Source: Hyphomicrobium zavarzinii ATCC 27496
Lineage (GTDB): Bacteria > Pseudomonadota > Alphaproteobacteria > Rhizobiales > Hyphomicrobiaceae
Length of the DNA stretch: 37,612 bases
Direction of reading: 5' to 3'
Assembly: GCF_000383415.1 (NCBI RefSeq)
Contig: NZ_KB911257.1
Span: forward strand, 1-37,612
The notes beneath the pieces are model-generated. The model had not been told where the DNA came from, searched no databases, and saw only the letters and a list, made by a program, of their open reading frames with translations. Positions 1 through 37,612 of this stretch are shown piece by piece (position 1 is the stretch's first letter; each line of letters starts with the position of its first letter). The position numbers and the translations under genes are program-made.

Positions 1-266
1 CACCACTTTCGGGAGGTCACGTCCTTCAAGATCGCGTTGTCGAGCATCGTCTCGGCGAGCAGCTTCTTCAGCTTCGCATTCTCGTCCTCGAGTGAGCGCA
101 GCCGCTTGGCGTCCGAGACGTCCATGCCGCCGAACTTCGACTTCCACTTGTAGAAGGTGCCGCCGCTGATCCCGTGCTTACGGCAGACGTCCGCCGTCGG
201 CCTACCCGCCTCCTGCTCCCGCAGGATGCCGATGATCTGCTCTTCCGAAAACCTACTCTTACGCAT
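1..266 (-). CDS. IS3-family transposase OrfA (3' end at window edge)
   Basis: Helix-turn-helix subunit of an IS3-family transposase, which binds the element ends and is normally joined to OrfB by programmed frameshifting. Translation from ATG at 266 begins MRKSRFSEEQIIGILREQEA. It continues with an HTH of the type CRKHGISGGTFYKWKSKFGG at about residues 28-47, then a leucine-zipper-like stretch (LEDENAKLKKLLAETMLDN) and ends KDVTSRKW. At 88 codons this is the usual OrfA length. Bases 1-2 read TG on the minus strand, so the next codon may be TGA or may continue towards OrfB. An AGAGGAG Shine-Dalgarno lies a few bases upstream. Being open at the edge, it can easily be overlooked. Confidence 0.85.
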   Translation of the reverse strand, partial: MRKSRFSEEQIIGILREQEAGRPTADVCRKHGISGGTFYKWKSKFGGMDVSDAKRLRSLEDENAKLKKLLAETMLDNAILKDVTSRKW

Positions 267-328
267 CGTCCGTCTCCTCTCTGGAGGTTACGGACTCTAC
301 CCAAATCTGGAGGAAATCGAGGGTCTCA
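1..328 (-). mobile_element. Partial IS3-family insertion sequence, upstream end
   Basis: The window opens inside an insertion sequence read on the minus strand. It holds the OrfA transposase start and its leader. The likely outer end lies near 321-328, where the minus strand begins TGAGACCCTCGATTTCC; the terminal TG dinucleotide is usual for IS3-family ends. A purine-rich AGAGAGGAG stretch precedes OrfA. OrfB and the other terminal repeat would lie left of the window. The exact end and the target duplication cannot be confirmed because the second end is not visible. Confidence 0.7.
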
Positions 329-330
329 GG

Positions 331-660
331 TCAGAAGTAGAGAGCGGGTGGGGCGTGATCGTCCGCCGTTGCCCCGTGTACCGGGTTGATACTCGTCGCG
401 AAGTCATGGACGACGGTGTCGTGAAGAATCCGCTTGCGGTCGCGGATTTGGGCGCGGACCAAGCCCCGGCTGGTCAAATAGCCGACTGCAACCGGTCCGC
501 AGTCGCCAAGGCTCACGGCAGCGGGTCCGTTGTAGAAGAGGATGTTCGCGTCTGACGAGATCCGCGTTTGCCGTTCGAACGCCGCAGGAAGGGCCACCAC
601 AACGGCGACGATCAGGAGCGCACACAAGGCGAGCAGGAAATCGATCCGATACATCGACAC
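331..660 (-). CDS. Small membrane-anchored protein of unknown function
   Basis: I do not recognise a family. The 109-residue frame starts at GTG 660 or, two codons later, ATG 654. It opens with a strongly hydrophobic segment (about residues 6-28, IDFLLALCALLIVAVVVALP) that could be a signal anchor or uncleaved signal peptide. A soluble part of about 80 residues follows, with motifs such as SDANILFYNGPAAVSLGDCG. Its stop codon (331-333) falls only three bases outside the putative IS end, so the IS may have truncated or re-terminated the gene. No strong Shine-Dalgarno is seen. It could be a real short exported protein or a remnant of a longer one. Confidence 0.5.
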   Translation of the reverse strand: MSMYRIDFLLALCALLIVAVVVALPAAFERQTRISSDANILFYNGPAAVSLGDCGPVAVGYLTSRGLVRAQIRDRKRILHDTVVHDFATSINPVHGATADDHAPPALYF

Positions 661-998
661 TCGTCGCTAGAGTTTCTGGCGAACCCTCAGGCCAAAGGCT
701 GAAAATCTGGGCTCATGCATAAACGGCATGCTCCAACTCGCGCAACCATCCTGATGTGATCGCTCCGTCAAAGCCCAGTCAGCGGCAGTTACGCTCCGGC
801 GTCTCCCTTAAACGGCCAGAGAAACAAGTGCACCAACATGCACCTTGCATTTCAGGGAGGCTCTCTGCATTCTCCGGCCGAGTTTTCGACGGCTCCATAT
901 GCCCCTGGAGCTGGAGCCCTCTTGCCGTCACAGTTGCCGCACTTGATCGGCCTAACGCGTTCGTCCCCTCACCTGTCTCGAACCATCGGCTAACAGAC
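661..998. other. Non-coding stretch upstream of maf
   Basis: No convincing gene is seen here. An in-frame upstream extension of maf runs back to 756, but its 81 residues look nothing like the Maf family and contain scattered Cys, Trp and Pro, so it is treated as non-coding. infA, which often lies just before maf in related genomes, is not present. I could not pick a clear promoter. Confidence 0.5.
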
Positions 999-1745
999 AT
1001 GAGCTCCGTGAAGGCCGCCTTCCTCACCCACTTCAAGCGCACCGATAGCCCCCGCCGCGAAACGCTACGCCGCGAACTTGCGCGGGAGCGCGCCCGGGAG
1101 GGCGGGCCGCCCGAGGCTCCCAAGCTCGTGCTCGCGAGCGCCAGTCCTCGCCGCCTGATGCTTCTCGCGCAAGCGGGCATCGTGCCTGATGCGCTTCGCC
1201 CCTCCAGCATCGACGAGACGGCGCGGCTCGCCGAGATGCCGCGCGCCCTCGCCTCGCGTCTGGCTCGCTCGAAGGCGGAAACGGCGCGCGACCAGATCGC
1301 CAACGACACGGACATCGCGGGCGCGTATGTGCTGGCGGCCGATACGGTCGTCTCCGTGGGGCGGCGCGTCTTCGGCAAGCCCGAACACATCGAGGAAGCG
1401 GTGGCTACGCTGGAGCGCCTTTCGGGACGCTCGCACCGTGTGTTGACCGGGGTTTGCCTGATCACGCCCGACGATCGTGTTCGCACCAAAATCGTAGATA
1501 CACGGGTGCGCTTCAAACACCTCTCGAAATCGGAAATCGAAGCCTACATCGCCTCGCGCGAATGGCGCGGAAAGGCCGGCGGCTATGCCATCCAGGGGCT
1601 TGCCGGGTGTTTCGTGCGCACGATCACAGGCTCCTACACCAACGTCGTCGGCCTGCCGCTGACCGAGGTCGTCAGCCTCCTGATCGGCGAAGGGTTTCCG
1701 GTGCACTTCAACTGGCTTCGAGCTGCGGAGGTGGACGCGGAATGA
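999..1745 (+). CDS. maf: Maf-family nucleoside triphosphate pyrophosphatase
   Basis: Hydrolyses non-canonical or specific nucleotides to the monophosphate and pyrophosphate in the cytoplasm; YhdE-type members act on dTTP/UTP. Family marks are the N-terminal SASPRR signature (residues 47-52 from this start), the catalytic Asp in LAADTVVSVG (Asp115), GKPEHIEEA just after it, the SGRSHRVLTGV segment, and WRGKAGGYAIQG near the C-terminus. The 248 residues exceed the usual 190-210 because about 40 residues rich in Arg and Glu precede the domain. The ATG at 999 is the only good start between the non-conserved upstream part and the domain, though its Shine-Dalgarno is weak. The stop overlaps the next start (ATGA), so it is co-translated with yacG, a common alphaproteobacterial pairing. 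The exact substrate is not readable from sequence. Confidence 0.93.
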   Translation: MSSVKAAFLTHFKRTDSPRRETLRRELARERAREGGPPEAPKLVLASASPRRLMLLAQAGIVPDALRPSSIDETARLAEMPRALASRLARSKAETARDQIANDTDIAGAYVLAADTVVSVGRRVFGKPEHIEEAVATLERLSGRSHRVLTGVCLITPDDRVRTKIVDTRVRFKHLSKSEIEAYIASREWRGKAGGYAIQGLAGCFVRTITGSYTNVVGLPLTEVVSLLIGEGFPVHFNWLRAAEVDAE

Positions 1746-1987
1746 CCGCATCGAAGGCCCCACCCGGCACCGTTGGCGGCCGTTGCCCCATCTGCGGCAA
1801 GCCGACCGTCCACGCAATACGCCCCTTCTGCTCGGCGCATTGCGCGGACATCGATCTCGGCCGGTGGGTTTCGGGAGCCTATGTGATCGCCGGGGGACAA
1901 TCCGACGCGGATGAGGATGGCGACGAGGGGTTTGCCAAGGAGGCTGGCGTTCTGGATCGCGGGAAAGGAACCGATGACGCGGAGTAG
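1742..1987 (+). CDS. yacG: DNA gyrase inhibitor / zinc-binding protein YacG
   Basis: Small zinc protein that in E. coli binds GyrB and inhibits gyrase. The 81-residue product carries the four-Cys zinc site as CPIC (Cys15, Cys18) and CSAHC (Cys30, Cys34). After it comes the conserved ADIDLGRWVSGAYVIAG segment and an acidic, disordered tail. The tail is longer than in the E. coli protein, as is common in alphaproteobacteria. Its ATG overlaps the maf stop by four bases, which indicates translational coupling. The family assignment is secure; the cellular role in this organism is inferred. Confidence 0.92.
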   Translation: MTASKAPPGTVGGRCPICGKPTVHAIRPFCSAHCADIDLGRWVSGAYVIAGGQSDADEDGDEGFAKEAGVLDRGKGTDDAE

Positions 1988-2076
1988 GGCGCCCACAGCT
2001 CCGATCGGTCCATCGGCCGCGGCTAGCCGCCAAAGGCAGCCTTCTCAACAAACCGGGGTGAGGCTTTCTTGAAGGC

Positions 2077-2105
2077 TAGACAGCCCCCGTCCGACCCCCT
2101 ATAAA
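2077..2105 (+). promoter_or_regulatory. Sigma-70-type promoter of tRNA-Phe
   Basis: TAGACA (2077-2082) and TATAAA (2100-2105) are separated by exactly 17 bases. They are followed by a GC-rich GCGCG discriminator, which is typical of stringently controlled stable-RNA promoters. Transcription would start near 2112, leaving a leader of about 45 bases before the tRNA. This was read by eye only. Confidence 0.6.
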
Positions 2106-2156
2106 GCGCGAGCTTCGATGGCAGGCCTTCCCAAGGCGAGCGCCTCGAACGAAAAA

Positions 2157-2232
2157 GCCCAGGTAGCTCAGTTGGTAGAGCATGCGACTGAAAATCGCAG
2201 TGTCGGGTGTTCAATTCACCCCCTGGGCACCA
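2157..2232 (+). tRNA. tRNA-Phe (anticodon GAA)
   Basis: A 76-base cloverleaf with encoded CCA. The acceptor stem is GCCCAGG paired with CCTGGGC, the D arm GCTC-AGTTGGTA-GAGC, and the anticodon arm TGCGA-CTGAAAA-TCGCA with GAA at 2190-2192. The T arm is GGGTG-TTCAATT-CACCC, where TTCAA takes the usual TTCGA place. All stems pair fully. A T-run (ATTTTTATCT) begins about eight bases after the CCA and may help termination, though no separate hairpin precedes it. It converges on modC. Confidence 0.98.
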
Positions 2233-2269
2233 TTCCCCCATTTTTATCTCTGATGTGCGGATTGGTGTC

Positions 2270-3370
2270 TCACTCGCCACCGAGCGTCGCGATGCTGCGC
2301 TCGTCGATCGAGACGGCCTTGACCAGGGCGTAGACCTCCCGCCCGCGCTCGAGGCCGAGGTCGGCAACGGCCAGACGCGTCAGTGACGCCGAGACGTGAT
2401 CTCCGCCTTCCAATTCGACCGTCACGAGCGTCAGCGGTCCATCGCCTCCGGCAATAGCGTGCACGCGCCCCTTGAGCGCGGTTCGCACGCTCAGTCCGTG
2501 GGGCTTTTCCGTCGCCAGGGTGACATTGGTGGCTCGAATGGCGATACGCACGGTCTTACCCTTCGGGCCGAAGCGGCCGGGAAGCGTGATCTCGCCGGCC
2601 GGGTGATCGAGGATCGTCGTCGCGTACTCGGGCAGCTCGCGGAGCGCGGTACCCGACAAAAACGAAACCGCTTCGAAGCGGTCCATGGCGTTGTCCGGCA
2701 AGGGGGAGGCGAACACCTCGCTCGGCGGGCCTTGGGCGGCGACCTTCCCGTTGGCCATCCTGACGACTATCGTGGCCAGTCGCGCCACCTCCTCCAGGGC
2801 GTGGGACACATAGACGATCGGCAAGGACAGCTCGTCGCGTAGCCGCTCTATGAACGGCAGGATTTCAAGCTTGCGTGCCGCGTCCAGCGAGGCCAGCGGC
2901 TCGTCCATGACGAGGAGCCTTGGCGCAGCAAGGAGCGCTCGGCCGATCGCGACACGCTGGCGCTCGCCGCCCGACAACGTCGCCGGGCGCGCGGCGAGCA
3001 AGTGACCGATCCCCAGGAGCTCCACGACGGCGTCAAACGGTATGGCCTGCGCTTCCTTGGGCGCGAAGTAGCGCCCGTAGGCCAGGTTCTGCTGCACGGA
3101 AAGATGCGGCAGAAGCTGGCCATCCTGGAAGACGAGCCCGACGCGCCTTTGGTGTACGGGCTTTCTTATGCCGGCCGCCGTATCGACAAGCACATGGTCG
3201 TCCACGGCGATGCGGCCGCTATCGGGATGCTCCAGCCCCGCGATCAGCTTGGCGACGGTCGTCTTGCCGGAGCCGGAGGGACCAAACAACGCCACACAGC
3301 CGTCAGTGCAGGTAAAATCCGCATCGAGAACGAAGCGCGGCCGAGCGAGACGGCACGAGAACCGTATCAT
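2270..3370 (-). CDS. modC: Molybdate ABC transporter ATP-binding protein ModC
   Basis: Cytoplasmic ATPase that powers molybdate (or tungstate) import with ModB. The 366-residue protein has Walker A GPSGSGKTT (residues 30-38), a Q-loop in VGLVFQDGQLLPHLSVQQNL, the ABC signature LSGGERQR, Walker B LLVMDEPLASLD and the switch His in YVSHALEEV. A C-terminal TOBE/Mop-type domain (about residues 295-355) binds oxyanion in this subfamily and separates it from sulfate or iron ATPases. Its start overlaps the modB stop by four bases. A sulfate/tungstate-type identity is less likely, given the N-terminal form MIRFSCRLARPRFVLDADF and the pairing with a ModB-type permease. Confidence 0.93.
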   Translation of the reverse strand: MIRFSCRLARPRFVLDADFTCTDGCVALFGPSGSGKTTVAKLIAGLEHPDSGRIAVDDHVLVDTAAGIRKPVHQRRVGLVFQDGQLLPHLSVQQNLAYGRYFAPKEAQAIPFDAVVELLGIGHLLAARPATLSGGERQRVAIGRALLAAPRLLVMDEPLASLDAARKLEILPFIERLRDELSLPIVYVSHALEEVARLATIVVRMANGKVAAQGPPSEVFASPLPDNAMDRFEAVSFLSGTALRELPEYATTILDHPAGEITLPGRFGPKGKTVRIAIRATNVTLATEKPHGLSVRTALKGRVHAIAGGDGPLTLVTVELEGGDHVSASLTRLAVADLGLERGREVYALVKAVSIDERSIATLGGE

Positions 3371-4065
3371 TCGAAGCCCGCCCTGCGCTGTCCCGTGCGG
3401 CGGCTCAGAAGCTCGGAGGCTATGAGAGCGGCAAACGACAGCACGACGGCGACGACAGACAAACGGAAAGCGCCGCCGTCTCCGCCGGGCGTCTGCGTAT
3501 AGGCATAGATAGCCGCGGGAATGGTTTGGGTTTCACCCGGGATATTCGAGACGAAGGTGATCGTGGCGCCAAACTCTCCAAGGGCCTTGGCGAAGCAGAG
3601 CATGGCTCCCGCGATAATGCCTGGGAGGGAGAGCGGCAAGGTGACTGTCAGGAACACCCAAACAGGCGAGGCCCCAAGCGTCGCGGCAGCCTCCTCGCTC
3701 CGCCGGTCGATGGCGTCCATCGCCAAGCGTATGGCCCGGACCATGAGCGGGAAGCCCATGACGGCGGCTGCGAGTGCAGCGCCCGTCCATCGGAACGACA
3801 ACACGATGCCGAACGTCTGCTCCAGAAGGGATCCGAGAGGTCCGCGGCGGCCGAAGAGGATCAACAGGACGTAGCCGGTCACGACGGGCGGCAGCACGAG
3901 GGGCATGTGAACGAACCCATCGAGCAGGATTTTTCCGCGGAAGCTGCCTCGCGACAGGATGTAGGCCGTGAGCACGCCAACCGGGAGACTGAAGAGCATC
4001 GCAACAGCTGCCACGCGCAGCGACAGCTTGATCGCAGTAAGCTCTTCCGGCGTGATCGACCACAT
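3367..4065 (-). CDS. modB: Molybdate ABC transporter permease ModB
   Basis: Inner-membrane permease forming the molybdate channel with ModC and receiving substrate from periplasmic ModA. The 232-residue protein (ATG at 4065) begins MWSITPEELTAIKLSLRVAA and has about five hydrophobic segments. The EAA loop that docks on the ATPase reads EEAAATLGASPVWVFLTVTL. LPPVVTGYVLLILFGRRGPL is typical of ModB. An in-frame TTG at 4083 would add six residues; ATG 4065 fits the family N-terminus better. No modA lies upstream, since the next gene is a polysaccharide dehydratase. A Mo-box-like site at 4133-4160 suggests its own molybdate-responsive promoter. Confidence 0.92.
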   Translation of the reverse strand: MWSITPEELTAIKLSLRVAAVAMLFSLPVGVLTAYILSRGSFRGKILLDGFVHMPLVLPPVVTGYVLLILFGRRGPLGSLLEQTFGIVLSFRWTGAALAAAVMGFPLMVRAIRLAMDAIDRRSEEAAATLGASPVWVFLTVTLPLSLPGIIAGAMLCFAKALGEFGATITFVSNIPGETQTIPAAIYAYTQTPGGDGGAFRLSVVAVVLSFAALIASELLSRRTGQRRAGFE

Positions 4066-4115
4066 ACTCGACTGCAATTGCAAGCTTGCTCAGACGTTTG
4101 CGGCCGACGGGGCGC

Positions 4116-4134
4116 AGCCCGCCTTCGGCGGGCT
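4116..4134. other. Perfect GC stem-loop in the modBC leader
   Basis: AGCCCGCC (4116-4123) and GGCGGGCT (4127-4134) form an 8-bp stem with a TTC loop. It lies between the Mo-box-like site and modB, so it would be in the modBC leader RNA. It has no T-run on either side, so it is not a classic terminator; it may end read-through from the dehydratase gene with help or have no role. Confidence 0.5.
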
Positions 4135-4160
4135 CGTTATATTCGCCCACAATCAGCGAT
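4133..4160 (-). promoter_or_regulatory. Candidate ModE-type Mo-box upstream of modBC
   Basis: On the minus strand the halves ATCGCTGATTG and AATATAACGAG are separated by six bases. They match the known ModE operator pattern ATCGCTATATA-N6-TATATAACGAT at 8 and 9 of 11 positions by my count. The right half contains TATAAC, which could be the -10 element, so a bound repressor would block transcription. It lies about 70 bases upstream of the modB start. The consensus is quoted from memory of the ModE literature. Confidence 0.55.
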
Positions 4161-4184
4161 GCTGCAAACACTCTTCTCGATTAA

Positions 4185-6167
4185 CTAATGGAGGGTCTGA
4201 GAGACCCGGTCTTCCCAAGTCTTGTCGGCTGAGGCTTCCTGACGATCCCCCATGGCGGAAGGGGCCGGGGAATAGCGATAGCCTTCCACCGTCCGCAGCA
4301 GGACCGCGCGGGCCGTCGTCATATCGCGCGCGTCCATGGCCTTGCGAAGCTGATCCAGCTCAGCCTTCAACTCCGGCGGCGTCAGAAACGGCTCGTCGGA
4401 CTTGAAAATGCGCTGATGCTCGGTCGCCTCGGTATGTGCGCCGATCAGCAGCTCCTCGTAGAGCTTCTCACCAGGCCTCAGGCCCGTGTAGGTGATAGCG
4501 ATATCGCCGTCAGGATTGTTGGCGTCACGAACTTCGAGGTTGGAGAGGCGCACCATCAGACGCGCGAGGTCGTCGATGCGAACGGGGTCCCCCATCTGGA
4601 GAACAAACACCTCTCCGCCCTTCGCCATGGCTCCGGCCTGGATCACGAGCTCGGCCGCCTCGGGTATCGACATGAAATAACGCGTGACTTCGGGGTGCGT
4701 CACCGTGATAGGGCCGCCAGCGCGGATCTGCTGACGGAAGCGCGGCACGACGGAGCCCGAGCTGTCGAGCACATTTCCGAACCGAACGACGGTGAACACG
4801 GTCCCAGTCTGGTCGGATGCCATGGCCTGGAGAACCAGCTCCGCGAGCCGCTTGCTGGCGCCCATCGTGTTGGTGGGACGGACTGCCTTGTCCGTCGAAA
4901 CCAAGACGAAACGCTCGACTCCGGCATTGCGGGCGCATTCCGCAACAATTCTCGTTCCGAAGACGTTGTTGTCCAATCCGGCGATCGGATTGTGCTCCAC
5001 GATCGGAACGTGCTTGTAGGCGGCAGCGTGATAGATGGTCTCGATGGCATTCTGCTCAATGACATCGCTGACAAGCCTGGCGTCCAGCACGGAGCCCAGA
5101 ACCGATTTAATGATCGGACGCTTGGCTGGGCTTTGCAGCTTGGACAGCATCTCGTTGACTTCGAGCTCGATCTTGTAGAGCGCGGGCTCGGAAATATCGA
5201 AAAGAACCAGCAAGCGCGGCTGCTGGTTCACCAACTGCCTCACCAGCTCGGACCCGATCGAACCGCCCGCCCCGGTGACGAGGATCGACTTGCCGCGCGT
5301 GTTGCGCGTCATCAGCTCCGAGTTGGGACGGACCGGATCGCGGCCGAGCAAATCTCCGACCTCGACGTCGCGCAGATCGTTGATGCTGGCGTGGCCCGAG
5401 TCGATATCTGCGTATGCGGGAAGAACCTTGACGACAACGGGAAGGGGCTCGAGCTGCCTCAGCACATCCCGGCGCTCCCGGCGATCGGGGATCGCGACCA
5501 GCACCTCACAAACACCCTCGCGTTCGATCAGCCGCGGCAAGCGATTGGGATCAAAGACCTTCACGCCGTGCACGTACTGGCGCCACAGGGTCGGAGAGGA
5601 ATCGACGAATCCGATCACATCTCGATCGCGCGCTCTGCGGACGTTGGCCAGAAGCTCGATGCCCATATGGCCCGCGCCGTAGATAAACGTGGGCTTAAGG
5701 GGCACATTGGGATGAAGCCGCGGCAGGCGCATGTCGACGCTGTCGAGCAGCAGCTTGATCGCGTAGCGCACCAGATTGAGAAGCAACGCGCTGAAGAGCG
5801 CGTACCAGATGATCACCGTCCTCGGGATGCCGTTCTGACCCGTCATGAAGACGAGCAGCGCCCACAACAGCGTCGCAAGACCAACCGCAAGGGTGACCTG
5901 CGAGACGCCGCGATAGCCAATGTAGCGGGTTACGAGCCGATAGATGCCCAGCCACCAGAGCGTGCCGAGCGTGATGAGAGGTGCGGCGACGACGAGGGCC
6001 CAGGCGACCCCGGTCGGGGGCACATAAAGCGCGCCAAAGCGCAGCGACAAGGAGGTCCAAAGCGCCAGGCTCAGGACGGACAGGTCAATCGCCACAAGCA
6101 CAGCCCGCTTGTGGTATCGCGGCTTATCAAGCAGCCAAGCCCGGAAGCGGGATGGAAGCTCCCCCAT
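4185..6167 (-). CDS. PglF/WbpM-type UDP-GlcNAc 4,6-dehydratase (membrane)
   Basis: Predicted to convert UDP-GlcNAc to UDP-2-acetamido-2,6-dideoxy-4-keto-hexose, the entry step to bacillosamine-type or FucNAc/QuiNAc sugars. Four transmembrane helices occupy about residues 20-140. A first Rossmann-like domain (FIYGAGHMGIELLANVRRA) follows. The catalytic short-chain dehydrogenase domain has GAGGSIGSE (about 299-307) and STDKAVRPTNTMGASK (about 424-439), where Met replaces the usual Tyr as in WbpM, PglF and FlaA1-like dehydratases. Length is 660 residues, the long membrane form. An in-frame TTG at 6185 with GGGGA upstream is an alternative start. It is last on the minus strand of the left arm but set off by a 378-base gap. 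The aminotransferase, PglD-like and PglC-like genes upstream favour a bacillosamine role. Confidence 0.92.
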   Translation of the reverse strand: MGELPSRFRAWLLDKPRYHKRAVLVAIDLSVLSLALWTSLSLRFGALYVPPTGVAWALVVAAPLITLGTLWWLGIYRLVTRYIGYRGVSQVTLAVGLATLLWALLVFMTGQNGIPRTVIIWYALFSALLLNLVRYAIKLLLDSVDMRLPRLHPNVPLKPTFIYGAGHMGIELLANVRRARDRDVIGFVDSSPTLWRQYVHGVKVFDPNRLPRLIEREGVCEVLVAIPDRRERRDVLRQLEPLPVVVKVLPAYADIDSGHASINDLRDVEVGDLLGRDPVRPNSELMTRNTRGKSILVTGAGGSIGSELVRQLVNQQPRLLVLFDISEPALYKIELEVNEMLSKLQSPAKRPIIKSVLGSVLDARLVSDVIEQNAIETIYHAAAYKHVPIVEHNPIAGLDNNVFGTRIVAECARNAGVERFVLVSTDKAVRPTNTMGASKRLAELVLQAMASDQTGTVFTVVRFGNVLDSSGSVVPRFRQQIRAGGPITVTHPEVTRYFMSIPEAAELVIQAGAMAKGGEVFVLQMGDPVRIDDLARLMVRLSNLEVRDANNPDGDIAITYTGLRPGEKLYEELLIGAHTEATEHQRIFKSDEPFLTPPELKAELDQLRKAMDARDMTTARAVLLRTVEGYRYSPAPSAMGDRQEASADKTWEDRVSQTLH

Positions 6168-6545
6168 GCTACGCTCGATTTCCAATTCGCAATCCCCGCA
6201 CTCTTATCGAAAACAACTAGGTAAAACACGTGCCTGGAGTGGGGCTGAACCCTCCGCTACCCGCTCCACCGCGCCGAAATATACCGACGCCTAAACCCGC
6301 ACTTTAGGGTAATCGGACCAGATGGCAATTGCGATGATGCTACAATTAGAAAAAAGGGCGTGAGTTGTCGGAATTTGCCGAGATGACCTAAAAATATAGC
6401 ATCATGCGGAGCACATCCGATACTTGCATGTATTCTCGCCACATACTTCAGGAACTACCCTGTATCGCGCTGCAGCGTGGAAAATCATTCATAGATTAAC
6501 CTTGCCTGACCCCAAGATATTGTTGCGTAAGTTAGCAACTCTCTC
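6168..6545. other. AT-rich gap between the dehydratase and aminotransferase genes
   Basis: No gene is supported; a 61-codon minus frame at 6257-6442 has no family features. It should hold the promoter of the minus-strand dehydratase gene, but I cannot pick one with confidence. Two inverted repeats are visible. An imperfect GTTGC...GCAAC stem lies at 6522-6539, just after the aminotransferase stop, without a T-run. A 9-bp pair ATGATGCTA / TAGCATCAT lies at 6334-6342 and 6397-6405 with a 54-base spacer. The second could occur by chance in a gap this size. Confidence 0.5.
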
Positions 6546-7721
6546 TTAGGTTGTTGCTTGGCGCATGACTTCACGCAGAACCTCGCACGTTTTCTCGACA
6601 TGCTCGGGCGCGAGCGAAGGATGCACGAGGAACGCCAAGCTGGTCTCGCCCAGCTCCCGGGCGATGGGTAGCCGTTCAGCGGGACGCCACGGCGTGCCGT
6701 CGAAGGCCTTTTCGAGATAGATCTCGCTGCACGACCCTACGAAGCAGGGCACGTCCTTTGCGCGGATCTCGTGGATGATGCGGTCGCGCGTCCAGCCGGC
6801 AGCGAGCGCCTGCGGCTCCACGAATACATAGCACCGGTAGCATGCGTGCTCCGCCCACTGCGGAACGTCGGGGACTCTCACTCCATTGAGCCCGCGCGCC
6901 GCTCTCCAAATGGTCTCCGAGTTGCGCCGCCGCGCGGCGCTCCACTCGGGCATCCTCTTGAGTTGCAGGCGCCCAATGACGGCTTGCATCTCAAGCATGC
7001 GGGCATTGGTGCCGAACGTGTCATGCACCCAGCGAAAGGTGGCCTGCGGCTCGTGCACCTTCATCGCCGCCTGGTTCTTTCCGTGATCCTTGTAGGACCA
7101 CATCCGGTTCCAGAGGTCCTCGTCGCTGGTGGTAATCATTCCACCTTCGCCGCCGGTGGTGATGATCTTGTCCTGGCAGAACGACCACGACCCGATATGC
7201 CCGATGGAGCCCACCGGGCGCCCTTTGTAGCGGGCTCCGTGGGCCTGCGCGCAGTCCTCGATGACAAAAATGCCATGCTGGCCCGCGAGGGCCATGATCG
7301 GATCCATGTCACACGGCAATCCACCGAGGTGGACGGGAATGATCGCTTTCGTGCGAGACGTGATGCGCTCGGCAATCGTGGCCGCGGTGAGGTTCTGCGT
7401 CTCCCGATCGATCTCGGCAAAGACAGGCGTCGCCCCAAGGGCGACCACGCACGAGGCCGAGGCCATAAACGAGCGTGGCGTAACGATCACCTCGTCGCCG
7501 GGACCTACTTCGAGCGCTCTCAGAGCGATCTCGAGCGCTACCGTGCCATTGGCCAGCGCGATCGAGAACTCCGTTCCAGACCATGCAGCAAACTCGCGCT
7601 CGAAAAGACGCCCCTCCTCTCCCGTCCAGTAGTTGACGCGGTTGGAGCGCAGCACGCGCGATACGGCCTCAACTTCCTCTTCGGAGAAGGATGGCCAAGG
7701 TGCGAAGGATGTGTTGAGCAC
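6546..7721 (-). CDS. DegT/DnrJ/EryC1 sugar aminotransferase (PglE-like)
   Basis: PLP-dependent transaminase of nucleotide 4-keto sugars, predicted to give the 4-amino sugar from the dehydratase product. The 391-residue protein has the cofactor-binding GTVALEIALRALEVGPGDEV, the Asp that contacts the pyridine nitrogen in VIEDCAQAHGARYKG (Asp156), and the Schiff-base Lys in SWSFCQDKIITTGGEGG (Lys185). Start is GTG at 7721 (MLNTSFAPWP); an ATG alternative is not close. It sits 13 bases after the PglD-like gene, so it is co-transcribed. A perosamine or other 4-aminotransferase is the alternative, and substrate choice here rests on the neighbours. Confidence 0.88.
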   Translation of the reverse strand: MLNTSFAPWPSFSEEEVEAVSRVLRSNRVNYWTGEEGRLFEREFAAWSGTEFSIALANGTVALEIALRALEVGPGDEVIVTPRSFMASASCVVALGATPVFAEIDRETQNLTAATIAERITSRTKAIIPVHLGGLPCDMDPIMALAGQHGIFVIEDCAQAHGARYKGRPVGSIGHIGSWSFCQDKIITTGGEGGMITTSDEDLWNRMWSYKDHGKNQAAMKVHEPQATFRWVHDTFGTNARMLEMQAVIGRLQLKRMPEWSAARRRNSETIWRAARGLNGVRVPDVPQWAEHACYRCYVFVEPQALAAGWTRDRIIHEIRAKDVPCFVGSCSEIYLEKAFDGTPWRPAERLPIARELGETSLAFLVHPSLAPEHVEKTCEVLREVMRQATT

Positions 7722-7734
7722 GTTCTTTTATCCG

Positions 7735-8367
7735 CTAAGCGTGTTTTTCAAGACGACGCGCGGGCACACCGGCATAAGTGCCCGCGACCGTCAGATCCGC
7801 GACGACGGCCGCGCCGACGCCCACCATCACATCATCGCCGATGGTGATGCCCTGCCGCACCGAGCAGCCCGTTCCAAGCCAGGCTCTTTCCCCAACCGTC
7901 ACGCCACCCGAGAGCGTCGTGCCGGGGGCGATATGGGCGGCGGAGCCGATGATACAGTCGTGGTCGATACGGGCCCCGGTGTTGACGATGGCAGCGTCGC
8001 CGATCTTTGCTCCCACGTTGATGACAGCGCCGGCTGCGACGAGCACGCCTTCGCCGACGCTCGCTCTGCGGCTGACGACAGCAGAAGGATGAACGATCGA
8101 GCAGGTCCGGTATCCGGCCTCCCGAAGCCGCCGGAACAACTGCTGACGTTTTGCTCCGTTGCCCACGGCAGCAATCGCGTTCGGCCAGCTCGCGGCCAAC
8201 TGCTCGATCAGCGACAGCGGACCTAAGACAGGAAAGCCGATGACAGGTGTCAGCGTGTCGTGCGCGTCATCCAAGAATGCGATCTCTTCGTAGCCGCACT
8301 CCGTCGCAGCGTCAGCGACGACGCGGCCGTGGCCGCCGCAAGCCAAAACGAGGAGCGACTTCGTCAT
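7735..8367 (-). CDS. PglD/NeuD-type sugar O/N-acetyltransferase
   Basis: Left-handed beta-helix acetyltransferase, predicted to acetylate the 4-amino group of a UDP-4-amino sugar with acetyl-CoA. The 210-residue protein has the N-terminal Rossmann-like domain typical of the family (LLVLACGGHGRVVADAA), then hexapeptide repeats from about residue 95. The expected catalytic His is His136 in GARIDHDC. The end, GTYAGVPARRLEKH, is a standard coenzyme A-binding tail. It overlaps the sugar-transferase gene by four bases. The fusion-like layout with a PglC-type enzyme next door is the usual bacillosamine arrangement. Confidence 0.88.
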   Translation of the reverse strand: MTKSLLVLACGGHGRVVADAATECGYEEIAFLDDAHDTLTPVIGFPVLGPLSLIEQLAASWPNAIAAVGNGAKRQQLFRRLREAGYRTCSIVHPSAVVSRRASVGEGVLVAAGAVINVGAKIGDAAIVNTGARIDHDCIIGSAAHIAPGTTLSGGVTVGERAWLGTGCSVRQGITIGDDVMVGVGAAVVADLTVAGTYAGVPARRLEKHA

Positions 8368-8975
8368 GACCGCTCCCCGGAATTGCCCGGCGCGCCGGTG
8401 AAGCGCGGCATGGTCGCTTCGCCCTCAGCCGATATGCCCGATCGCTTCAACACTTTATAAGCCGTCAGCACTAGGATCTTAACATCGAGCCAGATCGATC
8501 TATTGTCCACGTACCATACGTCCAGCGCAAACTTCTCGTCCCACGACAGCGCATTTCTACCGTTGACCTGCGCCCACCCCGTGACGCCGGGGCGAACCTC
8601 GTGACGGCGCGCCTGTTCGGGCGAGTAGAGGGGCAGATACTCCATCAGCAGGGGGCGGGGGCCTACGAGGCTCATGTCTCCCTTAAGAACGTTGAACAGC
8701 TCAGGAAGCTCATCGAGGCTGGTCGAGCGCAGAAAGCCGCCAAAGGGTGTGAGCCGCTCGCTGTCCGGCAGCGGATTTCCCGCGGCATCGCGCGCGTCTC
8801 GCATGGTCCGGAACTTCACCATCATGAAGGGCCGGCCATCCCGACCGGGCCGGATCTGGCGAAAGAGGACGGGACTGCCGAGCCGGGACCGAACCAGCGC
8901 GGCCAGCAGGATCAGGAACGGCGCCAGGAGGACGAGCATGCTCGCCGACACAACGATGTCGAGCAGACGTTTCAT
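8364..8975 (-). CDS. PglC-type phosphoglycosyl transferase (initiating enzyme)
   Basis: Monotopic membrane enzyme that transfers a sugar-1-phosphate from UDP-sugar to undecaprenyl phosphate, starting the repeat unit. The 203-residue size matches the minimal PglC form rather than the long WbaP form. It has one N-terminal re-entrant membrane helix (about residues 5-28), MVKFRTMRD, the catalytic Asp-Glu pair in STSLDELPELFNVLKGD, SLVGPRPLL, and RPGVTGWAQVNGRN. Start and stop overlap both neighbours by four bases, which means tight coupling with the PglD-like gene and the GT4 gene. With the dehydratase, aminotransferase and acetyltransferase it suggests di-N-acetylbacillosamine as the first sugar. 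Confidence 0.92.
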   Translation of the reverse strand: MKRLLDIVVSASMLVLLAPFLILLAALVRSRLGSPVLFRQIRPGRDGRPFMMVKFRTMRDARDAAGNPLPDSERLTPFGGFLRSTSLDELPELFNVLKGDMSLVGPRPLLMEYLPLYSPEQARRHEVRPGVTGWAQVNGRNALSWDEKFALDVWYVDNRSIWLDVKILVLTAYKVLKRSGISAEGEATMPRFTGAPGNSGERS

Positions 8976-10198
8976 GCAGCGCGCCTACATTCGTCCAAAG
9001 CCGAAGCCAGCCGCTTCGCCAGCAGGCTCATATCATAGTTGGCCTCAAGATGGTCGCGCGCGCGTTGGCCCATCTCAGCGCGGCGCTCCGGCGCAAGCGA
9101 GGCCATCTCCAGGATGGCCGCGGCGAGCGCCTCCGGATTTTCTGGCGGAACCGTGAAGCCCGCACCTGCCTCGGCTATGGGATTGTTGGCCGCGTCGATG
9201 CTGATGATCGTCGGCCGTCCCGCTGCCATGTAGTCGAAAATCTTGTTCATGCTCACGCCGAACCGATAGAGAAGCGGCAAATCTCTTACGCAAATGACGA
9301 ATGCGTCGGCCTGAGCCGCGCGTGCCGGGATCTCGGACTTGGCGACCGGATCCTCGAAAATCACGTTTCCTAGCGCGAGATCCTTCGCCATTGCCATCAG
9401 CGACGGCTTCAACGGACCGTGACCGATGAGGCGAAGCGCGACGTTGCGGCCTCTTGGATCAGCCTGAACGATCCGCATCGCAGCGAGCAGATTGTCGAGC
9501 CCGTTGGCTCCACCGTGGGCGCCCAGATACATCAGGGTGAACGACTGCGAAGCCGTGGGCGGGACCGGACTTGGAAACTGATCGAGATCGACCCCGTTCG
9601 GGATCCATACAATCCTCTCGGACGGGATACCGAGCGGCTCGATATAGTCGCCCGCTTTGGGGAGCAGGACGATGATGCGCTTGGCGCTCCGATAGAGCGA
9701 CCGCTCCAGCCAGCGAAGCGCGAAGGCCGCAGGATGGGTGGATGAAATGCGTCCCATGTCGATCAGCGTCTGTGGCCAAAGATCGCGAACCTCGAAAATG
9801 AATGGCACGCCATAGCGCCTAGCCAGCTTGCGGCCGGCCCAGGCGGCGAGAGGATGGACGCTCGAACCGATGATCGCATCTGGGGGCGCCAAGCCAGCAA
9901 GATTTTCTCGCGCCAGCACGGCACGCGTATAGTCCAGCATGTTCCGGATACGGTCCGCGCCGTTGCCAGAATATCCGCCCGTACGCAGCCAGAGGAATGA
10001 CACCTCCCCGATCCGCTCAATTTTCTTCGCTTCGCCATCGGCTAGCCTTTGCCGGCCTGTGCCGTGCTCGGTGCTGGCGGCGAGAATGGTGGCCTTCCAG
10101 CCATGGGCGGGAAGGTGTTTGGCAAGCGAGAAATGACGTGTGCCGCCCGCACCGCCTGGCTCCAGCGCATAATGATTGAGAATCCAGACGTGCTTCAT
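8972..10198 (-). CDS. GT4-family glycosyltransferase (WbuB-like)
   Basis: Cytoplasmic glycosyltransferase with GT-B fold, predicted to add the second or third sugar to the lipid-linked unit. ATG at 10198 is chosen because AGGA lies five bases upstream and the protein then begins MKHVWILNHYALEPGGAGG, the usual N-terminus for this group; a longer frame to 10234 is not supported. At 408 residues it contains IFEVRDLWPQTLIDMG in the N-terminal domain. The C-terminal donor domain has LMYLGAHGGANGLDNLL and NKIFDYMAAGRPTIISI. Donor sugar cannot be read from sequence. It is coupled to the PglC-like gene by a four-base overlap. Confidence 0.9.
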   Translation of the reverse strand: MKHVWILNHYALEPGGAGGTRHFSLAKHLPAHGWKATILAASTEHGTGRQRLADGEAKKIERIGEVSFLWLRTGGYSGNGADRIRNMLDYTRAVLARENLAGLAPPDAIIGSSVHPLAAWAGRKLARRYGVPFIFEVRDLWPQTLIDMGRISSTHPAAFALRWLERSLYRSAKRIIVLLPKAGDYIEPLGIPSERIVWIPNGVDLDQFPSPVPPTASQSFTLMYLGAHGGANGLDNLLAAMRIVQADPRGRNVALRLIGHGPLKPSLMAMAKDLALGNVIFEDPVAKSEIPARAAQADAFVICVRDLPLLYRFGVSMNKIFDYMAAGRPTIISIDAANNPIAEAGAGFTVPPENPEALAAAILEMASLAPERRAEMGQRARDHLEANYDMSLLAKRLASALDECRRAA

Positions 10199-10352
10199 GC
10201 CAGTCCTGAATACGGGTGGACACGCGGATGCCACGTGGCAGGAAAGGGCGCGTTTCCCTCACCCCCCCTACAATGACGGCCCGCACCAGCGCAAGGCACT
10301 CTTGAGGCGTGCCGCATGCGGAGGCAACGCCGATCGCACCGAAGCGGCGCGG

Positions 10353-12377
10353 TCAATTCTTGTCGCGGCCTTCGGGAAGGCTCCCTGTAGCCCTTGCCTT
10401 GAGCACGGAGGCGAAATGCTCGTGCAGCAGAACCGCGTAGCCCGCCGCGAGATGCTCGCTATCCCGATACACGATCTTTCCGTCGATTGCGGCGGGGCAA
10501 TTGTCTCGCGTGCAAAGCGCGTCGGAAAGATCGAGGATCGAATAACGTTCCGTCGTCTCATCCAAAACAGGGCTGCTCATGCCCGCCAGGGCCTCGCCGC
10601 GCGCGCGGACGCATGACGCCCAGCGCCCGCCGCTCAAGCAATCCTTGTAGCTCGTGTACATCTGGGGGGTGTCACGCAATTCCACGATCGGAATTCCGGC
10701 CTTGACGAGGCGATTGGTGGTCGCGACGAACCCATCGTGCCAGAGCTTCTCGGCCGTCTTGCGATCCGCGGCGCCTTTCTGTCGCGCATCGTAGATCCAG
10801 CCGTAGTAGCGCGAGGAATGCGCCAGTATCAACAGATCGGGCGGGTTTGCGATCAGTTCGCCGAGACGCTTCTCTCGCCACGCCGTGCATTCCTCGTAAA
10901 CAACGCGCTTCGGCGGATACCAGATCGTCACGGCGGCGGACGGACATCCCGTCTTCGACCACGCGTCGATCTGCCAGCCAGCAGTCTCGGCCGCCTTGAC
11001 GAGCGGCGTGAACCATTGTGCCGCATGGCTGTCACCGAACAGCACGACCCGCGGCCCGCCCAAGCGTCCAAAGCGACAATCGGGATGCTCGATGTCCTTG
11101 TAGTCTCCGTGGCAGCCATTGCGATAGTTCGGCCCCAAATCGGCGGTCGCCTCGGCGATCTGAGCTGTGATGGCGGGGTTGGAGCGGCCCGGGAGCGCCT
11201 TTGCGCCGAAGCCGACGCCAACGACCAGGGCGATACCGGCGAGTCCAGCCGCAAGCGTGCGGAGCACATTGGCGCGGCGTAGCTCGAGACGATGGATCGG
11301 TCTCTCGACGCCCACGTAAGCGGCCCACGCCAAGAGGAACGTCAGCGGCAGGCCGACCAGAATTTTCAAGCTTTCCGACGCGGGATAGAGCGCCGCGAGA
11401 AACACCGCAACGGGCCAATGCCAGAGATAGAGGCTGTAGGACATGTCGCCGATGCGAACCATCGGCGGGAGCGTCAGAAGACGGCCGATCGTTGCAGCAA
11501 AGGGCCGCGCATCGACCCCCGCGATGAGTGCGACGGTTCCGAGCGTCGGAGCGAGGGCCCATACGCCGGGATAGCTCATATCCTCGCTGAGAAACGCGAA
11601 GCTGATAGCGACCGCTATGGTTCCGAGCAGGGCGCAAGCGGCGCGGAGATTTTCCGGGATCGCCGCGCGACGCTCGAAAAGCAGGCCTGTCACGCCGCCA
11701 ACGGCAAGCTGCCATGCGCGATATTGCGGATGAAAGAACGCCCGTGGCTGGGAGTACTCGATGACAATCAGGGCGGCCGCCAGAGACACCACCGCTATGA
11801 GTGCGAGAAGCCCCAGCATGGCCGCGCGCGGATTGCGAGGGCGCCACCAGACCACGGCAGTCACCAGAAGGGGAAGAGCCAGATAGAACTGCTCCTCCAC
11901 CGAGAGTGACCAATAGTGGAGCAAGGGACTGGGCGGATCGTCGAGGTGGAAATAGTCGATAGACCGGGCCGCGAAATGGAAGTTCGCGAAGAAGGCGGCC
12001 GCCGAATACCCATCACTGAACAGCGCGTTCAACCGATACGACGGCAGGAGAAGAACGGCCGCTATCTGAACGGCGAGAATGACCAGCAGAGCGTTCGGCA
12101 ACAAACGCTTCGCGCGGTTGGCCCAGAACGTGAGCAGGTTCAGCCGGCCATGCTCTTCAAGGTCGCGCATGAGGAGGCGGCAAATGAAGAAGCCGGAAAG
12201 CACGAAAAAGATGTCGACGCCGACGAAGCCTCCCGGCACGCCAGCGATGCCGAAATGGAAAGCGATCACAGCGAGGACGGCGACCGCGCGCAGACCTTGC
12301 AGATCGCTGCGTCTGCGGTGGGACAGGCCACCTTCAGCCGGGTGCTGGATCGTGGCTGTGGACGCTCCCCCGTTCAT
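10353..12377 (-). CDS. OafA-type acyltransferase with SGNH domain
   Basis: Membrane O-acetyltransferase that moves acetyl groups across the inner membrane to a periplasmic sugar. The 674-residue protein opens with the acyltransferase-3 signature: DLQGLRAVAVLAVIAFHFG with the catalytic His, then FFVLSGFFICRLL. About ten membrane helices extend to about residue 380. A periplasmic SGNH domain follows, with the Ser block VVLFGDSHAAQWF and the Asp/His block DSEHLAAGYA near the C-terminus. Such fusions acetylate O-antigen or capsule. It directly abuts the WbpD-like gene. The target sugar and position are unknown. Confidence 0.92.
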   Translation of the reverse strand: MNGGASTATIQHPAEGGLSHRRRSDLQGLRAVAVLAVIAFHFGIAGVPGGFVGVDIFFVLSGFFICRLLMRDLEEHGRLNLLTFWANRAKRLLPNALLVILAVQIAAVLLLPSYRLNALFSDGYSAAAFFANFHFAARSIDYFHLDDPPSPLLHYWSLSVEEQFYLALPLLVTAVVWWRPRNPRAAMLGLLALIAVVSLAAALIVIEYSQPRAFFHPQYRAWQLAVGGVTGLLFERRAAIPENLRAACALLGTIAVAISFAFLSEDMSYPGVWALAPTLGTVALIAGVDARPFAATIGRLLTLPPMVRIGDMSYSLYLWHWPVAVFLAALYPASESLKILVGLPLTFLLAWAAYVGVERPIHRLELRRANVLRTLAAGLAGIALVVGVGFGAKALPGRSNPAITAQIAEATADLGPNYRNGCHGDYKDIEHPDCRFGRLGGPRVVLFGDSHAAQWFTPLVKAAETAGWQIDAWSKTGCPSAAVTIWYPPKRVVYEECTAWREKRLGELIANPPDLLILAHSSRYYGWIYDARQKGAADRKTAEKLWHDGFVATTNRLVKAGIPIVELRDTPQMYTSYKDCLSGGRWASCVRARGEALAGMSSPVLDETTERYSILDLSDALCTRDNCPAAIDGKIVYRDSEHLAAGYAVLLHEHFASVLKARATGSLPEGRDKN

Positions 12378-12965
12378 TCAGTTCCTGTGCTCGTCCGTTT
12401 CCACCAACACGAGCGTGCTCCCATCGACGACACGGTACTTTTCGCCCGTTCTTGGGCAAATCAGTGTCTCGTCGAGAATTTCGCCGGCTCGCGACACCCA
12501 GCCGATGCGACGAGCCGGCACCCCCGCCATGAGCGCGAAGGCCGGAACGGGTTTCGTCACCACCGCGCCGGCCGCAATCAAACAATAGCGGCCCAGCTCA
12601 TTGCCGCACACGATCGTTGCATTGGCCCCGATCGTCGCACCGCGGCGAACGCGTGTGGGGCGGAACTCATCCTTGCGCTCGACCTCGGCACGCGGGTTCA
12701 AAACGTTGGTGAAAACGCAGGACGGCCCGCAGAACACGCCATCCTCCAGCTCGACGCCCTTGTACAAGGCGACGTTATTCTGGATCTTGCAATTGTCCCC
12801 CACCGGTACATCCGGGCCGATCATGACATTCTGGCCGATCGAGCAGTTCGCGCCGATGCGGCTGCCGGGCAGGATGTGCGCGAAATGCCATATCTTCGTC
12901 CCAGCGCCCACTTCGACGCCGTCATCGACATAGGCACTTTCGTGCACAAAGGGCGGCTTAGTCAT
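12378..12965 (-). CDS. wbpD: WbpD-type UDP-3-amino-GlcNAcA N-acetyltransferase
   Basis: Left-handed beta-helix enzyme, predicted to acetylate the 3-amino group of UDP-GlcNAc3NA to give UDP-GlcNAc3NAcA. The 195-residue protein begins MTKPPFVHESAYVDDGVEVG, then GTKIWHFAHILPGSRIGANC and QNNVALYKGVELEDGVFCGP, all typical of WbpD/WlbB. PARRIGWVSRAGEIL closes the coenzyme A site. The C-terminus adds a short CPRTGEKYRVVDG segment of the kind seen in WlbB-like proteins. Its stop is followed at once by the acyltransferase start. Its partners WbpA, WbpB and WbpE lie about 13 kb away at 25.9-29.5 kb on the other strand, so the pathway is split within the locus. Confidence 0.88.
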   Translation of the reverse strand: MTKPPFVHESAYVDDGVEVGAGTKIWHFAHILPGSRIGANCSIGQNVMIGPDVPVGDNCKIQNNVALYKGVELEDGVFCGPSCVFTNVLNPRAEVERKDEFRPTRVRRGATIGANATIVCGNELGRYCLIAAGAVVTKPVPAFALMAGVPARRIGWVSRAGEILDETLICPRTGEKYRVVDGSTLVLVETDEHRN

Positions 12966-13095
12966 GGCGTCGGCGCTCCTGCTGCACGGCTGGCCGGCGC
13001 AGGTTCTTTAGACGGCGGGCAATCGCCTATCAACACAGCCGTCCATTTCATCCTGCCCACGCACTCCGATCCCAATACCATAGATGTCTCGCCTG

Positions 13096-14208
13096 TCAGC
13101 CAGCGGATGAAAGGGCCGCATAGAGCGCAAGGAGCTTTTTCTCCTCGACGTTCCAATTGTAGCGTTCTTGCACGGCGCGGCGGCCGTTCTCCCCCATGCG
13201 CCTTGCAAGATCCGGTTTTTCCACAAGTTGATCGATTGCATCGGCGATCGCCTGCGGGTCGAGCGGATCGACACACACACCACAGTCGTTGCCCCGCACA
13301 ACTTCGCGCCACGGAGGAAAGTCTGACGCGATGACCGGCAGGCCGGCCGACATGTATTCGAACATTTTGACTGGAAGGGAATCTAGATACGCGCGCGTTG
13401 GATGAAGCGTCACGATGCCCGCCATCGAACGACCCAGGACAGCTTTGACTTCCGAGCGAGAGAGGAAGCCCAGCTCATTGACCTTCTGCCAAGCTGGCAA
13501 TTTTTCGAGCTCAGCCTTCGTCGCACTCGCCTCGAACTTCCCTCCCAGATTGAGCCGCGCACCGGATCTGGATAGCCCCATCGCAGCCACCACCTCCTTA
13601 ATGCCGCGGATCGCCGAGATGCCACCGATGTAGCAGACTTCTCTTTGTTTTCCGGCCCATGGGCTTTCTCCCTGGAGTTCTCCGAGAATGGGAAAATTAT
13701 TGACGTCTATCGTCTCAATTCCCTTCGCTACGAACTTGTCGCGGATCACCGGAGTAGCAGCGATAACGGAATCCAGCCGGCGGCACGCAAGGCTTTCGAA
13801 CGCTGACATCGACCCCGAGATCGAACGCCGAAGGAGAGGATGAAGATAGGGCTTCGAGAGAATTTGAACCGGCACGTCCTCATGAGAGTCGAAGATGACG
13901 CGCTTGCCTTTGCGCTTCAGCGCCAGCCCCGCTGGAAGCAGCTCCGGATCGTGAAACTGGTAGATATCCGCATCGATCTTGAGAGCTTGCTTCAGAACCC
14001 GCCGGGTCGCGCCAAGCATTCGATCGACGCGGTCTTTGGGCTTGCCAACATCATAGATAGAGACGCCCTCACGCTCCGCATCCCCTTCCCCGTCGGCCAC
14101 GACAAGCGAAACCCTGTAGCCGGCCGCAGCAAGGCTTCTGCATTGCTTCACAAAAATTCGGGTATCAAACCGAGGGTGAGCAGATGTGAGATGGGCAACA
14201 CTAACCAC
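13096..14208 (-). CDS. GT4-family glycosyltransferase
   Basis: Second GT-B glycosyltransferase of the locus. A GTG start at 14208 is chosen because GGAGGT lies seven bases upstream and the product then starts with VSVAHLTSAHPRFDTRIF, the normal first strand; a frame to 14253 adds only a Gly-rich stretch. At 370 residues it has IYQFHDPELLPAGLALKRKG and IFDSHEDVP in the N-terminal domain. In the donor domain it has VCYIGGISAIRGIKEVVAAM and LPVKMFEYMSAGLPVIASDF. Donor and acceptor are unknown. It is divergent from the first polymerase gene across 179 bases, which must hold both promoters. Confidence 0.9.
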   Translation of the reverse strand: MVSVAHLTSAHPRFDTRIFVKQCRSLAAAGYRVSLVVADGEGDAEREGVSIYDVGKPKDRVDRMLGATRRVLKQALKIDADIYQFHDPELLPAGLALKRKGKRVIFDSHEDVPVQILSKPYLHPLLRRSISGSMSAFESLACRRLDSVIAATPVIRDKFVAKGIETIDVNNFPILGELQGESPWAGKQREVCYIGGISAIRGIKEVVAAMGLSRSGARLNLGGKFEASATKAELEKLPAWQKVNELGFLSRSEVKAVLGRSMAGIVTLHPTRAYLDSLPVKMFEYMSAGLPVIASDFPPWREVVRGNDCGVCVDPLDPQAIADAIDQLVEKPDLARRMGENGRRAVQERYNWNVEEKKLLALYAALSSAG

Positions 14209-14387
14209 TTGCGATACCTCCGATCTGCGTCCACCTCCCCCTCCCGTGGCCATGTCGTCTTACGAGGACCGCCCCCGGCAAGTCGATACATTTTTTCTGC
14301 GCGCACTCTATTCACAAGGTTCGCACAAGCCCACCGACACTAGGCTTAAAGCTCCTGCCTGAAACTTCTGCGTCGTCGGAGACTCAA

Positions 14388-15815
14388 ATGAGAACTACCT
14401 CGTTCACCGGGCGACATGATAGTTACTGGCCCAGCTTTCTACTCGGCGCCTTTTGTTCATTTGGCATCTTCATCGGCCTCTTCGGAAGAGTTTTCGATTT
14501 TTCTAGCGGGTTGCTGGGGGTCGCGACTGTCCCCGCGAGTGCTATCATTTTATTTATTGCTGGTCGCGGAAGCGTCACACGCTGGGCAACGTGGACACCA
14601 TTGATCGCAGCGATTGCGATTAGCTTGCTGGCAGCGGCACAAGCCTCAGATTCGCAATGGCAATTTGCTTTGTCTCTGAGTGAGTGGGCACTGCGCGATG
14701 CAAGCTATTATGATTCTAAGCTGTTGATGCTTGGGGTGACCATTGTTCCTCAATTGGCCCTCACCGCGATTGCTATGCTTGCAGCTGACAAAGATGCAAT
14801 GATTGATGGTGTGTTACTTGCGCTTGCAGGCATTGCAGCCATTGCCGCATCTCGAGTGTTAGTTGATTATGGCTCGACCCTATTGCGCACTGAGTTTTTG
14901 GTGGCGCGGGAGTTCTACAGAGAAACAGCGCGTGGCTATTCTCTCGTCAGCTACGGCACTCTGATGGCTCTGGGCTCTATCGCCGCCCTGCGATTCCGGC
15001 TTGGGTGGGCGCTTTCATCTGTCCTCTTGTTCATGACTGCACTACTTAGTCGCCGCACAGAAACAATAGCGCTAGTCGGCGTAATTGTTACATTTGCCGC
15101 AATTAGCGGTTACAAATCTAGAGGCTCCGCCCGGTTTATTGGAGTGCTCGCGCTTTCTGCTTTTCTTTTTATAGCGCTTCATAACGGCCACAACCTTCAC
15201 TATTTTGGAAGTTTAACTTATAGCTTTCAAGAGCGCATAGGTATACTCAGGTCGAGCAATAAGGAAAGCACACCGGCAAACATATCCTCTCCGAAACAGA
15301 TGAAATTATCCGCAGCGGCACCGGCCGAAGCGGCATCGGCAGATAAATCGCAAGACTTTTCTGCGTCCCCCAGCAAGAATTTATCGACTGACAGAGATGC
15401 TACAAGCAATCTGTTTAGCCCACTCTTGGGAAAAGGGCTTGGGTCATTCCAAAACCTAACCACCTCGAATTTGTCATATCCTCACAACATTCTAGTGGAA
15501 ACGTTTCTCGAACTTGGCCCGATTGCGAGTGTCTTCACGGCAGTAATTTATCTAACCCCGCTGCTTGCCTTTAGCGCACCCCTGTTCCGAGGATATATGG
15601 CGTTGAGGCCGATGCTACTGACGGGATCGATTTTTCTCGCGATGATTATCTCCTTGAAAGCAGCCGACATCACCGCCATAGGGCGATCCATGTTCATCTC
15701 CAGCTTGACCTTGGTTTGTCTTTTTTCGCACGAACGTTGCATTTTTAGAGTCCGAAATTCCCAGCACCGCGACGATGGTGATGAGTGCGCCGTGAGTTGT
15801 CAAAGTGGTAACTAG
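14388..15815 (+). CDS. Wzy/O-antigen-ligase-like membrane protein
   Basis: Polytopic inner-membrane protein of about ten or more helices (475 residues), predicted to polymerise or ligate lipid-linked repeat units in the periplasm. The large periplasmic loop ends in LLGKGLGSFQN and YPHNILVETFLELGPI, the O-antigen-ligase family core. Just before it lies an unusual insert of about 65 residues rich in Ser, Ala and Lys (about 285-350). CGGAGA precedes ATG 14388. Hydrophobicity stops near residue 450 (SSLTLVCLFSHERC), and the last 25 residues lie opposite the coding part of the convergent gene. Base composition is lower in GC than the flanking genes. Polymerase versus ligase cannot be decided from sequence. 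Confidence 0.8.
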   Translation: MRTTSFTGRHDSYWPSFLLGAFCSFGIFIGLFGRVFDFSSGLLGVATVPASAIILFIAGRGSVTRWATWTPLIAAIAISLLAAAQASDSQWQFALSLSEWALRDASYYDSKLLMLGVTIVPQLALTAIAMLAADKDAMIDGVLLALAGIAAIAASRVLVDYGSTLLRTEFLVAREFYRETARGYSLVSYGTLMALGSIAALRFRLGWALSSVLLFMTALLSRRTETIALVGVIVTFAAISGYKSRGSARFIGVLALSAFLFIALHNGHNLHYFGSLTYSFQERIGILRSSNKESTPANISSPKQMKLSAAAPAEAASADKSQDFSASPSKNLSTDRDATSNLFSPLLGKGLGSFQNLTTSNLSYPHNILVETFLELGPIASVFTAVIYLTPLLAFSAPLFRGYMALRPMLLTGSIFLAMIISLKAADITAIGRSMFISSLTLVCLFSHERCIFRVRNSQHRDDGDECAVSCQSGN

Positions 15816-17012
15816 ATCGGACGCAGTTGCAAACGTATAGATTGGCATCGACAATGCAGCAGTTGCGAACGTAATTCCGTTCCCCCCTTGAGCCATTCTA
15901 GCAACGATAAGAAATCCACCCAACGCAACTGAATGAGCTATCACCCCCAAAATACCGGCATTCGCCAAACCCATCCCTATAAATCCGCTATTGGCGGCCA
16001 TTTGCGCGTTGTTGAATGCTTCTCGGCCAATTAAGTTTGCCGGCAATAACTCGAAAGGTGACGCAATCAAACCAAGCGTAATTCGGCTATATGACCACCA
16101 ATAGTAACTTTCCGTTTCTAAAAAATATCTCTGATAATACCAATTCAAAACCGATGGAGCCATGAGAGCACGCTCCAGAAACACCGCCGAAAGCCAACGC
16201 GGCTCTCTATCCAAAACCTTCATCCCATGAAGGAAGAACATGCGATCAATCAACGACAACGCTACAATGATGAGCAAGAGACTGCACAAAGCGACCACGG
16301 GCCGACGGCGGCTACTGAGAAACCATACTCCGATTGAAAAAAAAGGATAAAAAGCAGGAGCCTTGTGAGCGGTCAAGGCGAACATCAAAATGCCAGCAAC
16401 GATTGTAATCACGACTTTCGACCAACTGTTCGCGTAAAGCGCTAGCACTGTTGCTAGCGGAATCAACGAGTGACTAACAATCGCTCTAGCGTACTCCATC
16501 CACGACGGAACATTGGCAGCAATTTCCCGCCGAAGCTCGTAGACGCGAAATAGATCAAAACTAATGTACTTCCCAGCAAAATAGATCTGCGCCGCCATAT
16601 ACGCCGCAATAAATATAATTATAACAAAAAATGCGTGGTTGCTTCGTACAAGCGGCTGGTACCAGCTAGAATTAGATAGCATACGGGATGTCGCAATAGC
16701 TATTAAAAGCGCTCCGACACATATCGCACCGTACGATAGGGGCAGCCCCGCCCAAGCCATCAACGCCAATGAAGGCACTATTAGCGTCGCGATGACGATG
16801 TGAACTAAAAGTCGGTCAGCTCGATCTGGCAGCCCCGCGATAGCGCTGATCGAGACAATCGCCAGTGCCGCAAAGCCAACCTTCCATAACTCAATCTCTG
16901 GCCGTATGTAGTAAATTCCGACAGGATAGGCTACGGTGAGAGTTGCTAGGAGGGCAACAAAGCAAACCGTGTGCGCGAGCGGGGGGATGATGCTGTTTGG
17001 ATTCATAGGCAT
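15615..17012 (-). CDS. Polytopic membrane protein, probable oligosaccharide polymerase
   Basis: About twelve hydrophobic segments over 465 residues suggest a Wzy-type polymerase, though family motifs are weaker than in the other three such proteins of the locus. ATG 17012 or 17006 are both possible starts. A periplasmic stretch rich in Tyr and Trp (NWYYQRYFLETESYYWWSYS) is typical of EpsG/Wzy-like loops, and NAQMAANSGFIGMGLANAGI precedes the last helices. The hydrophobic part ends about residue 420. The final 45 residues (Gly, Asp, Lys-rich) are antisense to real helices of the convergent gene, giving a 201-base overlap of two coding regions. Low GC content suggests acquisition by transfer. 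Confidence 0.78.
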   Translation of the reverse strand: MPMNPNSIIPPLAHTVCFVALLATLTVAYPVGIYYIRPEIELWKVGFAALAIVSISAIAGLPDRADRLLVHIVIATLIVPSLALMAWAGLPLSYGAICVGALLIAIATSRMLSNSSWYQPLVRSNHAFFVIIIFIAAYMAAQIYFAGKYISFDLFRVYELRREIAANVPSWMEYARAIVSHSLIPLATVLALYANSWSKVVITIVAGILMFALTAHKAPAFYPFFSIGVWFLSSRRRPVVALCSLLLIIVALSLIDRMFFLHGMKVLDREPRWLSAVFLERALMAPSVLNWYYQRYFLETESYYWWSYSRITLGLIASPFELLPANLIGREAFNNAQMAANSGFIGMGLANAGILGVIAHSVALGGFLIVARMAQGGNGITFATAALSMPIYTFATASDLVTTLTTHGALITIVAVLGISDSKNATFVRKKTNQGQAGDEHGSPYGGDVGCFQGDNHREKNRSRQ

Positions 17013-17032
17013 TTACATAGCTCGGCTTGGAA

Positions 17033-18352
17033 ATGGAACGAAAGGGAGGAACGGCCATACGCACTTCTTTTTATAACCTATTGCGAAGCGATGGGGCGAT
17101 AAATTTAGCCGGACTAATCTTCGCTTCACTGCCTCCGCTTCTAGTGATCCCCATTCTGTCGCGTCTGTTTAGCCCTTCCGTATTCGGCCTTTTCGGCACT
17201 GCCTTTGCCGCAGCGTCGATTGCTATGATATTCATGACTGGCCGATACGAAACCGCGATCGTAGTTCCCAAAGACGACCGGGTGGCCGCTAGCATCGCAT
17301 TATCCGGAGCACTCGTCGCGACAGCTTCCGCATTAGGGGGAATTATAACCGCGCTAATCGCAAACTATATTATAGGTGGTATCCAATTGTATCTTGCCTT
17401 TGCAACAATTGGCATGGCTTATCTTGGGGCTATTTCACAGATAGCCGTAAACAGCGCGGTCAGAGTTGGCAACTTCCGTGCCCTGGCGTTGGGCCGATCA
17501 ATTGGCGCAACGGCGCAAGCTGCCCTTAGCGTGGGCGCTGGCACACTCGAGCTCGGAGCATCGGGCTTACTCGCAGCCTTCTCTCTTAGTTATCTTCTAA
17601 CCGCTTCATTTCTGTTTGCTTCCCTGGCTCCCAGGTTTCGAGAAATGGTGACCAGTTTGACCACCCTGGACATAAAGGCGGCGGCCGTGACATATCGGAA
17701 ATATCCTCTTTTTAATGTTCCCTCTGAAATTGCCAACTCGCTCGCCAATCATCTTCCTGTACTGTTTTTTACTTCCGCCTTTGGGCCAGCGGCTGCAGGT
17801 TACCTAACAATGTTCAATAGGGTGTGGGCAGGCTCTGCGATCATCTCGAAGGGTGTCGGCGAAATATTTCGTTATCGTGCCGCGGCGGAGATGCATCGAA
17901 CGGGGTCATTTTCTTCGACATTCATCAAGACGGCCGCCCCGCTCTCGGTTGTGGCAACTCTCGGTGCCTTTGTTCTAGTGGTTTCGGGTCCGGGTATATT
18001 TGAGTTCTTACTTGGATCAGCGTGGCGACACGCAGGAGAGTATGCGCAAATTCTAGCTCCGTTCGTGGCGATTCAATTGGTCGCTTCGACTATGAGCTCC
18101 GCATTTTACGTCTCTGAGAGGCTAAGGCCGATGATGATGTGGCAGTTCGGCCTCCTCTTAGCCCAAATATTCTCGCTGTGGATAGGTACTGCATCCGGCG
18201 TTCCAAGAAACGCCCTTATGTTGCTTGCTGCCAGTGGGTTCATCATGTACGGCGCTTATCTACTGCTGTCATACTGTGTGGCTAGTGCGCCGGCCGAATC
18301 GGCTCGGGCTGTGCGAAGATCCCCCCCATCTGCGTCGTCGAAGGAAAACTAG
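17033..18352 (+). CDS. wzx: Wzx-type polysaccharide flippase
   Basis: Moves undecaprenyl-diphosphate-linked repeat units across the inner membrane. The 439-residue protein has about twelve membrane helices and the MATE/MVF-type start INLAGLIFASLPPLLVIPIL followed by SRLFSPSVFGLFGTAFAAAS. GRYETAIVVPKDDR is the characteristic polar loop after helix 2. ATG 17033 lacks a Shine-Dalgarno, and TTG 17027 is in frame. A strong GGGAGGA (17044-17050) points instead to an ATA codon at 17057, eight codons in. It is divergent from the polymerase gene with only 20 bases between the two start codons. Lower GC than the flanks. Confidence 0.88.
   Translation: MERKGGTAIRTSFYNLLRSDGAINLAGLIFASLPPLLVIPILSRLFSPSVFGLFGTAFAAASIAMIFMTGRYETAIVVPKDDRVAASIALSGALVATASALGGIITALIANYIIGGIQLYLAFATIGMAYLGAISQIAVNSAVRVGNFRALALGRSIGATAQAALSVGAGTLELGASGLLAAFSLSYLLTASFLFASLAPRFREMVTSLTTLDIKAAAVTYRKYPLFNVPSEIANSLANHLPVLFFTSAFGPAAAGYLTMFNRVWAGSAIISKGVGEIFRYRAAAEMHRTGSFSSTFIKTAAPLSVVATLGAFVLVVSGPGIFEFLLGSAWRHAGEYAQILAPFVAIQLVASTMSSAFYVSERLRPMMMWQFGLLLAQIFSLWIGTASGVPRNALMLLAASGFIMYGAYLLLSYCVASAPAESARAVRRSPPSASSKEN
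17044..17059 (+). promoter_or_regulatory. Strong Shine-Dalgarno placed before an ATA codon in wzx
   Basis: GGGAGGA is the best ribosome-binding site near the start of wzx. Seven bases after GGAGG comes ATA, in frame, and the protein from there (IRTSFYNLLRSDGAINLAG) is a reasonable flippase N-terminus. ATA is a very rare start, so this is either an unusual initiation site, a point mutation from ATG, or a coincidence with real initiation at ATG 17033. Confidence 0.35.
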
Positions 18353-18559
18353 AATCGTCAAATAGACGCCGATGTTGGAGACCGCCTCGCAAATGAGGTG
18401 ATCTCTTGCGCGACTCATTGGTGCGGACCTGTAGATATCTAGCCTCTCAGTTGGCACCAGAGATAGCTGCAGCCAGTTACACCCAAGTCGCAAAATATCT
18501 ATTTGACTTGGTTGATTTTACCGTCGATGTGCAGGCGGGAGAGGTATCGGAAACCGCGC

Positions 18560-19171
18560 ATGATTGCAATTGTCGACCATGGCTATGCGAACATACGGTC
18601 GGTCGACCGAATGCTCCGGCGCCTCAACCAGATTCCCGTCGTTGCCGAGCGCCCTTCCGACCTCAAGCGCGCAAGCAAAATCATCCTGCCCGGCATCGGC
18701 GCTTTCGACGGACCAATGCGCCGCCTGCGCGAGCTCGGCTTCATCGACGCGCTCCATGAACATGCGATCGTGCGCCAACGTCCGATCCTCGGGATCTGCG
18801 TGGGTATGCAGATCATGACGCGGCGTAGCGAGGAAGGCGAGGCTGCGGGTCTCGGCTGGATCGAGGGAGAATGCCGGCGCTTCAGGCCGCCGGCGGAAGC
18901 CAAGCTGCGCGTACCCCACATGGGCTGGAACAAAGTCGCAATCGCGCCCGATGCCAAGCTGTTCGCGGCCTTCGGCAAGGAAGCGAAGTACTATTTCGTT
19001 CACTCCTACTATGTGGCCCTCGACGACAAGTCCTTGAACGCCGCAACCTGCTCCTACGGGGCCGATTTCTGCGCATCATTCCAGAAGGGCAATATTTTTG
19101 GCGTGCAGTTCCATCCGGAAAAGAGCCACCGCTTCGGCCTCGGGCTCCTGAAGGCATTCGCGGAGCTCTGA
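18560..19171 (+). CDS. hisH: HisH-type glutamine amidotransferase of the acetamidino module
   Basis: Class I glutaminase that releases ammonia from glutamine. From ATG 18560 the 203-residue protein has the oxyanion strand LPGIGAFDGP, the nucleophile Cys80 in GICVGMQIM, and His185/Glu187 in QFHPEKSH, so the full triad is present. The context is not histidine biosynthesis: hisF lies three bases downstream and a WbpG-type amidotransferase overlaps hisF. In Pseudomonas aeruginosa the corresponding HisH2-HisF2 pair feeds ammonia to WbpG. A longer frame to 18503 adds unrelated residues. GC is clearly higher than in the flippase just upstream. Confidence 0.92.
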   Translation: MIAIVDHGYANIRSVDRMLRRLNQIPVVAERPSDLKRASKIILPGIGAFDGPMRRLRELGFIDALHEHAIVRQRPILGICVGMQIMTRRSEEGEAAGLGWIEGECRRFRPPAEAKLRVPHMGWNKVAIAPDAKLFAAFGKEAKYYFVHSYYVALDDKSLNAATCSYGADFCASFQKGNIFGVQFHPEKSHRFGLGLLKAFAEL

Positions 19172-19174
19172 CAC

Positions 19175-19951
19175 ATGCTGCTGACCCGCACCATTCCGGT
19201 CCTGCTGCTGCACGGGCACGGACTGAACAAGACCCGGCAATTCGACTACTGGAAGTACCTCGGAGATCCGGTCAACGCCGTCCGTATCTTCAACGAGAAG
19301 GAAGTCGACGAGCTGATCGTGCTCGACATCGATGCTTCACGTGAGGGCTTTGGTCCGCGCATCAAGGAGATTGTCGAGCTTGCCGGCGAATGCTTCATGC
19401 CGATGTGCTACGGCGGGGGCATCACGGACCTCGAGCAGATCAAGCGCTTGCTCAGCGAGGGCATCGAGAAGGTGTCGCTGAATACCGCCGTGCACACCAC
19501 GCCGAGCCTCGTGGAGAAGGCCGCTCGCGACTTCGGCTCGCAAAGCATCGTGGTTTCGATCGACGTGCGGCGCAACGCGGACGGACGCTATTCCGTCTTC
19601 TCCAATTGCGGCCGGAAAGACCGCGGCATCGATCCCGTCGCATTCGCCGTTCAGGCCAAGAACCTCGGCGCCGGCGAGATCATGCTGTACGACATCGACC
19701 GCGACGGAATGAAAAACGGATACAATCTCGAGCTGATCAAAGCCGTTTCCGATGCGGTCGACATTCCCGTCATCGCCTGCGGCGGCGCCGGGCGCCTCGA
19801 GCATCTCAGCGAAGCCATCTCGGCTGGCGCTCATGCCGTTGCGGCGGGCTCGCTGTTTGTCCTGATCGGCCGGCTCGACGCCGTGCTCATCTCCTATCCT
19901 CCGCAAGCCGAACTCGAAAAACTCTACGCTGGCTCGGGGGTTTTCGCATGA
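19175..19951 (+). CDS. hisF: HisF-like ammonia-channelling barrel of the acetamidino module
   Basis: TIM-barrel partner of HisH with 258 residues. Usual HisF uses two catalytic aspartates, Asp11 in the IPCLDV strand and Asp130. Here the first strand reads [17 protein letters not shown], so position 11 is Leu, while Asp130 in [12 protein letters not shown] remains. [20 protein letters not shown] and [17 protein letters not shown] are typical of HisF paralogues tied to sugar amidotransferases. Loss of Asp11 argues against imidazole-glycerol-phosphate synthesis and for a role only as ammonia conduit to WbpG. It is coupled to wbpG by a four-base overlap. Confidence 0.92.
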
Positions 19952-21084
19952 ACGCCGAAGCGCCGCGGCCGTATCAGATTTGCACCCGCTGCATCATGGA
20001 TACGAGCGATCCCGAGATCACCTTCGACGAGAAGGGCGAGTGCAATCATTGCCGGCGCGTGACCGAGCAGATCGTCGGCAAGCGCTGGTTTCCTCACGAC
20101 GGCCGAGCCAAGCTCGATGCAATCGTCGCTCAGATCAAGCGCGACGGCGCGCATAAGGATTATGACTGCCTCATCGGCCTGAGCGGCGGTGTGGACAGCT
20201 CCTATCTCGCGTACGTGGTGGTTCGAGAGCTGGGTCTGCGGCCACTCGCCGTTCATGTGGACGCGGGCTGGAACTCGGAAATCGCCGTTCACAACATCGA
20301 ACAGATCGTCCGGAAGCTCGACATCGATCTCTATACTGAAGTGGTCGACTGGGAAGAGGTTCAGGATCTCCAGCGCGCCTATTTCAGGGCCGGCGTCGCG
20401 AACCAAGACGTGCCGCAGGATCACGTCTTCTTCGCGGTCCTCTACGAGCTCACCATCCGCAAGGATATCGGGTACTTCCTTACGGGCGGCAACTTCGCGA
20501 CCGAGTCGATCCTTCCGTCGGCGTGGGGCTACAATGCCTCGGATGCGACCAACCTCAACGCGATACACCGCGCGTTCGGAGAGCGTCCTCTCGCCACGTA
20601 CAAGAGGATGAGCTTCTTCAAGAACTACGTGCTGAATACCTACGTGCATAAGCTGCAGCGCATCCGGCCGCTCGACTATCTTCCCTACGAGCGCGATACG
20701 GCCATTGCCTTCATCGAGCGCGAGCTCGGCTGGAAGAACTACGGCGACAAGCACCACGAATCCCGTTGGACGCGCTGGTTCCAGGCGCACTACCTTCCCA
20801 CGAAGTTCGGCTTCGACAAGCGGCGCGCTCACCTCGCGAGCATGGTGGTGGCAGGCGAGCTTACACGCGAAGAGGCGCTCAAGCGGATGACCGAGCCCCT
20901 CTACGATCCGCAGCAACTCAAGGTGGACGAAGATTTCGTCATCAAGAAGCTCGGCATCAGCGAAAACGAGTTCCGCAGCATCATGGCCGCCCCGCCGCGC
21001 CACTACTCCGAGTTTGCGAACGACGAGTGGATCTTCAACGTGACCAGGAAAGTGCGCAACTTTCTGGGCCTGCGGCGAAGATAA
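19948..21084 (+). CDS. wbpG: WbpG/PseA-type N-acetyl sugar amidotransferase
   Basis: Predicted to convert an N-acetyl group of a nucleotide sugar to acetamidino using ATP and ammonia from HisH-HisF. The 378-residue protein starts with a zinc-type Cys set, CTRC (Cys12, Cys15) and CNHC (Cys32, Cys35). Then comes the PP-loop ATP site LSGGVDSSYLAYV (about residues 78-90) and the conserved LAVHVDAGWNSEIAV. Also typical is YFLTGGNFATESILPSAWGY. It overlaps hisF (ATGA). With WbpA, B, E and D in the same locus, the likely substrate is a UDP-2,3-diacetamido-uronic acid, as for WbpG of P. aeruginosa. A legionaminic or pseudaminic acid substrate is less likely, as no NeuB-type synthase is seen. Confidence 0.92.
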   Translation: MNAEAPRPYQICTRCIMDTSDPEITFDEKGECNHCRRVTEQIVGKRWFPHDGRAKLDAIVAQIKRDGAHKDYDCLIGLSGGVDSSYLAYVVVRELGLRPLAVHVDAGWNSEIAVHNIEQIVRKLDIDLYTEVVDWEEVQDLQRAYFRAGVANQDVPQDHVFFAVLYELTIRKDIGYFLTGGNFATESILPSAWGYNASDATNLNAIHRAFGERPLATYKRMSFFKNYVLNTYVHKLQRIRPLDYLPYERDTAIAFIERELGWKNYGDKHHESRWTRWFQAHYLPTKFGFDKRRAHLASMVVAGELTREEALKRMTEPLYDPQQLKVDEDFVIKKLGISENEFRSIMAAPPRHYSEFANDEWIFNVTRKVRNFLGLRRR

Positions 21085-21123
21085 TGTCTTCGGACGCTAC
21101 CTACGAGGTCCCCTAACGGCAGC

Positions 21124-21165
21124 TCCCGTGCTCTCGCAGGCCTTGCATCATGCCTGCGATCGGGA
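21124..21165. other. Stem-loop after the wbpG gene
   Basis: TCGCAGGC (21134-21141) and GCCTGCGA (21152-21159) form a perfect 8-bp stem with a ten-base loop. An outer TCCCG / CGGGA pair extends it. There is no T-run, so it is at best a Rho-assisted terminator or an RNA-stabilising hairpin at the end of the hisH-hisF-wbpG transcript. The rest of the 197-base gap up to the next gene shows nothing else. Confidence 0.4.
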
Positions 21166-21281
21166 ATAGTCCAAAGGGCGAACCGCCGACCTAGTCAGGG
21201 ATCCCTCGATGCCCAGCAGGACTGCTACGGAATGTCGTTGCGGTGATTGCAAATAGATGACGTGAAGCAGAGGATTTTTAG

Positions 21282-22469
21282 ATGTCAAACGAAGCGGGCA
21301 CGATCTACCGCGAACGCTGGCATCTCCCGATTATCTACGCTTTCAGCGTTGTCATGATACTCGGCTTGCATTCGATCTACTACCCGCTGCATGTCGTCTA
21401 TGCATCAGGTCTACCGAAACACATCACTGTCGTAGCAAATGCTGGGTTAGCAGCCATTCTGCTCGCAACAATCACTGCAAGCCAACCCCGACGGTTAGCA
21501 AATTCAGCCTTCACCCTTCTTCTTTGGCTGCCATTCTTCACCTATCTAATCATTCACTATCTTCTGCTTCCGTCACCCTATAGTGACGCAGCGAAACTCG
21601 AGAAAATTACCATCTCGTTTGGACTTGCAGCAGTTTTGGGCGGACTGCTTGCAGCCGACAACAAGTCGGCGATTCGCGCCGTTTCATTCGTGTCCGCCCC
21701 TTTCGTTCTGTTTGGAGCGATCGCGTTGGCTAGAGGCGATATTGCTCTCGGAACGGACACCTTTCAGAATATTTTCTCGAGCCTGGATAACGAGCGAGCA
21801 CCTTACCAGACGATAAATCTGTTTATCGGATTATTCGCGGTGTCAATTTCCGCTCTCTTTCTCGACCGCTCGCTCTTACGAATTATATTAGTCTCAGCCG
21901 TAATTTCCGGGTGCATTTTTATTCAGATCGTGGTCGGAGGACGCGGTGCGATCGTTGCCACCGTGATTGCATTGCTCCTTACGTTTCTGATCAGACTTGG
22001 CGCTTGGAAGTCCCTGCTGATCGCCACAGTTGGAGGCATTGCTGCCGCATTCGCCTTGATGGCTTTGGATATTGATCTCACTCGAGCTACGGCGATCTGG
22101 CGCTTCGAGGACGTCTTGATCTGGGATGCGACCGATCCCTCAATGCGCCTAAGCCTGTGGACGGAAGCAGTGCAAATGTGGCTCCGTCATCCTCTATGGG
22201 GCGCCGGAACCGACGCCTTCATCGCCTCGCGGGGCGACCAGATATATGTTCACAATTTCATTCTCGAGATTCTAGCTGAATATGGCTTGCTCGGATTGGT
22301 CCTCTTCCTAGCGCCCTTTATTATTTTGATCGCTCGCCGGGACAGGGCGAACGCAGCCAACAATCATCTCATTATTCTGTCGATATTTTTCGTCGTCTGC
22401 TTTGCATTTTCCGGCGAGATAAAAGACCTCGCTCCCCTCGTCTTCACGATGGCGCTGGTGAGAGCTTAA
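21282..22469 (+). CDS. O-antigen ligase/polymerase family protein (Wzy_C-type)
   Basis: Inner-membrane protein of 395 residues with about ten helices, predicted to act on lipid-linked polysaccharide in the periplasm. Family marks are VVGGRGAIVATVIALLLTF, then the loop MRLSLWTEAVQMWLRHPLWG with GAGTDAF, and VHNFILEILAEYGLLGLVLF, the conserved H-N-x-x-L-E region. AGAGGA lies upstream of ATG 21282. It converges with the exported-protein gene downstream, 49 bases apart, with no clear terminator. GC content is lower than in hisH-hisF-wbpG. It could be either the Wzy polymerase or the ligase of the system. Confidence 0.87.
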   Translation: MSNEAGTIYRERWHLPIIYAFSVVMILGLHSIYYPLHVVYASGLPKHITVVANAGLAAILLATITASQPRRLANSAFTLLLWLPFFTYLIIHYLLLPSPYSDAAKLEKITISFGLAAVLGGLLAADNKSAIRAVSFVSAPFVLFGAIALARGDIALGTDTFQNIFSSLDNERAPYQTINLFIGLFAVSISALFLDRSLLRIILVSAVISGCIFIQIVVGGRGAIVATVIALLLTFLIRLGAWKSLLIATVGGIAAAFALMALDIDLTRATAIWRFEDVLIWDATDPSMRLSLWTEAVQMWLRHPLWGAGTDAFIASRGDQIYVHNFILEILAEYGLLGLVLFLAPFIILIARRDRANAANNHLIILSIFFVVCFAFSGEIKDLAPLVFTMALVRA

Positions 22470-22518
22470 GCAGCTTGACGCTATAAAAGATTAAGATCCT
22501 TGAATGCGGACCACATCC

Positions 22519-24078
22519 TCACCATGCAGTGATTGGCGTTTCTGCGACCACTTTTCCATCCATAGAGATTGTGATGCTCTCCGAGACAGTGAACTTAAGT
22601 GAATGGGTTCCCGTGAGCACGTCTGAATACATCGTATGGTTTGGAAGCTCCGCGCAGTAGATCGTGCCGTAGTCGTCGGCCTGCGCCCGCGTCATGAAGT
22701 TGTGGAGATCAGGATTGTACACAGTGCCGCCCATGCTCCCTGTGGCGGCGCAGACGCGGCCGCTAAAGACCGCGAGCGTGGTAATTCTCTGCGCCCACGC
22801 GCTCTCGAACAAACCGTACTTGCGAGCGGCGAATTTGAAACCGCCCTGTTCCTTATCGAGGACAATTCTTCCCGCCTTGATATCCTCATCGAAATCACCT
22901 GCTTGAAGGCGACGGAAGAGATTTCCTGATTCATAGAGATACGGCAGCCTGTCCTTACGCTCCGGATGAGTGAACAAGCGATCACGCGACGTTCGGCCGG
23001 CAAGCGTATCGTGCTGGACAATCTCGCCCCACGGATAGAGCCCAGTGAACAGAATTCCATAGGATGACACTGCCGCCTGCGCCTCTCGGTAAAGCATCCC
23101 ATTGTCCGATCGCCAATCCGTAGGCAGGGTGGGGGTCATGTCCCCGTGATAAGTAAATTGCCCTCCCTCATCCAGACGCATGAAGTTACCCGAAGGGTAG
23201 AGGCCTACGAGCAGGCTTCCGTCTTGATAAGTATAGGCATAGTGCTCGTTGGCAACGCTCTCGCTATTTGAATAGCTAATCTCGGTGACTTCATTGCCTT
23301 TCAGAAGGTACAGGTTTGCATTCCCTCGATTGTTCGATCCCCCCAGAACGACACCACCTCCCCAGTTTATCCCTCCGTAGGCCTGCCCCACGCCTTCCTT
23401 CAAAAGGCTTGCCGAAAGGGGTTCGCAGGCATTCTGCACTGGGGTCAGAGGCGCAATAGATAGTCCGCTTCGGTCGACAAAATAGACATGACCGTTGTCG
23501 ATCCGCGCGTAGCTGGGGAGTGCGGGAAAGGCGCCAAAGTCATACTTTGCCGACGAAAGGACATAAGCCCGACACTCCTCGCGATAGGTAACAGTCGCGA
23601 GCTTTCCCTCAGCACCAAACCGCTGCCACTGAATTGGCGAGTTGGCCAACCTGGGAAACGCCTCGGCAAGAGGAATCCATCTGCCGTTGACGAAGGCCTG
23701 TCGAGATCGCTCTTCGATCAAAGTGCCCTTGAAATTCGCGATCTGCGCTTGACTCAAAATTGCACTGGGGGTGGGAATGCGCTCCCATTTCAGATCGATC
23801 GGCTTCGATGGGTCGCGACACCAGAACTCAAGCTGGTTCTCGTTAGTGGGGATGCGCGTCGCCACGGACGAAACAAACGAGGCGGAGCAAATGAGGTTGG
23901 CCACCTTCTTTGTAAAAAGTGGTGGCCGATAGACTTCGAAGCTCTCTGGAGCAGTGTAAGGGACCTCTTCGTAGAATATCGGCTGACTTCCTGCGCTACT
24001 CGTGCCAGCTAGCACCACTGAAAGAGCCAGCGCCCTGAGACCATATCCCTTTGTCCGAGTGATAATTTCCGACCTCAT
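22519..24078 (-). CDS. Exported protein of unknown family, propeller-like
   Basis: I do not recognise the family. ATG 24078 is chosen because the 519-residue product then starts with a good Sec signal peptide: MRSEIITRTKGYGLRALALS, a hydrophobic core, and likely cleavage after AGTSSA. A longer frame to 24246 adds unrelated residues. The mature part has six Cys and a series of short strand-like units with similar wording (GSLLVGLYPSGNFMRL, GILFTGLYPWGEIVQHD, NGHVYFVDRSGLSIAPL, PYLYESGNLFRRL), which suggests a beta-propeller. A C-terminal strand-rich end reads HSLKFTVSESITISMDGK. Lying among polysaccharide genes, it may bind, modify or anchor the polymer; this is inference only. Confidence 0.7.
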   Translation of the reverse strand: MRSEIITRTKGYGLRALALSVVLAGTSSAGSQPIFYEEVPYTAPESFEVYRPPLFTKKVANLICSASFVSSVATRIPTNENQLEFWCRDPSKPIDLKWERIPTPSAILSQAQIANFKGTLIEERSRQAFVNGRWIPLAEAFPRLANSPIQWQRFGAEGKLATVTYREECRAYVLSSAKYDFGAFPALPSYARIDNGHVYFVDRSGLSIAPLTPVQNACEPLSASLLKEGVGQAYGGINWGGGVVLGGSNNRGNANLYLLKGNEVTEISYSNSESVANEHYAYTYQDGSLLVGLYPSGNFMRLDEGGQFTYHGDMTPTLPTDWRSDNGMLYREAQAAVSSYGILFTGLYPWGEIVQHDTLAGRTSRDRLFTHPERKDRLPYLYESGNLFRRLQAGDFDEDIKAGRIVLDKEQGGFKFAARKYGLFESAWAQRITTLAVFSGRVCAATGSMGGTVYNPDLHNFMTRAQADDYGTIYCAELPNHTMYSDVLTGTHSLKFTVSESITISMDGKVVAETPITAW

Positions 24079-24557
24079 CCTGCGCGAAGTCCCCAGATTC
24101 TCGCCCAAATCTCCGCTTTGAGCGCGAGCAACGGCATCCTCACACACATGAGTAGCAACCCATTGCTTGCGTGAAGCTAGCGCCACACCGATGGAAGGAT
24201 AGGCAAGTAACGAGCAGAAGCTCTGAAGCGTCAACAACGTGCGCACAGTGTACTGATGCCTTCCCTAATGCAGTGGGGGAAGTGTTCAGAATTAAACTTC
24301 CACCCCCCGAACTCTCCCCGCACGCGTACGCAACCCCAAATCTACCCGGCGCACCATCGCAAAAGGCGCCCTATCCCCATGTAAATTAAACGGATGGTTG
24401 GGAATTTTTTGATTGTTGCAGCGCTGCTCAACGTGCGATCCGCGCAAAATGCGCGCCGCGACCAAACCGCTTGCAATCCCGACAGCGACTGCGCTATCTC
24501 GTTCGTTAACGGCCGGTCGTCCCGTTCCAAAAGATCAACTGTTAGGCGGACAAATTC
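24079..24557. other. Divergent intergenic region upstream of wzz
   Basis: It separates the exported-protein gene (minus) and wzz (plus) and must hold their promoters. An in-frame extension of the minus gene enters it but looks non-coding. Two structures stand out. A hairpin at 24274-24307 pairs GGAAGT with ACTTCC and then GGG with CCC across one bulged A; it has no T-run. At 24418-24427 the 10-bp palindrome GCAGCGCTGC sits inside TTG...CAA arms, like a regulator operator. I cannot name a promoter with confidence. Confidence 0.5.
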
Positions 24558-25889
24558 GTGACAGCATTGTTCACGTCGACTGGGATTTCCGGCAAGACCG
24601 ATCCCGTGCGACTGCTTGTTCTTTTGTGGGGCAAGCGTTTTATTATTATTGCCGTCGCTATACTGTTCAGCATCCTGGGCACTATTTTTATGCTCTCGCG
24701 ACCTTTGTCCGCCGAGATAAGGACTGTCGTTGAAGTTGGGTATACTGCTGGCGGTCTCGTTGAGACGATCGATGTTGTCCGCCAAAAGATCAACGACATT
24801 TACTCAGTGGCAGCTGAAGACGAAATTCGCGCTGCCTCTCCAGATAACTCGAACATCAGTCTGAACGTCCGCCCGCGGATAGCCAGAAACAGCAATATTA
24901 TTGTGCTCGAAAGCTCCGCGCCTCTTGGGCAGGTCGATCTGTATCGCAGCTATCACGCGAAAATATTCGAGTACATCGCCCGAGATCACAATCGTACCTT
25001 TGAACCTCTTCGCGCCGGGCTCGAGACTACGCGTGAGGAACAGCGGGCGGTGCTGAAGAAGCTAGAAGAGCGGGCAACCGTTGACCCGCTGAAGAGCCAG
25101 CTGTTGGCGCAATTAGAGGAGTTGCGCGGGCAGGAACGGGCCCTACGGGACGAGCGAATCTTCGGAGTCGCCGTAAAGACGCTGGAAGGCCAAGTCTCTG
25201 ATGCGGAGAAGGCCTTGAAGGACTTGCAGGATGAGGAACGTCTCCTCGCTAAGACGCGCGCTCAGACGGATGTTTCCGTGAAGAACTACGCGGATCAGAT
25301 CGAACGTCTGAAGCAGTTTTTGAATGATGCTCGCGCTCAGCGCTCGAAACTCGCTTCGAGCCCAAACGATTCCAATAATGCAATTGCAGCTTTGATCTTC
25401 GATGCCGAAAATCTACGAACGGAGATCGAACTGCAGAAGCTTGAACGGGCTCTGGTCGTGGACGCCCCCTTGGATCAGGAGAAAGCCGAAGCGGAATTGC
25501 TCAAGAACAGACGCCAGCAACCCATCCAGGAACAAGCGATTGCAAGATCAAAAGCTGAAATCCCCAAGCTTACGCTGGAACGAGAACAGAAGCTTGCTGT
25601 CGCGCGCGTTGCGATTGACAATATCCTAGCAAAGCTTGGAGAGACCGAGACCTCTCGCCTTCATGAAATCGCCGTCCAGAAGGCCAAACTTCAGGAAACT
25701 GATATTCGACTGGGCAACATTCTTGTTACGCGCGTCGTCGTGCCGCCTAGGCGGAATCAGGAAGGCGAGCACAGTCGCATGTTCTTCGCCGGTTTGGCGC
25801 TTCTTGCGGGCCTTGGGCTCGGGCTGCTCGCCGGTGTATTTGCAGTTTTCAAAGACGCGATGACCTCGCGTTCTGCTCAACGGGTTTGA
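24558..25889 (+). CDS. wzz: Wzz-like polysaccharide chain-length / co-polymerase protein
   Basis: Inner-membrane protein thought to set polymer length with Wzy. GTG 24558 follows AGGCGGA at good spacing. The 443-residue protein has an N-terminal helix at about 28-47 (FIIIAVAILFSILGTIFML), a long periplasmic part with a heptad-rich coiled coil (about 140-370), and a C-terminal helix (MFFAGLALLAGLGLGLLAGV). The standard Wzz Pro-rich motif before helix 2 is only loosely seen (RVVVPPRRNQEG), and no Tyr-kinase domain follows, so it is a kinase-free polysaccharide co-polymerase. It lies six bases before wbpA and likely leads that operon. Confidence 0.82.
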   Translation: MTALFTSTGISGKTDPVRLLVLLWGKRFIIIAVAILFSILGTIFMLSRPLSAEIRTVVEVGYTAGGLVETIDVVRQKINDIYSVAAEDEIRAASPDNSNISLNVRPRIARNSNIIVLESSAPLGQVDLYRSYHAKIFEYIARDHNRTFEPLRAGLETTREEQRAVLKKLEERATVDPLKSQLLAQLEELRGQERALRDERIFGVAVKTLEGQVSDAEKALKDLQDEERLLAKTRAQTDVSVKNYADQIERLKQFLNDARAQRSKLASSPNDSNNAIAALIFDAENLRTEIELQKLERALVVDAPLDQEKAEAELLKNRRQQPIQEQAIARSKAEIPKLTLEREQKLAVARVAIDNILAKLGETETSRLHEIAVQKAKLQETDIRLGNILVTRVVVPPRRNQEGEHSRMFFAGLALLAGLGLGLLAGVFAVFKDAMTSRSAQRV

Positions 25890-25895
25890 TCTTCG

Positions 25896-27197
25896 ATGAT
25901 GCTCAATAGTGATGTCGGCGACGTAGCGCTCATTGGTCTCGGCTATGTCGGCCTGCCCCTTGCGGTCGAGTTTGGAAAGAAGCGGAAGGTCCTCGGCTTC
26001 GACATCAATGTCGCCCGCGTGGAAGAACTGCGCAAAGGCATGGACAGGACACTCGAGGTTGACAGCGAGGAGCTGGCCAGCGCCCGGCATCTCACCTTCA
26101 CCAGCAACCCCGACGATCTCAAGTCGTGCAAGTTTTTCGTCGTCACGGTTCCCACTCCCATCGACGACGCGAACCGCCCCGATCTGAGCCCGCTGGTCAA
26201 GGCCTCGACGACCGTGGGCCGGGTCATGCCGAAGGGCGCGATCGTGATCTATGAGTCGACCGTCTATCCCGGCGCGACCGAAGAGGTCTGCGTTCCAGCC
26301 TTGGCGGCGGCTTCGGGGTATACGTTCAACCAGGACTTTTTCTGCGGCTACAGCCCCGAGCGCATCAACCCCGCGGACAAGCAGCACAAGCTGCCGACCA
26401 TCGTGAAGGTCACGAGCGGCTCCACGCCCGAGGTGGCAGAGGTCGTCGATGCGCTCTACAAATCCATCATCACGGCCGGCACGCACAAAGCGAGCAGCAT
26501 CAAGGTTGCCGAGGCCTCGAAAGTCATCGAGAACACGCAGCGCGATCTCAACATCGCGCTGATGAACGAGCTGTCCGTGGTTTTCGCGCGCGTCGGCATC
26601 GACACGGCGGAGGTGCTGCGCGCCGCCGGCACGAAGTGGAACTTCCTCAACTTTCGGCCGGGCCTCGTCGGCGGGCACTGCATCGGCGTCGATCCCTACT
26701 ACCTGACGCACAAGGCGGAACAGCTCGGCTATATCCCGCAAGTCGTGCTGGCCGGACGCCGGATCAACGACAACATGGGCCGCTACGTTGCCCGCAACAC
26801 CATCAAGCTCATGCTGAAGAACGGCATCGACGTGCCGCGCAGCCGGATCGGCGTCATGGGCATCACGTTCAAGGAAAACTGCCCCGACACGCGCAACTCA
26901 AAGGTTGTCGATCTCGCGCGCGAGCTCATGGAGCACGGAGCGGAGGTCATCGTCGAGGACCCGCTTGCCGATGCAGCCGAGGTGAAGCACGAGTATGGTC
27001 TCGAGCTCGGCAGCGTTTCGAGCGAGCGCCCCGTCGACGCCCTCGTCGTCGCGGTGGGCCACGACAGTTATCGCAGCATGACGCCGGAGCAGCTCAAAAG
27101 CCGGCTGCGGGGAGCAAATCCCGTGATCTCCGACGTCAAGAGCCTCTACGATCGCCATGCGCTCACCAAGCTCGGCGTTACGGTGTTCAGACTTTAA
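25896..27197 (+). CDS. wbpA: UDP-N-acetylglucosamine 6-dehydrogenase (WbpA/TviB-type)
   Basis: Oxidises UDP-GlcNAc at C6 to UDP-GlcNAcA with two NAD+, the first step towards UDP-GlcNAc3NAcA. The 433-residue protein has the NAD-binding ALIGLGYVGLPLAVEFG (about residues 11-27), VVTVPTPIDDANRPDLSPL, the ESTVYPGATEEVCVP block, and the catalytic Cys262 in GGHCIGVDPYYLTHKA. Its resemblance to TviB/WbpA-type enzymes, rather than UDP-glucose dehydrogenase, comes from GYSPERINPADKQHKL. Two adjacent ATG codons (25896, 25899) could start it. It sits between wzz and the wbpB-like gene in one direction. UDP-GalNAc as substrate (WbpO-type) cannot be excluded. Confidence 0.9.
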   Translation: MMLNSDVGDVALIGLGYVGLPLAVEFGKKRKVLGFDINVARVEELRKGMDRTLEVDSEELASARHLTFTSNPDDLKSCKFFVVTVPTPIDDANRPDLSPLVKASTTVGRVMPKGAIVIYESTVYPGATEEVCVPALAAASGYTFNQDFFCGYSPERINPADKQHKLPTIVKVTSGSTPEVAEVVDALYKSIITAGTHKASSIKVAEASKVIENTQRDLNIALMNELSVVFARVGIDTAEVLRAAGTKWNFLNFRPGLVGGHCIGVDPYYLTHKAEQLGYIPQVVLAGRRINDNMGRYVARNTIKLMLKNGIDVPRSRIGVMGITFKENCPDTRNSKVVDLARELMEHGAEVIVEDPLADAAEVKHEYGLELGSVSSERPVDALVVAVGHDSYRSMTPEQLKSRLRGANPVISDVKSLYDRHALTKLGVTVFRL

Positions 27198-27216
27198 TCC
27201 CGACAGGATGGCCACG

Positions 27217-28266
27217 ATGACGTCGATCAAGGATCGCAAGGTTCGCTTCGCTCTCGTCGGGTGCGGGCGCATCGCCAACAACCACATCGGGGCGATGAAA
27301 TCGCACGCGGATCGCTGCGAGCTCGTGGATGTCTGCGATGTCTCTCCCGAAGCGCTCAAGGCGGCGGCCGAGGCAACGGACGCCAAGCCGCATCAGCGCT
27401 TCACCGACATGCTCGCGAAGACCAACGCCGATTGCGTCGTGATCACCACGCCGAGCGGTCTCCATCCGCAGCAGGCCATCCAGGCGGCGCAGGCCGGCTT
27501 CAACGTGATGACCGAGAAGCCGATGGCCACGCGCTGGAACGACGGCCTGGCGATGGTGGAAGCGTGCGACAAGGCCGGCGTGAAGCTGTTCGTCGTCAAA
27601 CAGAACCGCCGCAACGCGACGCTGCAGCTTCTCAAGAAGGCCATCGAGGCCCGCCGGTTCGGGCGCATCTACTCCGTTGCGATCAACGTCTTCTGGTCGC
27701 GCCCGCAGGACTACTACGACAGCGCGAAGTGGCGCGGCACGTGGGAGTTCGACGGCGGCGCCTTCATGAACCAGGCAAGCCACTACATCGATCTTCTGGA
27801 TTGGCTGATCGGTCCGGTGGAGAGCGTGATGGCCTACACCGGCACCTTGGCGCGCGACATCCAGGTGGAAGATACGGGCGTGGCCGCGCTACGCTGGCGC
27901 AGCGGGGCCATGGGCACGCTCAACGTGACCATGCTGACCTATCCCAAGAATTATGAGGGCTCGATCACGATCCTCGGCGAGCAGGGCTCTGTGCGCGTGG
28001 GCGGCGTGGCCGTCAACGAGATCCAGCACTGGGAATTCGCCACGCGGACCCCCGAGGACGACGAGATCAAGCAAGCGAACTACGCCACGACCAGCGTCTA
28101 CGGCTTCGGCCATCCTCTCTACTACGACAACGTCATCAGCTCGCTCAAAGGCGATGCGGAGCCGGAGACGGACGGCCGAGAGGGGCTGAAATCGCTCGAG
28201 CTGCTGATCGCGCTCTACATGTCCGCACGCGACGGCAAGCGCGTGGCGTTGCCGTTGGAATATTAG
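27217..28266 (+). CDS. wbpB: WbpB-type UDP-GlcNAcA 3-dehydrogenase (Gfo/Idh/MocA)
   Basis: Predicted to oxidise C3 of UDP-GlcNAcA to the 3-keto sugar with bound NAD. From ATG 27217 (AGGA eight bases upstream) the 349-residue protein starts MTSIKDRKVRFALVGCGRIA; ATG 27208 is an alternative. It shows the Rossmann nucleotide site VGCGRIANNHIGAM, the family Lys in MTEKPMATRWNDG, and NQASHYIDLLDWLIGPVESV, which holds the conserved His. Placed 19 bases after wbpA and just before a WbpE-like aminotransferase, it matches the wbpA-wbpB-wbpE order of known 2,3-diamino-uronic acid pathways. Similar enzymes act on inositol or other sugars, so the assignment leans on context. Confidence 0.87.
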   Translation: MTSIKDRKVRFALVGCGRIANNHIGAMKSHADRCELVDVCDVSPEALKAAAEATDAKPHQRFTDMLAKTNADCVVITTPSGLHPQQAIQAAQAGFNVMTEKPMATRWNDGLAMVEACDKAGVKLFVVKQNRRNATLQLLKKAIEARRFGRIYSVAINVFWSRPQDYYDSAKWRGTWEFDGGAFMNQASHYIDLLDWLIGPVESVMAYTGTLARDIQVEDTGVAALRWRSGAMGTLNVTMLTYPKNYEGSITILGEQGSVRVGGVAVNEIQHWEFATRTPEDDEIKQANYATTSVYGFGHPLYYDNVISSLKGDAEPETDGREGLKSLELLIALYMSARDGKRVALPLEY

Positions 28267-28340
28267 TCCGAGGGGCTTGCGAGCTCGCGGCGCATTCAAT
28301 GATCGGGGCCGTCCGTGATCGGCCAAGTTTGGACAGACCC

Positions 28341-29483
28341 ATGCAGTTCATCGATCTCAAGATCCAACAGACCGCCATCAAGGCCGATCTCGACAAGCGC
28401 ATTGGCGCGGTTCTGTCTCACGGGCAGTACATCATGGGGCCGGAAGTCGCCGAGCTCGAAACGGCGCTTTCGGACTACGTGGGTACGCGACACTGCATCA
28501 GCGTCGCAAGCGGAACCGAAGCGCTTCTGATCGCCCTGATGGCGCTCAGCGTGGGACCGGGCGACGAGGTCATCACCACGCCGTTCACGTTCGTCGCGAC
28601 GGTGGAAGTCATCGTGCTGCTCGGCGCGACGCCCGTGTTCGTGGATGTGGAACCCGACACGGCGAATATCGACCCTTCCGCCATCAGCGGAAAAATTACG
28701 CCGCGCACCAAGGCCATCATCCCTGTGAGCCTTTACGGCCAAGTTGCCAACATGGATGAGATCAACGCCGTGGCGGCCGCCAATGGCAATGTTCCCGTCA
28801 TCGAGGATGGCGCCCAGAGCTTCGGCGCCTCGTACAAGGACCGCAAGAGCTGCGGGCTTTCGACGTTCGGCTCCACCAGCTTTTTCCCTTCGAAGCCTCT
28901 CGGCTGCTATGGCGACGGCGGAGCGCTGTTCACGAACGACGATGCGCTCGCGACGGCGGCACGCGAAATCCGAGTGCACGGGCAAAGCAAGCGCTACGTC
29001 CACACCCGCGTCGGCGTCGGCGGCCGCATGGACACGCTTCAATGCGCGATCGTGCTGGCGAAGCTGCCGCGCTTTGCGTGGGAGGTGAGTGAGCGGGCTC
29101 GCATCGGCGCTCGCTACGATGCTCTTCTTCGCGAGGCCATCGCGGGATTTGGCCCCGTTACCGCAAACGAGGTGGGCACGACTTTGTCCGCTCCGCGTTC
29201 GCTCACCGTGCGTGCCGATCGTAGCAGCGTTCACGCGCAATATACGATCCTGGTGCCGAACCGCACGGATGTCCAATCCAAGCTACAGTCGGCAGGCATT
29301 CCGACAGCGGTTCACTATCCTGTCCCGCTCAACGAGCAGCCCGCCTATCGCGACGTTTCAGCCGGAGATCCCACGCCTGTCAGCGCGTGGCTCGCCGCCC
29401 ATGTGATGAGCCTTCCGATGGGGCCAGATCTCTCCGAGGCGGATCAGAACCGCGTCGTCGCTGAGCTTCGCGCCTGCTTCTAA
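28341..29483 (+). CDS. wbpE: WbpE-type UDP-3-keto-GlcNAcA aminotransferase (DegT family)
   Basis: PLP enzyme that puts an amino group from glutamate on C3 of the UDP-3-keto uronic acid. ATG 28341 gives 380 residues starting MQFIDLKIQQTAIKADLDKR, the typical WbpE/WlbC start; an in-frame extension to 28299 is not supported. Landmarks are SVASGTEALLIALMAL, VIEDGAQSFGASYKDRKSCG with Asp156, and the Schiff-base Lys185 in FFPSKPLGCYGDGGA. VHYPVPLNEQPAY is a usual C-terminal signature. It completes the wbpA-B-E operon; the following step, WbpD, lies at 12.4-13.0 kb. It converges with an O-antigen ligase-like gene 28 bases away. Confidence 0.9.
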   Translation: MQFIDLKIQQTAIKADLDKRIGAVLSHGQYIMGPEVAELETALSDYVGTRHCISVASGTEALLIALMALSVGPGDEVITTPFTFVATVEVIVLLGATPVFVDVEPDTANIDPSAISGKITPRTKAIIPVSLYGQVANMDEINAVAAANGNVPVIEDGAQSFGASYKDRKSCGLSTFGSTSFFPSKPLGCYGDGGALFTNDDALATAAREIRVHGQSKRYVHTRVGVGGRMDTLQCAIVLAKLPRFAWEVSERARIGARYDALLREAIAGFGPVTANEVGTTLSAPRSLTVRADRSSVHAQYTILVPNRTDVQSKLQSAGIPTAVHYPVPLNEQPAYRDVSAGDPTPVSAWLAAHVMSLPMGPDLSEADQNRVVAELRACF

Positions 29484-29510
29484 GCAGGGCTAGCAGGCTC
29501 AAGGGCCAAG

Positions 29511-30830
29511 CTAAGCGCGACTGCTCGAAATCTGTGGCGCCATCAGGCCAATCAGGGTCAGCGTCGACACGACGACGATCGACTGAAACCAGTTCTGCCA
29601 CATGCCATATGTCGGAGCGAGGATTGCCATGCACATCGCAAAGTGCGTGACGGCGTACGGCATGATCCTGCGAGGCAACGCACTTATCCTGCGCAAGAGC
29701 GCCAGCCCCAGTATCGCGAACGCGATCGCGCCAATGAGACCAAGCTCATACCAGATCTGTAGATAGACGTTGTGCGGATGGGCGCGCGTTTCAGCAACCA
29801 CGAACAGATTGTCCGGCTTGACTTTCTCTTCCTTCGGGCGCGCCTCGTCCAGATAGCGCGTGGAGTTGGTGCCGACGCCGAGGATCGGCTTCTCCATTAT
29901 GCGCTGCGCCGTGTAGTTCCATATGATGATCCGCGCTTTCGCGGACCCGAAGAGATCCGACTTCTCGTGTAAGCCCGCCGCGAACATCGCCAGCGCCAGG
30001 GGCACGATCAAGAAAACCAGCGCCGCGAATCCAGCGCCCACACCCCACAGCCCAAGCTTAGGCGCCAGAAGCGAAACGGCGAGCACGACGCTTACGCCAA
30101 GCAAGGCAAGCTGGGCAGTTTGCGACTGCGTGTAGGGATGGAAGACGATGACGATCGCGGATCCGGCAATGGCCGCGTAGCACAGCCACTTGGCAAAGCC
30201 ACGGGCGTAGAGGGTCGCGGCCAGGATAGCGGGACACCACAAGAGACAGTAGACGGTCGTCGCCCGCGTTATGTAAGCGCCGGATACCTTCTGGATGACA
30301 CCATTTCGAAAGGTTCCGTGCTTGGCCAGGCCCCGTTCAAGATCGGGAAAGTATTCCAAAACGAAGCGGCGAATTCCGTCCCGCGTCGCGATCTCGATGC
30401 ATATGAAAATCGCACCGATCAGAAACCCGATCAGGAGTCCCTTTGCTATCGCCTCGATGGTGCTCGCATTCAGGCTTGGCAGAGCATCGGCAGCGACGAC
30501 GGCGCTCAGGACCAGGGCTGCGAGAAAGGCTGCCTTTAAGAAGCCGTCCCAAGGGCTCGCGGCCCAAAGGCAGGCGACGAGACCCCACGCTATGAAGGGA
30601 ACCTCGGGCCGCAACAGGTAGCGACTTGGGCTCCGGTCTTTTCCTGCGTTCCAGGAGCTCGAAAGCAGATAGACGATGCTCAGCGCCGCTGCGGCTCCGG
30701 CGAGAACAAGAGGCGCGATGCGCGGGAAAATAAAGCACGTCACGACGGCGATAGAGGAGAGTGCCGTAATCAGAGACGTGTGATCCCCCAGCCGAACAAC
30801 AGAGCCACGCGCGCTCGAATCCACTTGCAT
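29511..30830 (-). CDS. O-antigen ligase family membrane protein (WaaL-like)
   Basis: Polytopic inner-membrane protein (439 residues, about eleven helices). It has the loop RIIIWNYTAQRIMEKPILGV with GVGTNSTR and then AHPHNVYLQIWYELGLIGAI, in which Arg, and the PHN motif with its His, are the functional marks of the WaaL ligase family. ATG 30830 follows GAGAA. GC content matches the chromosome average, unlike the Wzy-like genes at 14.4-17 kb and 21.3 kb, so this may be the resident ligase joining polymer to lipid A-core. It could also be a polymerase. Confidence 0.87.
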   Translation of the reverse strand: MQVDSSARGSVVRLGDHTSLITALSSIAVVTCFIFPRIAPLVLAGAAAALSIVYLLSSSWNAGKDRSPSRYLLRPEVPFIAWGLVACLWAASPWDGFLKAAFLAALVLSAVVAADALPSLNASTIEAIAKGLLIGFLIGAIFICIEIATRDGIRRFVLEYFPDLERGLAKHGTFRNGVIQKVSGAYITRATTVYCLLWCPAILAATLYARGFAKWLCYAAIAGSAIVIVFHPYTQSQTAQLALLGVSVVLAVSLLAPKLGLWGVGAGFAALVFLIVPLALAMFAAGLHEKSDLFGSAKARIIIWNYTAQRIMEKPILGVGTNSTRYLDEARPKEEKVKPDNLFVVAETRAHPHNVYLQIWYELGLIGAIAFAILGLALLRRISALPRRIMPYAVTHFAMCMAILAPTYGMWQNWFQSIVVVSTLTLIGLMAPQISSSRA

Positions 30831-30905
30831 TCGTGTTCTCTATTGATGGCGGCTGAACCCCGGCGCGACCTTATCAGCGGGTCATGACCAGGGAAAGAGC
30901 CTCCA

Positions 30906-30937
30906 ATTTTCCCCGTCGGGGGGAAGCCGGGGAAAAT
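30906..30937. repeat. Perfect 10-bp inverted repeat between ligase and epimerase genes
   Basis: ATTTTCCCCG (30906-30915) and CGGGGAAAAT (30928-30937) pair perfectly around a 12-base loop. It lies in the 130-base divergent gap, so it could be an operator seen by both genes or a hairpin in the leader of the epimerase transcript. No T-run on either strand, so it is unlikely to be a simple terminator. Confidence 0.6.
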
Positions 30938-30960
30938 CTAGAAATTACCGGAAGGTTTCC

Positions 30961-32109
30961 TTGTCGATTATAGACAGACCGCGCGATCGCCCCGCGGCTT
31001 CCCTTAACGATCATCTTTGCAGTTGCGCGCGCGTGCAGGTTCCATACAGTCCTGGCGCTGTCTCAGAAAAAAAGGGCGCGCGCTTGGAACTGCCTGTACA
31101 GGGCCCGATCCTCGTCACCGGAGTGGCCGGTTTCATTGGCTATCACGTGGCGCGCGTGCTTCTCGACCGCGGCGCGACGGTCGTGGGCGTGGACAATCTC
31201 AACGCCTATTACGATCCCGCCCTCAAGGAGGCTAGGCTCTCGCATCTCAGCGGGTATCCCAAATTTTCATTTCACAAGTTCGATCTCGCCGACCGCGAGC
31301 GCACGGCGCAGCTCTTCCGCGATGCGCGTCCCGATCTCGTCATCCATCTGGCCGCGCAAGCCGGCGTGCGCTACTCGCTCGAAAATCCACAGTCCTATAT
31401 CGACTCTAATCTGGTCGCGTTCGGCAACATTCTCGAAGGCTGCCGGCACGGCGGAGTGCGCCATCTCACCTACGCGTCTTCAAGCTCAGTCTACGGCGCC
31501 AACACCCTGATGCCCTTCTCGGTGCACCACAACGTGGATCACCCGGTGAGCCTCTACGCCGCCACGAAGAAGGCGAACGAGCTGATGGCGCACAGCTACA
31601 GCCATCTCTACCGCCTGCCGACGACAGGACTGCGGTTCTTCACGGTGTATGGACCTTGGGGCCGGCCGGACATGGCGCTCTTCAAATTCACAAAGGCCAT
31701 CCTCAACGGCGAGCCGATCGACGTCTACAACAACGGCCACATGCGGCGCGACTTCACCTATGTCGATGACGTGGTCGAGGGTGTGGTGCGCGTCGCGATG
31801 CGCATTGCGGCGCCTAATCCAGCCTGGTCCGGAAAGACACCCGATCCGGGTTCGAGCACGGCGCCCTACCGGATCTACAATATCGGCCGTTCCGAGCCTG
31901 TCGATCTCCTGGAGATGATCCGGGTTCTCGAGACCGCCCTCGGACGGCAGGCCGAGAAGAGATTGCTTCCTATGCAGCCGGGCGATGTGCCCGAGACCTC
32001 GGCCGACGTTGACGATCTCGAACGCGACATCGGCTATCGGCCCGAAACGCCCTTGGAGCAGGGCATCCAACAGTTCGTCACGTGGTACCGAGCATATTAC
32101 GAAGTGTAG
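30961..32109 (+). CDS. UDP-glucuronate 4-epimerase-like NAD-dependent epimerase
   Basis: Extended short-chain dehydrogenase that probably interconverts UDP-GlcA and UDP-GalA, giving an acidic sugar for the polymer. Motifs are the NAD site [42 protein letters not shown], the catalytic YAATKK, and [19 protein letters not shown], the classic 4-epimerase block. The start is unclear: TTG 30961 has GGAAGG upstream but adds about 45 unusual residues before the domain, while GTG 31033 and TTG 31084 lie closer to it. The longest form is given. An N-acetylated uronic acid as substrate, such as the WbpA product, is possible. Confidence 0.88.
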
Positions 32110-32318
32110 GACGGGATCGCGGTGAAGGGGCAGCAGAGCCCATTTCACGGGCGCTGCGATAGTGTTTCACAACTCCGCACCCGACCTTGACAGGGTTGGA
32201 GCGGGGTGATCAGTAACGGCCTGGGCCGCGTTCCGCTTCGGCGCGCTGAAACGGGCGCCCCCTGGAACATGCGCGTTGTCCCTCCCTGCGAGGCATCGTC
32301 CTGACAAAGGCGTTCTAG

Positions 32319-33293
32319 ATGCGACCAGAACACGTAGCGCAGGCCCTCGAGCGCGCTCGCAATATCATCGACCAGGAAATGGAAGCGCTCGCGCTCCTGC
32401 GGGACAGCTTCGATGAAAGCCTGATCAAGGCCGTCAGCCTCATTCAAGCATGCACCGGGCGCCTCGTTGTCACCGGCGTCGGCAAGTCCGGACACATCGG
32501 CGCGAAGCTCGCGGCCACGTTCGCCTCGACCGGAACGCCCTCGTTCTTCCTGCACGCGGCGGAGGCTTCCCACGGCGACCTCGGCATGATCACGGGCCAG
32601 GACGTGGTGCTCGCGATCTCCAACTCCGGCATGACCAAGGAGCTGTTTCCGGTCGTCGAGTTCTGCGTCACCAACGGCGCCAAGGTCATCTGCATGACCT
32701 CCAACGAGACCAGCCGTCTCGCGCAGCAATCGGACATCTGTCTTCGCCTGCCGAAGGTGAAGGAGGTTTGCCCAAACAATCTCGCGCCGACGTCGTCGGC
32801 TGTCATCACGCTCGCAGCCGGACACGTTCTGGCGGTGCTGCTGATGGAGCAGCGCTCGTTCGTGGACGCCGATTTCGGCAAGCTGCATCCGGGAGGGCGG
32901 CTTGGCTTGCTGCTGTCTTCCGTCCGCCGCTATACGGAAGAGTTCCAGGACAAAGTTCCCACGGTGAAGCCGCAAGAGCTCATGGGGCACGTGGTCATCC
33001 GTATGGCCGAAGGGCAGCGCGGATGCGTGGTGGTGGCCGAGGAAGGGACCAACCGGCTGCTGGGTCTCATCACGGAGGGCGATCTCAGGCGCGCCTTCTC
33101 ACCCGACATGTTCGGTAAGACGGCCCAGGCCATCATGACGACGCGGCCCGTTACCGTGAGCGTCGAGGATCTGATGAGCACGGCCGTCTCGATCATGAAA
33201 GAGCGGCGAATTGCCAACGTGGTGGTGGTGGACGGCGACACCGTAGTCGACGTGCTGCACACCAAGGATCTCATGCAGCGCGGCTACATGTAG
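32319..33293 (+). CDS. kdsD: Arabinose-5-phosphate isomerase KdsD
   Basis: Converts ribulose-5-phosphate to arabinose-5-phosphate, first step to Kdo, the inner-core sugar of lipopolysaccharide. The 324-residue protein has an N-terminal SIS domain with VTGVGKSGHIGAKLA (Lys56), LHAAEASHGDLGMI, AISNSGMTKEL and LHPGG with His190. Two CBS motifs follow in the C-terminal part (about 205-324). Start ATG 32319 follows AAAGGCG. It stands alone 209 bases after the epimerase; that gap shows no gene. A strong terminator follows the stop. A capsule-specific KpsF paralogue has the same domain plan and cannot be fully excluded. Confidence 0.94.
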   Translation: MRPEHVAQALERARNIIDQEMEALALLRDSFDESLIKAVSLIQACTGRLVVTGVGKSGHIGAKLAATFASTGTPSFFLHAAEASHGDLGMITGQDVVLAISNSGMTKELFPVVEFCVTNGAKVICMTSNETSRLAQQSDICLRLPKVKEVCPNNLAPTSSAVITLAAGHVLAVLLMEQRSFVDADFGKLHPGGRLGLLLSSVRRYTEEFQDKVPTVKPQELMGHVVIRMAEGQRGCVVVAEEGTNRLLGLITEGDLRRAFSPDMFGKTAQAIMTTRPVTVSVEDLMSTAVSIMKERRIANVVVVDGDTVVDVLHTKDLMQRGYM

Positions 33294-33322
33294 GCCTTGC
33301 TGGAACGAGCCTATGAAAAAAG

Positions 33323-33350
33323 AAACCCGGGCCGCAGAGCCCGGGTTTTT
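33323..33350. terminator. Bidirectional intrinsic terminator
   Basis: AAACCCGGGC (33323-33332), loop CGCAGA, and GCCCGGGTTT (33339-33348) make a perfect GC-rich stem followed by TTTTT for kdsD on the plus strand. On the minus strand the same stem runs into a T-rich stretch from GAAAAAAGA at 33315-33322, so it also serves cheY. The genes are convergent around it. Confidence 0.92.
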
Positions 33351-33379
33351 CATGTCTGATATCTGATATAGGATCGCGC

Positions 33380-33772
33380 TTAGGCTGCGACGGGGGCCGC
33401 GAGTGCAGCGTCGATCTTTTCCTTGAGAACCTTCTCGTTGAACGGCTTGATGATGTAGCCGCTGACGCCGGCGCTCTTGGCAGCGTTGATGTTGTCCTGC
33501 TTGGATTCCGCCGTCACGAGGATGAACGGCGTCTTGCCCATTTCCGGATCCGCGCGCACGACCTTGAGAAGCTCGTAGCCCGTCATCGGTTCCATGTTCC
33601 AGTCGGAGATGATGAGACCGTACTGCTTGGCCTTGATCTTCTGCAGGGCAGCTTCGCCGCTCGAGGCTTCGTCGACGTTCTCGAAACCGATCTGCTTCAG
33701 AAGCTTGCGAATGATCCGCACCATGGTGCTGTAATCGTCTACGACGAGTACAGGCATGTTATTCACGCTCAT
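33380..33772 (-). CDS. cheY: CheY-type single-domain response regulator
   Basis: Receiver domain that carries phosphate from CheA to the flagellar switch. All active-site residues are present in 130 residues: Asp12-Asp13 in LVVDDYSTMVRIIRKLL, the phosphoacceptor Asp57 in IISDWNMEPMTG, Thr87 in VTAES and Lys109 in IIKPF. AAGGGGA lies seven bases before ATG 33772. DWNM with EPMTGYELLK matches true CheY rather than a general receiver. No cheA, cheW or receptor gene is in the window; cheB lies divergently next door. Confidence 0.93.
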   Translation of the reverse strand: MSVNNMPVLVVDDYSTMVRIIRKLLKQIGFENVDEASSGEAALQKIKAKQYGLIISDWNMEPMTGYELLKVVRADPEMGKTPFILVTAESKQDNINAAKSAGVSGYIIKPFNEKVLKEKIDAALAAPVAA

Positions 33773-34087
33773 AACCCTATCCCCTTCAACCCATCACGTG
33801 CCGACATGGCCACATCCGCGCTTTGGCCGTGTGCGCCACTCGCTCTGCCGATGTGGTCAAAGTATGCACGTAGATTGCTTGCGATAGTATTAATGGGATG
33901 TTTGCGGCGGCTCGGAATCCGTCCGTATTGCCTTCAAAAATTAATCCGTCGGGCGCGTAACGGAATTGAAAGGAATGGCAATTAACTATGTGTTTCCAAG
34001 AAGACACATGGGCGCCCCGAGGCGCGCCTGAGCCGCCCAACAAGAAGCTCGGGATCTCGGTGCGGCCACTGGCGAGGAAGCACGCGC
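33773..34087. other. Divergent cheY-cheB intergenic region
   Basis: 315 bases with no convincing gene; a minus frame of 103 codons covers it but has no family features. It is AT-richer in the middle (ATTAAT at two places) and must hold both promoters. A TTGAAA at 33966-33971 is the nearest to a -35 element for cheB, but the spacing to a TAT-rich -10 is poor. GAGGAAG at 34074-34080 is the cheB ribosome-binding site. Confidence 0.5.
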
Positions 34088-35116
34088 ATGTCCGCACCTC
34101 TCATTCGCGTTCTGGTCGTGGACGACTCCCCGTTCATGCGGGGCGTACTGCCAGCGAAAATCGAAGCCGATCCGCGTTTCAAGGTCGTTGGAACGGCTGT
34201 TGACGGACGCGATGCGATCGAGAAGACCCTCGCTCTCTCGCCCGATGTCGTAACGCTCGACATCGACATGCCGAACATGAACGGCATCGATGCCCTGAAG
34301 GAGATCGTCAAGCAGAGCACGGCCTCCGTGATCATGCTGAGCGCCAGAACGGAACAGGGCGCCGCGATCACTCTCGAAGCGCTGTCGCTCGGCGCCGTCG
34401 ACTTCATTCCGAAATCTCGCGGCGTAGACCGCATTCACGAAAAGCTTCTGGCCGCCGTCGAGGCCCGCACGCAGAAGAGCCGCCTCGCTACGGCGCGCCC
34501 TGCCGCGGCCATCCGCCAGACGGCGCCGCCGCGGGCGGCGGGCGGAGCGCGCGTCAACGCCAAGATCTGCGTCATCGGCTCCAGCACCGGCGGGCCTCAG
34601 GCCTTGCAGACGGTCCTCTCGCAGCTCCCCGACAATCTTCCGGTTCCGGTCGTCGTCGCGCAGCACATGCCGCCCAACTTCACGAAGGCGCTGGCCCAAC
34701 GCCTCAACGATACGTGCAAGCCGAAGGTGGTGGAAGCGACGGATGGCATGACGCTCAGCAAGGGCACCGTCTACATCTCGCCCGGCGGCATGCAGACCCG
34801 CGTCACCGCGGGCGAGATCAAGGTCAGCCCCGATCAGGGCGAGAGCCTTTACAAGCCCTCGGTGGACGTGCTCGCGGAAAGCGCGCGCGGCGCGTTCGGC
34901 AAGAACGTGCTGGGCGTGATGCTCACCGGCATGGGCGCAGACGGCGCGATGGAGTTCGCCAAGCTGCGCAAGCTCGGCGGCTATAACATCTCGCAGGATC
35001 AGGCCTCCTGCGTGGTGTACGGCATGCCGCGCTCACTCGTGGAATCGGGCGGTGCGGACGAGGTGCTGCCGCTCGATCAGATCGGCATGCGCATTCGCTC
35101 GGCGCTCGGCTGCTGA
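34088..35116 (+). CDS. cheB: Chemotaxis methylesterase CheB
   Basis: Removes methyl groups from (and deamidates) chemoreceptors, giving adaptation. The 342-residue protein has an N-terminal receiver (VLVVDDSPFMRGVL, phosphoacceptor Asp58 in VVTLDIDMPNMNG), a linker rich in Ala and Arg (about 125-155), and the C-terminal esterase. The esterase triad is Ser166 in IGSSTGGPQAL, His193 in AQHMPPNFTKAL and Asp285 in MLTGMGADGA. Start ATG 34088 has GAGGAAG seven bases upstream. No cheR partner is visible, so it is separated from the main chemotaxis operon or the rest lies outside. Confidence 0.95.
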   Translation: MSAPLIRVLVVDDSPFMRGVLPAKIEADPRFKVVGTAVDGRDAIEKTLALSPDVVTLDIDMPNMNGIDALKEIVKQSTASVIMLSARTEQGAAITLEALSLGAVDFIPKSRGVDRIHEKLLAAVEARTQKSRLATARPAAAIRQTAPPRAAGGARVNAKICVIGSSTGGPQALQTVLSQLPDNLPVPVVVAQHMPPNFTKALAQRLNDTCKPKVVEATDGMTLSKGTVYISPGGMQTRVTAGEIKVSPDQGESLYKPSVDVLAESARGAFGKNVLGVMLTGMGADGAMEFAKLRKLGGYNISQDQASCVVYGMPRSLVESGGADEVLPLDQIGMRIRSALGC

Positions 35117-35167
35117 GCCGATCGCTCGCTCGACACACTGTCAATTGGAGGGTTCGCGAGAGCGCTC

Positions 35168-35497
35168 CTAGAGCGGCGCGTGGACGTCCTCGTCCTCGAA
35201 ATCGCTGAGCTCCGTCTCGCCGGTCAGCAGCGAGAGGATGAGGGCGTGGCTCTTGTTCGAGGCACCGAGCTTTCGCTTGATGTTCTCGATGTGCACGCGA
35301 ACCGTATTGGGGCTGATGTCGAGCTGCTGGGCTACTTCCTTCTCGGAGTGCCCTCGCCCGCTGAGAACGAGGCAATCGCGCTCTCGTCTCGTGAGGATAT
35401 CGCGGCGCTTCGGGATCGATGCTGAAATTTCCTCTTGAAGTGTCGTCACCCGTCGCGCCCCTTGGTCATTATCTTCTACGCACCCAATCAGACTCAT
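35168..35497 (-). CDS. Single-domain LuxR/GerE-type DNA-binding regulator
   Basis: Only the helix-turn-helix half of a LuxR-type regulator is present in 109 residues. The DNA-binding domain spans about residues 33-95: ILTRRERDCLVLSGRGHSEK, EVAQQLDISPNTVRVHIENI, then KRKLGASNKSHAL. There is no receiver or ligand domain, only about 30 N-terminal residues and an acidic tail ending DFEDEDVHAPL. It converges with cheB and lies between chemotaxis and glycosyltransferase genes. Target genes are unknown. Confidence 0.85.
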   Translation of the reverse strand: MSLIGCVEDNDQGARRVTTLQEEISASIPKRRDILTRRERDCLVLSGRGHSEKEVAQQLDISPNTVRVHIENIKRKLGASNKSHALILSLLTGETELSDFEDEDVHAPL

Positions 35498-35575
35498 AGA
35501 ACTCTGTTCGGAATAAATTGGCTAAGGCACCTTATCCGAAGCTGTTGCGCGCCTCTGACAACGCGCGGCGACGCC

Positions 35576-37612
35576 TCAGTGTGTGCAATATGCCTTCCAC
35601 AGTCCGCGATAGGCCGCCTCGACCTCACGCGCGAGACCGATGCTGTCGGCGCCGATGGGGGAGGCCTCGAACTTGTCGCGCAAGCTTGCCCGCAGACGGG
35701 CGAGCGCCGTGACATTGCTGGCCGCCGTGGCCGCGCGTGCGACATAGGAGTCGACGTCGTGCGTCACCCAATCGTCGAGGCCGACGCTGCCGAGGATAGA
35801 CGCGCCGAACCGGCCAACCGGAGGACGTCCCGCCAACGAGACCACGGGCACGCCGAGCCACAACGCCTCGATGGTGGTGGTGCCCGCGTTGTGCGGGAAC
35901 GGATCGAGCGCGATGTCGATGGTGCTGTAGGCCTCCCACGTGCGCGGCTGAGGCGAAGTGTAGACCAGCTTCACGCGGCCGGGCTCTAGCCCGAGATCCG
36001 CGAAGCGCGCATGCCAGGCGATGCAGTTCTCTTCCTCGCGGAAGGGCTTGCTGTTCAGCACCAGGCGTGAGTTCGGCACCGACTTCAGGATGCGTACCCA
36101 GGCCTTGATGACGTCCTCGTTGATGCGCGCCGGGCGGCTGAAGCAGCCAAAGGTGACGAAGCCATTCTTGAGGGCCGGCAACGGCGCCACGTCCGGCATC
36201 CCTTCGGGCGGCACATAGACATGGGGCATGCGCGACAGGCGGATCGGACGTTCCGAGAAGTAGCGCTCTGCGCCCATCGGCAGAAGTGCCTCGTTGATGA
36301 GGAAGGCATCGATCGCGGCAAGGCCCGTCGTCGTGCCTGAGCCCACCATGTGGGCGACTTGTATCGGCGCGGGCTTGCGGGCGAAGGTGAGCAGGCGATT
36401 GCCCGAGGTGTGCCCCGCGAGATCGACCAGGATGTCGATGCCGTCGTTGCGGATGAGCTCGGCCAGATCCGCATCTGAGAGGCCGACCGTCGAACGCCAG
36501 CGGGTGGCGTGGCGCTTGAACCTTTCCGTCACCGCATCGGGATTGGCGACCTCGGCATAACAGGTGACCTCGTAGCGCGACTGATCGTGAGAGGCCAGCA
36601 GGGACTCGATGAAGAAGCTCACGGCATGGTAGCGGAAGTCCGGCGAGACGTAGCCGATGCGCAGCGGGCGACCGGGATCGCGCGATCCGAGATAGGAGGG
36701 ATTGGCGGGGCGCAGCGGAGCGGCATGGGCGCGGTCCCAGGCCTGATAAGCCTCAAAAATCTTCTCCGGCGAGAGATCGGTCCTGTAGTTCAAACAGAAC
36801 AAATAGTTCGAATGAGCGATGGCGAAATCGGGCTTGAGTGCCACGGCCTGGGCGAAGCAGTCGGCCGCCTCGGGCAGGCGATCCTGCTGCATCAACGCGG
36901 TGCCGATGTTGTTCAGGGCGTTGGAATCGCGCGGATTGAGCTCGAAGGCTCGCCGGGCTGCGGCCTCCGCCTCGCGCGCGTTGCCCGCCAGTGAGAGCGT
37001 CCAGGACAGATTGGACCAGGCATCCGAATAGTCAGGCTTCAGCGTGAGGGCGTGGCGCAAATGGGCTTCTGCCTCCGCGGCGCGGCCCATATCTTTGTAG
37101 ACTGTCGCCAGATTGTTGTGCGCCTCCGGTGACGTGGGTGCCAGGCGAACGGCCTCGCGGCCTTGCACCTCGGCTTCCGGAAGCCGGCCGAGCATGCGCA
37201 GCATCGGCGTGATGTTCCAGCGGAAATCCGCGCGCTCCGGCATGGCGCGAATCGCGTCTGCAAGATCCTCTACAGCCTCGCTCAAGCGCCCGAGCTTGAA
37301 GGCCGCGATGCCGCGCAGGTGGCGGGCTTCCACGTCTTCCGGCGTCGCAAACAGGACCGCACTCGCGAGTGCAAGAGAGCGCTCGAAATCGCGAGATTGG
37401 AACGCGTGCACCGCATGTTCGAACGCCGCGCGGATGGTCTTCATATCGCGCTTACGATGTTCCCCGCACCATTCCTTCCAGAGTTTACGGAATGCGTATT
37501 CGAGGTCGCGGGCGAGTCCGGGGCCGTCGGCGAGCGGAGAGGCTTCCACGCGCGCCCGCAGGCCCGACCGCAGCGCCGCCAGCGCCCCGACGTCGGACGC
37601 CTTGCTCGCCGC
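35576..37612 (-). CDS. TPR / O-GlcNAc-transferase-type (GT41) protein, open at window edge
   Basis: Predicted protein O-glycosyltransferase of the SPINDLY/OGT group. From Met at 37444 it has five TPR units (for example NNLATVYKDMGRAAEAEAHL). The GT41 domain follows: PLRIGYVSPDFRYHAVSFFI, VDLAGHTSGNRLLTFARKPA, NGFVTFGCFSRPARINEDVI, LVLNSKPFREEENC and DIALDPFPHNAGTTTIEALW. The reading frame has no stop upstream and stays open to 37612. The 49 residues at the edge resemble this protein's own C-terminus, so the frame seems to join a second GT41 copy to this one. GTG 37549 lies inside that tail and is not a likely start; ATG 37444 lacks a good Shine-Dalgarno. Chemotaxis neighbours make flagellin a possible target. 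Confidence 0.88.
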   Translation of the reverse strand, partial: AASKASDVGALAALRSGLRARVEASPLADGPGLARDLEYAFRKLWKEWCGEHRKRDMKTIRAAFEHAVHAFQSRDFERSLALASAVLFATPEDVEARHLRGIAAFKLGRLSEAVEDLADAIRAMPERADFRWNITPMLRMLGRLPEAEVQGREAVRLAPTSPEAHNNLATVYKDMGRAAEAEAHLRHALTLKPDYSDAWSNLSWTLSLAGNAREAEAAARRAFELNPRDSNALNNIGTALMQQDRLPEAADCFAQAVALKPDFAIAHSNYLFCLNYRTDLSPEKIFEAYQAWDRAHAAPLRPANPSYLGSRDPGRPLRIGYVSPDFRYHAVSFFIESLLASHDQSRYEVTCYAEVANPDAVTERFKRHATRWRSTVGLSDADLAELIRNDGIDILVDLAGHTSGNRLLTFARKPAPIQVAHMVGSGTTTGLAAIDAFLINEALLPMGAERYFSERPIRLSRMPHVYVPPEGMPDVAPLPALKNGFVTFGCFSRPARINEDVIKAWVRILKSVPNSRLVLNSKPFREEENCIAWHARFADLGLEPGRVKLVYTSPQPRTWEAYSTIDIALDPFPHNAGTTTIEALWLGVPVVSLAGRPPVGRFGASILGSVGLDDWVTHDVDSYVARAATAASNVTALARLRASLRDKFEASPIGADSIGLAREVEAAYRGLWKAYCTH
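37466..37612 (-). repeat. C-terminal tail of a paralogous GT41 copy
   Basis: The minus-strand translation here aligns with the C-terminus of the following gene (35579-35725). Both show AAS, then ALxxLRxxLR, EASP, GLAR, and end LWKEWC versus LWKAYC; rather more than half of aligned residues agree by eye. After WC, a short linker GEHRKRD leads straight to the Met of the second copy. Confidence 0.8.

Follow-up and report, generated by a model that had tools for sequence, protein, structure and literature searches.

Gene content of the locus

We analysed a 37,612-nucleotide stretch of the Hyphomicrobium zavarzinii ATCC 27496 genome (the window). The genes below were assigned from profile matches, PDB matches or homologues; the percentages give identity to G006, a genome of the same genus, unless another is named.

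4185..6185 (-), PglF/CapD-type UDP-GlcNAc 4,6-dehydratase, 666 aa (PF02719, 380 bits)
6546..7721 (-), PglE-type DegT aminotransferase (PF01041, 326 bits)
7735..8367 (-), PglD-type acetyltransferase of the bacillosamine pathway (TIGR03570, 219.5 bits, cut-off 160.8)
8364..8975 (-), PglC-type phosphoglycosyltransferase, likely the priming enzyme (PF02397, 218.5 bits; 76%)
8972..10234 (-), family 4 glycosyltransferase GT4a (PF13579, PF13692; 72%)
10353..12377 (-), AT3-SGNH membrane O-acyltransferase (PF01757, PF19040)
12378..12965 (-), WbpD, UDP-GlcNAc3NA 3-N-acetyltransferase (PDB 3mqg, E 9e-67; 87%, and 87% to G876)
13096..14253 (-), family 4 glycosyltransferase GT4b (profile match; homologue in L178, 540 bits)
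14388..15815 (+), polymerase/ligase-like membrane protein, 9 predicted spans (Wzy_C 16.2 bits, sub-threshold)
15615..17012 (-), membrane protein, 9 predicted spans, no family (168 bits to L002:11222-12523)
17027..18352 (+), Wzx-type flippase (homologues L002:7292-8545 and L004:7223-8512, 27-32% identical, match PF13440)
18560..19171 (+), HisH-type glutaminase (TIGR01855, 222.6 bits, cut-off 105.4; GIC and QFHPE motifs kept in the alignment)
19175..19951 (+), HisF2, AglZ family (NF038364, 343.7 bits, cut-off 310)
19948..21084 (+), WbpG/WbuX N-acetyl sugar amidotransferase (TIGR03573, 297.7 bits, cut-off 203.2; PDB 8wex, E 5e-6)
21282..22469 (+), Wzy_C polymerase/ligase (PF04932, 57.8 bits, cut-off 31.7)
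22519..24078 (-), secreted-like protein inside the putative insert described below (no family match)
24558..25889 (+), Wzz-like chain-length protein with two terminal membrane spans (Wzz 18.0 bits, sub-threshold against 25.5)
25896..27197 (+), WbpA/TviB-type UDP-GlcNAc 6-dehydrogenase (NF011729, 563 bits; 85%)
27208..28266 (+), WbpB/WlbA-type UDP-GlcNAcA 3-dehydrogenase (type of PDB 3q2i/3q2k; 85%)
28341..29483 (+), WbpE 3-aminotransferase (PDB 3nu7, E 4e-125; 80%; the ORF opens at 28299)
29511..30830 (-), Wzy_C-family protein, possibly an O-antigen ligase (PF04932, 69.3 bits)

The first-pass annotation had named seven Wbp and His genes and placed them all in a single Wzx/Wzy locus. All seven proved to be open frames at these positions with matches far beyond chance, flippase- and polymerase-like genes were found alongside, and the motifs that were checked are intact. 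The proposed enzyme identities and the likeness to the B-band chemistry of P. aeruginosa were supported.

Enzymes for UDP-GlcNAc3NAcA

WbpA passed the general nucleotide-sugar dehydrogenase model (374 bits, cut-off 189.8). Its top-scoring model was TviB (E 3e-169), with a score below the curated 592-bit cut-off, and it matched no PDB chain at E 1e-60. WbpB, with a refined start of 27208, matched 3q2i (E 2e-186, labelled 'dehydrogenase') and 3q2k (E 1e-177, labelled 'oxidoreductase'), which are presumably the WlbA proteins of C. violaceum and B. pertussis. The entry matched by WbpE is labelled 'Aminotransferase WbpE', and that matched by WbpD is labelled 'Lipopolysaccharides biosynthesis acetyltransferase', which we take to be WlbB. 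By homology, WbpA would oxidise UDP-GlcNAc at C6; as homologues of proteins of solved structure, WbpB would oxidise C3, WbpE would aminate C3 and WbpD would acetylate the C3 amine.

WbpB, WbpE and WbpD did not fall with unrelated pathways, as judged by their best matches among the searched genomes. The best WbpB and WbpE matches were in the wbp sets of G006, G077 and G003, and the best WbpD matches were in those of G876, G006 and G077. The assignment of WbpB and WbpE as GnnA and GnnB, the makers of the lipid A diamino sugar, was set aside given the very strong 3q2i/3q2k and 3nu7 matches.

A predicted amidination module

The refined starts are 18560 for HisH and 19948 for WbpG, the latter overlapping the HisF2 stop. 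WbpG contains both the CxxC...CxxC tetracysteine motif and the SGGVDS PP-loop, in keeping with the definition (tetracysteine and SGGxDS PP-loop) given in PMC10607449. HisF2 scored below the cut-offs of two other models, WbuZ (285.0 vs 299.7 bits) and HisF (207.3 vs 294.6 bits). When aligned with E. coli HisF, it has Leu at position 11 for the Asp of the CLDV motif, and Asp130 is kept. The same contig encodes a second HisH (C3:138964-139596), ~120 kb from this one. Given this second HisH, the passing of the AglZ/HisF2 but not the HisF cut-off and the Asp-to-Leu exchange, the HisH and HisF2 of the module appear to be dedicated paralogues distinct from histidine biosynthesis. HisH would release ammonia from glutamine, HisF2 would partner it without cyclase activity, and WbpG would use ATP to convert an N-acetyl group to an acetamidino group, most likely on the diamino-uronic acid.

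Priming, polymerisation and export

PglF, PglE and PglD together with PglC would probably start the repeat with di-N-acetylbacillosamine phosphate as primer, to be extended by GT4a and GT4b. PglF/CapD homologues lie near KpsF in several members of the genus (L176, L185, L187, L193), and a GT4b homologue adjoins a WbpI-dehydrogenase-WbpD set in Pseudaminobacter (L178).

The Wzx itself had no Pfam match and was called from its homologues only. Four proteins (14388-15815, 15615-17012, 21282-22469 and 29511-30830) each have 9-10 predicted membrane spans; two of them passed the Wzy_C cut-off, one was sub-threshold and one was without a family. The description of the pathway genes as interleaved with polymerases thus holds in substance, for polymerase/ligase-like or family-less proteins. 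A Wzy polymerase appears to be present in the locus; Wzy_C also covers O-antigen ligases, and either of the two proteins may polymerise. A 43% homologue of the 29511..30830 protein lies between PglF and KpsF in G003, and a homologue of the 15615..17012 protein adjoins WbpG in Pseudaminobacter. The 22519..24078 protein had no match in Pfam or PHROGs, and its structure prediction was uninformative (mean pLDDT 35.4).

Comparison with a sister species

In G006, WbpD and WbpABE are divergent and ~0.6 kb apart, and are 80-87% identical to the window genes. The order of PglF-E-D-C-GT4a, WbpD and WbpA-B-E, on the KpsF side of its contig (L190 and L189), is that of the window. Unlike the window, G006 has a linked WbpI and, as judged by eye, an exporter of the ABC type. 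No HisH, HisF2 or WbpG match was found in the compared stretch of G006, and no TIGR03573 match was found in its whole genome. In the source locus, ~13 kb of partly lower GC lies between WbpD and WbpA-B-E and contains the flippase, amidination and polymerase-like genes.

The pathway had been described as split into three blocks. The split into WbpD, HisH-HisF2-WbpG and WbpA-B-E was confirmed. A 13-kb insertion or replaced allele between wbpD and wbpA accounts for it better than a peculiarity of the pathway would; this segment would comprise the flippase and amidination genes and several of the polymerase-like ones.

Gluco or manno configuration

No WbpI 2-epimerase was found in the locus, as no PF02350 match occurred within the window. 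The source genome encodes two PF02350 members, of which one is WbpI-like and lies on another contig (C1:792944-794005), and the other shares 32-33% identity with linked WbpIs. The C1 protein best matched chains labelled UDP-2,3-diacetamido-2,3-dideoxy-glucuronic acid-2-epimerase (PDB 8sxv, E 2e-125, 421.8 bits). Its second-best PDB protein was 4neq, labelled UDP-N-acetylglucosamine 2-epimerase (E 1e-84, 287.9 bits), and 1f6d was matched at E 5e-35 (124.6 bits). The C1 gene thus appears to belong to the WbpI 2-epimerase family. Its substrate is not certain, since the gene is unlinked, its product shares only 53-55% identity with the WbpIs that are linked in three sister loci, and 4neq is the second-best PDB protein. 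In G006, G077 and Pseudaminobacter, a WbpI gene is linked to Wbp genes of this kind.

It is conceivable, if rather doubtful, that the gluco configuration is kept (GlcNAc3NAmA), with the linked WbpI of the sister type missing and the unlinked epimerase serving another glycan. The window without a PF02350 protein, the linkage of WbpI to the set in those three relatives, and the divergence of the unlinked copy together with its 4neq match would agree with this. However, that copy matches 8sxv best, with more bits than for 4neq or 1f6d, and the one WbpB and one WbpD match of the source genome, at the limits used, both sit inside the window. Retention of the gluco form is itself compatible with amidination of a diamino-uronic acid.

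Given the WbpI-like epimerase elsewhere in the genome and the linkage of WbpI to such genes in the sister loci, GlcNAc3NAcA is probably not the end product, and the Pseudomonas O5-type ManNAc3NAmA is likelier; the C1 enzyme would probably convert UDP-GlcNAc3NAcA to UDP-ManNAc3NAcA. Of the originally proposed UDP-GlcNAc3NAcA and its amidination, the enzymes were supported, but the product was incomplete, since a WbpI-like 2-epimerase is encoded elsewhere.

The sugar that is amidinated

In the tree, the window WbpG grouped with those of L002, L003, L004, L118, L137 and L138 (support 0.82). A WbpD-type gene of at least 200 bits was present in six of the seven genomes of this clade and in 11/37 other searched genomes (4/15 other group-I and 7/22 group-II amidotransferase genomes; Fisher one-sided p 0.009), with the 200-bit cut set after seeing the scores and with statistics that ignore the kinship of the genomes. 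At 160 bits, the counts were 6/7 vs 13/37 (p 0.019), and they were 5/6 vs 13/37 (p 0.038) when the window was left out. The clade member G200 had no WbpD-type gene in the genome search. Genes for alternative sugars were patchier in the seven genomes: NeuB occurred in 3/7 and an over-cut-off PglD-type gene in 3/7, and in none did a short frame of 340-370 aa, as seen in FnlA-bearing genomes, match PF02719 above 300 bits. The FnlA-type genes in or near module loci (L047, L049, L060, L062, L162) belong to loci outside the window's WbpG clade. Given the co-occurrence of WbpD in the WbpG clade and these patchier alternatives, the amidotransferase most likely acts on the diamino-uronic sugar. Co-occurrence of WbpD and the WbpG clade is not equivalent to function.

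It is unlikely that the amidotransferase acts instead on the PglF-PglE-PglD bacillosamine-type sugar and leaves the diamino-uronic acid un-amidinated. PglF, PglE, PglD and PglC do lie in the same window, and WbpG-family enzymes modify different sugars, namely ManNAc3NAmA in P. aeruginosa O5 and L-FucNAm in E. coli O145, as described in PMC10607449. However, four of the six other WbpG-clade members (G876, G877, G878, G209) were without an over-cut-off PglD and all had a WbpD-type gene; PglD absence is here judged by the curated cut-off, and all 18 genomes searched had some match to the PglD model, mostly below threshold.

Gene placement in some relatives speaks against amidination of the diamino-uronic acid. 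WbpG and WbpB are on different contigs in G077 and in G003. The Pseudaminobacter Wbp genes lie ~40 kb from WbpG and include a dehydrogenase of a different sequence type, assigned its role from its neighbours; neither 3q2i nor 3q2k was among the 30 PDB matches of the L178 enzyme at E 1e-12. An apparent absence of WbpB from the genomes with the three closest WbpG relatives, a point that would count against the first-pass annotation, was discarded in view of the WbpI-dehydrogenase-WbpD set in Pseudaminobacter L178 and of dehydrogenase-WbpD fusions in L179 and L180. A fused WbpD-WbpE in G003 and a fused dehydrogenase-WbpD in G702 were ruled out, as the genes are in different frames.

We consider it very improbable that this is a decayed composite locus making no such glycan: the convergent ORFs 14388-15815 and 15615-17012 overlap by ~200 bp at their 3' ends, the four polymerase- or ligase-like membrane proteins seem surplus and WbpI is missing, but the enzyme genes are uninterrupted frames with the checked motifs intact, and the overlap may be a short extension of the 15615 ORF, since its overlapping tail lies outside the part aligned to the Pseudaminobacter homologue (residues 65-417 of the 465 in the query).

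On the evidence of its genes, the locus quite likely directs the Wzx/Wzy-dependent assembly of a surface polysaccharide, with a 2,3-diamino-2,3-dideoxy-hexuronic acid that carries an acetamidino group in its repeat.

Comparison with known systems

The B-band wbp genes of P. aeruginosa O5/PAO1 (WbpA-B-E-D-I, WbpG, HisH2, HisF2) encode the same enzyme families for these steps. The window differs in having WbpI outside the locus, in carrying the PglF/E/D/C set as well, and in its WbpB, which is of the 3q2i/3q2k type, unlike the P. aeruginosa enzyme. PMC10622841 describes a sequential mechanism for the C. violaceum/B. pertussis type and a ping-pong mechanism for the P. aeruginosa enzyme.

Cluster B of Sphingomonas sp. 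LM7, found via colony-morphology mutants, is likewise a Wzy-type locus with a nucleotide-sugar dehydrogenase, an MviM dehydrogenase, an aminotransferase, an acetyltransferase and WbuX/HisF2/HisH, in a different gene order; the composition analysis described there concerns the other polysaccharide, promonan (Cluster A) (PMC11340318). A plasmid of Agrobacterium sp. MA01 (NZ_CP045856.1:190486-207070) carries TviB-type, Gfo/Idh/MocA, acyltransferase, DegT, amidotransferase, HisH and AglZ/HisF2 genes in one stretch. Unlike the window, this stretch is plasmid-borne and encodes an ABC transporter protein and AsnB, and its amidotransferase is only 39% identical. The flagellin N-glycan of Methanococcus maripaludis contains ManNAc3NAmA and GlcNAc3NAcA, and its acetamidino group needs the WbpG homologue MMP1081, cited there as unpublished results (PMC2952790); this is an archaeal protein glycan, whereas a bacterial polysaccharide is predicted in the window. 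The gene combination has precedents in Cluster B of Sphingomonas LM7 and on the Agrobacterium plasmid, the sugar is known from Methanococcus, and the chemistry and gene families are known.

Amidination as a possible exchangeable cassette

In Pseudaminobacter, a Wzx-HisH-HisF2-WbpG-membrane protein group stands alone, ~40 kb from the Wbp genes. Nine members of the Wzx family occurred in the stretches examined, five immediately adjoining HisH and four in or near Wbp sets, a count biased by three of the four search seeds having been picked beside HisH and by nearly all stretches having been chosen for WbpG or Wbp genes. We tentatively propose that amidination may be an exchangeable export cassette, in which a Wzx of this family is gained as a unit with HisH-HisF2-WbpG and the polymerases that match, turning an un-amidinated diamino-uronic glycan, as in G006, into an amidinated one made by Wzx/Wzy. 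If so, the flippase and polymerase would travel with the amidination genes, and two species of one genus would differ by a single insert that should decide whether the surface glycan bears a positively chargeable amidine. Such a pair would provide a natural comparison for the effects of amidination on surface charge, phage adsorption and export specificity.

Gene content of the locus

The source genome comprises 4.65 Mb in 15 contigs; contig C3 begins with the 37,612 bases of the window. The first-pass annotation had placed WbpA, WbpB and WbpE at 25.9-29.5 kb, WbpD at 12.4-13.0 kb and WbpG with HisH and HisF at 18.6-21.1 kb, and family and structure searches identified all seven genes there. 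The other features are as follows.

Left side of the window: bacillosamine-type set, PglF (4185-6185), PglE and PglD, with a PglC-type priming enzyme
Then, in order: GT4 glycosyltransferase (GT4a), AT3-SGNH acyltransferase, WbpD, second GT4 (GT4b)
14.4-25.9 kb: three polymerase-like membrane proteins, Wzx-type flippase, amidination genes, secreted-like protein, Wzz-like protein
14388-15815 (+) and 15615-17012 (-): convergent membrane-protein ORFs overlapping by ~200 bp
22519-24078 (-): secreted-like protein of 519 residues, inside the insert between wbpD and wbpA
35576-37612 (-): SPINDLY/GT41-type TPR glycosyltransferase (PF13844 and TPR), with a further homologue on the adjoining stretch
C3:44248-62175 (-), just past the window (L174, L177): ORF of 5,975 residues with G/T/A/S/N/D/L-rich repeats
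L177:5217-8365 (+), near the 5,975-residue ORF: type I secretion genes, ABC exporter and HlyD-like (by eye)

Taken alone, the Wzx and Wzz assignments in the window are weak. The overlapping tail of the 15615-17012 ORF falls outside its alignment to the Pseudaminobacter homologue. Pfam and PHROGs searches with the 22519-24078 protein gave no match, and its single-sequence structure prediction was uninformative. Arg and Pro are nearly absent from the 5,975-residue ORF and Cys and Trp are absent; by its sequence, the product may be a giant secreted protein of adhesin or S-layer type. The 35576-37612 glycosyltransferase could serve protein glycosylation, for example of this giant protein.

WbpD, WbpB and WbpE were identified by PDB matches in the structure search, and HisH, HisF2 and WbpG by family models. 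For WbpA, TviB was the top-scoring family model, with a score below the TviB curated cut-off, and a PDB comparison at E 1e-60 returned zero matches. HisH retains the GIC and QFHPE motifs in alignment. When HisF2 was aligned with E. coli K-12 HisF, Leu replaced the Asp of CLDV and Asp130 was retained; we take these two positions to be the catalytic aspartates of HisF. WbpB matched 3q2i and 3q2k, presumably from C. violaceum and B. pertussis. PMC10622841 describes the enzymes of these two species as sequential and the P. aeruginosa enzyme as ping-pong with alpha-ketoglutarate. From its matches, a sequential mechanism is predicted for the window WbpB. CxxC...CxxC and SGGVDS were read in the WbpG sequence; PMC10607449, which also describes WbpG of P. 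aeruginosa O5, gives CxxC...CxxC and an SGGxDS-type PP-loop as motifs of the family. WbpG had one weak PDB match (8wex, E 5e-6). Its nearest named relative was Pseudaminobacter arsenicus (80%), in a search of contigs that covers close relatives only and may omit the window's own kin.

Stereochemistry of the product

No 2-epimerase (PF02350) was found in the window. The genome encodes two PF02350 proteins, both on contig C1. The 353-aa protein at C1:792944-794005 had 8sxv as its best PDB match (E 2e-125); chains of this type are labelled UDP-2,3-diacetamido-2,3-dideoxy-glucuronic acid-2-epimerase. An enzyme of this name from T. thermophilus is described in PMC10622841, and we infer that 8sxv is that enzyme. 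Next came 4neq at E 1e-84, whose label is UDP-N-acetylglucosamine 2-epimerase; all other chains scored E 6e-43 or weaker, including 1f6d at 5e-35. In addition, the C1 protein is 55%, 55% and 53% identical to the wbp-linked WbpI of Pseudaminobacter, G077 and G006 (a congeneric species), respectively. Given the 8sxv match and the likeness to linked WbpIs, UDP-ManNAc3NAcA would be the expected product. The UDP-GlcNAc3NAcA proposed in the first-pass annotation would then be its precursor. The gluco form may still be the product, as the C1 copy is divergent from the linked WbpIs and also matches 4neq.

The second epimerase is encoded at C1:839804-840841 (L173), in a region resembling a further polysaccharide locus: nearby lie a Bac_transf enzyme (PF02397) and, read by eye, both export-like and chain-length-like proteins.

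Target of the amidotransferase

The comparison used 120 stretches around part of the matches listed (118 centred on TIGR03573 and 2 on WbpB), plus 14 loci from the contig search for WbpG relatives. The WbpG tree (FastTree) kept 126 of 141 proteins, a PP-loop being required. The window grouped with Pseudaminobacter L002 (support 0.99) and then with L003 and L004 (1.0). This group joined L118, L137 and L138 at 0.82; the node beneath, without L138, had just 0.31.

WbpD was searched for in 44 genomes: the 7 clade genomes, 15 further group-I genomes and 22 of many group-II genomes. Group I was defined by a WbpG scoring >150 bits to the window WbpG in the fetched stretch, leaving out the genomes of L005-L012; group II was likewise assigned from fetched stretches, so that a group-I copy elsewhere in these genomes is possible. 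At >=200 bits, WbpD was present in 6/7 clade genomes, 4/15 other group-I genomes and 7/22 group-II genomes. The comparison of 6/7 with 11/37 gives a one-sided Fisher p of 0.009, with a cut picked after the scores were seen and a statistic that ignores kinship. At 160 bits, the counts were 6/7 and 13/37 (p 0.019), and 5/6 and 13/37 with the window left out (p 0.038). Among the markers of alternative sugar pathways, NeuB was present in three of the seven clade genomes (G200, G209, G410) and PglD exceeded its cut-off in three (G000, the window's genome, G200 and G410). An FnlA-closest gene in or near the module was found at five loci outside the clade (L047, L049, L060, L062, L162), each scoring below the FnlA curated cut-off. 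From these distributions, a diamino-uronic acid would be the best common denominator of the clade. Against this target, clade member G200 is without a WbpD-type gene, WbpG and WbpB lie on separate contigs in G077 and G003, background co-occurrence is considerable, and the full pathway gene set was not seen across all seven clade genomes. For example, WbpE was absent from the stretch examined for G877, and WbpI from those examined for G878, G209 and G200.

Two further arrangements were observed. At L179:9113-10690 and L180:8914-10494, a single ORF joins a Gfo/Idh/MocA dehydrogenase and a WbpD-type acetyltransferase; the product may be bifunctional and would add a further sequence type to the C3 dehydrogenase step. 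In L060 and L061, one locus holds two distinct HisH-HisF-WbpG modules, one from each amidotransferase group, which suggests two amidinated sugars within one glycan.

Origin of the split arrangement

The orders PglF-PglE-PglD-PglC-GT4a-WbpD and WbpA-WbpB-WbpE recur in G006.

Identity of window proteins to those of G006
PglF 58%
PglE 60%
PglD 30%
PglC 76%
GT4a 72%
WbpD 87%
WbpA 85%
WbpB 85%
WbpE 80%

The DNA matches of wbpD and wbpA lie 577 bp apart in G006 (L190 7650-8226), against 12,959 bp here (window positions 12967-25925). Past WbpE, G006 has WbpI and then AsnB-like and ABC-exporter genes (the last two by eye from translated ORFs); no TIGR03573 match was found in its genome. Within 13.1-25.9 kb of the window, the segments of GT4b, polymerase, flippase, 22519-24078 protein and Wzz have a GC of 0.51-0.58; the value is 0.61 across HisH-HisF2-WbpG, and 0.63 both in WbpABE and at 6.5-13.0 kb. 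The split into three blocks reported in the first-pass annotation is real, and an insertion into a G006-like ancestor, or a replacement, between wbpD and wbpA would explain it. A deletion in the G006 lineage, instead of an insertion in the window, is possible.

In the KpsF-flanking stretches of six other genus members (L176, L185-L188, L191-L194; just 9 kb for G005), no WbpA/B/E/D/G match was listed, and two of the six (G003, G005) have TIGR03573 genes elsewhere. The site thus varies, as is usual for surface-polysaccharide loci.

The window and L002 have in common Wzx, HisH, HisF2, WbpG and a membrane protein of the 15615 type, which among the stretches searched is limited to these two. In L002 this gene group sits amid housekeeping-like genes (by eye), and its contig also carries the Pseudaminobacter Wbp set (L178), at a distance of ~40 kb. 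This supports the idea that the amidination and export genes may form a movable unit.

Relation to known systems

The mutant table of PMC11340318 lists, for Cluster B of Sphingomonas LM7, WbuX/HisF2/HisH together with the diamino-uronic acid genes in one locus of Wzy type. By annotation, an Agrobacterium plasmid carries this combination too, and a Sphingomonas hankookensis plasmid has dehydrogenase and aminotransferase genes as well as an amidotransferase. ManNAc3NAmA is known in Methanococcus maripaludis, according to PMC2952790. The gene combination in the window is already known from other systems, and this Hyphomicrobium zavarzinii locus is a further example.
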